This document shows, piece by piece, positions 1 to 58,294 of a DNA stretch of 58,294 nt. The number at the start of each line of letters is the position of its first letter. Position 1 is the stretch's first letter. Origin of the DNA: a virus; IMG/VR virus record IMGVR_UViG_3300025767_000021, positions 1 to 58,294 of that record. One strand, given 5' to 3'. The translations under genes and the position numbers were made by a program. Below the pieces are notes generated by a model that was given only the letters and a program-made list of their open reading frames with translations, was not told where the DNA came from and did not search any database.

Positions 1-1254
1 AGACCACTTCCAGTTTACGAAACCGAAAGATTAGAAAATACCGACCCAAACAATCCAAACTATGTAAAGTTTAAAGTAATGCACGACCCGAATGGTAAAG
101 GTGAATACGAAAACTATGAGGTAGTTCACTTCAGATTATTATCAGATACAAACTTCCTTCCGTATGGAAAGGCAATGATTGAAAATGGTAGAAGAATTTG
201 GAAGCAAGTTTCTCTTATGGAAGATGCAATGTTAATCCATAGAATTATGAGAGCTCCGGATAAGAGAGTTTTCAAAATTGATATCGGTAATATTCCTCCG
301 CAAGAAGTTGATAACTACATGCAGAAGATTATCAACAAAATGAAGAAAACTCCATTTGTGGACAAACAAACTGGAGATTACAACTTAAAGTATAACATCC
401 AAAATCTAACTGAAGATTTCTTCTTACCTGTTAGGGGTGGTGATAGTGGTACTGAAATTGATTCATTGGGTGGATTACAATATACCGCAATTGAAGATAT
501 CGATTACTTAAAGAATAAAATGTTTGCAGCTCTGAAAATTCCAAAAGCATATTTGGGATACGATGAGAATGTAAATGGTAAAGCAACTCTTGCTGCAGAA
601 GATGTGAGATTTGCAAGAACGATTGAGAGAATCCAAAGAACACTTATTTCTGAGTTAACTAAATTAGCAGTAACTCATTTAGCTGCTCAAGGTATTGAAG
701 GTACTGAAATGGTAGATTTCGAACTTAACTTAGTTAATCCATCTACAATCTATGAGCAGGAGAAGGTAAACCTTTGGAGTGAGAAAGTAAGATTGGTTTC
801 TGATATTACTCAGTTGAATATGGTATCTAAGGAATGGGCTTATAAAAACATCTTTAACTTTAGTGATGATGAAATAGACCATCAGAAAACAAACCTTATC
901 AATGATATTAAAGATAGATATCGTTATCGTATGATTGAAGATGAAGGTAATGACCCTGCTATGCAATCTGAACCTACTGATGTGGAGGATGAGTTAGAAG
1001 AGTTGAAAACATCTTTAAAAGATAAAGGTGGTAGACCAAGAGAGGGAAACACCTATGGTAAGGATAAACACCCATATGGTAGAGACCCGTTGGGAGCTAA
1101 AGAAAATGAAAAAGCGTTATCTAAAAATGAATCTTCGGTTTCAAGAACTGCTAAAAACGCAGCTAAGGCTTATGTAAATGGTGTTTCATCAAAAAAGAGA
1201 TTAATGAGCGAAACTGGTGATTTTTTAGATGATTCAAATTTGTTAGATGATTAA
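1..1254 (+). CDS. gp20: Portal vertex protein, gp20-like (5' truncated by window edge)
   Basis: The frame is open from base 1 and ends at TAA 1252-1254, so 417 C-terminal residues are visible; T4 gp20 is 524 aa, so roughly the first quarter is missing. The visible part reads as a T4-type portal: a stretch around the ATG at 79 with VVHFRL and PYGKAMIENGRRIWKQ, then a long helical segment with RVFKIDIGNIP, and the tract KIPKAYLGYDENVNGKATLA. The protein forms the dodecameric DNA-entry ring of the prohead and starts capsid assembly. The last ~100 residues are charged and low in complexity. It is followed by 82 bp with a promoter-like motif and then the core-gene block; the capsid genes 21, 22 and 23 downstream support the call. 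The internal ATG at 79 is not taken as the start because homology continues upstream of it. Confidence 0.9.
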   Translation, partial: RPLPVYETERLENTDPNNPNYVKFKVMHDPNGKGEYENYEVVHFRLLSDTNFLPYGKAMIENGRRIWKQVSLMEDAMLIHRIMRAPDKRVFKIDIGNIPPQEVDNYMQKIINKMKKTPFVDKQTGDYNLKYNIQNLTEDFFLPVRGGDSGTEIDSLGGLQYTAIEDIDYLKNKMFAALKIPKAYLGYDENVNGKATLAAEDVRFARTIERIQRTLISELTKLAVTHLAAQGIEGTEMVDFELNLVNPSTIYEQEKVNLWSEKVRLVSDITQLNMVSKEWAYKNIFNFSDDEIDHQKTNLINDIKDRYRYRMIEDEGNDPAMQSEPTDVEDELEELKTSLKDKGGRPREGNTYGKDKHPYGRDPLGAKENEKALSKNESSVSRTAKNAAKAYVNGVSSKKRLMSETGDFLDDSNLLDD

Positions 1255-1277
1255 TTTTTAGGAAATCAAAATTAACT

Positions 1278-1287
1278 TATATTTATA
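1278..1287 (+). promoter_or_regulatory. Promoter-like motif TATATTTATA
   Basis: TATATTTATA lies in the 82-bp gap between the portal gene and the next gene, 50 bp before ATG 1337. It is one of 11 intergenic copies of WATATTTATW and would drive the head-core genes to the terminator at 7542. No clear -35 box is seen. The promoter role is inferred. Confidence 0.45.
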
Positions 1288-1336
1288 TACGATGTAATAC
1301 CGTATATTGGTATATTATTATAGGATAAAAAACATA

Positions 1337-2200
1337 ATGAAGAGGGTAAAACATTCAAAATTTAAGAATACAGGTATTCTATTCGAACTTCTAGTGAGAC
1401 AAATCACATTAGAAGTATTGAATGGTGATACGACTGAAAAAGCAAAAGAAATTGTGAGAGAATTCTTCTCACCAGCAACTGAGTTGAATAAAGAACTTAG
1501 ATTGTATGAACTTTTGTTGAAAGAAAAATACAATTCGGAATCAAGAGCAGATAAATTCATTGATACTATTAATGAAGCTCATAATAGAATTGACCAAACT
1601 AAACTCAATAGAGAAAAGTATAGTCTTATTAAAAAGATTAACGAATCATTCAATATGGATGAGTTCCTATCTTCACCTATATCAAACTATAAGGTATTAG
1701 CATCAATTTATAAAGTATTTGAATCTAAGAAATATAAGGATTATGATGTAAAGGATGTATTTAACTCAAAAATTACCCTCATTGAGAACATCACATCTAA
1801 ACCAGCATCTAAAACTGAAGCTAAAAAAGATACTTTAGTTGAGAACTATAAAAAGCAAGATAAGGATTTAAGATTACTTACTTATAAAATTTTAGTAGAA
1901 ACTTTTAACAAAAAATATTCTAATTTAGATGAGAATCAAAAAGCATTGTTAAAAGAGTATATCAATAACTTAACAAACACAACTGGATTCAAAGCTTATG
2001 TTGAGAATGAGATTCCAAAAATTGTGAAAAAATTAAAATCAATTCAATCTAAGATTGGTGATAAAGTAACTAAGATTAAGTTAAGTGAAACTATTTCAAT
2101 TTTATCAAAAACTAAGGTTGGAAAATCAGTTTCAGATAATCATGTTTCATCTCTAATGATGTCTTACGAATTAATCAAAGAATTAAAGAGTAGAGTTTAA
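1337..2200 (+). CDS. Unknown head-region protein between portal and protease
   Basis: 287 residues from ATG 1337, preceded by AGGAT at a workable spacing. A TTG 30 bp upstream also opens the frame but has no ribosome binding site. The protein is lysine-rich and predicted almost wholly helical: N-terminal MKRVKHSKFKNTGILFELLV, a middle rich in Lys/Glu, and a C-terminal helix ending SLMMSYELIKELKSRV. I do not recognise a family. In T4 the small core proteins gp67 and gp68 lie between portal and protease, so a prohead core or assembly role is plausible by position only. Its stop overlaps the next start (TAATG), suggesting coupled translation. Confidence 0.75.
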   Translation: MKRVKHSKFKNTGILFELLVRQITLEVLNGDTTEKAKEIVREFFSPATELNKELRLYELLLKEKYNSESRADKFIDTINEAHNRIDQTKLNREKYSLIKKINESFNMDEFLSSPISNYKVLASIYKVFESKKYKDYDVKDVFNSKITLIENITSKPASKTEAKKDTLVENYKKQDKDLRLLTYKILVETFNKKYSNLDENQKALLKEYINNLTNTTGFKAYVENEIPKIVKKLKSIQSKIGDKVTKIKLSETISILSKTKVGKSVSDNHVSSLMMSYELIKELKSRV

Positions 2201-2646
2201 TGGATAATCTAAGAAAGTTAATTGAGGATTTAATTGAAGAAATCCAAAATGAAGAAATGGATATTGAGGAGGCAACCACGACTGGTGATATTGCTGGATA
2301 CAATACTCCTAATGCTTTCAAAGATACGGATGGTACTGATGAAGATGATGAACCTGAAGATGATTATACTGATAAAATAAATCAAGCAACTGGTTACAAA
2401 CGAGTTAATGAAAATAGATGGTTAGAATTAAAACGGGATGAATCCTCACCAAAGCAAAAAATTGGTAGAGGAATTTCTCATGTTAACAAACAGCTTTCTG
2501 AGATTGAAACCTTCCTTAGATGGTATGGTAAAATCAAAAACGAAAATGGAATTGATAAAGACCAATATTGGAAAAGAACTCAGAAAAATTTATTCAGAAT
2601 TAGAGAAAGACTGAATACTATTGTAACGCAGATTAGTAAATTATAA
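2200..2646 (+). CDS. Unknown small acidic head-core-like protein
   Basis: 148 residues; the ATG overlaps the previous stop by one base. The N-terminus (DNLRKLIEDLIEEIQNEE) is a short amphipathic helix ending in Leu/Ile-x-Glu, like the capsid-targeting leaders of T4 internal proteins. A very acidic linker follows (residues ~40-65), then a basic helical tail with ETFLRWYGKIKNENG and FRIRERLNTIVTQ. No family is recognised. Position and composition suggest a prohead core component; the function is unproven. Confidence 0.7.
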   Translation: MDNLRKLIEDLIEEIQNEEMDIEEATTTGDIAGYNTPNAFKDTDGTDEDDEPEDDYTDKINQATGYKRVNENRWLELKRDESSPKQKIGRGISHVNKQLSEIETFLRWYGKIKNENGIDKDQYWKRTQKNLFRIRERLNTIVTQISKL

Positions 2647-2658
2647 TTGGGAATCAAT

Positions 2659-4158
2659 ATGAATATTACCAGAGAAACTATTAAATCGACACTCAGAAAC
2701 ATTATGGCAGAAGAAGCTGAGTATCAAACATTCTTCAAAAAGGCATTGGAGAAAGCAGGAAAATCTATCCCATCGATGAGTGATGAGGAAAAGAAGGAGT
2801 TCTTCAATAAGATTGATGCTGCTTGGAACGCTAAAGGTGAAAAGAACGAAGAGTTGACAGGTAACCAACATAAGTTAGATGTTGATGGTGATGGTGAGAT
2901 TGAAGCATCTGATTTAGCTGCTTTAAGAGCTGGTGAAGAAGCAAACGAATCACATGATTGTGGTTGTGGATGTGGTGGTGTAACCGAAGGTGGTTGTCAA
3001 ACAAATGTATCTGAGGAATTCCAATCAAAAGATAGAGATTTCGAAAAGGTATATGCTATCTTCGATAAGAAAGATTACTTTAATGCTAAAGGTTTAGCAA
3101 AAACACAAATCGGAAACTTCGAAAGAGCATTACAAAGAAACGATAAAGGTGCACAACAAATTTTGGACAAGTTCAAAGGCGATATGGAGAAATCAAAAGA
3201 GTATATCATCCAAGTAATTTCAGACCAAAAGAAACAACAAGCATTTGAAGATTACAAAAAATTCAAAAAAGCAGTTGAGAACATTCTATACAGACCAAAT
3301 GGAAACGAAGAATATGCTTCGGCTGATTTCATTAAAAGTAGAGTTCACAACAATTCTCAAAAATATACAATAGCTCTTTATAGTTCAATTCGTAATAAGA
3401 AATTTACTAACTATAAAGATATTCATGCTGATGTAGATTCTTTAATGACTGAATCAGTAAACGAAGGTAGAGCATTTATTAATGCAGCTAAGAAAGCAAA
3501 AGCAGAAGGTAAAACTGAATTTGAATTCAATGGTAAAACTTATCCTGTAACTTTAAAGGAAACGGTAACCGAAGGTAAAAAAGTATTTAGAGTAAATCCT
3601 GGTATTGGTAAAGCTAAGTATAGTATCAGTTCACATGATGGTGTTAAGAAACACAAAGATGGTAGTGATTTCTTTGATATTGAAATTTTCAAAAATAAAG
3701 TTGATTTAGAAAAAGGAATTAAAAAATATACTTCTAACGGATTTGTAAAAGAATCAGTAGTTAACGAAGATAGAGCTATGAATATCAAAGTTAAACAACT
3801 TTTGGATAAAGGATTAGGTGATTTAACCAAAGGTAAACCAAATCATCAATTCGCAGTAATGCATGTATTGATGGGAGCGTTAACTGATGCTAACTTCCAC
3901 TCAGAAGCTAAGAAAGTTCCTTCAATCTTTTCAAGAGGAAAATACGAAGGAGACCCAAGAGGTAAGCAAGATGCAATCGGAATCTATGAAGAAATGGGTG
4001 AGAAAATTGCAAGTATTTGTAAATGGGATGGTAAAGATATCGTAGATGCTATTGGTTTCTATGTATCAATGACTATTGGTAGACCTGTTGGAGAAAAAGT
4101 TGAAAAATTAGTTGAATCAATAAATGAAACTATTTATTTATTGAACAATAAAAAATAA
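2659..4158 (+). CDS. Modular prohead-core-like protein with EF-hand-like loop
   Basis: 499 residues from ATG 2659. A TTG at 2647 extends the frame by four residues, but ATG is preferred. Visible parts in order: N-terminal helix ITRETIKSTLRNIMAEEAE; an EF-hand or dockerin-like loop at residues 74-86 (D74, D76, D78, E80, I81, D85); a cysteine patch DCGCGCGG near residue 100; a helical domain (~120-270); a small module with GKTEFEFNGKTYPV (~275-310); and a C-terminal helical domain with ALTDANFH and KWDGKDIVDA. The modules are joined by linkers such as ESVNEG, ETVTEG and SVVNED, candidate gp21 cleavage sites. The C-terminal domain resembles that of the protein at 5316. It sits directly before the protease gene, so a core or internal head protein is inferred. 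Confidence 0.75.
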   Translation: MNITRETIKSTLRNIMAEEAEYQTFFKKALEKAGKSIPSMSDEEKKEFFNKIDAAWNAKGEKNEELTGNQHKLDVDGDGEIEASDLAALRAGEEANESHDCGCGCGGVTEGGCQTNVSEEFQSKDRDFEKVYAIFDKKDYFNAKGLAKTQIGNFERALQRNDKGAQQILDKFKGDMEKSKEYIIQVISDQKKQQAFEDYKKFKKAVENILYRPNGNEEYASADFIKSRVHNNSQKYTIALYSSIRNKKFTNYKDIHADVDSLMTESVNEGRAFINAAKKAKAEGKTEFEFNGKTYPVTLKETVTEGKKVFRVNPGIGKAKYSISSHDGVKKHKDGSDFFDIEIFKNKVDLEKGIKKYTSNGFVKESVVNEDRAMNIKVKQLLDKGLGDLTKGKPNHQFAVMHVLMGALTDANFHSEAKKVPSIFSRGKYEGDPRGKQDAIGIYEEMGEKIASICKWDGKDIVDAIGFYVSMTIGRPVGEKVEKLVESINETIYLLNNKK

Positions 4159-4169
4159 GGATAACCAAT

Positions 4170-4757
4170 ATGAAAAGTTTAATTATAGAAACCAATTTGT
4201 TTGAAGGGAGAGTTAACGAAGATTCGTCTGGTAGAACTTTGGTTAAAGGTGTCCTTCAAAGAGCAGGTGCAGAAAACCAAAATGGTAGAGTGTACCCTAT
4301 GGAAGTATTAAAGAGAGAAGTAAACAAATATCAAACTCTTATTAAGGAAAGAAGAGCATTGGGTGAATTAGACCATCCTGATTCTTCTGTTATTAACCTA
4401 AAGAATGTATCTCACAACATTAAGGAAGTACATTGGGAAGGTAACGATGTAGTAGGTACAGTTGAAATTTTACCTACTCCTTCTGGTAATATTTTGAAGG
4501 AACTATTAAGAGCTGGAATCCTATTAGGTATCTCATCAAGAGGTATGGGTTCTACTAAACCAATGGAAGGTAACAAACTTTTAGTTGGTGAAGATTTTGA
4601 ATTAATCGGTTGGGATTTTGTATCCAACCCATCTACACATGGTGCATTTATGACTCCGATGAATGAATCAGTAATCAAAGGTATTGGTACTGATGTTTGT
4701 GGTGATTTTTGTAAAGCACAAGATTTAATGAGAGAAATTATAACGGAATTAGTATAA
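4170..4757 (+). CDS. gp21: Prohead core protease, gp21-like
   Basis: 195 residues (T4 gp21 is 212), with AAGGA before ATG 4170. The protein looks like the T4-type serine protease that degrades the scaffold and trims capsid proteins during head maturation. Visible marks: GVLQRAGAENQNGRVYP near residue 28, the His motif GELDHP (H69), the Ser motif LLGISSRGMG (S122/S123), and GWDFVSNPSTHGAF near residue 148, in the usual family order. The N-terminal GRVNEDS could be a self-processing site, since the same V-N-E pattern recurs in the neighbouring core proteins. The C-terminal helix DLMREIITELV resembles helices in those proteins. The stop overlaps the next ATG. Confidence 0.92.
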   Translation: MKSLIIETNLFEGRVNEDSSGRTLVKGVLQRAGAENQNGRVYPMEVLKREVNKYQTLIKERRALGELDHPDSSVINLKNVSHNIKEVHWEGNDVVGTVEILPTPSGNILKELLRAGILLGISSRGMGSTKPMEGNKLLVGEDFELIGWDFVSNPSTHGAFMTPMNESVIKGIGTDVCGDFCKAQDLMREIITELV

Positions 4758-5311
4758 TGAGTAAGAAAAACTTTGACATATACGATTATGTGCATAACAA
4801 CAAATTCACTTTGAATGTTGATGCACCAACAGGAACATCTGTAACTAAAGGTTACAATGATATTCGTAAAACCAACATCAACGAAGTAAAAATCGTAGAT
4901 GGTAAATTCAGTTTATCTGAATCATTAGAAGCTGATAGACCGTTGGCAACTGAAGTAAAGAAGCATTTCTTAGAAATCATCTCTACTTACAAAGGTTTCC
5001 AAGAACAAATGAAAAGACAATCTGATATCGTAGAGGTAGCAGAAACATTGGGTGGTGTTGTTGAGGCAGCAAAAACCTTAACTCTTTCAGAAGCTGGTGA
5101 TTGGTTTGATAAAGTAACCATCAAAAGAAATATGAGTGAGTTGGATAAAATGGATAAAGCATTCGATAAGGTAGCATCTGAAGCTAGAGCATTGGATGAA
5201 AGGTTACATGCATTGTACGAAGATATGGGTAACATCTTAGGAAGATACTATGAGATTTCCGATATTGACCCTGAAACAATGAAAGAAAGATTGGGAATCA
5301 AAAAGGATTAA
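4757..5311 (+). CDS. Unknown helical head-core protein
   Basis: 184 residues, translationally coupled to gp21 (TAATG). The N-terminal ~45 residues look extended; the rest is helical, probably coiled coil (EVKKHFLEIISTYKGFQEQ, then ALDERLHALYEDMGNILGRYYE). It contains several sites of the T4 gp21 type (Leu/Ile-x-Glu), for example FSLSESLEA and LTLSEAGD. No family recognised. Its place between protease and scaffold suggests a core protein that may be processed in the prohead. Confidence 0.7.
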   Translation: MSKKNFDIYDYVHNNKFTLNVDAPTGTSVTKGYNDIRKTNINEVKIVDGKFSLSESLEADRPLATEVKKHFLEIISTYKGFQEQMKRQSDIVEVAETLGGVVEAAKTLTLSEAGDWFDKVTIKRNMSELDKMDKAFDKVASEARALDERLHALYEDMGNILGRYYEISDIDPETMKERLGIKKD

Positions 5312-5315
5312 TACT

Positions 5316-6470
5316 ATGATTAAGTTAACTGATTTATTAGGAGAAGAGTTTACCGCAGTTAGTAACAAAAGTGGTAAGACTGTAGTGTTTAAAAACAAAG
5401 ATGCACGAGATGCTGCTGTAAAAGCTGGTACTCACTCTAAAGAAGATGAAAAAGATGGTAGTGATGAACCTAAAGGTGAAAAAAAACCAAATATGTTCTC
5501 TAAAGATGCTGGATACGATGCAACTGATGCAAAATCAGATGATACCCCATCAATAGATTTATCGGCAGATGAGGATGGTAAAATGAGTTCGGATTCGGCT
5601 AATGCAATAACCGATTTACTTAATAAAGAATTAGGAGTAGATGGTAGTGGTGAAGTTACGGATAGTGGTGTAATTACATATGGATTGGCTAACTCAGAAG
5701 GTGAGTGGAATTCTGCTTTATATATTGGACCAAATTATGATGGTGATAAATTTGCAGTTAGTGTAGAGACAGATGGTGGGCAAAATGTTGGTGATTCTTA
5801 TAAAGAGTTTGATAATGAAAAGGAAGCTGTAGCTTATGCTAAAGAATTAGCAAAAAAATACAAAGATGAATTCGCAGCACCAGAACCAAAAGAACCACAT
5901 AAACCGGGTTTACTTCCATCGCAAGCAAAAAAGGATTCATTCCAATGGACAACTGGTAAACTTCAACCTAAAAGAGCAGATAAAAAATTAGTATCATTAG
6001 TTAATAAACTATCTAAGAAAGCTGGATTAGACCCTAATAAACTTGATAAAGAAGAATACGAAAAAAGAATGTTGAGTGTAGTACATGATGCATTGGAAGA
6101 TGCAAACTTCCATGGTGCTAATAGACGAATCTTCGCTGATTTATTAGGTAAACCTGAATTAGCAAAAAGACCTGATTACTCAAAAGCTCCTGAAATGGGA
6201 ACACCTGAGAGAGATGAATGGGATATGAACAATTCTATCTACAACAAAACATTTGATAGTATTACATCTGAATTTGATGGTTCTAACGATTTTGCAACAA
6301 CAATTTCTTCAGAATCAGGTTGGGATGGTGAACAAACCATTGCGGCACTTTTAATGAAAATGAGAAAAGATGGACATGGTAACTTAGCAGATAGAGTACA
6401 AGCATCTTTTGATAAAGCTATGGAAAATAACGAAGGTTCTATCAAACTAACGAACTTATTAGGAAAGTAA
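5316..6470 (+). CDS. Modular head-core-like protein
   Basis: 384 residues; AAGGA precedes ATG 5316. In order: leader MIKLTDLLGEE (contains L-G-E, a possible gp21 cut site); a small module with SGKTVVFKNKDARDAAVKAG; a charged Lys/Asp linker (~45-80); a mixed alpha/beta domain with GEWNSALYIGPNYDGDKF (~110-175); a Pro/Lys linker; and a C-terminal helical domain with ALEDANFHGANRRIF and GWDGEQTI, which resembles the C-terminus of the protein at 2659. The last residues IKLTNLLGK nearly repeat the first ten. Function is unknown; a prohead core role is inferred from location. Confidence 0.72.
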   Translation: MIKLTDLLGEEFTAVSNKSGKTVVFKNKDARDAAVKAGTHSKEDEKDGSDEPKGEKKPNMFSKDAGYDATDAKSDDTPSIDLSADEDGKMSSDSANAITDLLNKELGVDGSGEVTDSGVITYGLANSEGEWNSALYIGPNYDGDKFAVSVETDGGQNVGDSYKEFDNEKEAVAYAKELAKKYKDEFAAPEPKEPHKPGLLPSQAKKDSFQWTTGKLQPKRADKKLVSLVNKLSKKAGLDPNKLDKEEYEKRMLSVVHDALEDANFHGANRRIFADLLGKPELAKRPDYSKAPEMGTPERDEWDMNNSIYNKTFDSITSEFDGSNDFATTISSESGWDGEQTIAALLMKMRKDGHGNLADRVQASFDKAMENNEGSIKLTNLLGK

Positions 6471-6476
6471 TATATC

Positions 6477-7538
6477 ATGCCTGCAACATCTCAACAACAA
6501 CAAAAGTTATTTGGATTAGCCTTAGCATATAAAAGAGGTGAAGTTCCTGCTTCAGAGGTTTCAGATGAAATTAAAGATATCGCTGATAGAATGAGTGAAA
6601 AGGATATTGAAGATTTCGCAGCAACAAAACATAAAGGATTACCAAAGATGAAAGAACAACTTAGAAAAATCGTTAGAGAGATTATGAGAGAAAGAGCAAT
6701 CTCTGAAATGAACGAACAATCAATCGAAGAAGTGGCTAGTAGAACCGCAATGGAAATTGGTGGTTTGACTGGTATGAATAAAGATGCAATCCAAAAGTTT
6801 GTTGATGATAACAACTTAGATATCGAAAAGGTTTTCCAATATGTGAAAAAAGGAAAACTAAAAGATAGAATGGATTTGGTATCTGCGATTGCTGGTAAAC
6901 CAAATAACCCAGTTCAAAAGAAAATGATTAAGATGTTTGGTGAATCTACAAACGAAGCTGACCTTCCAAAGGCAATGATTCCAAACAATATCAAAGCTAA
7001 ATTGAATATGGCTATTGATAAGATTAAAGATACCAACTTAACTTACAATCAAAAGTTACAGGTGATTGGTAAAATCATAGATAGTTTGGGTATCGATAAA
7101 AAAGAACTTGTTAAAATGTCAACAAGATTAAAAGGTACTTTAGAATCAGTAACCGAAGCAAGTATTGATGTTGACACTTATAGAAAGAAACAAGCATTCG
7201 TTATTGGACCTAAATTTGCCGAAGTTGCATCTGATACTGATGTAGAGTTAATGGCTCGTTTAAAGAGAGTAAATAGCGAACATGAGTGGCAGTTGAAACA
7301 AAACATCAAATCAATGGACCACCTTTACAAAAAATACAAACTTCGTTCTAAAAAAGGTATCGAAGAAGGTATTGAATCAGTAAACGAAGGATACTCTACC
7401 GAAGAGAAACGAATCGTTCTGATGGCAGTTAAAAAACTTGCTAAGTATAGAAATGTACCATTGGATAACGCAATTAATGGTTTATTGGGTGCGGGGCAAG
7501 AACTTGAAAGAGATATTCAAAAAGGAAAAATAAAATAA
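6477..7538 (+). CDS. DUF3008-like N-terminus, modular head-core-like protein
   Basis: 353 residues. The first ~60 (MPATSQQQQKLFGLALAYKR, then DIEDFAATKHKGLP) match my memory of the small DUF3008 family of bacterial and phage proteins. A helix LRKIVREIMRERA follows, then a module with EIGGLTGMNKDAIQKF and LVSAIAGKPNNPVQKKM, then helical segments separated by ESTNEA, ESVTEA and ESVNEG. These linkers match those in the protein at 2659. It is the last gene of the core block, with an intrinsic terminator starting 4 bp after the stop codon. Function is unknown; prohead core is inferred. Confidence 0.72.
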   Translation: MPATSQQQQKLFGLALAYKRGEVPASEVSDEIKDIADRMSEKDIEDFAATKHKGLPKMKEQLRKIVREIMRERAISEMNEQSIEEVASRTAMEIGGLTGMNKDAIQKFVDDNNLDIEKVFQYVKKGKLKDRMDLVSAIAGKPNNPVQKKMIKMFGESTNEADLPKAMIPNNIKAKLNMAIDKIKDTNLTYNQKLQVIGKIIDSLGIDKKELVKMSTRLKGTLESVTEASIDVDTYRKKQAFVIGPKFAEVASDTDVELMARLKRVNSEHEWQLKQNIKSMDHLYKKYKLRSKKGIEEGIESVNEGYSTEEKRIVLMAVKKLAKYRNVPLDNAINGLLGAGQELERDIQKGKIK

Positions 7539-7541
7539 AAG

Positions 7542-7566
7542 AAAGGTGGGTTATCCACCTTTTTTT
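7542..7566 (+). terminator. Intrinsic terminator after core-gene block
   Basis: Perfect 8-bp stem AAAGGTGG / CCACCTTT with a GTTAT loop, running into a T tract (7559-7566). It directly follows the stop of the DUF3008-like gene. Confidence 0.85.
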
Positions 7567-7627
7567 ATGCTCATAAAATAAAAACTAAAGAAAATCTAAT
7601 ATTTTTTTTAGGTTTTATAAATTTCTA

Positions 7628-7637
7628 TATATTTATT
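7628..7637 (+). promoter_or_regulatory. Promoter-like motif TATATTTATT before scaffold/capsid genes
   Basis: TATATTTATT lies between the terminator and gp22, 150 bp upstream of ATG 7788, in a 249-bp gene-free gap. This is the longest distance to a start among the 11 copies, implying a long untranslated leader if it is the promoter. The role is inferred. Confidence 0.45.
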
Positions 7638-7645
7638 CGTATAAT

Positions 7646-7667
7646 AACCCACTATCTTATGTGGGTT
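7646..7667 (+). other. Hairpin in the gp22 leader
   Basis: AACCCAC / GTGGGTT, a 7-bp perfect inverted repeat with an 8-nt loop (TATCTTAT), 8 bp downstream of the promoter-like motif and 120 bp before gp22. There is no T tract, so a terminator is unlikely; it could stabilise the 5' end of the abundant scaffold/capsid mRNA. The rest of the gap (7568-7787) shows only AT-rich sequence and an AAAAGG ribosome binding site. Confidence 0.5.
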
Positions 7668-7787
7668 GGTTGGTTTATGAATACTAACTTTTAATGTTTA
7701 GTGACCGAACGACCAATTTACAACTATTCTACATTGAGGTTCCTCGAATAACTTCAGCACAAAAACTTAATAAAAGGTAAAAGTAAA

Positions 7788-8918
7788 ATGGCAAATTCAA
7801 AATTGTTAAAAGAAGCAATTGCTGATGCCAAAGCTGTAAGAGAAACTGCTATTGCTAACGCTAAAATCGCATTAGAAGAAGCATTTACTCCTAGACTTCA
7901 GTCTATCCTTTCTAAGAAGCTTCAAGCTGAAATGGAAGAGGAAGATGAGGAGCCGATGGAAGAAATGGATTCAAGCGAAATTGGTGGTGGTGATAACGAA
8001 GAACCTTCAGCTGAAGCAAGTGATGCTCACACAGAACTAGGACCTGAATCTGAGGAAGAAACTGCGGAAGTAGGTGATGAATTGGAAGAAGGTGAAGGCT
8101 CTATTGAGGACCCAACTAACGCTGATGATGCTACTATCTCTGAAGAGGATGAAATGGAAGATGAAGTTTCTGAAGAAGAAATGGAAGATGAAATGGAAAT
8201 CGAAGAAGAGATGGAAGATGAAGATGAGTTAGATTTGGAGGCTATCATTAGAGAATTGGAAATGGGCATGGAAGATGAAGAAGAAGTATCTGAAGAAGAG
8301 GATATGGATTCTGAAGAAGAAATGCATGAAGAAGAAGATGAAGTTTCTGATGAAGAAGAAGAAGCTATCGATGCTGCATTAGATTCTCACGAAGATGAGA
8401 TGCACGCTGACGAAGAAGCAGATGACATGGAAGAAGAAATGGATGACGAAATCGACTTAGATGAAATTCTAAGAGAGATGGGCTACGGAGATGATGAAGA
8501 GGTTGAAGAATCTTATGATGAAGAAGAAGCTAACGAAGAAGTAACTAAGTTACAGACGGAGTTAGAAGAAGCTTATGCAACTGTTAAATCACTTCAATCT
8601 ACAATCAACGAAGTAAATCTTCTTAACGCAAAATTATTATACGCTAACAGATTATTCAGAGGTTATAACTTAACCAATGAACAAAAATCTAAAGTTGTTG
8701 AAAACTTAGACAGAACTACATCTGTTAGAGAGGTAAAATTAGTTTACGCTACGCTTGCAGAATCTATGAACTTTACAGGTACTGAGAAAAAAACTAAGAA
8801 AGTTGTTGCTGAGGCAGCATCTAAGGTAGTTTCTTCAACTGCTCCTGCTAAAGAGATTATTTCTGAAAGCACAAATGCATTAGCTGAGAGATTCAAACAA
8901 TTAGCTAATATCAAATAA
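7788..8918 (+). CDS. gp22: Prohead core scaffold protein, gp22-like
   Basis: 376 residues (T4 gp22 is 269), with AAAAGG before the ATG. N-terminal helix (~1-48: ADAKAVRETAIANAKIALEE), then an extremely acidic Glu/Asp/Met segment (~49-250), then a basic helical C-terminus with LLYANRLFRGYNLTNEQKSKVV and VREVKLVYATLAES. The acidic core, its place directly before gp23 and downstream of gp21 fit the T4 scaffold, which assembles inside the prohead and is degraded by gp21. The acidic part is longer than in T4. Identity rests on context and architecture more than residue matches. Confidence 0.85.
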   Translation: MANSKLLKEAIADAKAVRETAIANAKIALEEAFTPRLQSILSKKLQAEMEEEDEEPMEEMDSSEIGGGDNEEPSAEASDAHTELGPESEEETAEVGDELEEGEGSIEDPTNADDATISEEDEMEDEVSEEEMEDEMEIEEEMEDEDELDLEAIIRELEMGMEDEEEVSEEEDMDSEEEMHEEEDEVSDEEEEAIDAALDSHEDEMHADEEADDMEEEMDDEIDLDEILREMGYGDDEEVEESYDEEEANEEVTKLQTELEEAYATVKSLQSTINEVNLLNAKLLYANRLFRGYNLTNEQKSKVVENLDRTTSVREVKLVYATLAESMNFTGTEKKTKKVVAEAASKVVSSTAPAKEIISESTNALAERFKQLANIK

Positions 8919-8944
8919 CACTAACATTAAAAAGGAAAAATAAA

Positions 8945-10552
8945 ATGGCAAATTTTGATTTATCTAAACTAATGGAAGGCAAGAACCCACAGTCAGTAAT
9001 GTTGGCTGAAACTAGACAATTAAAGTCTAAGTGGGAACAAACTGGTCTTCTTGAAGGTTTAAACGCAAAAGAGCAAGGCGCAATGTCTGTTCTTTTAGAA
9101 AACCAAGCAAAACAATTGCTTGATGAGGCAAGTGCTACTGGTACTGCTGCAAACTCTGAAGAGTGGAGTGGTGTTGCACTTCCTCTTGTAAGAAGAATCT
9201 TTGGTGAGATTGCTTCTAAAGAATTCGTTTCTGTACAACCTATGAACTTACCTTCAGGTCTTGTATTCTATTTGGATTTCAAATATGGTACTGCAACTGC
9301 TGGTAGAACTACAACTGAATCTTTATTCGGTGGTACTACTTCAGGTGATTTCGGTAGAACTGATTCGGCTGAAAATGGTTTATATGGTAATGGTAGATTC
9401 GGTTACTCAGTAAATGAGCAAGAAGCTACTGTTGTTTCTGCATCTCAAGCTTACGCTACTGCTTCTTGGGCAGAGTTAGGATTTGATGCATCTCTTTCTG
9501 CTTCTCAAGCAGCTGGTGATATTCAGAAATTAACTATCGCTAAATCAGCTATTTCAGCTACTGCTGATGATGATGCAATTACATCATTCATCTTATCTGG
9601 TACTGATTTAGAGGGTACTAACTACAACCAATTCAACAAAGTTGTTGGTTCTAACTATGTATTCTTCGTTAAAGCTACTGGTGCAGTAGATGCTAACGAT
9701 GTAACAGTTAAGTACTCAGTAGTTCCTGCTGATTACTCAAGAGGTGATTTCGAACAATCTTCTTTCACTGTTCCTGGTCCATCAACTTCTGATGACCTTC
9801 AGATTCCTGAAGTTGACTTAGAACTTAAGTCTGAAGCAATCGTTGCTAAGACTAGAAAGTTAAAGGCAGTTTGGACTCCTGAATTGGCGCAAGACCTTAA
9901 CGCTTACCACTCAATCGATGCTGAGGCTGAATTAACTTCTATGTTATCTGATTATATCTCTTTAGAGATTGACTTAGAAATCTTAGATATGTTAAAGTCT
10001 AACGCATTGACTACTGAGTACTGGTCAGCTACAATCGGTGAAGAGTACAACTCTTCAACTGGTGTATGGTCTGCTGGTACATCTGGTGTTGCTTACCAAA
10101 AGAACACTTGGTTCCAGACTTTAGGTACTAAATTGAACAAAGTATCTAACAAAATTCACCAATTGACATTAAGAGGTGGTGCTAACTTCGTAGTTGCATC
10201 TCCTGATGTATGTACAATTCTTGAATCAATCCCAGCATTTACTGTTTCAGCTGATAAAGATGCAATGTCTTTCGCTGCTGGTGTAACTGCGGTTGGTGCT
10301 ATCGCTAACAGATACACAGTTTACAAGAATCCTTATATGACTTCTAACGAAATCTTATTAGGATTTAGAGGTTCTAACTTCCTTGAGACTGGTGCTGTTT
10401 ACGCTCCATATGTACCTCTTATTATGACTCCATTAGTGTACGACCCACAAAACTTCACGCCAAGACGCGGAGTGATGACTCGTTACGCTAAGAAAATGGT
10501 ACGCCCAGAATACTACGGTAAGATTTATGTTAAAGATTTAGCATCTATCTAA
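8945..10552 (+). CDS. gp23: Major capsid protein, gp23-like
   Basis: 535 residues (T4 gp23 is 521); strong AAAAAGGA before ATG. N-terminal MANFDLSKLM and KSKWEQTGLLEGL, then LPLVRRIFGEIASKEFVSVQPM, the characteristic T4-type start of the mature shell region; later GANFVVASPDVCTILESI, and near the end APYVPLIMTPLVYDPQNF and GVMTRYAKKMVRPEYYGKIY. A likely gp21 processing site is L-D-E|A at residues 59-62, close to the T4 cut after residue 65. It forms the hexamers of the head. The next gene is not a gp24 homologue; a GIY-YIG endonuclease follows after a terminator. Confidence 0.96.
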   Translation: MANFDLSKLMEGKNPQSVMLAETRQLKSKWEQTGLLEGLNAKEQGAMSVLLENQAKQLLDEASATGTAANSEEWSGVALPLVRRIFGEIASKEFVSVQPMNLPSGLVFYLDFKYGTATAGRTTTESLFGGTTSGDFGRTDSAENGLYGNGRFGYSVNEQEATVVSASQAYATASWAELGFDASLSASQAAGDIQKLTIAKSAISATADDDAITSFILSGTDLEGTNYNQFNKVVGSNYVFFVKATGAVDANDVTVKYSVVPADYSRGDFEQSSFTVPGPSTSDDLQIPEVDLELKSEAIVAKTRKLKAVWTPELAQDLNAYHSIDAEAELTSMLSDYISLEIDLEILDMLKSNALTTEYWSATIGEEYNSSTGVWSAGTSGVAYQKNTWFQTLGTKLNKVSNKIHQLTLRGGANFVVASPDVCTILESIPAFTVSADKDAMSFAAGVTAVGAIANRYTVYKNPYMTSNEILLGFRGSNFLETGAVYAPYVPLIMTPLVYDPQNFTPRRGVMTRYAKKMVRPEYYGKIYVKDLASI

Positions 10553-10576
10553 TCTAAAGTAATTCTTAGATAAATT

Positions 10577-10606
10577 AGAGGGAAGAGAAATCTTCCCTCT
10601 TTTTTT
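10577..10606 (+). terminator. Intrinsic terminator after major capsid gene
   Basis: Perfect 10-bp stem AGAGGGAAGA / TCTTCCCTCT with a GAAA tetraloop followed by a run of T (10600-10606), 25 bp after the gp23 stop. A classic strong rho-independent terminator for the scaffold/capsid unit. Confidence 0.92.
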
Positions 10607-10625
10607 ATGCTTTTCCATATAACTC

Positions 10626-10635
10626 ACTATTTATA
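10626..10635 (+). promoter_or_regulatory. Promoter-like motif ACTATTTATA before homing endonuclease
   Basis: Weakest of the intergenic copies (core TATTTAT kept), only 7 bp before ATG 10643. If it is a -10-type element the transcript would start at or near the start codon. Confidence 0.35.
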
Positions 10636-10642
10636 TTAAAGT

Positions 10643-11227
10643 ATGAATTCTATGGATAAACAATGTATTTATAAATTAACTTCACCAAGTGGAAAAGTGT
10701 ATATTGGTAGAACCAACGATTTTAATCGTAGGATGATTGAGCACAAATTCAATTCTGAAAAGAGATACAAAGAAAAATACGATTATGCATTATATAAAGC
10801 TATTCGTAAATATGGTTGGAATAACTTTGAAAAAAATATTTTATTTGAAACATCCGATTTAGAAGTATTAAAAAAAGTTGAAGAAGAATTTATATTAGCA
10901 TATGATGCTGTAAAGCGGGGGTATAATAACATTTATGGTTCTGATGGTGGGGATGTGTATAAGGATAACCCAGAGAGATTACAACGAATGAAAAAAATAA
11001 ATAGCGAAAAATTTAGTGGTGAAAAAAATCCAATGTACGGCAAAACTCATTCGGATGAAACCCTAAAAAAACTTCAACAAAAGGCCAAAGGTAGATTCTC
11101 TTTAGATTGGTACATAGATAGAAATGGAAAAGAAGAGGGTACTCGTTTGTATGAAGAACGAAGAGTGTGGTTAAAGAGTAGAAATCTTAAAAAAGATGAA
11201 AACGGAAGATTTCTAAAGGCAAAATAA
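10643..11227 (+). CDS. GIY-YIG homing endonuclease with NUMOD3-like DNA-binding part
   Basis: 194 residues. The N-terminal nuclease domain shows CIYKLTSPSGKVYIGRT (the paired GIY/YIG tyrosines), the RRMIEH arginine segment and a glutamate in VEEEFILAY (~residues 5-95). The middle has GEKNPMYGKTHSDET, a NUMOD3-type motif, and the C-terminus has WYIDRNGKEEGTRLYEER, seen in other phage homing endonucleases. It is a free-standing intergenic endonuclease after gp23, beyond the terminator, with its own promoter-like motif. There is no sign that it interrupts a gene. ATG 10652 is an alternative start that leaves more room for a leader. Such genes usually spread by cutting endonuclease-free relatives near the insertion site. 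Confidence 0.9.
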   Translation: MNSMDKQCIYKLTSPSGKVYIGRTNDFNRRMIEHKFNSEKRYKEKYDYALYKAIRKYGWNNFEKNILFETSDLEVLKKVEEEFILAYDAVKRGYNNIYGSDGGDVYKDNPERLQRMKKINSEKFSGEKNPMYGKTHSDETLKKLQQKAKGRFSLDWYIDRNGKEEGTRLYEERRVWLKSRNLKKDENGRFLKAK

Positions 11228-11243
11228 GTTTCTTCAGAAATTT

Positions 11244-11253
11244 AATATTTATA
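11244..11253 (+). promoter_or_regulatory. Promoter-like motif AATATTTATA
   Basis: In the 31-bp gap after the homing endonuclease, 5 bp before ATG 11259. As with 10626, the short distance would imply a very short or absent leader if this is a -10-type element. Confidence 0.4.
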
Positions 11254-11258
11254 CACAT

Positions 11259-11474
11259 ATGAATTGGTTTGAATTTTATAACAATAATAAAAGTAGTGGT
11301 ACGATAAATGAAATCGTACAGGCATACAACACTTATATTTTTCAAAACCAAACACCTGAATTGTTAGAAGAAGCTATGAGAAAGTTGGGTACGAATAATA
11401 TGATACTACAAGAAAACTCATATGCTATTCTTCAAGAAGGTCAAAACGAATACGGATTATTACAAGAGATATGA
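11259..11474 (+). CDS. Small unknown protein with LQE repeats
   Basis: 71 residues. N-terminal half (MNWFEFYNNNKSSGTINEIV) is mixed; the C-terminal third repeats a short pattern, ILQENSYAILQEGQ then GLLQEI. It overlaps the next gene by ATGA, so the two are probably translated together. No family is known to me; it may be a partner of the 548-aa fibre-like protein. Confidence 0.6.
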   Translation: MNWFEFYNNNKSSGTINEIVQAYNTYIFQNQTPELLEEAMRKLGTNNMILQENSYAILQEGQNEYGLLQEI

Positions 11475-13117
11475 GTAAACCAAGAAGAATAACCGAACTA
11501 CCATTAACCACAAATCCCTCCATTAGTGATTTAATCGCATTGGCGAGGGTAGGTTCTAATAGTAGAGTAACCATTGGTTCTTTGTTAAATGCAGAACTCC
11601 CGTCCACATTTGGAACTACCACTATAAATGGTGATTTGAATGTAAATGGAAACTTGAATGTATCAACCATAGTATCCGCATCAATCATATATGAAAGTGG
11701 TTCAACCATTTTCGGAAATTCATTAGATGATACACATGATTTTATAGGTGATGTTTCTATTACAGGTTCTCTATTTGTAAGTGGTGGAACTGAATTAGGT
11801 GGAGATATCTATCCACAAACCCCACAAGGAGCAAGATTGGGAACTCCCGAAAATCCATTCAGAGAAATCTACCTTCAATCGGGTTCTATTACTATTGAAT
11901 CAGATACACCAGGTGACCCTTCTGCTAAAATATCAAACTTTAATGGAAATGTTGATATTAAAGCAGCTGGATTTTCTGTAACATCTGGTTCTATTTCTCC
12001 ATTTATCATCAACAACCAAGGGCAGATAAAAATACAAAACAAATATCAAGACCCTCAAAATGAAGCAATATTTCAAGTTATTGGTAATAACGAAGGAAGT
12101 CAATCTGCCGCTGTAAACCCTGGTGGTATGATTCACATCACCGGATTTGATGGTGTTCCAAATAGAAATGTGTTTGACTCGTATGGTGGTGGTGGAGTAT
12201 TTTCTCAAGTTATTCTAAGGAATGCAGCTGGTACTGCCGCAAATCCAACTTCTACTGTTGCTGGAATCATTGGTAGAGTGGCAACATCTGGATATATTAC
12301 TGATATCGGATTTGGTATAGAAGGAGTAACTGGTCCACCTGCATCAATGAACTTTTATACACCTGGTTATAGAAGTGGTAGTAGGGAAACTATGATTCGT
12401 TTTTATGCAACTGCTGATAACGAATTAGACCCCAACGGTTACTCTGCTGTAATCAAAGCAGAAGGAATGGAAGTTACTGGTTCGGTTGATATAAGTGGTG
12501 ATTATACCATAAACGGAAACTCATTCTCATCTTCATTATTCCAAAGTTCATCTATATCGGGTTCAGTTATCCAATTCACAAAAGGTGATACAACTACACA
12601 ACAAGTCCAAATACCAAAAGGTTTAGGATATAGTGGATTGGGTTGGGCAAGATATAATGATACAACTTATACAACTTTATCAGCATTTACAATAGAAGAT
12701 GGTGCTGATGTAGTATTACCCTGTAATGGGTCTGGTTCTATTGAAACACATATGCATTCAACAGTTTCTTTTTATACAGGTGCTGGACAAAAACTACAAG
12801 CCGAAAATGCAGGTGATGTATATACACTAACTGTTGATTTTACTATGAGAGCATCAAACAATCCATCAGATGGTGATTATGTTAGAATACAAATGAATAA
12901 CACTACTGGAACTCCATATACTAGAGTAGGTAGAGATTTATTTTTTGCAAAAAAGGATACTGAATGGCACAAATTTCACGAAATTTTCCAATATTACGCT
13001 GATGCAGATTTTGTGGCAAATGGAAATGAAATAAATGTAATACCATCTGGATTTGATATTGAAGTTGCAGATGTAGTAATTTTTATTCAAAGAACTCAAA
13101 ATCATTCACAGCACTAA
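11471..13117 (+). CDS. Fibre-like virion protein (548 aa), possible head or neck fibre
   Basis: 548 residues, ATGA-coupled to the preceding gene. The N-terminus has KPRRITELPLTTNPSISDLI, which I associate with adaptor segments of phage fibre proteins. A beta shaft rich in Asn-Gly, Ser-Gly follows (GDLNVNGNLNV, ASIIYESGSTIFGN), sharing a module with the giant proteins. A middle part is consistent with beta structure (GARLGTPENPFREIYLQSGS). The C-terminal ~150 residues (GWARYNDTTYTTLSAF, WHKFHEIFQYY, ending HSQH) look like a globular tip, possibly C1q- or TNF-like. Position between gp23 and gp13 makes a head or neck fibre plausible, but a tail location cannot be excluded. Confidence 0.65.
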   Translation: MSKPRRITELPLTTNPSISDLIALARVGSNSRVTIGSLLNAELPSTFGTTTINGDLNVNGNLNVSTIVSASIIYESGSTIFGNSLDDTHDFIGDVSITGSLFVSGGTELGGDIYPQTPQGARLGTPENPFREIYLQSGSITIESDTPGDPSAKISNFNGNVDIKAAGFSVTSGSISPFIINNQGQIKIQNKYQDPQNEAIFQVIGNNEGSQSAAVNPGGMIHITGFDGVPNRNVFDSYGGGGVFSQVILRNAAGTAANPTSTVAGIIGRVATSGYITDIGFGIEGVTGPPASMNFYTPGYRSGSRETMIRFYATADNELDPNGYSAVIKAEGMEVTGSVDISGDYTINGNSFSSSLFQSSSISGSVIQFTKGDTTTQQVQIPKGLGYSGLGWARYNDTTYTTLSAFTIEDGADVVLPCNGSGSIETHMHSTVSFYTGAGQKLQAENAGDVYTLTVDFTMRASNNPSDGDYVRIQMNNTTGTPYTRVGRDLFFAKKDTEWHKFHEIFQYYADADFVANGNEINVIPSGFDIEVADVVIFIQRTQNHSQH

Positions 13118-13139
13118 AATAATCATTCTTCTTTTTCTT

Positions 13140-13149
13140 TATATTTATA
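13140..13149 (+). promoter_or_regulatory. Promoter-like motif TATATTTATA before neck genes
   Basis: In the 61-bp gap before gp13, 29 bp upstream of ATG 13179. It would drive gp13 to the 4477-aa giant gene (~17 kb). Role inferred. Confidence 0.5.
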
Positions 13150-13178
13150 GATACGATATTAAAAGAGAGGAATAGTAA

Positions 13179-14327
13179 ATGGCAGTAGAATACATATACC
13201 CAGGTTCATCATCATTCTCAGCAGGAGATACCCCATTTGGAACATACGATTCGGATTCAGTATTCGCAACTGAAGCTCCTAAGATTGCCCAATGGACAGC
13301 AAAAAGATTAGGTTATCCTGTTCAAAATGTGGAATTGGTGGATGAAAACCTATTTGCTTGTTTTGAAGAAGCAGTATCAGAATATTCTGCTCAAGTAAAT
13401 CAATTTAACATTAGAAATAACTTAGATACCTTAAAGGGAAATCCAACGGGTTCTAATTATAGTGGAAAATTAGTTCAAGGTTCAAATTTACCTGAACTTA
13501 TTGGTATTTCAGATGCATATGGTACATTGGCAGGAGTTGGTGGTAATACCGATGTAAAAAGGGGTTCAATTGATTTAGTAGCAAATCAACAAATTTACGA
13601 TTTAGATATTCTTTGGGCAAATGTAAGTGAAAGTGCTAATAGAATTGATGTAGTTACAGTATTCCACGAAGCAACTCCTGCAATCAATAGGTTCTTTGAC
13701 CCTTATTCAATTAGTGGACAAGGTACATTAAACTTAATTGATGAGTTTGGATTCGGTTCATTCTCACCAGCAGCTCAATTTGTATTGATGCCTCTTTACG
13801 AAGATATATTAAGAATTCAAGCGATTGAATTCAATGACCAATTCCGTAAATCAGCACATACATTTAATATCACAAACAACAAACTTCAAATATTCCCAAT
13901 CCCAACTACCAATGGTAAGTTGTGGTTTGAGTATTTTGTGAGAAACGAATTCATTCAAAACTCAACAAATGTAACCCCAGATGTAGTTTCTGATTATGCA
14001 AATGTTGGATATGATTTTATTCCATATAGTAGAATAAATGATGTAGGTAAACAATGGATTAGAAAATATACACTTGCTCTTTCTAAAGAACTATTAGGAG
14101 CAATCAGAGAAAAATATAGTTCAGTACCTATTCCTGGTTCCGAAATATCGTTAGATGGAGCAGCATTACGAGCTGAGGCTCAAACTGAAAAAGATGCTTT
14201 GATTGAACAACTGAGAGAAAACTTAGAAGAGTTAAGTAGAAAAAATCAGTTTGAAATTAGAAACAATGAAGCTAATTATCAGCAAGAAATGTTACGAAAA
14301 GTTCCATTAACGATATATGTAGGATAA
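13179..14327 (+). CDS. gp13: Neck / head completion protein, gp13-like
   Basis: 382 residues (T4 gp13 is 309); AGAGAGGA before ATG. N-terminal part with AQWTAKRLGYPVQNVELVDENLF and EEAVSEYSAQVNQFN, middle VANQQIYDLDILW, then FVLMPLYEDILRIQAIEFND and LQIFPIPTTNGKLWFEYFVR, and a C-terminal coiled helix with EALIEQLRENLEE-like spacing. This pattern matches neck proteins of marine T4-like phages as I know them. gp13 and gp14 seal the packaged head and form the tail-docking site. It is followed one base later by gp14. Confidence 0.85.
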   Translation: MAVEYIYPGSSSFSAGDTPFGTYDSDSVFATEAPKIAQWTAKRLGYPVQNVELVDENLFACFEEAVSEYSAQVNQFNIRNNLDTLKGNPTGSNYSGKLVQGSNLPELIGISDAYGTLAGVGGNTDVKRGSIDLVANQQIYDLDILWANVSESANRIDVVTVFHEATPAINRFFDPYSISGQGTLNLIDEFGFGSFSPAAQFVLMPLYEDILRIQAIEFNDQFRKSAHTFNITNNKLQIFPIPTTNGKLWFEYFVRNEFIQNSTNVTPDVVSDYANVGYDFIPYSRINDVGKQWIRKYTLALSKELLGAIREKYSSVPIPGSEISLDGAALRAEAQTEKDALIEQLRENLEELSRKNQFEIRNNEANYQQEMLRKVPLTIYVG

Positions 14328-14328
14328 A

Positions 14329-14784
14329 ATGCCAAGATTCGCATTAGATAGGGATATAAGCTTCTTCAAAAGTATTTCAAGGGAGTTAGTGGATGCAGTA
14401 ATTGAAACTACTGTCGTTCTATACAAACTTGTCATTGAAGATGTTAAAACCAACTTATATGGTGAATCTCTAAACAAATCATATTTCCAAGGTTTAGAAT
14501 GTACGGCTGTAATTGAAAGAGATGATACATCGGTTTCTTACGAAGGATTTGGACCTGATAGTGGACAAAATGTACAATTTAGATTCAATAGATTCACATT
14601 AGAGGATAAAGGATTCTATCCAGAGATTGGTGATATCATTTACCATAACGATGCATATTTCGAAATTGATAATGTGAGAGAGGACCAATTAATTGGTGGA
14701 CAGAGTGGAGAGAAGTTCTCACTTATTGTTTCAACATTTATGACTAGAAGAAGTACTATTCAAACTGAAGAAAGAGTTATCTAA
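14329..14784 (+). CDS. gp14: Neck protein, gp14-like
   Basis: 151 residues, shorter than T4 gp14 (256). AGGAT overlaps the end of gp13. It shows VIEDVKTNLYGESLNKSYF, RFNRFTLEDKGFYPEIGDII and YHNDAYFEIDNVREDQLIGG, a pattern I associate with gp14 neck proteins of marine T4-like phages. Order directly after gp13 and before gp15 supports the call. Its stop overlaps the gp15 start (TAATG). Confidence 0.78.
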   Translation: MPRFALDRDISFFKSISRELVDAVIETTVVLYKLVIEDVKTNLYGESLNKSYFQGLECTAVIERDDTSVSYEGFGPDSGQNVQFRFNRFTLEDKGFYPEIGDIIYHNDAYFEIDNVREDQLIGGQSGEKFSLIVSTFMTRRSTIQTEERVI

Positions 14785-15875
14785 TGAATAAGAAGGAAAC
14801 AAATAGAGCGCTTCAGAGAAGTATCCAAAAAGAGTACACTAAAGGTGTAAAACTTTTGGATATTGATTCTACTATTGCAGAATATATGATTGATACTATC
14901 ATACCTGAAGTTGAGGAGCATGGTAACAAAGTTAAAGTTCCTCTTCTTTACGGAAATGCGGAAAGATGGAATAATGCTAGAGCAAAAGGATACCTACGAG
15001 ACCAAAGAGGTAAGATTCAAATTCCTTTGGTAATGTTCAAAAGAAACTCCATCGATAGACAAGATGGGATGGCTCAATTCAAAGATGTAAACACATTACC
15101 AGCCTACAAAAAATATTCTAAAAATAATAGATACGAACGATTTTCATTACAATTAGGAGCAAGTAAAGCTTTTGAACAATACGAAGTTTCTGTTCCTGAT
15201 TATGTAACAGTAACTTATGAGGTAATGATTTGGACATCATTTACCGAACATATGAACGCTATCGTAGAACAATTCCAATACGCTACTGATAGATATTGGG
15301 GTAAGGAAGATGGATACAAATTCAGAACTAGAATTGATTCGTTCGATAACCAACAAGAAGTAGGCGAAGGTTCGGAGAGAATTATCAGAACTTCTTTCAC
15401 AATGGTGGTAAACGCTTATTTACTTCCTGAAACCTATGATGAAAAACCTCAGGTTAAAAAATCATTCACCCCTAAGAAAGTTGTTTGGGGTATTGAGACA
15501 GACTTAACGGGTCAAACATTTACAAATCCTAATATTTATAATGAGTACCAAAATGTTATAGACTTTGTGGCAATTAGAGGTTCTAAAGATGCGGTTTATG
15601 TGAGTGATACTACTGCAAAATTAACAAATGTAGAACTTCCAATTTTACCACAAGAGTTAGTAGGTGTATTTGATACGAGAAATTGGTTTAGAGTTTACAT
15701 AAACGGATTATTCATTACACCAGATGCATATACTTTTACATTCAATGGTACTACTAATGAAATATTATTTACATTTGATTTAACACTGGTGTTTGAGCAA
15801 GGTGATAGGGATATTTTGAATACTTTGGAAGAGTTAGATGAAATTTCAATAACTGGTAAATTTATAGAATTATGA
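14784..15875 (+). CDS. gp15: Tail sheath stabiliser / tail completion protein, gp15-like
   Basis: 363 residues (T4 gp15 is 272; the extra length is C-terminal). By memory alignment to T4 gp15: VKVPLLYGNAERW against a VPITY strand, TVTYEVMIWTSFTEHMNAIVEQF against the T4 helix-strand EL-IFTRYEDDM-QIVEQ, and RTSFTMVVNAYLLPE against SLTFEVNGWMYPP. gp15 caps the top of the tail tube and sheath and joins it to the neck. The last ~130 residues, with VDFVAIRGSKDAVYV and WFRVYINGLFITPDAYTF, look like an added beta domain. Overlaps the next gene by ATGA. Confidence 0.75.
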   Translation: MNKKETNRALQRSIQKEYTKGVKLLDIDSTIAEYMIDTIIPEVEEHGNKVKVPLLYGNAERWNNARAKGYLRDQRGKIQIPLVMFKRNSIDRQDGMAQFKDVNTLPAYKKYSKNNRYERFSLQLGASKAFEQYEVSVPDYVTVTYEVMIWTSFTEHMNAIVEQFQYATDRYWGKEDGYKFRTRIDSFDNQQEVGEGSERIIRTSFTMVVNAYLLPETYDEKPQVKKSFTPKKVVWGIETDLTGQTFTNPNIYNEYQNVIDFVAIRGSKDAVYVSDTTAKLTNVELPILPQELVGVFDTRNWFRVYINGLFITPDAYTFTFNGTTNEILFTFDLTLVFEQGDRDILNTLEELDEISITGKFIEL

Positions 15876-16279
15876 ATATCTTTACTTTAAAAAATATAAT
15901 GAAAGAGGTAAATGCTCCTAATTCATTTGAGGGTATTCCATCGGATAAACCAAATGGTGATAGATACGAATTCAATCACCCACTTTATTGGATATTCAAA
16001 ATAGAAAATATGAGAATCAAAACATTGGATTCTCGATTAAGAGATAAGAGAAAACCGCATGCTAGATTTGATGTATTTCTATCGTTTACTGGTGATGATT
16101 CCAATGGAGCGGTTTTCGTTAGGAGTGAAGATTATAACTATGAACAATATGGTAATGATTTTTATGTAAAACTTATCAAAGCAAATTTCCCAACTGAGGA
16201 TAGATTTGGTAACAAATATACTTTAAGTGCGGATGATGATACAATTGTTATTAAGGGTGATATTGAAAGAATTAACTAA
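15872..16279 (+). CDS. Unknown small protein in the neck/tail block
   Basis: 135 residues, start overlaps gp15 by 4 bases, stop overlaps the next start by one. Contains FNHPLYWIFKIENMRIKTLD, ARFDVFLSFTG and a Asp-rich C-terminus (YTLSADDDTIVIKGDIE). Mostly beta by appearance. No family recognised. Tight coupling within the neck operon suggests a tail or neck component. Confidence 0.65.
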   Translation: MNIFTLKNIMKEVNAPNSFEGIPSDKPNGDRYEFNHPLYWIFKIENMRIKTLDSRLRDKRKPHARFDVFLSFTGDDSNGAVFVRSEDYNYEQYGNDFYVKLIKANFPTEDRFGNKYTLSADDDTIVIKGDIERIN

Positions 16280-16749
16280 TGAGTAGACCAGTTCCAAATA
16301 TATATGTAGGTAACACTGTAAAGAAGAGAGATAGACAATCTTTCAAAAACTTTGTATTGGAGGTAATTGAAGATACTTTCATAAATGAGTTTGAACCAAC
16401 ATCAGCATCTTTGGATTCTGCTACTCAAACATTATTTACTTTATTTTTAGGACCAACTGATAAGACTGGTTCTATTCCAGATGTTGCTGGATATCAATTT
16501 ACCTATGAAGAATTGCAGGTGGATAATGCATATGATTATTTAGATGTTTTTCTTTATAGTGTAAAAAGAGATAGAAGTGAATATGATGTTGAATTATATG
16601 ATGAAAATGGTACAAAATTAACATCGGGTCAATATGCTACTGGTACTAAAGAAATTAGGTTTATATTTAAAGAAGATATCACTCGTATTCCAACCGAAGT
16701 GGATAGAACTGATTTTTTAATCAAAGGAAAAATTACTGAGATAGAATAA
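16279..16749 (+). CDS. Unknown virion-associated protein
   Basis: 156 residues, TAATG-coupled to the previous gene. The second half (LDVFLYSVKRDRSEYDVELY, then GTKEIRFIFKEDITRIP) looks like a small beta-sandwich of the type found near phage fibre attachment points; that match is weak. It immediately precedes the giant 4477-aa gene, so an adaptor role is possible but unproven. Confidence 0.65.
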   Translation: MSRPVPNIYVGNTVKKRDRQSFKNFVLEVIEDTFINEFEPTSASLDSATQTLFTLFLGPTDKTGSIPDVAGYQFTYEELQVDNAYDYLDVFLYSVKRDRSEYDVELYDENGTKLTSGQYATGTKEIRFIFKEDITRIPTEVDRTDFLIKGKITEIE

Positions 16750-16755
16750 TAAGAA

Positions 16756-19700
16756 ATGGCTAGATTAATACCAAGAAAACAGGTTGAAGAGGTACAAGAT
16801 TTTATCAGAGATACCTCATTTGCTGGAAATGTAACAGTTTCCGGTTCTCTTTTAGTATCTCAGAGTTTTTCAATGGGTTCAAACCCAAACACTGTATCTG
16901 ATATTACTGGTTCGGTATTCCTTACGGGTTCCCTTACTATCGATGGTCCTCTTAATGTTGTTGGTGACCAAGCCGTAAATCTTACATCTTCAATTTCATT
17001 GGAATCATTGGATTCTCAAAAATTTGGTGGAATAAGACCTGAAGATTTTGGAGCAATGGATGCTACTCTTTATGTATCCTCAACTTCTGGTGATGATAAT
17101 AACGATGGTAGAACTCAACAATTCCCACTAAGAACTATTAAGAAAGCGGCTGAATTGGCAACCGCTGGTGATGATGGTAGATATGGGTTACCAACTGGTT
17201 CATTGTTTACGGGTTTCCGAATCGAAGTTTCCGCTGGTACTTATTTGGAAGAAAACCCAATCGAACTCCCAAGAAACACAACGGTTTGGGGAGCTGGTTT
17301 AAGGGTTACTAAAGTTGTTGCTAAGAATGAAAACGAAGATTTATTTTGGGTAAATAGTGGTAACTATTTAGCAGAAATGACTTTTGCTGGATTAAGAGTA
17401 TTTCCATCCGTTGATAATGCTAGAAGTGGATTCGCTATTGCATTCGCTCCAAACGCATTTATCACAACATCTCCATATGTTCAGAACTGTTCGATGATTT
17501 CCAATCAGGAAAACTCATTCTTAGAGAAATACGAAACAATTCCAGCTGGTGGTGGTGGTTTGAATGTAGATGGTAATAGAATTCATCCCGATTCACCTCT
17601 TGCTTCTATGGTATTGGATGCATATACTCAGATTGCGCCAAATGGTGTGGGTTGTCAAGTTGTTGGTAGAGGATTCATTCAGTTGGTATCTTTCTTCACC
17701 AACTTCTCAGCATACGCAGTGAAGGTATTAGATGGTGGACAAGCAGTACTACTTAACTCAAACACCTCATTTGGTGATTTTGGTATGTATGCTAGTGGTT
17801 CTCGTTTCATCACAGGTAGTGGTGGTAATATCGAAGCATTCAATAGAGTAAGGGATAATTATACTATTATCATCGATACGATTGAGGATGGGTTATCTGC
17901 TATTCCTGAATTTGTTCCTAACACAAATCAAGGTATCAAAGTAACCGATGAGTTACAATATTTTATTAGTGGACAATCTTCGGATGCTATAGCTGAGCAG
18001 GCAAAATCTGAATATAGACTGGTTTCAAATATTGTTGAAAGTGGTATTTCAAATATACCAACACTATTAGCTAAATCAGCAACTAGAGGATACAACACTG
18101 GTTCCGTTTGGAATATCTCCAATGGTATCCAAACAACAGGTTCGGTATCAGCCACATCAACCGAATTAAATATTATAGATGATAGATTCACAAAAGTAAA
18201 GGAAACTTTAAGACTAGGTAACAGAGCAACTTCTAGCTATACTTTAGTTGATAACATTGTTGGTTTGGTAAAAGCAACAGACGAAATACAATATGTGGGT
18301 TCTGATGCGGCAACTTCGGTTGAAGTGGATATAATCAATAGGCATTTTAACACCATTTTGAGTATAGTTGAATTCGGATTAAATGATACAAACAATCCAT
18401 TAAGTCCATTCACTTCATCAAATGCTGGTAATATTAAGATAACAGAGACACCTCAATTTATAACTGATATTTCATCATCATTGGCTGTACAACAAAAGAT
18501 AAGTGCTTCTTTTGCAACTGTGTATCAAATTTTAGATTTGGGTAGTGATTATGCTCCTACTATTATTCCAAGTTCTTCATTCGAAAATCCATCTATTGAT
18601 TACCAAAATGGGTACAGTGCATTATTAGGAAACTTATCATTTATTCAAGAGGAAACGATAGCATATCTATCATCTTCTTGGAGCGATTTTGAATATAATC
18701 AAGATACTTGTAAACGAGATTTGGGTTACATTGTAAGTGGTGCAGCACATGATTTACTTTATGGTGGTAATGAGGAATCGGTAAGAAATGGTAATTTTTA
18801 TTATGATATTCCATCGGAAGCAACTTCTTCACAAAAACAACAAACATTAGATGCAATTCGATACGCAAGTGGATTAGCTCAAAAAGTAATAAGTAATGTT
18901 ACTTTTATAGAACCATCTATAAATGTTGAAAATGCATATGATTTATTAGTAAACAATAAAACATTCATTCAAGAAGAAGTAATTGCATTTGTATCATCTT
19001 CTTGGAGGGGGTTTGATTACAATGAAGTAACTTGTAAAAGAGATGTAGGATATATTATAGATGCGGTAGCAACCGATTTAAGATATGGTGGTAACGAACG
19101 AAGTTTAATTGCGGGTAGATATTATTATGATTACCCATCTGAAGCAACTACAACTCAGTTATTACAAACTACCGATGGTATTGAATGGGCACGAGATTTA
19201 TCTAAAAAATTAATTGTAAAGGATACATTTGTATCACCATCTTCAATCAACCAATCGGTATATGATTTGATTGTTGAAAATAGAAGTTTAATTCAAGAAG
19301 AAACTGTAAGGTTTGTAGATACTCAATTCCCTAACTTAGTTTATCTAAGAGATAAATGTAGAAGAGATACGGGATATATTTTAGATGCGGTAGCAACTGA
19401 CCTTCTTTATGGTGGTAACCAAAAGAGTATTAGAGCCGGATTATATTACCAAGCTGTATCAGTTGATAAGGTTAATGGTGAACAATTAAATGAAACCATT
19501 GATGCTATTTCTTATGCTAAATCATTTGTTGATAAGGTAGTTACAAATGAATTAGTGGAAATACCACAACTCGTTGATAATACCAAAGCTAGAGTTAGGG
19601 CAGGTGATATCCTTCCATTTACATCATCATTACTTTCTGGTAGTGAAGATATTAGAGTAAAAGTGAGTTCATCTTTTGGTTTGGTAGAGGATATTATTAA

Positions 19701-22700
19701 AAAGGGAGAAAGTTCATTATTAACTGCAATTGCTGGTAACACACCAAACTTTAAATGGACTATTGATGAACCCAAGTTGGTAACAAATGGTACTATTGTA
19801 ACTTCATCTTCCGATACTTCTAATGTTGAAAATATTGTAACCAATTATGGTATCATAACGGATATAATTACAAATGGTACATCCGTAGCTCCAACTGAAG
19901 TTACCAATTGGACTGGTAGTATTAAAGTAACCGATACAACTCAATACACAAATGGTAGTTCAGTTGCAACTTCTACTGAAGGAACTTTGGTTAGTTCATC
20001 TATTTCAATCGTAAAAACCGCAGTTGAATTGGGAACTGGTTCATTACCTTCTTTACTTGAAAATAGTTCAAGTATTTATGTGGGTGGTGTTGCACCTATA
20101 ACAAACGCAACAACCGCTTCATCTGCGGAAGTAAACAAAGTAAGTTCTTCATTTGCAATCGTATTAGATATTGTAGAAAATGGAACGGGTTCACTTCCAA
20201 CCATAGTTGAAAACATTTCAGAAAATATTAAATTTACTTCGGCAACTCAAATTACAAATTCGGGTAGTGCTGATAGCGATGATGTATCATTTATTTCATC
20301 TTCATTCGCAATTGTAACATCAATTGTAACAAATGGAACTGGTTCACTTCCAACTAAGAGTGATTATGGTTCTCCATTAACCGCATCTAATGTAGTTGCG
20401 GCTTACAACTTATTGATTGATAACATTTCATTCATTCAAGATGAAACAATCGCTTATCTATCATCTTCTTGGAGTACTGCTTCATACGATGAAGCTAAGT
20501 GTAGAAGAGATGTTGGATTTATTGTAAGTGGAGCAGCGGAAGATTTATTACATGGTGTGGTATCTCAATCGGTTGTAAATGGTGAGTTTTATTATAATTT
20601 CCCATCAAAGGCAGAAACTATACAATTAAACCAAACAATTGATGGTATCAATTACGCAAGTAAGTTATCACAAAAAATTGTACAAAACGAATTATTCGAA
20701 ACCGCATCATCCGAAAGAAGAGCCGCTTGGGATTTAATTGATTCCAACATTGAGTTCATCAAAGATGAAACTATACTCTACCTTTCTTCTTCTTGGAGTA
20801 CATTCGATTATAATGAGGTAACTTGTAAGAGAGATGTAGGATACATCTTAGATGCAGTAAGAACTGATATCTACTATGGTGGTAACGAACGAAGTGTAAT
20901 TGCAGGGGAGTACTACTACCTATATCCATCTCAGGCAACTGTTGGAAACGATGGTGATACTGGTGGAGAATTAAACCAAACTTTAGATGGTATCAACTTT
21001 GCACGAAGATTGGCAGAAAAGGTAGTTGAACAAGCTACATTCACTCAACCATCTCAAGCGGTATTGGATGCTAAAGATTTATTAGTAAACAACAAACAAT
21101 TCATCGCTGATGAGGTGGTAGCATTTGTATCATCTTCTTGGAGTGAAGTTGTGTACAATGAAACAACTTGTAAGAGAGATACTGGATACATCTTAGATGC
21201 CGCAATTACCGACTTGGTATATGGTGGTAATGAAAGAAGTAGAGTAGCAGCAGAATACTATTATAGATACCCATCATCCGCAGTAGTGGGTGGTGTTCCA
21301 TCAACAACTCAACAAAAAGACCCAACAGTCGATGCTATTGAGTACTTGGTTGGCATCTCACAACAAATCGTATTAGGAACTACATTTACATCAGCGGATA
21401 GTACAAAAGTTTCCATTGCAAATACTGTTAGAGAAAACAAAGCATACATCCAACAAAGTGTGTTGGATTACATAAATTATAGATACGCATATCTAAACTA
21501 TAACCAATCTAAATGTTATAGAGATATTGGGTTTATCACAGATGCAATCTTAACTGATTTAGTTTATGGTGGTAATCAAAGAAGTATCCAAGCTGGTTCA
21601 TTCTATTACAAATTCCCATCTCAAGCTACTGGCTTCCAATTAGATGAAACTATTGTAGGTATTAACTATGGTAGGGATTTAACCGAAATGATTATTAGAG
21701 GAGCTAAGCAAATTGAAGATTCATTTGATGTGGTTGTTAAGATTATTGAAAGTGGTAGTTCGGTACAAACCGATAAAACCATTGGATTGGCTTATAATGG
21801 TTTACCAATTTCACAAGTGGGTACTCCAAAGAACTCTTATGGTGATAACTTAATCACTACTACTATTGGTACAATTTTACCTGATGATGTAACTGAAGTA
21901 TTGAATGTTGTGGGTGGTATTAAATTTAATGATAACACACAATACTCTTCTTCTATATCAGCATCAGCTACTTTATCGGCTGAAATCTCAGAATCATTCA
22001 GAACTGTAATTGATATTATTGATTATGGTATTAGTGGTTCACAACAAATATCAGGTTCGGCTAACTCATCTTCATATTTTGAAGTAATTACTTTACCGAA
22101 TGATACTGAAGCATTTTATTTTACACAAGAACAACTTCAATATTTTGATGGAAGAAATGGTTGGAGATTGGGTGGTGAAGATACTGGTTCATTCGAAGGT
22201 TCAATTAAAGACCCAACTATTACATTGGTTAGAGGGGAAATGTATAATTTCTCAATCAATGATATGGGATTTGAAGATAGTACAATCAATAGACCATTGT
22301 TAATCAAAACTAAGAGAACTGCTGGTACTGTTTATGATGTATATGAAAGTATTGGATTGGTAAACAATGGTATCACATTTGGTACAATTACTTTTACACC
22401 ATTAGCTGATACGCCTGATACACTTTACTATGTAAATCCAAATAATATTTCGGCAAGTGGTGTAATCAATATTGTAGATAGTTTACCACTTTCAGATGAG
22501 CAAGAATTGGTATATGTTCCAACTAAGGGTGAGTTTGAAAAAGTATTAAATACTGCTGGTAATATCAAAGTATCAACAGCTACTCAATACACTTCTTTAT
22601 TGAACGCTTCTATTAGTGAAAGAAATAATATTAGTTCTTCAATTAGTACTGTAATTAATGTATTGGAAAGTGGAAGTTCAGTAGCACCAACTATTGTAAA

Positions 22701-25700
22701 AACAATTGATGGTTTGATTAAGAGAGGTGATGTGAATCAGATAACTTCTTCATTAAGTATTTCATCTGGTACACTTTCAAAAATATCTTCATCATTTGCA
22801 ATCGTATTGGATATTATCCAAAATGGAACTGGTTCATTGCCAACTCAAATCGATAATACAACTGAAGGTATTAAAGTAACTAATCTATCTCCGGGTATTG
22901 GAGAACTTGAGGATTACACTGGTATTTTACCAACAATATCCGCATCATTTGCAATTGTATCTGATGCAATATTAAATGGAACTGGTTCAACACCAACTGC
23001 ATCACTTTATGGTTCTCCAGTAAATGATACTGATATCATAACCGCATATGGTTTGATTACCTCAAGTGTAGCATTTATTCAAGCTGAAACAATAGCTTAC
23101 TTATCATCATCTTGGTCAACTTTCGAATACAACGAAGCAAGTTGTAGTAGAGATGTTGGATATATCGTAAATGGTGTGGCTGAGGATTTAAGATATGGTG
23201 TAGTATCTGCATCGGTGGTAAACGCTAAGTACTACTATGAATTCCCATCTGAAGCAACATCATCACAAGCAAATCAAACAGTAGATGGTATCAACTATGC
23301 ATATAGATTGACCGAACAAATTATCAAAGGTGTATCATTCGTAACTGCATCACAAGATAGATTGGATACTGAAACTATCATTAGAAATAATGTGAACTTT
23401 ATCAAAGAAGAAGCAATCACATTCTTATCTTCAAGCTGGTCTACATTTGATTACAACGAAATTACTTGTAAGAGAGATATCGGATACATCTTAGATGCTA
23501 CCATTACTGATATTGTATATGGTGGTAACGAAAGAAGTATCAACGCAGGTGTATTCTATTACAAATATCCATCTGAAGCAACTGGTTCACAATTATTCCC
23601 AACATTGGATGGTATTCAATATGCTGGTGAAGTTACTAAAGAAGTGGTTAGTGGTTCAATATTTATCGAACCATCTTCAGTTAAATTAAACGCATACGAA
23701 TTAGTACATCAAAATAGAGAACTAATCCAAGATGAAGTAATTTCTTACATCTCATCTTCTTGGAACTCATTTGATTACGATGATGTTAAGTGTAGACGAG
23801 ATGTAGGATACATCTTAGATGCAGCAACAACTGATTTCATCTACGGAGGAAATGAGAGAAGTGTAATCGCTGGAGATTTCTATTATAGATATCCATCACA
23901 AGCAACGGGTTCACAATTGAATCAGACAGTAGATGGTATCGTTTACGCTCAGAGATTGGCGGATAAAATGTTAAGTAACACTCTCTTAGTAACCGCATCG
24001 TTGGAAAGAAGAGAGGTTTATGATTTAATTGAACGAAATAGAGAATTAGTACAAGATGAGGTAATTTCTTACATTTCATCTTCTTGGGTTGGATTTGATT
24101 ACGACCAAAACAAATGTAGAAGAGATGTTGGGCATATCTTAGATGCCGTTGCAACTGACTTGAGATATGGTGGTAACGAAAGAAGTGTTATTGCTGGTGA
24201 GTACTATTGGTTATACCCATCGGATGCAACTGAAGGACAGAAAGTAGAAACTATCGATGGTATCGTACATGCAGCTAACTTAGTTCAAAAGATTGTTCAG
24301 AATGTGGTACTACAATTACCATCATCCGATAAGTTGGAAGTTTGGAATACTATTAGAAACAATAGAACACTAATCCAAGATGAGACTGTTGAGTATATTG
24401 ATTATGCATTCCCATTCTTAAACTACAATAAAACAAAATGTAGAAGAGATGTTGGACACATTTTGGATGGTGTAGCAACTGATGTTCTATGGGGTGGTAA
24501 CCAAAGAAGTGTGAAGAGTGGTGATTTTTATTATAGATATCCATCATTAGCAACCGGTGTTCAAATTGAAGAAACTATTGCTGGTATCAGATACGCTCAA
24601 AGTTTATTGAAAAATATCGTAGTTGATAATACTTTAGAATCACCATCATTAGTTCTTAATACGGATGGAAACATAAGGGTAACTTCATTTGAACCTACAT
24701 TATCTTCAATTGCATTGAGTGGTTCATATCAAACCGAAGTTAGTAAATCGATAGATAGTGTAACTGGAATTATTACAACTGGAATTAAATCGTACACTCC
24801 AACTACTGCAACTTACAATCCTGCAACTGGTGATTTCGCAATGACAATCGTAAGACATGGTTTAAGTGTTGGTGATAGTATCTATCTAAAACCTGAATCA
24901 TTCACATTCACTTGTGAAATGGATGGTAATAGAACCGAACACAAATTACCTTCAGCTGGACAACCTGCATACGATAGTAGATTAACCATTAAATCAGTAA
25001 CATCAAACACTGTAACTGTAAATGTTGGAGCATCTGGTCCAAACATTGAGTTCAACCCAACTAACGCATCTTATGACCCAGCAACTGGTGATTTCGTAAT
25101 CACTGTTGGGGAACATACTTTAAGTGTTGGTGAGGGGGTTGTACTTGCAACTGGTTCATTCGCATTTACTTGTGAAATGGATAATAACCAATCGGTTAAA
25201 TCTTACCCTCGATTTGGAATCGACCAATATTCAGTTCGTTCATTACCAATCACTGCGGTAAGTGATACTACGATGACAGTAAATGTTGGAGCATCTGGTC
25301 CAAACAAATACTTCACACCTGTATCTGCCTCTTACAACGCATTAAGTGGTGATATGACTCTGACTGTAAGTGAATCATTCGGATTGGGAGTTGGTAGAAG
25401 TGTGGTGTTAGAAAACGAATCATTCGCATTCACTTGTGACCAAGATGGTGATTTAACAACTCACTCTTATCCAAGAAGTGGTTCAGACCCATACGCTGAA
25501 AAATCAATTGTGATTACTTCAGTTGGTACAACATCACATACTCCAACCGATGCTCCTTACAACCCATCAACTGGTGTGGTAACATTAACAATTGCAAATC
25601 ACGGATTTAGTAATGGTGATTATGTGAAAGTTGATGATGGTGCATTGACTTATACTTGTGTATCTGATAACAACCAAACCGAACATTCGTACCCAAGAGC

Positions 25701-28700
25701 TGGATATGATTATCCATCTGGTAGATGGTTGGAAATTTCTAATGTAACTACAAACACATTCGATATCAATGTAGGTTCTTCATCTTACTTAGGTGAACAC
25801 ACATTCATATCAGCAACTACAAATGGTATTAAGAGACAAGATGGTACATTCACAATCAATGTAGGAGATGCTGGAAGTGCTTCTGGTTCAATCCATACAT
25901 TCGTATCAGCTTCACAAAATGCAGTTAAGCACGAACCACAATCGGTTCATACTTTCGTATCGGCATCAAACGGAGCTGTGAAACACTTACCACAATCTAC
26001 TCACACATTTGTGAGAACACAACGAGATTCGGTAACTACATTACCTGTATTAACTGAATCAATTGAGGGATTAATTAAGATTAACGATATCGAACAATAC
26101 ACATCATCATTAAGTGGTAGTGAAGTTGAGGCAGGATATGTAACTCGTAGTGTAGGATTCATCAACGATATTATCAGATTTGGAACTGATGATATTCCAT
26201 TCGCATTAGCTAAGTGGTATGATGATACTTTAGATGTACCTCAAAACTTAACTACTGGTTCTTATGTAACCGCTAGTGGTACTTACACAACTACAACTGA
26301 GTTTGGTATCGTAAGTTCATCATTTGGTCAAATTATCAATATTATTGAAAATGGTATTGGTTCATTGCCAACATTGGTGAACAACTCATCTAACAATATT
26401 AAAGTAACTGATACAACTCAATTTACTTCTTCACTAAGTGGTTCATCAACCGAACTTTCGAAAGTGAACGCAAGTGTGGGTATCATTGAAAATATTGTTC
26501 AAAATGGATTGAGTGTTAAACCTACAATCGTATTTAACAACTCAGATAGAACAAACTTAATCAAAGTAACTGATACTGCACAAATCACATCAGCTAGTTT
26601 TGGTGATAGATTACAACAAAGATTGATTTCATCATCAATAGCAGTTGTTCTTGATATTGTGGAAAATGGTACTGGTTCATTACCAACTATTGAAGATTAT
26701 GGTGATGCATCTGATGCACCAAAAACAATCGCAGCTTATAACTTATTAAAGTTAAACATTCCGTTTATTCAATCGGAAACAATCGCTTACCTATCTTCTT
26801 CTTGGAGTAATTTGGATTATAATGAAGCAAGTTGTAGTAGAGATGTTGGATTGATTATCTCAGGCGCAGCAGAGGATATGTTACATAACTCACTTTCTGC
26901 TTCAGTTGTAAATGGTAAGTTCTACTATGAATTCCCATCTGCAGCAATTGTAAGTGGTAGTTCATCACCAACATCATCCGCACAATTAGTACCAACTTTA
27001 GATGGTATTAAATACGCTGGTAGAATGGCTGAGAACATCGTAAGAGGATATACTTATGTAACTTCTTCACAAGCGGTTTCTGCTTCAGTAGAATTGATTA
27101 GAAACAACAAAGAATTCATCAAAGAAGAAACAATCGCATTCATCTCTTCATCTTGGAGTGATTTTGATTACAATTCCGTAACTTGTAAGAGAGATGTTGG
27201 TTTTATCTTAGATGCGGTAGCAACTGATTTACTTTACGGAGGTAACGAAAGAAGTGTAACCGCTGGTGATTTCTATTATAGATATCCATCTTCGGCAATC
27301 GTAGGTGGTGTACCTTCAGCAACTCAACAAAAAGACCCAACGGTAACTGCAATCGATTTCGTTCAAAATATGGTAACTGAAGTGGTTAGTGGTTCGGTAT
27401 TCGTAACCGCATCTTCGGAAGTTGAATATGTGTACGATGCACTTCGATTGAATAGAGGATTTATCCAAAACGAAACTATTGCATTTGTAAACGCTAAGTA
27501 TCCAAACTTAGATTACAACGAAGCAAGTTGTAGAAGAGATACTGGATTCATCGTAGATGCGGTGGCAACTGATTTAAGATGGGGTGGTAACCAAAGAGCA
27601 TTAACTGCTGGTGAATTCTATTATAGATTCCCATCTCAGGCAACTGGATACCAATTAACCGAAACTGTTGATGCACTAATCTACGCTAGAGATTTAAGTG
27701 AGAAAATCATTGATAAAGAAACTCTATTTGTTCCAACTGGAAGTTTGAATACCGATAATGGAATCAAAGTAACTTCATTCTCACCTGCAACTGGTGGTAG
27801 TGTAACTGATATTTCAGTTCTTAACACAATTTCATCTTCGTTCGCAATTGTATCGGATGCAATCTTAAATGGAACGGGTTCAACCCCAACCGCATCGGCG
27901 TATGGTTCTCCATTGACAAGTTCAAACATCGTAACTGCTTACGGATTGATTACTGCAAGTGTACCATTCATTCAAGCGGAAGTTGTAGAATATATCTCAT
28001 CTTCTTGGGTTGGATTTGAATACGATGATGTTAAATGTGCTAGAGATGTAGGATTTATTGTAAATGGTGTTGCAACCGATTTATTACATAATTCAGTTTC
28101 CGCATCAGCTACAAATGCTAGAGAGTATTATAGAGCAACTAAATTATCTGAAGCAACTGGTTCACAAAGAATGCAAACATTTGATGGTATCAATTACGCA
28201 TACCAATTGACAGAACAAATTGTGAAAGGCGTAACCTTTGATTTCCCAACAACTCAGATATCAGCATCTGTATCATTGATTAGAGGTAACAAACACTTTA
28301 TCCAATCGGAATCAATCGCATACCTAAGTTCGTCTTGGGAAGGATTTGAATATAACCAAGAAACTTGTAAGAGAGATGTAGGATATATTGTAGATGCAGT
28401 AGCAACCGATTTACTTTATGGTGGTAACCAAAGAAGTAAGATTGCTGGTGAATTCTACTACAAATTCCCATCTAACGCAACAACTTCAGAATTAGAACCA
28501 ACTATAACTGGTATCAAATACGCTGGTGATGTGGCAAGTAAATTGGTACAAAACGAAGTATTTGTAACCGCATCTGCTGAAAGAGTAGCTGGAAATAGAG
28601 TAATCTTAGATAATAAAGAATTTATCCAAAACGAAGTAATCGCTTATGTATCTTCTTCTTGGAGTGATTTCGATTATAACGAAGCTAGTTGTAGTAGAGA

Positions 28701-30189
28701 TGTGGGTTACATCCTCAACGCAGTGGCAACTGATTTCCTATATGGTGGAACTGAAAGAAGTAGAACCGCTGGTGAATTCTATTACCTATACCCATCTGAA
28801 GCAACTGGTTCTCAGTTAATTCAAACTATCGATGGTATCAACTACGCTGGAACATTGGCTAGAAAAGTAATGGAGAACACAACCTTCACTACCGCATCTT
28901 CTGAAGTATCCGCATCGGTTGAATTATTGAGAAACAATAGAAGTTTCATCCAAAACGAAACTATCGAATTCATCTCATCTTCTTGGAGTAATGTGGTTTA
29001 CAATGAGGATAAGTGTAGAAGAGATACTGGATACATTGTAGATGCTGCAGCAACTGATTTACTTTATGGTGGTAACGAAAGAAGTACAACCGCAGGATTG
29101 TTCTATTGGAGATATCCATCAAGAGCAACCGTAGCTGGTGTACCATCTGAAGCTAACCAATTAGACCCAACTGTGGATGGAATCAGATTCGCAAATGGAA
29201 CTGCACAAAATGTGGTTCAAAACTTAGAATACACAACTCCATCAACGGCAACATTAAATGGTATTGATTTATTAAGAAACAACACAACTTTCATTCAGAA
29301 AGAAACGATTGCTTACTTATCTTCTTCTTGGAGTGAATTCCAATACAATGAAGTAAGTTGTAGTAGAGATTTGGGATACATCATTGATGCTGTGGCAACC
29401 GACTTGAAATATGGTGGTAACGAAAGAGCAGTTCAAGCTGGTACTTTCTACTACTACATTCCTTCAATCGCAACAACGGAACAAAAACCACAAACAACCG
29501 ATGGTATTGATTTCGCTAAAGGATTGAGTGAAAAGGTAATTAAACAAACTCAATTAGTATTCCCATTCTTATTAAATAGAAATGGAGCAAATGCACTTAG
29601 AGCGGCCAAAAAAGATTTACAAGGTAAAGCAATTACATATACAAACGCAGCATTCCCTGATTTTATATATAATGAGGAAAAATGTTATAGAGATACTGGT
29701 TTCATCGTAGATGCTATTGCAACTGATATTATCTATGGTGGTAATGAAAGAAGTATAAGAGCAGCCCAATCATATTACACTGGTGTGTATGGAAGTGCAG
29801 CTGTTGTTGTAAATGAACAAAAGTATGAAACCGCAAATACAAATAGATATTTAAGAACACAATTCCAATTTGTGGCTAGACAGGGTCCTGTTGAAGAATT
29901 TGGTTCTCTAATTATTACAACTGGACATGATTTCTCATATGCTGGTGCTGGTGTAACTTATAAAGCATTACCTCCTAACCAAGGTGGTGATGGTATCCCA
30001 GACCCTAATAAAGAAATTGTAGAAGTAGCTGGTGGTAGAGTATTCTTTACTTCTGGTAACGAACTTGGTGACTTTAAGATTGGTGCTGGACTTATAATTA
30101 AACAGGCAACTGGTACATTAGAAGGTAGAACATTCTCTAAATCGTTATTCTCATTAGTAACACCATTCTCATTGGCACTTCAAGATTAA
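16756..30189 (+). CDS. Giant repetitive virion protein (4477 aa), C-x-R-D-x-G repeats
   Basis: One uninterrupted 13.4-kb frame. N-terminal ~100 residues resemble a fibre anchor (VTVSGSLLVSQSF). Residues ~105-370 look like a right-handed beta-helix (LYVSSTSGDDNNDGRTQQFP, then ELPRNTTVWGAG). About 21 copies of a ~108-aa helical repeat follow in five cassettes, each copy holding one Cys in C-x-R-D-x-G, then Asp-Leu-x-Tyr-Gly-Gly-Asn and a Tyr-Tyr-x-x-Pro-Ser. Between cassettes are linkers with SSSFAIVLDIVENGTGSLPT, a cupredoxin-like domain (~1775-1908) and a four-fold FTC repeat (~2678-3018). The last ~130 residues (HDFSYAGAGVTYKALPPNQG, RTFSKSLFSLVTPFSLAL) are a distinct end domain I recall from T4-like cyanophage structural proteins. 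A very long fibre or whisker is inferred; no enzymatic role is visible. A small diverged relative of the repeat is encoded next. Confidence 0.85.
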   Translation: MARLIPRKQVEEVQDFIRDTSFAGNVTVSGSLLVSQSFSMGSNPNTVSDITGSVFLTGSLTIDGPLNVVGDQAVNLTSSISLESLDSQKFGGIRPEDFGAMDATLYVSSTSGDDNNDGRTQQFPLRTIKKAAELATAGDDGRYGLPTGSLFTGFRIEVSAGTYLEENPIELPRNTTVWGAGLRVTKVVAKNENEDLFWVNSGNYLAEMTFAGLRVFPSVDNARSGFAIAFAPNAFITTSPYVQNCSMISNQENSFLEKYETIPAGGGGLNVDGNRIHPDSPLASMVLDAYTQIAPNGVGCQVVGRGFIQLVSFFTNFSAYAVKVLDGGQAVLLNSNTSFGDFGMYASGSRFITGSGGNIEAFNRVRDNYTIIIDTIEDGLSAIPEFVPNTNQGIKVTDELQYFISGQSSDAIAEQAKSEYRLVSNIVESGISNIPTLLAKSATRGYNTGSVWNISNGIQTTGSVSATSTELNIIDDRFTKVKETLRLGNRATSSYTLVDNIVGLVKATDEIQYVGSDAATSVEVDIINRHFNTILSIVEFGLNDTNNPLSPFTSSNAGNIKITETPQFITDISSSLAVQQKISASFATVYQILDLGSDYAPTIIPSSSFENPSIDYQNGYSALLGNLSFIQEETIAYLSSSWSDFEYNQDTCKRDLGYIVSGAAHDLLYGGNEESVRNGNFYYDIPSEATSSQKQQTLDAIRYASGLAQKVISNVTFIEPSINVENAYDLLVNNKTFIQEEVIAFVSSSWRGFDYNEVTCKRDVGYIIDAVATDLRYGGNERSLIAGRYYYDYPSEATTTQLLQTTDGIEWARDLSKKLIVKDTFVSPSSINQSVYDLIVENRSLIQEETVRFVDTQFPNLVYLRDKCRRDTGYILDAVATDLLYGGNQKSIRAGLYYQAVSVDKVNGEQLNETIDAISYAKSFVDKVVTNELVEIPQLVDNTKARVRAGDILPFTSSLLSGSEDIRVKVSSSFGLVEDIIKKGESSLLTAIAGNTPNFKWTIDEPKLVTNGTIVTSSSDTSNVENIVTNYGIITDIITNGTSVAPTEVTNWTGSIKVTDTTQYTNGSSVATSTEGTLVSSSISIVKTAVELGTGSLPSLLENSSSIYVGGVAPITNATTASSAEVNKVSSSFAIVLDIVENGTGSLPTIVENISENIKFTSATQITNSGSADSDDVSFISSSFAIVTSIVTNGTGSLPTKSDYGSPLTASNVVAAYNLLIDNISFIQDETIAYLSSSWSTASYDEAKCRRDVGFIVSGAAEDLLHGVVSQSVVNGEFYYNFPSKAETIQLNQTIDGINYASKLSQKIVQNELFETASSERRAAWDLIDSNIEFIKDETILYLSSSWSTFDYNEVTCKRDVGYILDAVRTDIYYGGNERSVIAGEYYYLYPSQATVGNDGDTGGELNQTLDGINFARRLAEKVVEQATFTQPSQAVLDAKDLLVNNKQFIADEVVAFVSSSWSEVVYNETTCKRDTGYILDAAITDLVYGGNERSRVAAEYYYRYPSSAVVGGVPSTTQQKDPTVDAIEYLVGISQQIVLGTTFTSADSTKVSIANTVRENKAYIQQSVLDYINYRYAYLNYNQSKCYRDIGFITDAILTDLVYGGNQRSIQAGSFYYKFPSQATGFQLDETIVGINYGRDLTEMIIRGAKQIEDSFDVVVKIIESGSSVQTDKTIGLAYNGLPISQVGTPKNSYGDNLITTTIGTILPDDVTEVLNVVGGIKFNDNTQYSSSISASATLSAEISESFRTVIDIIDYGISGSQQISGSANSSSYFEVITLPNDTEAFYFTQEQLQYFDGRNGWRLGGEDTGSFEGSIKDPTITLVRGEMYNFSINDMGFEDSTINRPLLIKTKRTAGTVYDVYESIGLVNNGITFGTITFTPLADTPDTLYYVNPNNISASGVINIVDSLPLSDEQELVYVPTKGEFEKVLNTAGNIKVSTATQYTSLLNASISERNNISSSISTVINVLESGSSVAPTIVKTIDGLIKRGDVNQITSSLSISSGTLSKISSSFAIVLDIIQNGTGSLPTQIDNTTEGIKVTNLSPGIGELEDYTGILPTISASFAIVSDAILNGTGSTPTASLYGSPVNDTDIITAYGLITSSVAFIQAETIAYLSSSWSTFEYNEASCSRDVGYIVNGVAEDLRYGVVSASVVNAKYYYEFPSEATSSQANQTVDGINYAYRLTEQIIKGVSFVTASQDRLDTETIIRNNVNFIKEEAITFLSSSWSTFDYNEITCKRDIGYILDATITDIVYGGNERSINAGVFYYKYPSEATGSQLFPTLDGIQYAGEVTKEVVSGSIFIEPSSVKLNAYELVHQNRELIQDEVISYISSSWNSFDYDDVKCRRDVGYILDAATTDFIYGGNERSVIAGDFYYRYPSQATGSQLNQTVDGIVYAQRLADKMLSNTLLVTASLERREVYDLIERNRELVQDEVISYISSSWVGFDYDQNKCRRDVGHILDAVATDLRYGGNERSVIAGEYYWLYPSDATEGQKVETIDGIVHAANLVQKIVQNVVLQLPSSDKLEVWNTIRNNRTLIQDETVEYIDYAFPFLNYNKTKCRRDVGHILDGVATDVLWGGNQRSVKSGDFYYRYPSLATGVQIEETIAGIRYAQSLLKNIVVDNTLESPSLVLNTDGNIRVTSFEPTLSSIALSGSYQTEVSKSIDSVTGIITTGIKSYTPTTATYNPATGDFAMTIVRHGLSVGDSIYLKPESFTFTCEMDGNRTEHKLPSAGQPAYDSRLTIKSVTSNTVTVNVGASGPNIEFNPTNASYDPATGDFVITVGEHTLSVGEGVVLATGSFAFTCEMDNNQSVKSYPRFGIDQYSVRSLPITAVSDTTMTVNVGASGPNKYFTPVSASYNALSGDMTLTVSESFGLGVGRSVVLENESFAFTCDQDGDLTTHSYPRSGSDPYAEKSIVITSVGTTSHTPTDAPYNPSTGVVTLTIANHGFSNGDYVKVDDGALTYTCVSDNNQTEHSYPRAGYDYPSGRWLEISNVTTNTFDINVGSSSYLGEHTFISATTNGIKRQDGTFTINVGDAGSASGSIHTFVSASQNAVKHEPQSVHTFVSASNGAVKHLPQSTHTFVRTQRDSVTTLPVLTESIEGLIKINDIEQYTSSLSGSEVEAGYVTRSVGFINDIIRFGTDDIPFALAKWYDDTLDVPQNLTTGSYVTASGTYTTTTEFGIVSSSFGQIINIIENGIGSLPTLVNNSSNNIKVTDTTQFTSSLSGSSTELSKVNASVGIIENIVQNGLSVKPTIVFNNSDRTNLIKVTDTAQITSASFGDRLQQRLISSSIAVVLDIVENGTGSLPTIEDYGDASDAPKTIAAYNLLKLNIPFIQSETIAYLSSSWSNLDYNEASCSRDVGLIISGAAEDMLHNSLSASVVNGKFYYEFPSAAIVSGSSSPTSSAQLVPTLDGIKYAGRMAENIVRGYTYVTSSQAVSASVELIRNNKEFIKEETIAFISSSWSDFDYNSVTCKRDVGFILDAVATDLLYGGNERSVTAGDFYYRYPSSAIVGGVPSATQQKDPTVTAIDFVQNMVTEVVSGSVFVTASSEVEYVYDALRLNRGFIQNETIAFVNAKYPNLDYNEASCRRDTGFIVDAVATDLRWGGNQRALTAGEFYYRFPSQATGYQLTETVDALIYARDLSEKIIDKETLFVPTGSLNTDNGIKVTSFSPATGGSVTDISVLNTISSSFAIVSDAILNGTGSTPTASAYGSPLTSSNIVTAYGLITASVPFIQAEVVEYISSSWVGFEYDDVKCARDVGFIVNGVATDLLHNSVSASATNAREYYRATKLSEATGSQRMQTFDGINYAYQLTEQIVKGVTFDFPTTQISASVSLIRGNKHFIQSESIAYLSSSWEGFEYNQETCKRDVGYIVDAVATDLLYGGNQRSKIAGEFYYKFPSNATTSELEPTITGIKYAGDVASKLVQNEVFVTASAERVAGNRVILDNKEFIQNEVIAYVSSSWSDFDYNEASCSRDVGYILNAVATDFLYGGTERSRTAGEFYYLYPSEATGSQLIQTIDGINYAGTLARKVMENTTFTTASSEVSASVELLRNNRSFIQNETIEFISSSWSNVVYNEDKCRRDTGYIVDAAATDLLYGGNERSTTAGLFYWRYPSRATVAGVPSEANQLDPTVDGIRFANGTAQNVVQNLEYTTPSTATLNGIDLLRNNTTFIQKETIAYLSSSWSEFQYNEVSCSRDLGYIIDAVATDLKYGGNERAVQAGTFYYYIPSIATTEQKPQTTDGIDFAKGLSEKVIKQTQLVFPFLLNRNGANALRAAKKDLQGKAITYTNAAFPDFIYNEEKCYRDTGFIVDAIATDIIYGGNERSIRAAQSYYTGVYGSAAVVVNEQKYETANTNRYLRTQFQFVARQGPVEEFGSLIITTGHDFSYAGAGVTYKALPPNQGGDGIPDPNKEIVEVAGGRVFFTSGNELGDFKIGAGLIIKQATGTLEGRTFSKSLFSLVTPFSLALQD
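18600..19560 (+). repeat. Cassette A: 3 C-x-R-D-x-G repeats
   Basis: Cys codons near 18709, 19030 and 19357, about 324 nt apart. First copy is the SGAA type, last copy lacks SSSW and has TQFPNLVY before the Cys. Confidence 0.8.
20385..21720 (+). repeat. Cassette B: 4 C-x-R-D-x-G repeats
   Basis: Cys codons near 20497, 20821, 21170 and 21510. The opening copy has VSGAAEDLLHGVV in place of the GGN motif; the closing copy has YRYAYLNYN in place of the SSSW segment. Confidence 0.8.
22075..22485 (+). other. Cupredoxin-like domain, degenerate (in 4477-aa protein)
   Basis: ITLVRGEMYNFSINDMG, then GTITFTPLADTPDTLYYVNP. The framework matches the intact copy in the 3645-aa protein, but the Cys, His and Met ligand positions are replaced. 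Confidence 0.5.
23020..24630 (+). repeat. Cassette C: 5 C-x-R-D-x-G repeats
   Basis: Cys codons near 23141, 23465, 23790, 24113 and 24437, at almost exactly 324-nt spacing. Opening copy NGVAEDLRYGVV, closing copy DYAFPFLNYN. Confidence 0.8.
24790..25810 (+). repeat. Four-fold FTC beta repeat
   Basis: Four ~85-aa units, each with Y-N-P-x-x-G-x-x then a strand, then FTFTC / FAFTC / FAFTC / LTYTC followed by an acidic Asp-Gly/Asn turn and Y-P-R (absent in copy 1). Followed by four HTF-(V/I) short repeats to ~26040. Confidence 0.7.
26720..27720 (+). repeat. Cassette D: 3 C-x-R-D-x-G repeats
   Basis: Cys codons near 26830, 27180 and 27526. Opening copy SGAAEDMLHNSL, closing copy AKYPNLDYN. Confidence 0.8.
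27915..29800 (+). repeat. Cassette E: 6 C-x-R-D-x-G repeats
   Basis: Cys codons near 28032, 28362, 28687, 29011, 29360 and 29680. Opening copy NGVATDLLHNSV, closing copy AAFPDFIYN. The longest cassette. Confidence 0.8.
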
Positions 30190-30196
30190 AAAATTT

Positions 30197-30206
30197 GATA
30201 TTTATA
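30197..30206 (+). promoter_or_regulatory. Promoter-like motif GATATTTATA
   Basis: In the 35-bp gap after the 4477-aa gene, 18 bp before ATG 30225. Would drive 30225, the 3645-aa giant, the LRR protein and the chaperone. Role inferred. Confidence 0.45.
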
Positions 30207-30224
30207 TAGGAAAAAGATAAAGAT

Positions 30225-31082
30225 ATGGCAGAACAAATTGCACTAAACTCATTTAAATCGGTACTTACCACTCTAACTGGTGATGATGATATTGTATATA
30301 CTACTCCAACTGGAGTTTCTACAATCTTATTATCAGCACAGGTAACTAATACTGGTACTACAAATACACCAATTACTATGAAAATTACAAGTAATAGGGA
30401 ATTACCAACACCGCAAGTTGATGATATTATCAATAGTGGTAGTTTTATAAGTGCATCTGCTTTAATTGCAAAAAATCAAACTTTTATTGAAAAAGAAGCC
30501 TCAGCTTATATAAATTTTCAAAATAATTTACAAATTCTACCATTTAGTTTTACTTCTTCATTTTTTGAAGGATATGTTAGAACGGCTGTAAATGGTGTTG
30601 AGGATGATTTAATTGAGGGTGGAACTTTACAATCACGAAAAGCAGCACTTTCATACTATAACAAAAATGGAGAAATTTTAATACCTGATGATTATTACAC
30701 AGCATCATATCAAGCGATTGATTATGCGAATAAAATGATTCAACAAATACTTATTAATGAATCAATAACTGGTTCAGTTGATATATCAAGAATTTACAAT
30801 GATAATTACACTCAATCGTTCGATAATACATTAATTGCTGAAAGTGGTTCAATTACTGCTTCTTTGGAATTATTCAATGCTATATCGGAAACAATTTCAA
30901 ATCCAACAAGAGTTTTACAATCTCCTATTGATTTGATAACAAGAGTAACTATACCAGCTGGCGATTCACTATCTCCCATTGTGGCAGGTAAGTTAGTATT
31001 GGAGCAAGATTTTTCATTAATTATGTCGGGTTCAGCCGATTTAACGGTGATATTATCGATTCTTGAAAGTGCTAATGAATAA
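30225..31082 (+). CDS. Virion protein with nested domains (YTTP beta domain split by a C-x-R-D-x-G-like unit)
   Basis: 285 residues; GGAAAAAGATAAAG before ATG. The first ~65 residues (DIVYTTPTGVSTILLSAQVT) and the last ~55 (TIPAGDSLSPIVAGKLVLEQ, ending LTVILSILE) together match the whole 110-aa protein at 43832, which has the same order without interruption. The middle ~160 residues (IAKNQTFIEKEASAYI, VNGVEDDLIEGGTLQSRKAA, YQAIDYANKMIQQILI) match one unit of the 4477-aa protein but lack the Cys and the C-x-R-D-x-G signature. It looks like a small structural domain carrying an inserted repeat. An adaptor between giant proteins is conceivable. Confidence 0.75.
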   Translation: MAEQIALNSFKSVLTTLTGDDDIVYTTPTGVSTILLSAQVTNTGTTNTPITMKITSNRELPTPQVDDIINSGSFISASALIAKNQTFIEKEASAYINFQNNLQILPFSFTSSFFEGYVRTAVNGVEDDLIEGGTLQSRKAALSYYNKNGEILIPDDYYTASYQAIDYANKMIQQILINESITGSVDISRIYNDNYTQSFDNTLIAESGSITASLELFNAISETISNPTRVLQSPIDLITRVTIPAGDSLSPIVAGKLVLEQDFSLIMSGSADLTVILSILESANE

Positions 31083-31108
31083 TTATATACTAATAACTAA
31101 GGTAGTAA

Positions 31109-34100
31109 ATGAGCCAATTATTAAGCGGAAAGGTTAAAGTAGTAAGACCTACCGATGTTTCGGAGGACAGGTATGAATATCTACGATTAAATGAAGCAGA
31201 GCCAAACTTAGGTGTTCCTGAGAGTGGTTCTATTTCATCGGGCTCAATCGCATTAGTTGCTTCTGATGCGGATGGTAATCGTTTATTCGTTACTACACTT
31301 CAATTAGACCAATTTAGTGGTTCATTTAGTGGTTCTTTTGCTGGTGATGGTTCTGAATTAAACAACCTCCCAGATGTACCACAATTAAGAAGTGGTTCGG
31401 TATCCGCTTCCATCGCTCCAAATACGGGATTCTTAGTAAACACATCAGCATCATTCTTTGGTGATATTGATGTAGATGGTACTGCAAGAATTACTGGTGA
31501 TTTAATTGTTGATAATCGTATTGTAGCAAGAGAGATTATTGTTGAAATTATCTCATCTTCTATTATTTTCTCCACAGGTTCAAACATTTTTGGTGATGAA
31601 TTAACCGATAGACAAATATTCACTGGTTCGGTTGAAATGACTGGTTCATTGACCGTAGATGGTAATACAAATATTACTGGTTCAGTTGGTATTATTGGTG
31701 GAGTTGGTATATTAGGAAATACAACAATATCGGGTTCTGTATTTGTATCTGAAAGTATAGAAGCAAACATAATTTCAGCATCTATTTTTAGTGGTAGTGG
31801 TGAGGCATTATTTAATATTCCTCAATCTGCACTTTCTGATAATTCTCCATTAATTGCTAGTGGGGCTGTAACGGCATCTACTGAAAATAATGTCTTTACT
31901 GTAACTTCGGTTGAAAGTGGTTCTATATTTAGTGGTAGTATTCAACTAAGTAGTGGTTCGGTATTTAGTGGTAGTGGTGCTGAGTTATTCGATATACCTC
32001 GTTCTGCATTAGCACCTGATGCATTACAATCACCATTGATTGTAACGGGTTCGGTAACTGCATCAGTTTCAACCGATGGATTCTTCAGAGTGCAATCTAC
32101 GGGTTCAGTAACAACTGAATTAAGCGGTTCACTATTTGTTAGTGGGAATGTTCAACTTATTAGTGGTTCATCTTTCTCTGGTAGTGGTGAAAATCTATTT
32201 AATATTCCAAAATCAGCACTTACTGAAGATGCACTTCTTTCAAATTTAATTACAACGGGTAGTGTAACAGCATCTGTTTCGGAAGATGGATTCTTTAGAG
32301 TATTTGGAACTGGTTCGGTAACATCTGAATTTAGTGGTTCGGTATTTGTAAGTGGAGGTGTACAACTTAATAGCGGTTCTGCTTTTAGTGGTAGTGGTGC
32401 TAATCTTTTTGATATCCCTCGTTCGGCATTAACCGAAGATGCTAGATTATCAAATTTAATCACTACTGGTTCAGTATCTGCATCTGTATCTGAGGATGGA
32501 TTCTTTAGAGTATTTGGAACTGGGTCTGTAACAACCGAATTAAGTGGTAGTGTATTTGTAAGTGGAAATTTACAATTAAATAGTGGTTCTGCTTTTAGTG
32601 GTTCGGGTGAAAATTTATTTAATATCCCACAAGCCGCTTTAGCATTTGAAATCAATAGAATTACAAGTGGTAGTGTAACGGCATCTGTATCTCCAAATGA
32701 AGGATTTGTAGTAATTTCAGAAGATAGTGGTTCAACCTTTAGTGGTTCAATTTTCTTATCATCTGGTTCATTCTTTAGTGGTAGTGGTGAGAACTTATTT
32801 AATATTCCAAGAGCAGCACTTACTGAAGATGCTCTTCTTTCGAATAGAATTGTAAGTGGAGCAGTAACTGCATCGGTTACACCTGAAGATGGCTTTGTAG
32901 TAACTTCCGTTGAGAGTGGTTCAACATTCATTGGCTCGGTTGATGTAACTGGTAGTGTGAATATACCATCTGGAAGTGGATTCTTTAGTGGTAGTGGTTT
33001 AGGGTTATTTGATATCCCAGAATCAGCACTTGCTTTTGAAATTAATAGAATCACAAGTGGTTCAGTAACTGCATCAGTTGACCCTAATGCTGGGTTTGTG
33101 GTAATTTCGGAAGATAGTGGTTCTACATTTAGTGGTTCGATATTCTTAGCTAGTGGTTCATTTATTAGTGGTAGTGGCGAACAATTATTTGATATACCAT
33201 TCTCAGCACTCTCAGATGAAGCTCAAAACGCAATCGAATCTCTATTATCTGTTCAAGCTGGAAGATTAGCAACTGGTTCGGTAACCGCATCGGTTGACCC
33301 TAATGATGGATTCGTTGTAGTATCCGAATTAAGTGGTTCTACTTTTAGTGGTAGTGTTTTCCTAAGTAGTGGTTCATTCTTTAGTGGTAGTGGTGAAAAC
33401 CTATTTAACATACCTCGTTCAGCCTTAGTTGAGGATGCACTTCTTTCAAACTTAATTACAACAGGTTCAGTAACCGCATCGGTTTCAACTGATGGATTCT
33501 TTAGAGTACAGGGTACTGGTTCTGTAACAACTGAATTGAGTGGTTCATTATTTGTAAGTGGAAATGTAGAAATTAACAGTGGTTCATCATTTAGTGGTAG
33601 TGGTGCTAACTTATTCAATATCCCAAGAACAGCACTAACCGATGATGCACTTATTTCAAATCTAATTGCAACTGGTTCAGTAACCGCATCAGTTTCAACT
33701 GATGGTATATTTAAGGTATATTCAACTGGTTCTGTAAAATCAGAATTTAGTGGTAGTGTATTTGTATCAGAATCATTAGAAGCTAAAAAAATAACAGCCG
33801 ATGAATTTACTGGTTCATTTAGTGGTTCATTTGCTGGTGATGGTTCACAACTTAATAATATCCCACAATCAGCACTTTCTGAGGATGCAAATAGGATAGC
33901 AAGTGGTTCAGTAACCGCATCGGTTTCTCCAAACTTTGGATTTGTAGTTAATAGTTCTGGTTCAATTCAGGGTGATTTAACTGTTGATAATGATTTATTT
34001 GTAGGTGGTAGGATTACCGCACAAGAACTTTATGTAGATTTCATTTCATCATCTATTATTTACTCATCTGGTTCAAACATATTCGGTGATGATAGTGGAA

Positions 34101-37100
34101 GTGATACTCAAAAATTATTTGGTGAAACTGAAGTATATGGTAATATATCCGCTAGTGGTTTTATTACATCAAGTGGATTTGTAGGAGATGGTTCTGGATT
34201 ATTTAATATTCCACAATCAGCCCTTTCAGATAATTCACCATTAATTGCTAGTGGTGCAGTAACTGCATCTACTGAGGATGAACTATTTAGAGTAATATCT
34301 GTTGGTAGTGGGTCTATATTTAGTGGTTCAATTGAAGTTAGTGGTAGTGTACAATTAAGTAGTGGGTATGCATTTAGTGGTAGTGGTGAGAACTTATTTA
34401 ATATCCCACAATCAGCACTTTCTGAAGATGCTGCTAGAATAGCAAGTGGTTCAGCAACTGCATCCATTTCACCAAACTTAGGATTTGTAGTAAATACATC
34501 ATCATCTATTGAGGGTGATTTAAATGTAATTGGGACAACATCCGCATCTATCTTTAGTGGTAGTGGTGAATCTCTATTTAATATTCCACTATCTGCAATT
34601 ACTGAAGAGGCATTTAGAATTGTAAGTGGTAGTGTAACTGCTTCGGTTGACCCGAATAGGGGATTTGAAGTAAATTCAACTGGTAGATTTGATGGGGGTA
34701 TAACTACAAGTGGTAGTTTAATAGCATCATCATCGCAAGCAGTAATTCCAACTGGTTCTCTACTAACCACATTTGACATTGCAAACAATGGTTCATCTGA
34801 TTATGTATTTAGTGGGGCAATCGATGGAAATGACCCTACATTAACTTTAGTTAAAAATGTAACCTATACATTCAACATAGATGCAGAAGGGCATCCGTTC
34901 TACATCAAATCCGTACCAGGTACAACTTTAACAGGTGTAATTACTGGTTCTCAGATAGACGGATTTAATGGTACTGATAGTGGTTCATTTACATTTACTC
35001 CAACTGGTAGTAGTGTAACTCTTTACTATAATTGTAGTATCCACTCAACGATGGGTAATTCTATTTCTTTAGTTGAAGAAATATATGAAGATGAAATCCC
35101 ACATACACTAATTGGTTCAGTTAATGTAATTGGAAATCAAAAAATAACTGGTTCACTTTCAACAACTGGTGATATTGATACAACCATTGTAAGAGCAACT
35201 GAATTTAGTGGTTCGTTTAGTGGTAGTGGTGCTAACTTATTTGATATTCCACTTACCGCACTTGCGGAAGATGTTGTTAGAAGAACTTTCATTGCTAGTG
35301 GTAGTGTAACTGCATCAACTGACCCATCATACGGATTTAATGTAAATACTTCAGCATCTATTGATGGTGATTTAGTAGTTGGTGGTGGTTTAAATGTATC
35401 ATCATCTGTTATTTACGAAACATTACCGGTTTCACATTCGGTAATTGTATCTCAAAGTAAATTTGTGGTAGATGGTACATCACAAAAAATATTAAAAGTT
35501 GTAAAGGGCACATCTTATTATTTTAATTTATCGGATAGTACTAATATTGGAAACACTTTAAGATTATCAACAGTTTCTGATGGAATTCATAATGGAGGTA
35601 CTTTGGAATATACCACAGCTGTGGTATCAAGTAGTGTATTGCCGGGTAATAGTGGTGCATTCCTAAGTTTCATACCAACTGGTAGTACTCCAAATACTTT
35701 ATATTACTATTCGGAAGAAACAGCTTCCTATGGTGGTGCAATTTTAGTTTACAACTCTAAACCTGAAATAACAAGAAATATATTTACTGGTGATGTAGAT
35801 ATTACTGGTAGTTTAGATGTTACTGAAACTATCACATCAAATGAATTAATAGTAAACAAAGCAAGTGGTTCATTTAGTGGTTCATTTGCTGGAGATGGTT
35901 CTCAACTAAGAAACATACAGGCTGATTTATCACCTGTAATTGCTAGTGGTTCGGCAACAGCTTCAGTTGAAAGTGGTGATACATTTATTGTAACTGCACT
36001 TAACAGTGGTTCTAGATTTATTGGTAATGTTGATGTAAGTGGTAGTACAACCATTGGATATAATACTGGTAGTACTAACTTAGTAGTTACTGGTTCAGTT
36101 AAAGTTCAAGATACTGTAACTGCGGGATTCTTCGTAGGTGATGGTTCACAACTTGATAATGTACAAGCGGCAGCTGCTCCTCTTATCGCAAGTGGTTCGG
36201 CAACAGCTTCGGTAGCTAGTGGAGATACTTTTGTAGTAATCTCACCACTTAGTGGTTCTGTATTTACTGGTTCGGTATTAATAACTGGTTCATTTGATGT
36301 TGTTGATGGTATAATTAGTGGTGATGGTAGTGGATTAACAAACATTTCAATTGCCAACTTATCATTTGATACCGCTCGTTTAGCAACTGGTTCATATACT
36401 GCATCAATTTCACCTGATGGTGAATTTAAAGTATTTGATACGGGAATTACTGGAAGTGTACTTACATCTTTAAGTGGCTCTCTTAATGTATCGGAATCAT
36501 TAACTGTTGGTGGAATTATTACTGGTGATGGTAGTGGTATTACAAATATTGATATTGCTAACTTAGCAATTGATTCATCAAAAATCTTCACAGGTTCAGT
36601 ATCGGCATCGGTTTCGGAAGATGGATACTTCAGAGTATTTGATAATGTTGGTGGTTCGGTTATTTCGGAATTTAGTGGTTCTGTATTTATTTCGGAATCA
36701 ATATCAGCATCCCTTTATCAAGGTGATGGTGGCGGATTATATAACATTCCATTGGATGCACTTGAGGATTTACAATTAAGTAGAATCAATTCTGGCTCTG
36801 TAACCGCATCAGTTGACCCTAATTTGGGTTTTGTTGTAAACTCTTCAATTAGTGGTACATTATTCGTAGGTGATGGTGGTGGATTATTTAACATTCCTGC
36901 TGAATCTTTAGTAGACTTAGAATTACCACAAATTGTATCTGGTGCCATATCTGCCTCTGTTAATCCTGAATATGGATTCGCTGTTTATTCTCCACTTAGT
37001 GGTTCTACATTTACTGGTAGTTTATTTATTAGTGGGAACACAACAATACCATCTGGAAGTGGGTACTTTAGTGGTAGTGGTGAGGGATTATTTAACATTC

Positions 37101-40100
37101 CTGCAGATGCAATCGTTGGATTAGACCAAAGTAGAATCCTTAGTGGTTCGGTAACTGCATCTACAAATCCTGCCTATGGTTTTAGAGTAGATTCTATTGA
37201 TAGTGGCTCAACATTTATTGGTGATGTGTTTATTGATGGTAATTTATCAGCATCAATTATAACAGCAACTACTGAAGTATTTACACCAAGAATTACTTCA
37301 TCATTTGTAGGACCATATCAGGGTGAAAACCAAGGTATTGATATACCTGAAGATTTAGATATCTTAGTATTTGATTCAGATGCAAACAAATTTAGACCTG
37401 TATCCCAATTTGGTGATACAGCGTTATTCCCATTTGAGAATGTAACTCAAGTAACATTCCAACACAATTTTAGTTTAGATTACCCAGTAGTTCAGATTTA
37501 TGAAACTGGTTCCAACGGACAAATCATTCCACAAGCCATTGAATCAATTGATAGTTCATCGGTTAGAGTAACATTTAGTGGATTGACAAGTGGACATGCG
37601 GTAATTGGTACTGGTGGTAGATTAGCTGGGTTTACAAAGGGTGATGATGTAGTGGGGACAGTACTTTCAGCATCATACGCTGAGTTTGCACAAAACGCAG
37701 CAACTGCATCAAACTTATTAGGATTTAGTTCAGAATCTCTTGCTGAGATTGGAAACTTATCACAATATATTAAGAGTGAACAAACGGCATCGATGACTGT
37801 ACTTTCAGCATCTTATGCTGAAACCGCATCATTCGCAATAAACGCTGGTGATTTTAATACTGATTTATTCGTAAGAACTGACCAAACTGCATCGATGACT
37901 GTTTTATCAGCATCATACGCACTTTCAGCATCTTACGCTATCAATGCTGTATCTGCGGAAGATTATGTGAGAAACTCACAAACGGCATCGATGACTGTAC
38001 TTTCAGCATCTTATGCACAAACTGCTTCATTCGCATTAAATGCTGGTGATTTTGTTGGAGAAAACTTCTTACCTAAAAATGGTGTTGGTGTATTCTCTGG
38101 TAGTTTCTTAATCACTGGTAGTTTGGGTGTAACTGGTAGTGTATTCTTCGATGGATTACCTGAAGGTACATCGGATACTGTTTTAGTACTTAATACATCT
38201 ACCAATAGAGTAGAGACAAGACCTGTAACCGCAGTTAGTGGTACTTCTGGAACTGGTGGTACTTCAGGTTCTTCTGGTAGTGGAGGTTCATCTGGTTCGT
38301 CTGGAACATCGGGAACTAGCGGCACTTCTGGAACATCGGGAACTTCTGGAACTAGCGGCACTTCTGGTACATCAGGAACTTCTGGAACAAGTGGAACAAC
38401 AGGTTCGGCTGGTTCTTCTGGTTCAAGTGGAAGTAGTGGAACAACTGGTACTTCTGGGACAAGTGGTACATCTGGGACAAGTGGTACTTCTGGTACAAGC
38501 GGAACAAGCGGTACTTCTGGAACATCTGGAACAAGTGGTACTTCTGGGACAAGTGGTACTTCTGGAAGTAGTGGAAGTAGTGGTTCTTCTGGAACAAGTG
38601 GAAGTAGTGGTTCTTCTGGTTCAAGTGGAAGTAGTGGAACATCCGGTACATCTGGAAGTGGTGGTACATCTGGGACAAGTGGTACTTCTGGTACAAGCGG
38701 AACATCGGGTACAAGTGGTACTTCTGGTACAAGCGGTACAAGCGGTACAAGCGGAAGTTCTGGTTCAAGTGGAAGTAGTGGAACATCTGGTAGTGGAGGT
38801 TCATCCGGAACTTCTGGTTCGGGTGGAACTTCTGGTACTTCTGGTTCATCAGGTTCAAGTGGTTCATCTGGTTCATCTGGTACTTCTGGTAGTGGAGGTT
38901 CATCTGGTACTTCTGGTAGTGGAGGAACTTCAGGTTCGTCTGGTTCAAGCGGTAGTAGTGGAAGTAGTGGTACTTCTGGTACAAGCGGAACAAGCGGAAC
39001 AAGTGGTACTTCTGGTACATCGGGCTCATCAGGTTCATCTGGTAGTAGTGGTAGTGGAGGAACTTCAGGCTCATCTGGTTCATCTGGTAGTAGTGGTACA
39101 AGTGGTGCACAAGGTTCTTCCGGCTCCGCTGGTACTTCTGGAACATCGGGTTCATCGGGTTCCGCAGGGACAAGTGGTACATCGGGAACTTCTGGAACAA
39201 GTGGTGAGAGAGGTTCATCGGGTTCAGCTGGGACAAGTGGTACATCTGGTACAAACGGAACTTCTGGAACTGGTGGAACAAGCGGAACTACTGGAACTTC
39301 AGGAACATCTGGGACAAGTGGTACATCGGGTACATCGGGAACTTCTGGGACATCTGGGACAAGTGGAACATCGGGAACTTCTGGTACTTCGGGAACAACT
39401 GGTTCATTCGGAACATCAGGAACTTCTGGTACTTCTGGGACAAGTGGTAGTGGAGGTTCAGCTGGTACATCGGGAACATCTGGGACAGGCGGAACTTCAG
39501 GAACTTCAGGTTCAACTGGAACCGCTGGAACTTCTGGAACTAGCGGAACTTCGGGTACTTCTGGAACAAGTGGTTCAAATGGAACATCTGGAACAAGCGG
39601 CAGTAGTGGTAGTAGTGGAACATCAGGAACAACTGGTTCTTATGGTACTTCAGGTACATCTGGAACAAGTGGGGTAGATGGTTCTTCGGGTTCATCTGGT
39701 ACAGCTGGAACTGGTGGCACATCAGGAACTTCTGGAACAACTGGTTCTTATGGTACTTCAGGTACATCTGCTGAAGGTTCATCTGGTACTGCTGGGACAA
39801 GTGGAAGTGGAGGAACTTCTGGAACAAGTGGCAGAGATGGTACAAATGGAACTTCAGGTACATCTGGAACTTCGGCTGAAGGAAGTAGTGGTACTTCTGG
39901 AACAAGTGGTTCAAATGGTACTTCAGGCACTGGTGGTTCTTCGGGTACATCTGGGTTAAGTGGTACAAATGGTAGTGGAGGAACTTCGGGTACATCTGGG
40001 ATTAGTGGTTCATCCGGTACTTCTGGTGTTGATGGTACTTCTGGTTCATCTGGAACAAGTGGTATAAGTGGTAGTAGTGGTACATCTGGAGTAGGAACAA

Positions 40101-42046
40101 ATGGTACTTCAGGTACAGGTGGTACTTCTGGATTGGATGGTACTTACTTTGGAAGTTCTGGAACCTCAGGCTCATCTGGTGTTGATGGTGCTAGTGGTTC
40201 ATCTGGTTCATCTGGAACAACTGGTACTTCTGGGACAAGTGGTGTGGATGGAACATTCTTCGGAAGTAGTGGTACGACTGGTACTTCTGGAATTAGTGGA
40301 ACATCGGGTACAAGTGGTATTGGTTCTTCTGGTACTTCTGGGACAAGTGGTACTGGTTCGTCTGGTACAAGTGGTACATCAGGTTTAGATGGAACATTCT
40401 TCGGTTCATCTGGAACTTCTGGGACAAGTGGTATTAGTGGTTCATCTGGTACTTCTGGATTGGGCACAAATGGAACTTCAGGTACCTCTGGTGTAGATGG
40501 TACATTCTTCGGAAGCAGTGGTACGGCCGGTACTTCTGGGACAAGTGGAGCCGGTACAAGTGGTTCATCTGGAACAACTGGTACATCTGGTACAAGTGGG
40601 GTAGATGGTACATTCTTTGGTAGTAGTGGTACTTCGGGTACAAATGGTACATCTGGTACAAGTGGGGCTGGTACAAGTGGTAGTTCTGGTTCATCGGGTA
40701 CGAGTGGTACTTCTGGATTGGATGGTACTTACTTTGGAAGTAGTGGTACTTCTGGTACTAATGGTACTTCTGGAGAAAGCGGTTCTAATGGTACAAGTGG
40801 TGTAAGTGGAACGGCTGGTACATCTGGAACATCAGGTTTAGATGGAACATTCTTTGGCTCTTCGGGAACCGCTGGTACTTCTGGAACATCTGGAATAAGT
40901 GGAACGGCTGGTAGTGGGGGTACTTCAGGTATAAGTGGAACAGCTGGTACATCTGGAACATCGGGTAGAGATGGTACTTTCTTCGGAAGTAATGGTACAT
41001 CTGGAACGAGTGGAAGTAGTGGCTCTTCGGGTACTTCTGGTATAGGTTCAAATGGAACAAGTGGTACTTCTGGAACAAGCGGCTTGGATGGTACATTCTT
41101 TGGTTCATCCGGTACTTCTGGTACTTCGGGTGTAAGTGGTAGTAGTGGTACTTCTGGATTGGGTTCACATGGTACTTCTGGAACATCAGGTTTGGATGGT
41201 ACTTTCTTTGGAAGTAGTGGTTCATCTGGAACTTCTGGGACAAGTGGTCTTGGTGGTTCTTCTGGTACTTCTGGTTTGGGTTCACATGGTACTTCGGGTA
41301 CCTCTGGTACAAGTGGATTAGATGGAACATATTTTGGTTCAAGTGGTTCATCGGGAACCTCAGGTTCATCGGGTTCGTCTGGTACAAGTGGATTTGGCTC
41401 ATCAGGTTCTTCTGGTACATCTGGTATAGATGGTACTTTCTTTGGAACGCAAGGTATTGATGGTTCAAATGGTTCGGCTGGTACTTCGGGAACAACAGGT
41501 TCAGCTGGCTCATCTGGTTCTACTGGTACGGCTGGTTCATCTGGCTCATCTGGTAGTAGTGGAACAAGCGGATTCTTACAATTAGATAGTGATGGTAATA
41601 ATAGAGTTATCACTGCTGATGGTGATGGAACTGCAACCGCTGAAACTAATTTAACTTTCGATGGAAACTTATTAGATGTAACTGGTGATTTAGATGTAAG
41701 TGATGCAACATTCTCTACGAGATTCCATGAGAATTACAATAACATTGGAAACTCTACTGGCACAACTAATATCAACTTAGCAACCGCTAACAACTTCAGA
41801 ATTAATAGAACTGGAAATATTACAATTACAATTTCCAACGCACCAACAGGTCCTCGTTCAATTGGATTCACATTGGTGATGGAAGATGGTGGACCAGGTG
41901 CAACAGTAAATTGGCCAGGCACAATCGAATGGGCAAATGGTGCAGCTCCAACATTGACTACTGGAGGTAAGGATATTTTGGTATTCTATACTTATGATGG
42001 AGGGACAACATATTATGGATTCCTAAGTGCTAACAATATAAGTTAA
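31109..42046 (+). CDS. Giant fibre-like virion protein (3645 aa) with beta repeats and collagen-like region
   Basis: One 10.9-kb frame; AAGGTAG before ATG. N-terminus (SGKVKVVRPTDVSEDRYEYL) differs from the other giants and probably anchors it. Residues ~70-2050 hold about 23 copies of a repeat with SGSGENLFNIP-SAL, then GSVTASV and GFFRV/GFVV. Two cupredoxin-like domains lie at ~1225-1325 and ~1440-1550. A beta domain (VTQVTFQHNFSLDYPVVQIY) covers ~2057-2172 and an Ala/Ser stalk (TASMTVLSASYA) ~2184-2314. Residues ~2378-3487 are collagen-like Gly-Thr/Ser-Ser triplets. The C-terminus (ITISNAPTGPRSIGFTLVM, ILVFYTYDGGTTYYGF) is a common fibre tip domain. A trimeric long fibre is inferred, with LRR and chaperone genes directly downstream. 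Confidence 0.85.
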   Translation: MSQLLSGKVKVVRPTDVSEDRYEYLRLNEAEPNLGVPESGSISSGSIALVASDADGNRLFVTTLQLDQFSGSFSGSFAGDGSELNNLPDVPQLRSGSVSASIAPNTGFLVNTSASFFGDIDVDGTARITGDLIVDNRIVAREIIVEIISSSIIFSTGSNIFGDELTDRQIFTGSVEMTGSLTVDGNTNITGSVGIIGGVGILGNTTISGSVFVSESIEANIISASIFSGSGEALFNIPQSALSDNSPLIASGAVTASTENNVFTVTSVESGSIFSGSIQLSSGSVFSGSGAELFDIPRSALAPDALQSPLIVTGSVTASVSTDGFFRVQSTGSVTTELSGSLFVSGNVQLISGSSFSGSGENLFNIPKSALTEDALLSNLITTGSVTASVSEDGFFRVFGTGSVTSEFSGSVFVSGGVQLNSGSAFSGSGANLFDIPRSALTEDARLSNLITTGSVSASVSEDGFFRVFGTGSVTTELSGSVFVSGNLQLNSGSAFSGSGENLFNIPQAALAFEINRITSGSVTASVSPNEGFVVISEDSGSTFSGSIFLSSGSFFSGSGENLFNIPRAALTEDALLSNRIVSGAVTASVTPEDGFVVTSVESGSTFIGSVDVTGSVNIPSGSGFFSGSGLGLFDIPESALAFEINRITSGSVTASVDPNAGFVVISEDSGSTFSGSIFLASGSFISGSGEQLFDIPFSALSDEAQNAIESLLSVQAGRLATGSVTASVDPNDGFVVVSELSGSTFSGSVFLSSGSFFSGSGENLFNIPRSALVEDALLSNLITTGSVTASVSTDGFFRVQGTGSVTTELSGSLFVSGNVEINSGSSFSGSGANLFNIPRTALTDDALISNLIATGSVTASVSTDGIFKVYSTGSVKSEFSGSVFVSESLEAKKITADEFTGSFSGSFAGDGSQLNNIPQSALSEDANRIASGSVTASVSPNFGFVVNSSGSIQGDLTVDNDLFVGGRITAQELYVDFISSSIIYSSGSNIFGDDSGSDTQKLFGETEVYGNISASGFITSSGFVGDGSGLFNIPQSALSDNSPLIASGAVTASTEDELFRVISVGSGSIFSGSIEVSGSVQLSSGYAFSGSGENLFNIPQSALSEDAARIASGSATASISPNLGFVVNTSSSIEGDLNVIGTTSASIFSGSGESLFNIPLSAITEEAFRIVSGSVTASVDPNRGFEVNSTGRFDGGITTSGSLIASSSQAVIPTGSLLTTFDIANNGSSDYVFSGAIDGNDPTLTLVKNVTYTFNIDAEGHPFYIKSVPGTTLTGVITGSQIDGFNGTDSGSFTFTPTGSSVTLYYNCSIHSTMGNSISLVEEIYEDEIPHTLIGSVNVIGNQKITGSLSTTGDIDTTIVRATEFSGSFSGSGANLFDIPLTALAEDVVRRTFIASGSVTASTDPSYGFNVNTSASIDGDLVVGGGLNVSSSVIYETLPVSHSVIVSQSKFVVDGTSQKILKVVKGTSYYFNLSDSTNIGNTLRLSTVSDGIHNGGTLEYTTAVVSSSVLPGNSGAFLSFIPTGSTPNTLYYYSEETASYGGAILVYNSKPEITRNIFTGDVDITGSLDVTETITSNELIVNKASGSFSGSFAGDGSQLRNIQADLSPVIASGSATASVESGDTFIVTALNSGSRFIGNVDVSGSTTIGYNTGSTNLVVTGSVKVQDTVTAGFFVGDGSQLDNVQAAAAPLIASGSATASVASGDTFVVISPLSGSVFTGSVLITGSFDVVDGIISGDGSGLTNISIANLSFDTARLATGSYTASISPDGEFKVFDTGITGSVLTSLSGSLNVSESLTVGGIITGDGSGITNIDIANLAIDSSKIFTGSVSASVSEDGYFRVFDNVGGSVISEFSGSVFISESISASLYQGDGGGLYNIPLDALEDLQLSRINSGSVTASVDPNLGFVVNSSISGTLFVGDGGGLFNIPAESLVDLELPQIVSGAISASVNPEYGFAVYSPLSGSTFTGSLFISGNTTIPSGSGYFSGSGEGLFNIPADAIVGLDQSRILSGSVTASTNPAYGFRVDSIDSGSTFIGDVFIDGNLSASIITATTEVFTPRITSSFVGPYQGENQGIDIPEDLDILVFDSDANKFRPVSQFGDTALFPFENVTQVTFQHNFSLDYPVVQIYETGSNGQIIPQAIESIDSSSVRVTFSGLTSGHAVIGTGGRLAGFTKGDDVVGTVLSASYAEFAQNAATASNLLGFSSESLAEIGNLSQYIKSEQTASMTVLSASYAETASFAINAGDFNTDLFVRTDQTASMTVLSASYALSASYAINAVSAEDYVRNSQTASMTVLSASYAQTASFALNAGDFVGENFLPKNGVGVFSGSFLITGSLGVTGSVFFDGLPEGTSDTVLVLNTSTNRVETRPVTAVSGTSGTGGTSGSSGSGGSSGSSGTSGTSGTSGTSGTSGTSGTSGTSGTSGTSGTTGSAGSSGSSGSSGTTGTSGTSGTSGTSGTSGTSGTSGTSGTSGTSGTSGTSGTSGSSGSSGSSGTSGSSGSSGSSGSSGTSGTSGSGGTSGTSGTSGTSGTSGTSGTSGTSGTSGTSGSSGSSGSSGTSGSGGSSGTSGSGGTSGTSGSSGSSGSSGSSGTSGSGGSSGTSGSGGTSGSSGSSGSSGSSGTSGTSGTSGTSGTSGTSGSSGSSGSSGSGGTSGSSGSSGSSGTSGAQGSSGSAGTSGTSGSSGSAGTSGTSGTSGTSGERGSSGSAGTSGTSGTNGTSGTGGTSGTTGTSGTSGTSGTSGTSGTSGTSGTSGTSGTSGTSGTTGSFGTSGTSGTSGTSGSGGSAGTSGTSGTGGTSGTSGSTGTAGTSGTSGTSGTSGTSGSNGTSGTSGSSGSSGTSGTTGSYGTSGTSGTSGVDGSSGSSGTAGTGGTSGTSGTTGSYGTSGTSAEGSSGTAGTSGSGGTSGTSGRDGTNGTSGTSGTSAEGSSGTSGTSGSNGTSGTGGSSGTSGLSGTNGSGGTSGTSGISGSSGTSGVDGTSGSSGTSGISGSSGTSGVGTNGTSGTGGTSGLDGTYFGSSGTSGSSGVDGASGSSGSSGTTGTSGTSGVDGTFFGSSGTTGTSGISGTSGTSGIGSSGTSGTSGTGSSGTSGTSGLDGTFFGSSGTSGTSGISGSSGTSGLGTNGTSGTSGVDGTFFGSSGTAGTSGTSGAGTSGSSGTTGTSGTSGVDGTFFGSSGTSGTNGTSGTSGAGTSGSSGSSGTSGTSGLDGTYFGSSGTSGTNGTSGESGSNGTSGVSGTAGTSGTSGLDGTFFGSSGTAGTSGTSGISGTAGSGGTSGISGTAGTSGTSGRDGTFFGSNGTSGTSGSSGSSGTSGIGSNGTSGTSGTSGLDGTFFGSSGTSGTSGVSGSSGTSGLGSHGTSGTSGLDGTFFGSSGSSGTSGTSGLGGSSGTSGLGSHGTSGTSGTSGLDGTYFGSSGSSGTSGSSGSSGTSGFGSSGSSGTSGIDGTFFGTQGIDGSNGSAGTSGTTGSAGSSGSTGTAGSSGSSGSSGTSGFLQLDSDGNNRVITADGDGTATAETNLTFDGNLLDVTGDLDVSDATFSTRFHENYNNIGNSTGTTNINLATANNFRINRTGNITITISNAPTGPRSIGFTLVMEDGGPGATVNWPGTIEWANGAAPTLTTGGKDILVFYTYDGGTTYYGFLSANNIS
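34785..35085 (+). other. Cupredoxin-like domain with apparent type-1 ligands kept
   Basis: TLTLVKNVTYTFNIDAEG, His in GHPFYIK (codon 34892), then FTFTPTGSSVTLYYNCSIHS with Cys (35033), His (35042) and Met (35051). His...C-x-x-H-x-x-M is the ligand order of blue copper proteins; the last spacing (C+6 to Met) is shorter than plastocyanin. Metal binding is untested. Confidence 0.55.
35420..35760 (+). other. Cupredoxin-like domain, degenerate (second copy)
   Basis: LKVVKGTSYYFNLSDSTN, then FLSFIPTGSTPNTLYYYSEE. Same framework as the preceding copy, but the Cys-His-Met end is YYYSEETAS, so the copper site is lost. Confidence 0.5.
37660..38050 (+). repeat. Ala/Ser stalk repeat (SASYA)
   Basis: Four copies of VLSASYA followed by A-S/Q-x-A-x-N-A, with QTASMT spacers in three. 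Resembles alanine-rich trimeric stalks of phage fibres. Confidence 0.65.
38240..41570 (+). repeat. Collagen-like Gly-Thr/Ser-Ser region (~1,110 aa)
   Basis: Gly at nearly every third residue, mostly GTS and GSS triplets, with no proline. In 40130-41450 the triplet register is broken 12 times by G-x-D-G-T-F/Y-F-G (one extra residue) and often by G-x-G (one residue fewer). Many synonymous codons are mixed, so the DNA is less repetitive than the protein. Confidence 0.9.
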
Positions 42047-42059
42047 TGAGTTATGAATT

Positions 42060-42980
42060 ATGAGTATAGCAAGAAGATTATTATCAATAGAAGCAGGACA
42101 AGTGAGACCTTTTAAATTTACAATACAAACCACAACATCAAACACTCAGTTTGAATTACCCATCAATGTGGGTACATTACCTAATCCAAATATAACTGTG
42201 GACTGGGGTGATGGTGGAGGTACTACTACAATTACCACTAAAAATTCCGTAAGTAGGTTTCACACATATTCATCTGCTGGTACATATCAAATTATAGTAA
42301 ATGGATACTGCCCAGCTTTCAATGTAAACAACTCATCTTATAGAATTTTATATCGTTCTGTTGATGATTGGGGGCAAGTTGATTTTCAACAAATTGATTT
42401 TTATGGATGTACTAATTTAACATCATTACCCAATGATGGCTCAAATAATGCAACTTTGAATGAGGGTTTAAATACTGTTGTTAATTTTGATTCAACATTC
42501 AGACAAACTGGCATAAGTTATATTCCAAATGGATTATTTGATTATGCCTCAAACGCTAAAACTTTTATTAACACATTCGTATTCTGTCAAGGTATTACAT
42601 CAATCCCATCTGGATTATTTGATAATAATACATTGGTAACTGCATTTTCTGGTACATTTAACGCATGTTTAAATTTAACATCAATCCCATCTGGATTATT
42701 TGATAATAATACTTTAGTTGTAAACTTTGAATCAGTTTTCAGAAACTGCCGTAAGGTAACTTCTATTCCATCAAATTTCTTTACATATAATCAATCGGTT
42801 ACAACATTTGCAAATTCATTTAATATGGCAACTACTGTAAATCAATTGGGTGGTAGTACTCCACAAGATTTAAGTGGAAATGAAATTTGGCAAAGAACAC
42901 CAACACCAACAGGTACTGATTGTTTCGCATTTTGTACAGGTTTAACTAATTTCGCATCAATACCACCAACATTTACTTAA
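42060..42980 (+). CDS. PKD-like plus leucine-rich-repeat protein, possible receptor-binding tip
   Basis: 306 residues from ATG 42060 (13 bp after the previous stop; no strong ribosome binding site). Residues ~20-80 look like a PKD or similar Ig-type domain: ITVDWGDGGGT and HTYSSAGTYQIIVNGY. Residues ~105-260 are BspA-type leucine-rich repeats of ~27 aa: FYGCTNLTSLP, then IPNGLFDY, ITSIPSGLFDNNTLV twice, VTSIPSNFFTYNQSV, each with F-x-x-x-F-x-x-C. Two repeats share 35 identical bases. The last part (TDCFAFCTGLTNFASIPPTF) closes the array. It lies between a giant fibre gene and a fibre-assembly chaperone, so a host-binding tip or accessory is inferred. PKD and BspA-type repeats are both known from surface-binding proteins. 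Confidence 0.72.
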   Translation: MSIARRLLSIEAGQVRPFKFTIQTTTSNTQFELPINVGTLPNPNITVDWGDGGGTTTITTKNSVSRFHTYSSAGTYQIIVNGYCPAFNVNNSSYRILYRSVDDWGQVDFQQIDFYGCTNLTSLPNDGSNNATLNEGLNTVVNFDSTFRQTGISYIPNGLFDYASNAKTFINTFVFCQGITSIPSGLFDNNTLVTAFSGTFNACLNLTSIPSGLFDNNTLVVNFESVFRNCRKVTSIPSNFFTYNQSVTTFANSFNMATTVNQLGGSTPQDLSGNEIWQRTPTPTGTDCFAFCTGLTNFASIPPTFT

Positions 42981-42986
42981 AAGATT

Positions 42987-43442
42987 ATGTACTTAAAAGT
43001 TTCAGGTTCAAATATTACTTATCCATATTCGGTTGAACAATTAAAATCCGAAAATAAAAATATTAGTTTTCCAACTATTATTTCGGATTCTTTATTGGAA
43101 ACATTTGGTGTTTATAAAGTTGAATTGGTGGATGTTGGGTATGATGATGATTATACCAAAGATGTTGTGGAGGTAACTCCTACACTATCTGGTTCAGTAT
43201 ATATTCAAACTTATGAAATAACTGATGCGGATGAAACAACAATTAACACAAGAAAAGAAATAAAGTGGGAAGAAATTAGAGAAGAAAGAAATCAACTCTT
43301 ATCAGCATGCGATTGGACACAATTCCAAGATTCACCAGTCACTGGTTCAACATTAACGGAGTGGCAAACTTACAGACAACAACTTAGAAATATAACAAAT
43401 CAACCCAATCCATTTGATATTAGTTGGCCAACTAAGCCTTGA
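42987..43442 (+). CDS. Tail fibre assembly chaperone-like protein
   Basis: 151 residues. The C-terminal half has EEIREERNQLLSACDWTQFQ, then EWQTYRQQLRNIT and NPFDISWPTKP, the pattern R-x-x-L-L-x-x-x-D-W-T ... W-x-x-Y-R-Q-x-L-R ... W-P of the phage tail assembly chaperone family (PF16778 as I recall). These proteins help fold or attach the fibre encoded upstream. The N-terminal half (KVSGSNITYPYSVEQLKSEN) is the usual variable domain. It is 6 bp after the LRR protein. Confidence 0.82.
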   Translation: MYLKVSGSNITYPYSVEQLKSENKNISFPTIISDSLLETFGVYKVELVDVGYDDDYTKDVVEVTPTLSGSVYIQTYEITDADETTINTRKEIKWEEIREERNQLLSACDWTQFQDSPVTGSTLTEWQTYRQQLRNITNQPNPFDISWPTKP

Positions 43443-43463
43443 GAGGTTAAAAGATAATTCTTT

Positions 43464-43473
43464 AATATTTATA
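43464..43473 (+). promoter_or_regulatory. Promoter-like motif AATATTTATA
   Basis: In the 52-bp gap before ATG 43495, 21 bp upstream of it, with AAAGG between. Would drive two small genes, the 3624-aa fibre and the gene at 55054. Role inferred. Confidence 0.45.
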
Positions 43474-43494
43474 CCTAACAAAAGGTAATTATCA

Positions 43495-43827
43495 ATGAGA
43501 ATAGACGGCCCAAGTTTTTCCGGTTCGATTACACAAGCTCCTTCGGCATACGCTGAATTGAGTGGTTCATTTACTGGTTCATTTAGTGGTTCAGTTACTG
43601 GTTCATTTACTGGAGATATTACGGTTGAACAAGCTGAGTTTACTGATTTAATAGTTAGGGAAACCTTAACAGTTGGTACTTCCAATACTGGTAGTGGTGT
43701 AAATATCATCAATAGCGGTTCGGTTGAAATAAGTGGTTCGGTAAATGTTACTTCTGGTAATTCATTTACAGTAGATGGTGTAGATGTATTGGACTCGGCT
43801 TTGGCATTCTCAATAGCATTAGGATAA
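43495..43827 (+). CDS. Small fibre-like beta protein
   Basis: 110 residues; AAAAGG before ATG. Almost entirely SGSFTGSFSGSVTG-type beta turns followed by LIVRETLTVGTSNTGSGVNI and SGSVEISGSVNV. The composition is that of the shaft repeats of the neighbouring giant proteins, as a free-standing short chain. Function unknown; it might be a minor virion protein or a fragment left by fibre recombination, though the frame and start are intact. Confidence 0.6.
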   Translation: MRIDGPSFSGSITQAPSAYAELSGSFTGSFSGSVTGSFTGDITVEQAEFTDLIVRETLTVGTSNTGSGVNIINSGSVEISGSVNVTSGNSFTVDGVDVLDSALAFSIALG

Positions 43828-43831
43828 GAAT

Positions 43832-44164
43832 ATGGCAAATATATTTAAAAATAGTATAAAAGGACCTGCTAGTACTGGTGGATTGGTTGTTTACACAACC
43901 CCAGCCGCTACATCAACAACTGTGATTGGTGTAAATGTGGCAAATATTGTATCTCAAAATATTTATGTAGATGTGGAGATAACTGATAGTTCTGCTGGAG
44001 TTACTAAATATTTAGTAAAGGGAGCTGTAATCCCACAAGGTTCATCCGCTGTTTTGGTGGGTGGAGAACAAAAGGTTGTGTTGGAAGCAAGTGACTTAAT
44101 AACGGTAACATCTAATGTAACTGATTCGGCAGATGTTATTGTTTCAGTATTAGAGATATCATAA
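43832..44164 (+). CDS. Small beta-domain structural protein (YTTP family)
   Basis: 110 residues; AGGA overlaps the end of the previous gene. VYTTPAATSTTVIGVNVAN, then VIPQGSSAVLVGGEQKVVLE and a final ADVIVSVLEIS. This is the uninterrupted form of the domain that is split in the protein at 30225. Similar small proteins occur in other marine phages by memory. Probable beta-sandwich virion component. Confidence 0.7.
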   Translation: MANIFKNSIKGPASTGGLVVYTTPAATSTTVIGVNVANIVSQNIYVDVEITDSSAGVTKYLVKGAVIPQGSSAVLVGGEQKVVLEASDLITVTSNVTDSADVIVSVLEIS

Positions 44165-44174
44165 ATAGAGGTTA

Positions 44175-47100
44175 ATGGAATACGGAGGAAAGAACCCAAA
44201 CGGAATCAATCAGGTCAGTCAAAGTTTACTTTCGATTGATGTACAGGGAGTAGAGCAGATTAATATATCAACTTCTTCGGTTGATATTAACACATCTTTA
44301 AATGTAGAGAATGGTATAACTGCATCTTCATTTAGCGGTTCTTTTGTAGGGGATGGTTCAGAATTGAACAACATTCCCACAACTGCATTAACTGGTGATA
44401 TTGCTAGAATTGCAGAAGGTTCAGCAACGGCATCCGTATCCAATGGAACAACTTTAGAAATTAATGTAACTACAAACATCGATGGTGATGTTAATGCAAC
44501 TGGTGAAATATCTGGTGCATTTATTAGTGGTGATGGTGGTGGATTATTCAATGTACCTGCTGAGGCATTGGGTGATATCAATAGAATCAAATCGGGTTCA
44601 GCTCAAGCAGCAATTTCTCCAAACTTCGGATTAGTAATTGATGCAGAAACAACAATCAACAATGATTTAACAGTAACTGGTTCAACTACCATAGAAACGG
44701 ATTTGACAGTTGATAATGATTTATCAGTTGGTAGAGATGTTAGTATTGACAGAAACTTATCGGTAGCCGGTAGAATTACCTCACAAGAATTATTAACAAC
44801 ATTTATTTCATCATCAGTAATTTACTCATCAGGTTCAAATGTGTTTGGTGATGAATCTTCAGATACCCACCAATTTACAGGTTCAGTTTTAATTAAAGAT
44901 TCGGTAGTAATTCCAGTATTTAGTTCAGAACCATCTGGTGGGCAAATCGGACAATTGTATTATAACGATTCCGATACCAACATTTATAGATACACTTCAA
45001 CTGGTTGGGAACCTGCAGCTGGTACTGCTGGTACTTCTGGGACAAGTGGTACATCTGGTAGTTCGGGTTCTTCAGGTTCTTCTGGTTCATCTGGAACATC
45101 TGGGACTAGTGGTATAGATGGTTCATCTGGTTCAAGTGGAACAAGTGGAAGTAGTGGTACTGATGGTTCTGCTGGTTCATCTGGCTCATCTGGTTCAAGC
45201 GGTAGTAGTGGTTCTTCTGGAAGTAGTGGTTCTTCGGGTTCATCTGGAAGCAGCGGAAGTAGTGGTTCTTCTGGTACAAGTGGTACTTCTGGAACAAGTG
45301 GAAGTTCTGGTTCTTCTGGAAGTAGTGGAAGTAGTGGAACTAGCGGAAGTAGTGGTAGTAGTGGAAGTAGTGGTTCATCTGGCTCATCTGGTAGTTCTGG
45401 TTCATCTGGCTCATCTGGTGCAGATGGTGCAGATGGCTCATCTGGTAGTTCAGGTTCTTCTGGTGTAAGTGGTTCATCAGGTTCTTCTGGTGTAAGTGGT
45501 TCATCGGGTTCATCCGGCTCATCTGGTAGTTCTGGTTCGTCTGGTTCTTCTGGCTCAAGTGGTAGTAGTGGTTCTTCTGGTGTAGATGGACAAGATGGTG
45601 TTGGTGGTTCAGCTGGTACTTCTGGTTCTTCTGGTTCATCCGGCTCCTCTGGTTCATCTGGTTCAAGTGGTAGTTCTGGTATTGATGGAGATGATGGTTC
45701 ATCTGGAAGTAGTGGTTCGTCAGGTTCATCTGGTTCTTCCGGTACATCTGGTAGAGATGGTGCTGGTGGTGAAGGTGGTACACCTGGTACATCGGGTAGT
45801 AGTGGAAGTTCTGGTTCTTCTGGTTCATCAGGTTCTTCTGGTTCAAGCGGTAGTAGTGGTAGTAGTGGCTCTTCTGGTACATCGGGAACTTCTGGTACAA
45901 GTGGTTCATCTGGTTCAAGTGGTAGTTCAGGTAGTAGTGGTAATGATGGTGCATCTGGTGCACCTGGTTCATCTGGAAGTAGTGGAAGTAGTGGAAGTAG
46001 TGGAACATCAGGTTCATCAGGTACCTCAGGCTCATCTGGTTCTTCGGGTTCTTCTGGAAGTAGTGGAAGTTCTGGTTCATCAGGTAGTTCGGGTTCATCA
46101 GGTTCAAGTGGTAGTAGTGGAAGTAGTGGTTCATCTGGCTCATCTGGTTCCTCTGGTTCTTCTGGATTATTAGCATTAACAGGTACAACAAATAATGGTG
46201 TGATTACCCTAAATGGTTCAGCACCAAACGCAACTGTTGAAAGTAATCTTACTTTCGATGGAACAACTTTAGTTGTTACTGGTAACCTAAGTGTTACTGG
46301 AACAACAACAACTGTCAATACGGAAACCATCCTATTGGCTGATAATATTATCACCCTTAATTCAAACTTTACATCAGGTACTCCATCTGAGAATGCTGGT
46401 ATTGAGATATTAAGGGGAGGTTCGGCAACTCGTCAATTTATTTGGAATGAGGGAAGTGGTAGATGGTATGCTGATACTAACTTCCAAGCGGCTGGTAGAA
46501 TTTACGCAAACGATATTGATACTGGACAGGGTGCAACTGAGGTTTATTTAATGAACCAAAACATCCGTACATCCGATTCACCAACATTTAATCAGTTATA
46601 TCTTTCTAATAATGGAAATGGTACAAATATAAGAATTGGTGATGATGCATGGTTTGGTGATACGAATGTAGGAAATACAATTCAAATAACTGGTGTTCAG
46701 GATGCAACTCAAGGTTATTTAGTATTCGGTTCATCAGATAATACGGCATTGGGTAGAAGTGGTACAGGTGCACTTACTTATGGTGGAAATACTATTTGGC
46801 ATAGCGGAAATGATGGTGCTGGTAGTGGATTAGACGCTGATTTATTTGATGGACAACAAAATACATCATTCTTCAGAAGTTTATCTGGTGGAAGTGGTGC
46901 TAGTATAGATTCATATACTGATAACGGATTCAGAACTTTAGGATATAGTGGATATTCATCAATCTTATGGTCAACTAATGCTGGTGGTTCTACTGGAACT
47001 GTCCAAATGGAGTTTGAATACAATACTCCATCTCGTGGATTTAAAATTAGAAACAAAACCGATAATAGTAGTTGGTCTTCGGTTGGTTGGGTAGCAATGA

Positions 47101-50100
47101 CTACTTCAAATCAAGGGCATATCAATGGAACGATTTGGCATAGTGGTAACGATGGTGCTGGTTCTGGATTAGATGCAGATTTATTGGATGGTTTAGAATT
47201 ACATACAGGTAGAAATAACGAAGCAAACAAAGTAGTAAGAACCGATGTTAATGGGTATGTTAACTTTGGCTGGATTAACACAACATCTGGTAACACATCA
47301 TCTACTATTTCGGACATCTATGTAAACACAAATGATGGATATATTAGAAAAGCAACTCCATCACATTTCAGAAGCCAAATATTGGATGGGGTTTATACAC
47401 CATTAGACCATATTCGCTCATTAGGAACACAGGCATTTACTGGTACTGCTACAACTGCTGGATTGATTTCCGAAATGGAAAGTGATGGGGCATTCGATTC
47501 ATATACTTCAGTATTTAAAACTTCTTGGAGTTATGCTGGAAACTTTGACTTATCGGATGCTGGAAGATTTACTGAAACTGCGGGTTCATCTTGGATAACT
47601 TGGACAGATAACTCATCGGATTCAACAAGGGGTAATATTACTGCATTAGCAATCGCACCAAATACTGGTGGTTCGGCTGGTAAAGTATTCATATATAATG
47701 ACCAAGGTAGTAGTTATGCACCCGGTTGGAGAGAAGTTTGGACTTCAACTTCGGATGGTGCTGGTTCTGGATTGGATGCTGACCTTTGGGATGGATATCA
47801 ATTCTCAGATTACTTAAACCAAGCGGTTAGAACTACCGATTCTCCTACATTCTCAAATTTATATGTAGATGGATACATTTATCACAATGGTGATACAAAT
47901 ACATACATTCGGTTTGTAGGTGCAGATGATTTCCAAATTGTAGCAGGTGGTAGACAAGTTCTTAGAATGGATGAAGGAACTGACCCAGATTTATTATATT
48001 TGGGTGATTCTGCTACATATACTGTAAATCAAGGACAGCTCATCGTTGGTCAAACTTCCATTTCTTATACTATAAATGATAATACTCCATTGGTTGGTTC
48101 AAATACCAATAATCGGGTACATATTAATGGCTCAATTCAATTGACCAACAATGATGATGCTATTGTGTTTGGTAGAGGAACTTCATCATTCTTAAAAGAT
48201 GAAGAACTTGGCTTTGGTTGGGGTGGTGGTTGGTATATGACCGATGGTACTTACCTAAGAGTAAGAAATAACAAAACCCTTTATTCAACTGGTGATTTCC
48301 ACTACAATAGATTCTATTCATTTGATAATACTGGATATTTTGCAGAACCAAATTCATCATCTGTATTCAGAGATTTAGAACTTAGAACTTATGGTTTAAG
48401 ATTACAGAGAAACTATTCTTATAATGGTATTTGGTTCAATGGTGGTACTGATACAAACCATGTTCTTTGGAATCATTATTATGGTGGACCAACATCAAAA
48501 GGTGCTGCTGGTAGTGGTGGTTTTGATGGTATGTTCTGGAATACCTTACAAGGTTTAAGATTAAGAGGTGGTTCTAGTGGAGCATATGATATTGCACACT
48601 TCCACAATACATCATCATCTACATCAAACGCATTCTATGTACAATTATTTGCGGATAATACCGAACAATTGGGAACTAGAGGTGGTTATGGTTATGCACC
48701 TAACCAATTCCGTACACCATTTATATATGATTCAAATAATACCGCATATTATTTAGACCCAAATAGTACATCTCGATGGAATGAATCTAATCAAGATGGA
48801 TATCATACATTTAATAATTATGGTATTGGTGTAACTGGTACTTATTCTGCAAGTAGATTACAACTTGTATTTGCGATGGGTTCAGCGTATAGACCAAATT
48901 CAGCTGGAACATCAACCGCTAATATGTATGGTATTGGTTGGTCGCATCCGAATGCAGGTTCATTGGGTGGGGCAAACAATTTGAATGACCATGGTTTATT
49001 GATTATCAATAATGGTTCGTTTAGAGCAGCAATTTCATCTCGTATTGTTGCATCGGAAGAAGTTAGAGGTACTCTCTTTAGAGATTACAATAATAGTGGA
49101 TATTATGCAGACCCAGCATCAACATCTCAGTTATCAGTAATTAATGTAAACGGACAAGGTTCTGCATTTACCAACCAAACATACCCATTATATGTGTATT
49201 CATATGGTAATACTGCTAGTGAATCTGCTAACGGATTACAGGTATATTCTACTGGTGGTGCTGGTGCTGGATTCGCATTCCATAGAGGTGGATACTACGC
49301 GGTAAATATGGGTCTTGATTCTGATAATGTTATTCGTATTGGTGGTTGGAGTGCAGCTTCTAATAGATGGCAGTTGGATATGAGTGGTAACACTTTTGCA
49401 GCTGGTTCACATAGAGCACCAATCTTCTATGATACGAATAATACTGCATATTATGCGGACCCTAACTCAAACTCACGGTTCTATGACTTACAACTCAGAG
49501 GACACTATGTAAGAACATATACACACTCTGGTTCCGATTTCACATCGGGTACATTAGTATCAACATCAATACCATCATCGGCTACAAATGGGGCATCCTT
49601 TGTATTGGAAGCAACTGGTAAGAGTTACAGTGGTGATGCTCCATTCTCATTTATGGCACAGGGTTACCTATATGCTAATACCATCATCAATTATAGTGGT
49701 GTTCATTTTGGTAAGCCAGGATTTACACAAATGAAGATATTCAATAATGGTGGAACACTTGCATTCTGGTGGCCAAGAGTATCTTATTGGAATTCATTTA
49801 CAGTACATGTTAGAGATGCTAATGGTGATGATAGAAACTTAGTAACATCAATTACTAACTCAACCGAACCAACTGGTAGTAAGAAAGTAACTGTTAATAT
49901 GTTGGTTAGTGCAACATATGGTGTTAATAACAATACTGGTGATTTATATGCAACTAGGTATTATGATTCAAATAATACGGCATTCTATACTGACCCTGCA
50001 TCTACATCTCAAATGAACTATATCGATGCACATCGATTTAGAGATAGAGATAACACCTCATATTACTTAGAACCTGCTAGTGGTGCTACTCTTTATGGTA

Positions 50101-53100
50101 ATAATGGTTCATTTGTAATTACAGGAGGATGGCCACAATTGGTTATCAGACAAAATGATGGAACTCAAGATGCATCAATTCACTTCGATGCTGGATATGC
50201 GAGAAAATTCAATGTTGGACCTGGTGCTGGTACATCTGAAGGACCTGAATTTGGTATTTCGGTTTATTCGGCACCAAGAGGTACACACTACTTTACTCCA
50301 TTTAGAGTAAATGCGGACACTGGATATGTTCAAATTGGTGATAGAGATAACCCAGCATATCCATTAGATGTATCAGGAAACGCATATTTCAGAAATACCC
50401 TTTATATGGGTAATGACCAAGAAATTCAGTTGTTTACTTCGTCTGGAAACATCAGAGGATACATTAAAGCAACTGAAAGTAATGATGCTCACTTAGTAAT
50501 CGCAACATCTGGTGGTGAGGATATTTCCTTCCGGGATGGTGGTACTGGTGGTAGTTGGAATCAAATTATTAGAGGTGATGGTCAGGTATTGGTAGCTGGT
50601 AGAATGGATTCTCCAATTTACTATGATAGAAACGATACCAATTATTATATGGATTATAACTCAACTACTTCAGGTAGATTGAGAGGTAATCTTATATTTA
50701 ATGATTATGGTGTGGGTGTTGTTGGTACTTATACATCTACTCGTTATCAGGCGGTATTCTCAATGGGTGCTGCTTACTTACTTCCAAACAATGGAACATC
50801 CACTGGTAATCTTTATGGTATAGCTTGGTCACATCCAAACGCGGGTGGAGCAGCTTCAAACTTAGCATCACATGGTATGTTGATTTTGGAGAATGGTTCA
50901 TTTAGAGGAGCTTGGGGTGGTGGTAGAATTATAACCACTTCCGATATTAGAGGTACAGTTTACTATGATTATAATGATACTGGATACTACATTGACCCAA
51001 ATACAACCGGAACTTCGTTCAGAGGTAGAGGTGAAATATTCTTAGGACCTAACTCATCATCTCGTTATCTGAGACTAGGTGGAAATGGTGGAGCAACAGA
51101 CCATGCAACTGTAAGTACTTCAAATGGTAACTTGCATTTGGATGCTCGGAGTGGGTACAATATTTATTTAGCATGGTATAACACATCCGATGTTTATGTT
51201 GGTGGAGCTATACAAGCAACACGTTACTACGATAGAAATAATACTTCTTATTATGGTGATTTCGCTAGTACATCATACTTTAACGATATTCGACCAAATA
51301 TAATTTACGATAGAAATAATACGGCATATCGTTGGGATGGTGATAGTACATCTATAATGAACGCACTTCAGGTAAATAAAACTTATTATAGAGAAGATTA
51401 CATTGATGTACCTGGTTCATTTAATGGTTCATATGCTTGGGTAAGATTTAGTATTAGTAGATTTAATGGTGGTGGTTCTCCGGTTGAATTCTCAATATCT
51501 CGTAGAATTAATGATAATGGTAACAACCCATATGGTGGTTGTACGGCTAGATATATTGTAAACTCTAGAGAATGGCATAGTGGACAAGAAAATGCTTGGT
51601 ATTTCTATACCGAACATGGTTCATATAATGCAAACCAAAATCCTTATGGATACTTCGTTCGTTCAGCTGGACCAAGAGATTTAGCCTCTGGTGGTTATTG
51701 GTTCTATATGCAACTATTGCAAGGTGTTCGTTATAGAATATCATTTGCATCTGATATGAACTTCAATAACAATGGTATTGGTGGTATTGAATATAGTGTA
51801 TCTGATCCTGGTGGTGTTGAAAGGCAGTTATTGGGTAGTGGTGTTATGGGTAATAATTCTACCTATAATCAATTAAATGCACATAGATTCCGTGATAGTA
51901 ACAATCCTGATTTCTACTTAGACCCAGCATCTACATCCTACTTAAATGATGTAAGAGCTGATATTTTCTACGATAGAAATAATACTTCTTATTATGGTGA
52001 TTTTGCTGGTGTATCATATTTTAATGATATTCGACCAAATATTATATACGATAGAAGTAATACTGGTTATTATTGGAATGGTGATGGTAGAAGTAGAATG
52101 AATGGATTAGAACTTGTTTCTTCTGGAAACCAAGTATCTGGTAATGATGCAACACTTTGGATTCAAGGTTCAAATAATGACTGGGCAATAATTGTTGACA
52201 AATATTCTTATGATTATGGTTTTGATGTTAGATTAGCATCATCCCACTCATATTCATATAGAGCATTACGGAATGGTTCTGAATACTTCAGAGTTGGTAC
52301 TGATTTAATGTACCACAATGCTAGTATGAGAGCACCAATCTTCTATGATTTGAATAACACTGGTTATTATGTAGACCCATCTGATTTCTCAAACCTTAAT
52401 AGTGGTTTAAGAGCAACTGAAATCTACGCAAGAAACTGGTTCAGAAACGATAATAGTGGTGAAGGTTTATATAACCAAGCAACTGGAATGCATTGGTATT
52501 CTGATTCTAACCGGAGATGGAGAGTTTATGGTGGACAATCAACTGTTGAAATCGCAATGGCAACCGCTGGTAACAACATCAGAGGTTACTTCTACGCAGA
52601 TAACGGAAACTCGGTTGGTATCTTAGATGCTGGTGGAAGTTGGGCAATTAGACACGCAAACGATAATGGTACTTACTTCTATACTGATAATGGTACTTAT
52701 GAATTTGGTGTTGGTAGAGATGTTGTAGGTGGTAATTATGGTACAGTTGTAACTACATCTACGAGAGGTGGATGGGGTGGATACTCAATCAACAATGGTT
52801 GGGTGTTTATGCACGACCATTCAAACGCAGCTGGTATCTACAACGATTACGAAAATGAGTGGGCTATCTTAATGTATAGAAACTCATATGTTCAGTTGAT
52901 GCACAATGGAACTTATCAGTTGGAAACTCAATCGTATGGTGTGTACATGAGAGACCAAGTAAGGGCTTCTATCTTCTATGACCACAACACTGGATACTAT
53001 TTCAACGGTGATGGCTTATCCAGAATGAACCATGTAAACATAATTGGTTCGGCTGGTAGATACTCATTGATGGTTGGTCCTGAAGTTACTTATACTAACG

Positions 53101-55049
53101 GAAGTACATCTATCTATTCGGATTCAAATAGATATGGGGTACTTGTAAACGCACCATATTATCCACACTTATACATCAACGCTTACGCTGATAATGGTAA
53201 CACTACACATGGTGCTGTGTTATCGATGTTGGGTAATTTAAGTGCCGGTGGATATAGAAAGTGGAATATGGGTATCGCAAACCGAAACCCAAATGAATTC
53301 TCAATTGGTTGGTATGATAATAACCAAAACCCTCACTATGGTGTTGGTGTTGGTTGGTCTTACCCTGCTAGATGGTGGATTGATACTGGTGGTAATAGTA
53401 TTGCAGCCGGTTCTCACAGAGCACCTATTTTCTATGATTCCAATGATACTAATTACTATGTAGACCCTAATAGTACATCTCGATTCAATGTAATTCGGAC
53501 AAATTCGGTAAGAAATGATGGTGATGTATCATCAGATGATGGATTTGGTATGTATTGGTCATCTGGTGGTTCAACTGCATACGCTATTTATAGAGAAAGT
53601 GGTGGTTGGTCTTATAGATACCCTGATTTAAGAATTGCATTCCATACGGGTATTAAGTTGGGTGCAAACGCTAACTACAATGGTATTCGTTTCTACACCG
53701 ATTACGATATGAGTTCTCAGGTAATGTCGGTAAACAACGCAACTGACCCATTGGGTGCAGCAAATGTGTATGTTAACAACAACCTACAAGCTGGTTCATC
53801 TGTAAGGGCAACAATCTTCTACGATTCAAATGATACGGGTTACTTTATGGACCCAACTTCGGATTCGAATTGGCAAGGTCTATCTCGATTTGGTCAGATG
53901 AGAATCGGTTTAACTGGTAAATCTCAATATAGAAGAAACAACTATACTTCTGATACTCGTTATTGGACTGGTGCAATGGGTTGGGGAACAACGGATTTAA
54001 TCTCAATGTTTGACCAAGGTTCTGGTTTCATTGATACATGGTCAAACCCAGCTAACCAACCTGCTGGTACATCTCACTGGGTAGGTATCCAAGCATCTCA
54101 CTTTAATGGTGGATACAACTATGGATATGGTATCCAAATCGTTGGTGGACCAATCCAAGGTTTATGGCATACTTCATACTGGTCATCTAAGAGAAGTTGG
54201 TACAAAATCGCAATGTATGGGTTGAATGAATATTCAAACGAATTCTATTCAACGGTAATGTACGATTCAAATGATACTTCATATCGTATTGACCCTAATA
54301 GTTCATCACAACTAAGACAGGTATATGCGAATGACTGGTTCAGACCTCAAGGTGCAACTGGTATCTATTGGCAAGATTATGGTAGAGGTATCCGTGATGT
54401 TGCACCTGAGGGTGGACAATATGGTAATGTTACTACCTATGGTGGTGGTGTAAACGCATGGCAAGGTTGGTCTATCCAAGGTAGAATGGTATTCATGCAC
54501 AATGGTGGTTCTGAAGTTGGTATCTATAATGATGTTGAAAATGAGTGGATGTTATTTGGTTTACGAAATTCCTATATGGAACTTCGTTACAACAACTCTC
54601 GGAAAGGTAGAGCAGAATCATATGGTTGGAGAGTTGATGGTGATTTAAGAGCAACTGGTGATGTTATCGCTTACTACTCTGATATGAGATTGAAGGATAA
54701 GGTTGGTGATATCAAAAATGCTCTTGATAAAGTTGCTAAATTAAATGGTTTCTATTATAGAAATAATAAAGAAGCCAATTTAGTAGGATATGCCGGAAAC
54801 GAATTACAAATCGGTTTATCAGCACAAGATGTTGAATCGGTTCTTCCTGAAATCGTTCATCCAGCTCCGTTAGCACAATCATTAGGATATGATTACAAAA
54901 CTATCAACTATGATAGAGTTGTACCTCTTTTAGTAAACGCAATCAACGAACAAAAATCAATTGTGGATGAACAAAAAGAAGAAATCGAATATTTAAAGTC
55001 AGAACTTTCAGAAATGAAAGAAATGTTGAAAAAATTATTAAACAAATAA
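44175..55049 (+). CDS. Giant tail fibre (3624 aa) with collagen-like region, YYxDP repeats and S74 chaperone
   Basis: One 10.9-kb frame; GAGG before ATG. N-terminal ~60 residues are unique, then two LFNIP-type units and the SSVIYSSGSNVFGD module. Residues ~279-663 are collagen-like Gly-Ser-Ser/Gly-Thr-Ser. Next comes a fibre domain (TVNTETILLADNIITLNSNF) and three copies of IWHSGNDGAGSGLDADL or a shorter form. From ~1385 to ~3380 there are 18 copies of YDxNNTxYYxDPxSTS, a repeat seen in many phage tail fibres. The C-terminus is an intramolecular chaperone: SDMRLKD (S3502, K3507 as the catalytic dyad), then GLSAQDVESVLPEIVHP and NYDRVVPLLVNAI, ending in a coiled coil. S74 domains help trimerise the fibre and cut themselves off just before that serine. 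A host-recognition fibre is well supported. Confidence 0.92.
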   Translation: MEYGGKNPNGINQVSQSLLSIDVQGVEQINISTSSVDINTSLNVENGITASSFSGSFVGDGSELNNIPTTALTGDIARIAEGSATASVSNGTTLEINVTTNIDGDVNATGEISGAFISGDGGGLFNVPAEALGDINRIKSGSAQAAISPNFGLVIDAETTINNDLTVTGSTTIETDLTVDNDLSVGRDVSIDRNLSVAGRITSQELLTTFISSSVIYSSGSNVFGDESSDTHQFTGSVLIKDSVVIPVFSSEPSGGQIGQLYYNDSDTNIYRYTSTGWEPAAGTAGTSGTSGTSGSSGSSGSSGSSGTSGTSGIDGSSGSSGTSGSSGTDGSAGSSGSSGSSGSSGSSGSSGSSGSSGSSGSSGSSGTSGTSGTSGSSGSSGSSGSSGTSGSSGSSGSSGSSGSSGSSGSSGSSGADGADGSSGSSGSSGVSGSSGSSGVSGSSGSSGSSGSSGSSGSSGSSGSSGSSGVDGQDGVGGSAGTSGSSGSSGSSGSSGSSGSSGIDGDDGSSGSSGSSGSSGSSGTSGRDGAGGEGGTPGTSGSSGSSGSSGSSGSSGSSGSSGSSGSSGTSGTSGTSGSSGSSGSSGSSGNDGASGAPGSSGSSGSSGSSGTSGSSGTSGSSGSSGSSGSSGSSGSSGSSGSSGSSGSSGSSGSSGSSGSSGSSGLLALTGTTNNGVITLNGSAPNATVESNLTFDGTTLVVTGNLSVTGTTTTVNTETILLADNIITLNSNFTSGTPSENAGIEILRGGSATRQFIWNEGSGRWYADTNFQAAGRIYANDIDTGQGATEVYLMNQNIRTSDSPTFNQLYLSNNGNGTNIRIGDDAWFGDTNVGNTIQITGVQDATQGYLVFGSSDNTALGRSGTGALTYGGNTIWHSGNDGAGSGLDADLFDGQQNTSFFRSLSGGSGASIDSYTDNGFRTLGYSGYSSILWSTNAGGSTGTVQMEFEYNTPSRGFKIRNKTDNSSWSSVGWVAMTTSNQGHINGTIWHSGNDGAGSGLDADLLDGLELHTGRNNEANKVVRTDVNGYVNFGWINTTSGNTSSTISDIYVNTNDGYIRKATPSHFRSQILDGVYTPLDHIRSLGTQAFTGTATTAGLISEMESDGAFDSYTSVFKTSWSYAGNFDLSDAGRFTETAGSSWITWTDNSSDSTRGNITALAIAPNTGGSAGKVFIYNDQGSSYAPGWREVWTSTSDGAGSGLDADLWDGYQFSDYLNQAVRTTDSPTFSNLYVDGYIYHNGDTNTYIRFVGADDFQIVAGGRQVLRMDEGTDPDLLYLGDSATYTVNQGQLIVGQTSISYTINDNTPLVGSNTNNRVHINGSIQLTNNDDAIVFGRGTSSFLKDEELGFGWGGGWYMTDGTYLRVRNNKTLYSTGDFHYNRFYSFDNTGYFAEPNSSSVFRDLELRTYGLRLQRNYSYNGIWFNGGTDTNHVLWNHYYGGPTSKGAAGSGGFDGMFWNTLQGLRLRGGSSGAYDIAHFHNTSSSTSNAFYVQLFADNTEQLGTRGGYGYAPNQFRTPFIYDSNNTAYYLDPNSTSRWNESNQDGYHTFNNYGIGVTGTYSASRLQLVFAMGSAYRPNSAGTSTANMYGIGWSHPNAGSLGGANNLNDHGLLIINNGSFRAAISSRIVASEEVRGTLFRDYNNSGYYADPASTSQLSVINVNGQGSAFTNQTYPLYVYSYGNTASESANGLQVYSTGGAGAGFAFHRGGYYAVNMGLDSDNVIRIGGWSAASNRWQLDMSGNTFAAGSHRAPIFYDTNNTAYYADPNSNSRFYDLQLRGHYVRTYTHSGSDFTSGTLVSTSIPSSATNGASFVLEATGKSYSGDAPFSFMAQGYLYANTIINYSGVHFGKPGFTQMKIFNNGGTLAFWWPRVSYWNSFTVHVRDANGDDRNLVTSITNSTEPTGSKKVTVNMLVSATYGVNNNTGDLYATRYYDSNNTAFYTDPASTSQMNYIDAHRFRDRDNTSYYLEPASGATLYGNNGSFVITGGWPQLVIRQNDGTQDASIHFDAGYARKFNVGPGAGTSEGPEFGISVYSAPRGTHYFTPFRVNADTGYVQIGDRDNPAYPLDVSGNAYFRNTLYMGNDQEIQLFTSSGNIRGYIKATESNDAHLVIATSGGEDISFRDGGTGGSWNQIIRGDGQVLVAGRMDSPIYYDRNDTNYYMDYNSTTSGRLRGNLIFNDYGVGVVGTYTSTRYQAVFSMGAAYLLPNNGTSTGNLYGIAWSHPNAGGAASNLASHGMLILENGSFRGAWGGGRIITTSDIRGTVYYDYNDTGYYIDPNTTGTSFRGRGEIFLGPNSSSRYLRLGGNGGATDHATVSTSNGNLHLDARSGYNIYLAWYNTSDVYVGGAIQATRYYDRNNTSYYGDFASTSYFNDIRPNIIYDRNNTAYRWDGDSTSIMNALQVNKTYYREDYIDVPGSFNGSYAWVRFSISRFNGGGSPVEFSISRRINDNGNNPYGGCTARYIVNSREWHSGQENAWYFYTEHGSYNANQNPYGYFVRSAGPRDLASGGYWFYMQLLQGVRYRISFASDMNFNNNGIGGIEYSVSDPGGVERQLLGSGVMGNNSTYNQLNAHRFRDSNNPDFYLDPASTSYLNDVRADIFYDRNNTSYYGDFAGVSYFNDIRPNIIYDRSNTGYYWNGDGRSRMNGLELVSSGNQVSGNDATLWIQGSNNDWAIIVDKYSYDYGFDVRLASSHSYSYRALRNGSEYFRVGTDLMYHNASMRAPIFYDLNNTGYYVDPSDFSNLNSGLRATEIYARNWFRNDNSGEGLYNQATGMHWYSDSNRRWRVYGGQSTVEIAMATAGNNIRGYFYADNGNSVGILDAGGSWAIRHANDNGTYFYTDNGTYEFGVGRDVVGGNYGTVVTTSTRGGWGGYSINNGWVFMHDHSNAAGIYNDYENEWAILMYRNSYVQLMHNGTYQLETQSYGVYMRDQVRASIFYDHNTGYYFNGDGLSRMNHVNIIGSAGRYSLMVGPEVTYTNGSTSIYSDSNRYGVLVNAPYYPHLYINAYADNGNTTHGAVLSMLGNLSAGGYRKWNMGIANRNPNEFSIGWYDNNQNPHYGVGVGWSYPARWWIDTGGNSIAAGSHRAPIFYDSNDTNYYVDPNSTSRFNVIRTNSVRNDGDVSSDDGFGMYWSSGGSTAYAIYRESGGWSYRYPDLRIAFHTGIKLGANANYNGIRFYTDYDMSSQVMSVNNATDPLGAANVYVNNNLQAGSSVRATIFYDSNDTGYFMDPTSDSNWQGLSRFGQMRIGLTGKSQYRRNNYTSDTRYWTGAMGWGTTDLISMFDQGSGFIDTWSNPANQPAGTSHWVGIQASHFNGGYNYGYGIQIVGGPIQGLWHTSYWSSKRSWYKIAMYGLNEYSNEFYSTVMYDSNDTSYRIDPNSSSQLRQVYANDWFRPQGATGIYWQDYGRGIRDVAPEGGQYGNVTTYGGGVNAWQGWSIQGRMVFMHNGGSEVGIYNDVENEWMLFGLRNSYMELRYNNSRKGRAESYGWRVDGDLRATGDVIAYYSDMRLKDKVGDIKNALDKVAKLNGFYYRNNKEANLVGYAGNELQIGLSAQDVESVLPEIVHPAPLAQSLGYDYKTINYDRVVPLLVNAINEQKSIVDEQKEEIEYLKSELSEMKEMLKKLLNK
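45010..46165 (+). repeat. Collagen-like Gly-Ser-Ser region (~385 aa)
   Basis: Gly at every third residue, mainly GSS and GTS, with occasional GVD, GAD, GRD and a single GTP. Unlike the 3645-aa protein it has no DGTFF interruptions. Confidence 0.9.
48320..54312 (+). repeat. 18 YDxNNTxYYxDP fibre repeats
   Basis: By eye 18 copies of Y-D-x-N-[ND]-T-x-Y-Y-x-D-P-x-S-T-S and close variants at irregular spacing of ~150-700 nt, separating longer beta domains. Known in tail fibres of other large phages. Confidence 0.8.
54678..55049 (+). other. Peptidase S74 intramolecular chaperone domain
   Basis: Starts at the catalytic serine (codon 54678) of SDMRLK with Lys five residues on (codon 54693). This is the Ser-Lys dyad of S74 domains. 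Expected self-cleavage just before this serine would release a ~123-aa chaperone ending in a coiled coil. Confidence 0.85.
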
Positions 55050-55053
55050 TAAG

Positions 55054-55296
55054 ATGGCAATTACACAAAAAATAGTTTTAAACAAATTGGATATTAATGT
55101 TCAAAATCCAAGTATGGAAGTTGTTAAGAGAGTTTCTTTTTACGAAGGTGAAGAGGAACTTAATAGAACTCATATTTCAATTATATATTCATTTGAAAAT
55201 GAAGAAAATTTGTATGTGAGTGAATCTCAATATATACAAGACACTTGGACATTTGTATCAGCTAGTTTCATAGAAACCTCAGGAAGTATTTCTTAA
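55054..55296 (+). CDS. Unknown 80-aa protein
   Basis: 80 residues starting 4 bp after the fibre stop. ITQKIVLNKLDINVQNPSM, RTHISIIYSFENEENLYVSE, ending FVSASFIETSGSIS. Looks like a small beta protein. No family recognised. Probably cotranscribed with the fibre. Confidence 0.6.
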   Translation: MAITQKIVLNKLDINVQNPSMEVVKRVSFYEGEEELNRTHISIIYSFENEENLYVSESQYIQDTWTFVSASFIETSGSIS

Positions 55297-55306
55297 TGAG
55301 GTAATA

Positions 55307-55316
55307 TATATTTATT
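55307..55316 (+). promoter_or_regulatory. Promoter-like motif TATATTTATT (first of two)
   Basis: 75 bp upstream of ATG 55391; a second copy lies 42 bp downstream with a hairpin between them. Confidence 0.4.
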
Positions 55317-55324
55317 TGTTAGAA

Positions 55325-55345
55325 TAATTCTCTTTTGGAGAATTA
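55325..55345 (+). other. Hairpin between two promoter-like motifs
   Basis: TAATTCTC / GAGAATTA, a perfect 8-bp stem with a TTTTG loop. No T tract follows, so it is not a classic terminator. It may be a weak terminator or processing site ending the fibre transcript. Confidence 0.5.
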
Positions 55346-55348
55346 CTC

Positions 55349-55358
55349 TATATTTATA
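55349..55358 (+). promoter_or_regulatory. Promoter-like motif TATATTTATA (second of two)
   Basis: 32 bp upstream of ATG 55391; AAAAAGGAAA is the ribosome binding site in between. Confidence 0.5.
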
Positions 55359-55390
55359 CTTGAAAAAACAAATTTAAAAAGGAAAATAAT

Positions 55391-55795
55391 ATGGCAATTT
55401 CATATTCTTGGAAAGTTACCCAAATGACCAAAAAAACAGTTGGGGATAATGAAAATGTAGTTCTTCATGTAAGATGGGACTTAATTGGTACTGATTCATC
55501 TACTGGTACTTCTGGTAAATTTAGTGGAGCAACTCCTTTAGATTTTGATTCATCATCAACTGATGAATTTGTTGCATATGGTGATTTAACTGAAGATTTA
55601 GTAATCGGATGGATTCAAAATATTGTAGTTGATTCTTATTGGGACCATGTAGTTGAAAAAATCAACGAACAAATCGATGCAATCAATGACCCAGAAGAAG
55701 AAGTTAAAGATGATGCTCTACCTTGGTCAACAGGTTCAGCTGATATGAGTCCAATTGTTACCGCAGAAGAAGCGGCTAGTGGTTCAGTAGAATAA
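55391..55795 (+). CDS. Small structural protein before the tail sheath (DUF7936-like)
   Basis: 134 residues; AAAAAGGA before ATG. VLHVRWDLIGTDSSTGTSGK, then VAYGDLTEDLVIGWIQ and an acidic segment ending DDALPWS. I recall this arrangement (W-x-x-x-G-T-D, then L-T-E-x-x-V-I-G-W, then L-P-W) from small proteins of T4-like marine phages, function unknown. It stands alone between promoter-like motifs just before gp18. Confidence 0.65.
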   Translation: MAISYSWKVTQMTKKTVGDNENVVLHVRWDLIGTDSSTGTSGKFSGATPLDFDSSSTDEFVAYGDLTEDLVIGWIQNIVVDSYWDHVVEKINEQIDAINDPEEEVKDDALPWSTGSADMSPIVTAEEAASGSVE

Positions 55796-55817
55796 TTGTT
55801 GGTTTGAACATTTTGGT

Positions 55818-55827
55818 TATATTTATA
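55818..55827 (+). promoter_or_regulatory. Promoter-like motif TATATTTATA before tail sheath
   Basis: 41 bp upstream of gp18 ATG 55869, directly followed by a small hairpin. Confidence 0.5.
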
Positions 55828-55852
55828 TAAGTAATAACAAAATCATTACTTA
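55828..55852 (+). other. Hairpin in gp18 leader
   Basis: TAAGTAAT / ATTACTTA, 8-bp stem with a 9-nt loop, between the promoter-like motif and the gp18 ribosome binding site (ACGGAG). No T tract. Confidence 0.4.
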
Positions 55853-55868
55853 ATAATACGGAGATAAT

Positions 55869-58160
55869 ATGGCAGAAAGAATTGTTTCACCTGGTGTGTT
55901 TACAAGAGAAAATGACCTTTCATTTTTAGCACAAGGTGTAGGAGAAATTGGGGCAGCGTTTATAGGACCTTTTAAACAAGGCCCAGCGTTCGTTCCCACA
56001 ATCGTTAGAACTCAATCGGAATTTGAGGATAAATTTGGTACACCTGATGGTACTTACTATACAGAATATGCAGTACAAAACTACTTGAGAGAGGCTGGAA
56101 CTGCAACAATCGTTAGAGTAGCGGGTGTTGGTGGTTATGAGCAAGTAGCACCTATTGGTTTAAAAGCTAGTGGTTCATTTGGTGAAACATTAATCGGAGT
56201 TCTTCATTCAACAAACAATGGTGATGAAGCAGTTGGATTTAGTGGTTTTAGTGTATCTAATGGAACGGCATCTGGTTCATTTGTAGTTAGTGGTAGTGGT
56301 ATTGGTGAAGTATCTTCATCTTTATTATCATCTGATAACAATGATGTAACTGATGTATTTGGTGTATCTGCATTGGGTTCAAAAGATGCATACACATACA
56401 CTTACTTTAGGAACGCTTATTCTGATATTGATACTGCTATTACTGGTGGTGTTGTAGTACAGGCTGAAGCTTTACCAACGCAAGACTTTACTTACGATGC
56501 TAGTGTAGCGGCAACTCCTTGGGTTAAATCACAACTTATCTCCGGTGAAAGATATGACCTATTCCGTTTCCATACTTTAGGACATGGTAATGGAGAAAAT
56601 ACAAGATTCAAAGTTTCTATCTCTGGTGTTAAAGCAGCGGGTGAAGATGGTGGTACTGATTACTCAGTATTTAGTGTAACTATCCGTTCATTCTCAGATA
56701 CTGATAAGAGAAAAGTAGTATTAGAATCATTTAACAATGTAAACTTAGACCCATCATCACCTAACTATATTGCAAGAGTGATTGGTGATAGATACTATAC
56801 TGTTAACTCAGAAGGTAAGATTAGTGAAAATGGTGATTGGTTAAATAACTCTAAATATATTAGAGTAGAAGTTGGTGCACAAGGTTCTTACCCTGTATCA
56901 GCTGCACCATTCGCACATGGAGCTTACGAAAACTCAATTAAAGTAACTGACCCAACATTAGTACCTGCGGTAGTTTACCAAACAACTTCAACTTCAAACA
57001 CAACTGGTAATCCTTACCAATATGCTGGTTTCAACTTTGAAACTGCTGGTGTTAAGTTGGATAACGCTAACTACTTAAAACCAATTCCTGATGCAGCTGG
57101 TACTGGCTCGAATGTTGTATTCGGATTTGATTCTCAGTTATCATTGGAAATGACTGGTTCTGCAGCAGCAGATATGATTAAGAGACAATTCACATTGGCA
57201 TTCCAAGGTGGATTTGATGGAATGAGTCCTGCTAGAGAAATCTCTTTAGGAGCATCAATCTCAGCTGGTAACTCACAAGGATTTGATTTAACCGATTCAA
57301 CTGCTAGTGGTTCAGTAGCATACGCTAAAGCTGTGAACGCAATCTCTAACGCTGATGAGTTTGATATCAATATGGTAGTAACTCCAGGTATCGTAAGAAG
57401 ATTACACACCGCAGTTGTTACTGATGTATTGGATATGGTAGAAGCTAGACAAGATTGTTTCTACATCTCTGATTTCACCGCAGTAAATGATACTATCGCT
57501 CAAGCAACCGCACAAGCGGCAGCAGTAGATTCTAACTATGTTGGAACTTACTACCCTTGGGTTAAGACAGTAGATACGAATACTAACAAACTAATCTCAG
57601 TTCCACCTTCAGTATTACTTCCAGCGGTTTACGCAGCAAATGACGCTATTGCAGCTGAATGGTTCGCACCTGCTGGTTTGAATAGAGGTGGTATTGTAGG
57701 AGCAGTTTCAGTTCTTAATAGATTGACTCACTCTGAAAGAGATACCTTATACGAAAACAAAGTAAACCCAATCGCTTCATTCCCTGGACAAGGTATTGTG
57801 GCATTTGGACAGAAAACTCTGCAAGATAGAGCATCTGCTTTAGATAGAATCAATGTAAGAAGATTGTTAATTAATGTTAAGAAGTTTGTGGCATCTACTT
57901 CTAGATTCTTAGTGTTCGAACAAAATACCGCTACAACAAGAGGTAGATTTATCAACACCGTACAACCTTACTTAGAAGCAATTCAACAAAGACAAGGTTT
58001 ATACGCATTCAAAGTAGTTATGGATGAAACTAACAACACTCCTGATGTAGTTGATAGAAACATACTTGCTGGACAGATTTTCTTACAACCGGCTAAGACC
58101 GCTGAATTCATTGTAATTGATTTCAACATCTTACCAACTGGAGCATCGTTCTCGGCATAA
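55869..58160 (+). CDS. gp18: Tail sheath protein, gp18-like
   Basis: 763 residues (T4 gp18 is 659); ACGGAG before ATG. N-terminus SPGVFTRENDLSFLAQGVGE and AAFIGPFKQGPAFVPTIV, then LREAGTATIVRVAG: the conserved start of contractile sheath proteins. C-terminal part has NRLTHSERDTLYENKVNPIA, RRLLINVKKFVASTSRFLVF and TAEFIVIDFNILPTG, the conserved sheath domain. The middle (~130-480) is a variable surface insertion with Gly/Ser-rich stretches. The protein forms the sheath around the tail tube that contracts on infection. gp19 follows 49 bp later. Confidence 0.95.
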   Translation: MAERIVSPGVFTRENDLSFLAQGVGEIGAAFIGPFKQGPAFVPTIVRTQSEFEDKFGTPDGTYYTEYAVQNYLREAGTATIVRVAGVGGYEQVAPIGLKASGSFGETLIGVLHSTNNGDEAVGFSGFSVSNGTASGSFVVSGSGIGEVSSSLLSSDNNDVTDVFGVSALGSKDAYTYTYFRNAYSDIDTAITGGVVVQAEALPTQDFTYDASVAATPWVKSQLISGERYDLFRFHTLGHGNGENTRFKVSISGVKAAGEDGGTDYSVFSVTIRSFSDTDKRKVVLESFNNVNLDPSSPNYIARVIGDRYYTVNSEGKISENGDWLNNSKYIRVEVGAQGSYPVSAAPFAHGAYENSIKVTDPTLVPAVVYQTTSTSNTTGNPYQYAGFNFETAGVKLDNANYLKPIPDAAGTGSNVVFGFDSQLSLEMTGSAAADMIKRQFTLAFQGGFDGMSPAREISLGASISAGNSQGFDLTDSTASGSVAYAKAVNAISNADEFDINMVVTPGIVRRLHTAVVTDVLDMVEARQDCFYISDFTAVNDTIAQATAQAAAVDSNYVGTYYPWVKTVDTNTNKLISVPPSVLLPAVYAANDAIAAEWFAPAGLNRGGIVGAVSVLNRLTHSERDTLYENKVNPIASFPGQGIVAFGQKTLQDRASALDRINVRRLLINVKKFVASTSRFLVFEQNTATTRGRFINTVQPYLEAIQQRQGLYAFKVVMDETNNTPDVVDRNILAGQIFLQPAKTAEFIVIDFNILPTGASFSA

Positions 58161-58177
58161 TCAAAAAATGAAAAACT

Positions 58178-58187
58178 AATATTTATT
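58178..58187 (+). promoter_or_regulatory. Promoter-like motif AATATTTATT before tail tube
   Basis: 22 bp upstream of ATG 58210, with AGGAAA between. It suggests separate transcription of the abundant tube protein. Confidence 0.45.
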
Positions 58188-58209
58188 AGTATAAAATAGG
58201 AAATATAAA

Positions 58210-58294
58210 ATGGCAGAAGTATTAGAATTTAACGAAATGTTCTTCACCAACTTCGAACCGAAGATGAAGAATCGCTATATTATGGAGATTGATG
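58210..58294 (+). CDS. gp19: Tail tube protein, gp19-like (3' truncated by window edge)
   Basis: Only 28 codons are in the window (MAEVLEFNEMFFTNFEPKMK then NRYIMEID). The position directly after gp18, and the FEPKMKNRYIM start as I recall from T4-like tube proteins, support gp19; T4 gp19 is 163 aa. The tube is the inner channel for DNA. Identity depends mostly on context because little is visible. Confidence 0.75.
   Translation, partial: MAEVLEFNEMFFTNFEPKMKNRYIMEID

Follow-up and report, generated by a model that had tools for sequence, protein, structure and literature searches.

An AT-rich intergenic box as the probable late promoter of Far-T4-type phages, with a gp118-family sigma factor as its candidate reader

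The 58,294-nucleotide stretch of viral DNA analyzed here (the window, meaning the whole stretch) carries a short AT-rich word repeatedly in the gaps between its genes, raising the question as to what the word does and what reads it. We consider it likely that ATATTTAT(A/T) serves a Far-T4-type phage as its late promoter and is read by a sigma factor of the gp118 family that is a diverged homologue of T4 gp55. The phage itself presumably belongs to the Far-T4 group, and its host is presumably a member of the Bacteroidota.

A sequence-only reading had listed eleven copies of WATATTTATW as markers of transcription units. All eleven are positioned correctly, are intergenic, lie on the + strand, and have the core TATTTAT, but only nine match the ten-letter word exactly, with the boxes at 10626 and 30197 deviating. 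The first box (TATATTTATA, 1278..1287) is in the gap after the portal gene, and the orthologous gap of G001, a large relative (252.6 kb) with a capsid protein 82% identical to that of the window, has the same box at 98790. The second (TATATTTATT, 7628..7637; orthologous G001 box, 104273) lies before the gene that immediately precedes that for the major capsid protein gp23 (8945..10552, + strand; phrog_138, E 6e-73). Both intrinsic terminators proposed for the + strand are present, and each is followed by a box. That at 7542..7566, preceding box 7628, has the hairpin AAAGGTGG-GTTAT-CCACCTTT (7542-7562) followed by TTTTATG, and was read by eye on the + strand, the scan having listed a hairpin on the - strand only; that at 10577..10606, after gp23, is a hairpin with a T run (10577-10600) found by the terminator scan. 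It is followed by a variant box (ACTATTTATA, 10626..10635) ahead of a homing endonuclease gene, in which the C is the main form of a sister clade. Further boxes are ahead of two genes of unassigned function that had been called fibre-like (AATATTTATA, 11244..11253), ahead of a head-tail adaptor gene (TATATTTATA, 13140..13149; G001, 107323), after the first giant gene (GATATTTATA, 30197..30206; G001, 125312), and ahead of the third-giant-gene unit (AATATTTATA, 43464..43473), where the alignment puts the box of the orthologous G001 gap (141377) a few bases off. A single gap (55297-55390) has two copies of TATTTAT, in boxes at 55307..55316 (TATATTTATT) and 55349..55358 (TATATTTATA), the latter having an uncertain pairing with G001. 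The last two boxes precede the tail sheath gp18-like gene (TATATTTATA, 55818..55827; G001, 154348) and the tail tube gp19-like gene (AATATTTATT, 58178..58187; G001, 156736), and the next genes in G001 match the sheath and tube genes, respectively, of the cultured Flavobacterium phage immuto.

The coding strand has TATTTAT in all ten window gaps of at least 30 bp and in none of the five gaps of 10 to 29 bp. Across these 15 gaps (≥10 bp; 873 bp in all) ATATTTAT occurs 10 times forward and never in reverse, compared with a mean of 0.43 and a maximum of 4 in 2000 dinucleotide shuffles. The intergenic-versus-coding count that had been proposed as a check thus shows intergenic enrichment, and there is none inside genes, where four copies compare with a mean of 5.0 after synonymous-codon shuffling. 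Two of these, at 15531 and 51159, had been described as 9/10 matches to the longer word and are exact 10/10 matches; the others are at 23659 and 43959. Intergenic DNA is 78% A+T, and an AT-rich composition could in principle generate such a word by itself; the excess over shuffled gaps and the strand asymmetry, which recurs in relatives (below), rule out chance composition, and the probability that we attach to this explanation is negligible.

The T4 late promoter letters TATAAATA are absent in the forward orientation from the window coding strand, and in reverse occur 11 times in the window, eight of them within the listed boxes. The earlier observation that the core is the reverse complement of the T4 late promoter is exactly right (TATTTATA versus TATAAATA), and because TATAAATA is nearly palindromic the same-strand match of the box to it is also 6/8. 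The control in our pattern search was the word read backwards, TATTTATA, which belongs to the same motif and was therefore an unfair control. In its letters the box does differ, as stated earlier, from the classic T4 late promoter, although in type it seems to be a variant of it.

Relatives were fetched with the window gp23 as query, and at least 599 capsid relatives were confirmed. In 80 relatives, ATATTTAT is found 270 times forward and 19 times in reverse in 45.4 kb of intergenic DNA, and 103 times forward and 50 times in reverse in 1.006 Mb of coding DNA; among gaps of at least 30 bp it is present in 239 of 419, and in reverse in 16. Box orientation is that of the next gene at 263 of the 281 sites flanked on both sides, with eight more sites at contig edges. 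An EM-refined model seeded with TATATTTATA has ATATTTAT as a near-invariant core, followed by A/T. G001 alone has 41 intergenic sites (shuffle mean, 3.9) and nine within genes, where codon shuffling gives 24.6, and in immuto the genes that follow intergenic boxes include those for terminase, tail spike, sheath, tube, and hub. An 8-bp AT box in coding-strand orientation is thus found at the heads of virion gene units in the window and its relatives, and the earlier proposal that the word marks transcription-unit promoters gains support from this enrichment, orientation, and positional conservation. The box lies a median of 20 to 27 nt upstream of start codons, with some copies less than 8 nt from the called start, and such proximity would also suit a non-promoter role on the coding strand, as a signal for RNA processing or replication or in the translation leader. 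We regard that as very improbable, given the division between longer and shorter window gaps, the two boxes that follow terminators, and the uneven distribution over the genome of two classes sharing a -7-like core.

These two promoter-like classes are seen in both G001 and immuto. One is a Bacteroidota-type promoter, with TTG, a 17- to 20-bp spacer, and TATATTTG or TATATTTAG, which is absent from the virion block, and the other is the box, which precedes virion genes and some others. The immuto virion block contains 14 of 21 boxes and none of the 19 host-type promoters (Fisher 5.5e-6), with the block limits in both genomes having been chosen after viewing the map; 7/21 boxes in immuto and 29/41 in G001 are beyond the virion blocks. 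In the window, host-type sites are absent in the forward orientation from gaps, and two occur inside genes. The resemblance to the Bacteroidota -7 element noted from the sequence is borne out by the -33 plus TATATTTG promoters in other genome regions of the close relative, and by the like class in immuto.

The same resemblance raises the question as to whether the box is simply a -7 element of host sigma ABfr lacking a good -33, with no need for a phage sigma: TATATTT is common to the box and TAnnTTTG, and according to PMC6847099 even the probable promoters of Flavobacterium johnsoniae have only a weak -33 element. A TTG at host spacing, the one form of -35 element looked for, precedes 5/21 immuto boxes, somewhat above the 7% background, whereas in G001 the figure is 3/41, at the background level (9.5%). 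The final G of TAnnTTTG is near-invariant in those host promoters (PMC6847099), whereas the EM model of the box has A at that position (99%) and only 50% T before the core, and the host-type promoters occupy other regions of G001 and immuto. Reading by the host sigma is therefore improbable.

As to a phage-encoded reader, the diverged gp55-like sigma suggested earlier has a counterpart in relatives, as immuto and G001 each encode a gp118-family protein, but searches of the window itself turned up no member; the window phage presumably has one. By sequence the relationship to gp55 is faint. The match of immuto gp118 to phrog_234, the gp55 family, is weak (E 0.008) and comes from a search whose loose limit (E 10) also gave matches in 7/14 control genomes; a gp118 profile aligns collinearly with gp55 over ∼100 residues at E 0.0036, with an hhalign probability of only 9%; a direct scan gives E 0.5; and a Pfam search of gp118 has no match. 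The only Sigma70_r2 match in G001 (E 0.026) falls inside its gp118 homologue, and that search found nothing in 4/6 records, including immuto and Mel-JY01. The AlphaFold model of gp118 (pLDDT 84) has T4 gp55 as its top structural match (7d7c_F; Z 9.9, rmsd 5.6, 116 residues), which is tied with other sigma factors when rows within 1 of the top Z are counted as ties, and helical folds may reach Z ∼9.9 by chance. The remaining rows listed are likewise sigma factors or belong to RNA polymerase complexes, and Foldseek alone gives no match below E 0.001. The gp118 family is thus predicted to have the sigma region 2 fold. Folded alone, the C-terminal part has its best match to an SRP protein (Z 5.7), with sigma region 4 of SigR (5fgm) at Z 5.0, and as it lacks a clear family match we make no sigma-4 claim.

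According to PMC7892883, T4 gp55 reads A-12 by Y97, A-9 by N13/H95, and A-8 by T99. The comparison of DNA-binding residues proposed earlier gives a mixed outcome: in the gp118-gp55 profile alignment the Y97 position is Y in 28/28 homologues, but the H95 position is replaced by F or Y (16 and 12 of the 28) and the T99 position by G, S, or Q in 27/28. An alignment of TATATTTA with TATAAATA places the differences between the boxes at -9 and -8, the positions that T4 gp55 reads with H95 and T99.

The sister clade uses CTATTTATA instead, with CTATTTAT found 115 times forward and once in reverse and no forward bias of ATATTTAT at the clade's 64 sigma loci (31 forward, 32 in reverse); immuto carries both forms (21 A, 15 C). 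The jumbo phage LR756508 encodes a gp118 homologue that is ∼40% identical, with the same F/Y/S pocket letters, yet the 142 kb examined, out of 484 kb in all, showed a single intergenic ATATTTAT. A sigma homologue without the box in that region, together with the purely predicted binding of gp118 to the box, would fit a promoter read by something else of phage or host origin, be it another sigma or an activator. We think this unlikely, since the gp118 homologue is the sole Sigma70_r2 match in G001 and the clade-variable box base goes with the residues that align with the base pockets of gp55, although this covariation may reflect only one or two phylogenetic events. Separately, TACTTAT occurs seven times in the intergenic DNA examined in LR756508 and not in reverse, a weak lead to its box. 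The sigma family of phage RM378 (phrog_1740) was also considered and rejected. A search for it found nothing in immuto or Mel-JY01, and LR756508 gave two weak matches, at E 0.005 (inside the gp118 homologue) and at E 0.2; this search matched 14/14 control genomes and therefore says little.

We propose that early in infection the host sigma would read the separate Bacteroidota-type promoters, which would stand at the heads of other gene units and probably drive production of the phage sigma. In immuto, the host-type promoter at 76,218 precedes genes leading to the sigma gene (78,174-78,872); directly after the latter comes a box (78,884). Later, host RNA polymerase with the phage sigma (the immuto gp118 family) would open DNA at the box, using no -33 element, and transcripts would begin not far downstream, in most cases before virion genes.

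Far-T4 phages have been described as common in fresh and sea water. In their genome fragments the T4-core transcription-regulation genes were undetected and the mode of transcription was left open, according to PMC4360716, and a later paper links them to marine Bacteroidetes (PMC7198788). Among the open-access papers listed, judged by titles and the starts of abstracts, we found no treatment of late promoters in Far-T4 or Bacteroidetes T4-like phages, and a word search of PMC7077304 yielded neither promoters nor immuto. A named box and a named sigma candidate in the cultured phage immuto make Far-T4 late transcription directly testable, the boxes would give transcription-unit maps for hundreds of contigs, and the sigma and box variants form a natural series for studying change in promoter specificity.

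The T4 late promoter, used by gp55 with gp33 and gp45, is a TATA-like box of 8 bp in the -10 position, with no -35, located before virion genes. The system described here has a box of the same type, presumably also in the -10 position, and a phage sigma with a predicted sigma-2-like domain, but the center of the box is TT where T4 has AA, and the sigma is barely recognizable by sequence and has an extra helical C-terminal part. A search of seven relatives for the gp45 clamp (PF02916) gave no match over the cut-off and a weak one in LR756508 (E 0.011), whereas the T4 control was positive. Aeromonas phage Aeh1 has a variant T4-type late box with a/gC at -13/-12, and as the passage of PMC2988020 names only this change, the remainder of that box is taken to be T4-like; these two upstream bases vary by lineage, like the A to C of the sister clade. 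The Bacteroidota primary promoter is TTTG / TAnnTTTG (PMC6847099). The box shares its TATATTT core, but lacks the -33 and has A-T in place of the near-invariant final G, and so falls outside the sigma ABfr definition (-33 TTTG, -7 TAnnTTTG). RM378, a T4-like phage of a Rhodothermus host that is counted as Far-T4, has a gp23 that ranks with the best matches over the full length of the window protein (38.7%); no intergenic forward box was seen in the 50 kb of it that was read, and its sigma gene, near gp23, encodes a recognizable Sigma70_r2 protein that is outside the gp118 family by the searches made. The box looks like a T4 late promoter by kind, in the style of Bacteroidota host promoters. 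A tentative extension is that T4-type late sigmas adapt to the host promoter style: the T4 box would retain the E. coli TATAA and the Far-T4 box the Bacteroidota TATATTT, with the end of the box altered such that it escapes the host sigma, the pocket residues for -9/-8 changed in step, and an A-to-C switch added in the sister clade.

The 58,294-base virus record carries a T4-like block of virion genes with every gene on one strand, including portal, protease, major capsid, homing endonuclease, head-tail adaptor, and giant genes; the sheath- and tube-like names in the window rest on matches to G001 (a related record of 252,603 bases with 82% capsid identity to the window) and, through it, to genes of the cultured Flavobacterium phage immuto (NC_055915). 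The eleven copies of the recurrent motif listed in the sequence-only reading were all found, and all are intergenic. Every gap of 30 bp or longer, ten in all, has the core TATTTAT in the forward orientation. The shuffle comparison of intergenic and coding DNA proposed in that reading, when run on the window, bears out the enrichment: the 15 gaps of at least 10 bp (873 bp) contain ten forward and no reverse copies of the box ATATTTAT, where 2000 dinucleotide shuffles average 0.43 and never exceed 4, and the genes contain 4, against 5.0 by synonymous-codon shuffle. The long leader between the box at 7628 and the gene preceding gp23 also contains a hairpin (7645-7668; TAACCCAC...GTGGGTTG), part of which is retained in G001.

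Eight of the window boxes were compared with G001, and six (1278, 7628, 13140, 30197, 55818, and 58178) align in place. For 43464 and 55349, the paired G001 gap has a box that is not superimposed in the alignment, and for 55349 the pairing of the gaps is itself uncertain. Boxes 10626, 11244, and 55307 lie outside the comparison, the first two because gp23 and the neck gene are direct neighbours in G001. Between that pair, G001 lacks counterparts of the homing endonuclease and the two genes after it (10608-13117), having a like terminator and then directly the neck-gene box; the extra window genes have their own boxes, 10626 and 11244. In G001 the intergenic boxes number 41, where shuffling gives a mean of 3.9. 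Its genes avoid the word, with 9 in-gene copies compared with 24.6 expected from codon shuffling (100 shuffles, range 15-33); no such avoidance is seen in immuto (10 versus 8.2, codon shuffle) or in the window.

With the capsid protein as a tblastn query against phage records, the top matches are the uncultured jumbo phage LR756508, immuto, the Microcystis-labelled Mel-JY01 (PP395634), and Rhodothermus phage RM378, the Far-T4 reference in PMC4360716. Judged from sequence, the window would be a member of the Far-T4 group with a Bacteroidota host. Mel-JY01 has Microcystis as its host on record, yet its capsid ranks with the group's best matches and it has both the box and a sigma homologue; the host label may be worth a check. 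Among the best 80 of at least 599 confirmed viral-contig relatives, with genes called mechanically and redundancy left in, ATATTTAT occurs 270 times forward and 19 times reverse in 45.4 kb of intergenic DNA, and 103 and 50 times, respectively, in 1.006 Mb of coding DNA; it ranks first among all 8-letter words counted in the same gaps, and 7 of the 80 lack an intergenic forward copy. An EM model seeded with the originally noted word gives, for the same best 80, ATATTTAT with each place at 94-99%, followed by A (70%) or T (27%), and with T at just 50% in the place preceding the core. The median distance from the word to the next start is 20-27 nt.

A second, host-type promoter class is distributed differently. 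In immuto, a strict element (TTG, 17-20 bp, TATATTTAG) occurs 20 times forward and never in reverse genome-wide, with 19 copies intergenic, and lies upstream of small genes, chiefly at 60-76 kb; the series there is very uniform, often with GTATCAATAATTA next, and is followed by small hypothetical genes. The G001 element (TTTGG, spacer, TTTCGTATATTTGT) is near the published Bacteroidota promoter and has 18 intergenic sites by the pattern TTG-N17-20-TAnnTTTG. Over all of G001 this loose pattern has no strand bias (33 forward, 27 reverse), and the class therefore rests on shared extra letters and position before genes. No host-type site falls within G001 85.1-165.8 kb, which holds the capsid and tail genes. 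With block limits chosen after looking, the virion block contains 14 of 21 boxes versus 0 of 19 host-type sites in immuto (Fisher, 5.5e-6), and 12 of 41 versus 0 of 18 in G001 (0.012); a further immuto box (125,520), upstream of the gene preceding gp23, is inside an annotated 31-codon ORF and outside the 21. In probable Flavobacterium johnsoniae host promoters, PMC6847099 gives T-12, A-11, T-8, T-7, T-6, and G-5 as near-invariant; the box ends in A where the host has G, as expected from the earlier description of a Bacteroidota -7 element with its last G changed.

The gp55-like sigma factor proposed from the sequence has a candidate family in relatives, with no member in the 58,294 bases of the window. 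A search with phrog_234 (the T4 gp55 family) matched one immuto protein, gp118 (78,174-78,872; E 0.008), with 7 of 14 control genomes also matching at the limit of E 10; a direct scan of gp118 against phrog_234 gave E 0.5. Homologues are present in 11 of 23 records searched, including G001 (46,928-47,593), Mel-JY01, and LR756508, and the 12 records without one are 43-124 kb each. Profiles of 28 gp118 and 18 gp55 members match at E 0.0036 with a low hhalign probability (9%), collinear from the N-terminus over ∼100 residues. For the G001 member, structure prediction (pLDDT 84; 26-sequence alignment) gives a model whose top match is T4 gp55 in the open complex (Z 9.9, rmsd 5.6, 116 residues), tied with rows within 1 of that Z. 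Each of the 50 structural matches listed is, by its title, either a sigma factor or a chain from an RNA polymerase complex; the titles include RPSH, RPSB, and RPSD, which we take to be Bacillus sigma names. Foldseek alone returned nothing below E 0.001 for this structure. A Sigma70_r2 search of six records found the RM378 sigma (E 1e-15), a single G001 match, inside the gp118-homologue gene, that falls short of the cut-off (E 0.026), and nothing in immuto, Mel-JY01, G010, or G019.

The base pockets of T4 gp55 place A-12 at Y97, A-9 at N13 and H95, and A-8 at T99 (PMC7892883). By the gp118-gp55 profile alignment (hhalign probability 9%), the 28 family members have F (16) or Y (12) at the H95-aligned place, Y in all 28 at Y97, G (14), S (9), Q (4), or T (1) at T99, and T in 27 at R57. 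In the assumed register, TATATTTA on TATAAATA, the box and the T4 late box differ at exactly -9 and -8; with TATTTATA on TATAAATA they are equal at 6 of 8 places and differ at -10 and -9. The TATATTTA register appears preferable because of the host -7 element (TATATTTG) and the variation of the Aeh1 late box at -13/-12 (PMC2988020), which a sister clade (64 sigma loci, L132-L195) resembles. In those loci intergenic ATATTTAT is without orientation (31 forward, 32 reverse), and CTATTTAT is oriented (115 forward, 1 reverse); AAAGGTTATG is also enriched in their intergenic DNA, possibly as start-codon context. Over 80 sigma loci (L116-L195), the two pocket places aligned to H95 and T99 are Y and G in 61, F and Q in 17, and F and G in 2. 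Boxes number 101 C versus 27 A in the largest Y/G sequence group (56 loci), and 27 A versus 13 C in the largest F/Q group (16 loci), a comparison with few independent lineages behind it that is suggestive of pocket residues going with the A/C box form. In nine sigma-capsid pairs that share a record, the sigma has F with S (eight) or T (one), and intergenic copies at the capsid loci are A in 35 and C in 1 of 40. LR756508 is a clear exception: its sigma homologue has F, Y, and S, yet the box is nearly missing, with one copy in the 142 kb examined. Intergenic TACTTAT (7 forward, 0 reverse; L254/L015/L255) is a weak candidate for its own late box.

In the order of events that we propose, host sigma would read the TTG/TATATTTG-type promoters first, and gp118, presumably binding at the boxes, would then bring polymerase to them. 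In immuto, a host-type promoter (76,218) precedes the genes that lead to gp118, with a box (78,884) coming directly after gp118; of the 90 sigma loci that extend 150 nt or more downstream, a box lies within 120 nt past the sigma stop in 23, and none has a reverse copy there. A search of seven relatives for the sliding clamp PF02916 gave nothing over the cut-off with a positive T4 control, a weak match in LR756508 (E 0.011) falling under it. The phage group concerned is probably Far-T4, for which transcription-regulation genes are reported as not detected (PMC4360716). By its letters the box fails the T4 form, in agreement with the sequence-only reading that it is not the classic T4 late promoter; by mechanism, the box and its candidate sigma look like a T4-type late system.

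Follow-up and report, generated by a model that had tools for sequence, protein, structure and literature searches.

Candidate capped stacks of phycobiliprotein-like domains in a giant tail-fibre-type protein of an uncultured T4-like phage

The window analysed here, a stretch of 58,294 nucleotides comprising positions 1 to 58,294 of IMG/VR record IMGVR_UViG_3300025767_000021, comes from an uncultured, T4-like phage and carries on its plus strand an open reading frame (ORF) of 4477 amino acids (16756..30189) in which a repeat recurs in groups whose first and last copies differ from those between them. Two questions follow, namely what the repeat is and why its copies should follow a rule of position. 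In profile searches the ORF was found to be homologous to annotated phage tail-fibre families, with matches to PHROG 5342 (tail fiber, E 1.7e-271) and PHROG 4527 (short tail fiber, 8e-179), and to short tail fiber genes of cyanophages. As the annotation is that of relatives of an uncultured phage, its product is described here as a tail-fibre-type protein that is probably located in the virion tail. The N-terminal 605 amino acids gave one weak match and no useful name in Pfam and PDB searches.

A scan for the pattern C.RD.G.I placed 21 units between residues 652 and 4310 of the ORF, with a spacing of 108-117 amino acids within cassettes and gaps of 381, 543, 798 and 169 amino acids between them, giving cassettes of 3, 4, 5, 3 and 6 units. 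This spacing bears out an earlier note, made from the DNA alone, that had described about 21 units of about 108 amino acids in the same five groups. By pattern scan and alignment, cassette 1 (18577..19554) consists of an opener, one middle copy and a closer, cassette 2 (20368..21711) of four units, the second of which is missing in one relative (L001), and cassette 3 (23011..24636) of five. Cassettes 4 (26701..27726) and 5 (27904..29880) hold three and six units, and all five lie on the plus strand. A degenerate single unit that has lost its CxRD motif was recognised by HMM match inside the next gene (30429..30758, plus strand; ORF 30225-31082, 285 amino acids).

Other repeats share the protein and its surroundings. 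Between cassettes 3 and 4 stand about four copies of a repeat of about 100 amino acids, YNPATGDF..VxVGxxxxL...FTC (window 24790-25940, residues 2680-3060), a region with a partial match to PHROG 1276. A second, shorter repeat of about 50-60 amino acids (SSSFAIV..IV.NGTGSLPT ... IKVTD..QYT) occupies much of the linkers between cassettes and stands ahead of most cassettes. Downstream, window positions 31109-42046 encode a 3645-residue fibre protein in which collagen-like TSG/SSG triplets take up more than 1000 amino acids (Pfam Collagen, E 3.8e-89), and positions 44175-55049 a fibre-like protein of 3624 residues with SSG/TSG triplets, the C-terminus of which (SDMRLKDKVGDIKNAL...) looks like the self-cleaving intramolecular chaperone domain of tail fibres. 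Between these two genes, a 306-residue protein (42060-42980; PHROG 9915) contains repeated LTSIPSGLFDNNT motifs of leucine-rich-repeat-like character. Far upstream, directly after the major capsid gene, positions 10643-11227 look like a GIY-YIG homing endonuclease gene.

The positional rule was examined across related phages, using IMG/VR scans and annotated cyanophages. Altogether 1355 units were matched in the 109 records searched, which include overlapping parts of the same contig. Complete, non-redundant cassettes of the window and its relatives number 88; sequences counted here and below are related and are not independent events. The tryptophan of the SSSW segment is present in 83/88 openers and 205/212 middle copies and in 1/88 closers, and at the changed SSSW site of closers a proline follows in 86/88. 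This extends what the unit alignment of the window shows, where closers differ from other copies as the earlier note had quoted them (the last copy of cassette 2 reads YAYLNYN). For openers, the quoted variants of the GGN motif are indeed present, with copy 1 keeping GGN, but GGN proved a poor mark of an opener. GG is retained in 26/88 openers, against 204/212 middle copies and 87/88 closers, and GGN was replaced as the opener mark by T56 and R65, which together with D52 and A69 are the sharp marks. One opener of the window, unit 16 (NGVATDLLHN), is an exception that retains T56.

Comparison of class profiles gave top column differences (JSD) of 0.92 and 0.88, compared with at most 0.12 in shuffles. 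Openers are set apart from middle copies most strongly at columns 56 (T to E or others), 65 (R to A/S), 52, 64, 69 and 53, and closers at columns 30-34 and 87. On the helices of the predicted model these columns form two separate regions, one at the end of helix E and in helix F', the other at the end of helix B, in the B-E loop and in part of the last helix. Relatives obey the start/middle/end grammar proposed earlier, and it can be put as a two-part residue code, in which W33 (of SSSW) is present if a unit has a successor and T56/R65 (of DAVA-T-DL..GGNE-R) if it has a predecessor. When non-redundant units were sorted by their neighbours, W33, T56 and R65 were found in 82/86, 2/86 and 3/86 openers, in 183/186, 185/186 and 177/186 middle copies, in 2/87, 84/87 and 79/87 closers, and in 2/75, 2/75 and 4/75 solitary units, respectively.

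The two halves of the code are linked between neighbours. In 362 of 365 non-redundant adjacent pairs, W33 of unit i agrees with T56 of unit i+1 (both present in 332, neither in 30, W alone in 0 and T alone in 3), compared with 103 disagreements between W33 and T56 of one and the same unit. Pairs lacking both residues mostly come from distant phages and have longer linkers between the units. This covariation is as expected of a head-to-tail interface.

A further proposal of the earlier note, that length changes through middle units, finds a direct example in relative L001, the second cassette of which corresponds to the first, third and fourth units of the window's cassette 2. It differs from the window by exactly one middle unit, the second of that cassette, and its other units match those of the window in order. 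Another relative (L002) has no cassette 2 at all. Unit number per cassette varies among other relatives (such as 3,4,6,3,6; 3,7,3,6; 3,4,8; 3,6,3,3,6; 3,4,2,6,3,7), each tail protein having between a dozen and 25 copies. Since the most similar pairs of units within the window protein are only 60-64% identical, recent tandem duplication is not seen there.

The identity of the repeat emerged from profiles of increasing depth. A profile of 18 window units matched only phycocyanins in the PDB, at non-significant E-values of 0.34-0.95. With a profile of 84 diverse units, all of the 60 PDB matches listed were phycobiliproteins (best E 4.1e-6), aligned from helix B across the CxRD motif and up to the GG turn. 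Pfam PF00502 was the top family, matched by 10/84 units at E<=1 (best 1.1e-5), while every other family was matched by at most 2 of the 84; within the window itself PF00502 gave no match at E<=10, and the Pfam gathering cut-off was not reached. Alignment of the 84-unit profile by hhalign with 21 CpcA/CpcB-type sequences, used as read from cyanobacterial genomes, gave 96.3%, E 1.6e-9 over 98 columns, placing unit positions 7-107 on CpcA 34-143. Reversing 24 units abolished the signal (hhalign 0.1%, E 0.54; no phycobiliprotein in PDB), whereas the same 24 units forward gave 84% and 7e-6. As the forward 24-unit profile had no PDB match at 0.01, the phycobiliprotein signal depends on sampling depth.

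Structure prediction agrees with the sequence profiles. AlphaFold2 modelled a single unit, from 69 sequences, as five helices with pLDDT 91 and pTM 0.83, and phycobiliproteins accounted for all 50 PDB matches listed by Foldseek (probability up to 1.00, TM (TMq) up to 0.73, but E 0.1-0.44), so that the phycobiliprotein/globin fold of the unit is one known by prediction. The same domain is present in predicted structures of cyanophage tail proteins. The match covers CpcA 34 to about 143 of 162, and the five-helix model has neither the N-terminal X/Y helices of alpha-beta pairing nor helix H. From these profiles and models we conclude that the unit is a remote member of the phycobiliprotein/bilin-globin superfamily, shortened at both ends, with no N-terminal helices and no final helix. 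Neither this family nor its bilin-site motif had been recognised in the earlier note.

That motif, CXRD, contains the cysteine for covalent attachment in phycobiliproteins and is shared by the bilin biosynthesis-associated globins BBAG-1 and BBAG-3, while BBAG-2 is without it (PMC10151467). CxRD is present in 21/21 window units, each of which has one cysteine, and these account for 21/27 cysteines of the 4477-residue protein. It is also present in 685/689 distinct units of the close group, and in 22 related sequences none of the nine units of cassettes 4 and 5 departs from it. Among distant phages retention is 86% for Cys, 85% for Arg and 95% for Asp, and in the unit of the neighbouring gene CxRD occurs in 0/16 non-redundant copies. 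Such near-invariance in the arrays suggests covalent bilin binding by the units.

Taken together, the best explanation, to which we assign a probability of about 0.72, is that the cassettes are capped head-to-tail stacks of phycobiliprotein-like domains in a tail fibre, with CxRD suggesting bilin binding. Each repeat would be a phycobiliprotein-like domain of five helices, within the globin superfamily. In docking, the SSSW region of unit i (B-E loop and end of helix B) would contact the helix E-F' face (T56, R65 and neighbours) of unit i+1. An opener, having no predecessor, would have lost the receiving face, and a closer, having no successor, the tryptophan. Each cassette would then be a capped helical rod that changes in length by gain or loss of middle copies, and rods and linkers together would form part of the virion tail fibre. 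The earlier term, special capping copies, fits; the packing it implies is read from covariation and not from a model, and the docking geometry is to be taken in the same sense, as the AlphaFold model of cassettes 4 and 5 (1183 amino acids, 22 sequences) was poor (pTM 0.30) and no inter-unit contacts were read from it. As a further step the units would bind bilins covalently, supplied in relatives by a phage-encoded heme oxygenase (HO) and ferredoxin-dependent bilin reductase (FDBR). That the stacks carry bilins is put forward tentatively, with the odds somewhat against it.

Genes for such a supply were sought in related records. An FDBR was present in exactly 4 of 22 searched records, the four array-bearing records over 200 kb, and in all four HO adjoins it; the pair lies far from the array in the same genome, and GroEL- and GroES-like genes were observed close to it (L191, L192). 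The FDBR of array relatives is of PcyA/PcyX type, with PcyX_EBK42635 as best PDB match. A search starting from FDBR found arrays in 12/45 records and in 7/9 contigs of at least 180 kb, the other two large contigs having an FDBR without an array. Among capsid relatives, a control sampling with few large records, the single array-bearing record has an FDBR and the 10 array-free records, among them Mel-JY01, have none. HO and FDBR are both missing from ten cyanophages in which most units are solitary. The co-occurrence of arrays with bilin genes is an association and not proof, coming from small numbers of related phages, and the window's own record covers 58 kb only.

CpeT, of a bilin-lyase-like family, occurs in two related array-bearing records (L189 and L190; G008, G018), where the protein has an apparent signal peptide, and in five cyanophages cpeT is followed within a few kb downstream by the giant gene. 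With regard to other acceptors, no phycobiliprotein-like (PF00502) gene besides the array units was found in these relatives' genomes, and phytochrome was ruled against by the lack of a PHY domain in 13 records. A cyanobacterial host was also considered. None of 22 related records has psbA, and the nearest capsids are those of Flavobacterium phage immuto, Mel-JY01 (Microcystis) and RM378, so that a host among Bacteroidota is the more likely.

The strongest competing account keeps the stacks and removes the pigment, with fold and CxRD inherited and now purely structural, and HO and bilin reductase serving iron release or the host. We regard it as having close to an even chance, a pigment-free structural role being about as likely as bilin loading. 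It needs nothing beyond the class columns, the two-part code and the covariation between neighbours; the unit of the neighbouring gene has lost CxRD but still bears the family signature, HO and FDBR are absent from cyanophages whose units are mostly solitary, and iron supply is discussed in PMC11480375. Structure alone would hardly explain a single cysteine per unit and an exact CxRD that persists in nearly every distinct unit of the close group, despite a median identity among units of one protein of about 45-49%, nor is the co-occurrence of FDBR with arrays expected from it. The fuller proposal, that these phages produce bilins themselves, through HO and a reductase of PcyA/PcyX type, and load dozens of phycobiliprotein-like tail-fibre domains with them, giving virions pigmented stacks, is possible and on the doubtful side.

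A second account, which we consider improbable, holds that the grammar reflects shared descent only, openers and closers being old paralogous lineages kept in place with no interface meaning. The unit tree that the earlier note had proposed bears on this directly. With all columns, one branch (support 85/92) has all five openers of the window to one side and another (89/86) all five closers, and class labels change twice on the tree, the minimum possible, compared with 8.9 times in shuffles. Removal of the interface columns largely abolishes the grouping in the window alone (7 changes versus 9.0 shuffled). Across four phages openers still group without these columns (4 changes versus 17.3), as shared descent predicts, while closers do so only partly (10 versus 17.3). 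These trees indicate that opener and closer classes go back in part to old lineages, and that the differences between them are maintained mainly at particular positions. Descent alone would also have to accommodate solitary units of distant phages that obey the same code, and covariation that runs between neighbours and not within a unit. An unrelated helical repeat matching phycobiliproteins by convergence or chance would suit the weak E-values of shallow profiles (0.34 for the window alone, no 24-unit match at 0.01) and Foldseek E-values at or above 0.1, but is very improbable given that sequence profiles, Pfam and structural comparison all point to a single family, that the reversed control is negative and that the conservation in common falls on the bilin-site triad and the following Gly.

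Capped stacks of this kind can be set beside several known systems. With phycobiliproteins (PF00502; phycocyanin and phycoerythrin chains) the unit shares a helical globin-like core, the CxRD site followed by a GG turn and the predicted fold; unlike them it is phage-encoded, has no N-terminal helices or final helix, stands in tandem in one giant virion protein and has a bilin that is putative. BBAG-1 and BBAG-3 are likewise bilin-globin relatives with CxRD that do not harvest light and are linked to HO and FDBR genes (PMC10151467), but BBAGs are by description cellular and clustered with the enzymes, whereas the phage units are tandem in a tail protein with the enzymes elsewhere in the genome. 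Homologous units occur in the giant tail-fibre-type 'short tail fiber' or 'tail protein' genes of T4-like cyanophages (T4-GC_296, T4-GC_830; S-PM2, S-RSM4, S-CAM1), mostly solitary or spaced and without the opener/middle/closer code. These cyanophage genes are already in databases; among the open-access papers searched, none was found that describes domains of this kind in phage tails or gives a name to the domain or the grammar. The enzyme pair of the array-bearing relatives is that of the phage hemO-pcyX/pcyA cassettes described in PMC11480375, which names no phage-encoded bilin acceptor.

In that study the co-occurrence of hemO and FDBR in aquatic phages is called 'still enigmatic' (PMC11480375); PMC3037559 says of pcyA/pebS that their role in cyanophages 'remains a mystery' and leaves the function of cpeT unresolved. 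For these genes, a bilin-globin-superfamily domain that phages themselves encode, with its attachment motif intact, offers a concrete acceptor to test. If the proposal is true, phage bilin genes would gain an acceptor encoded by the phage itself, and pigmented virion stacks could respond to light, protect against it or be active in redox reactions. Pigment aside, the residue code for first, middle and last copies is a clear natural rule for capped protein stacks of differing length.
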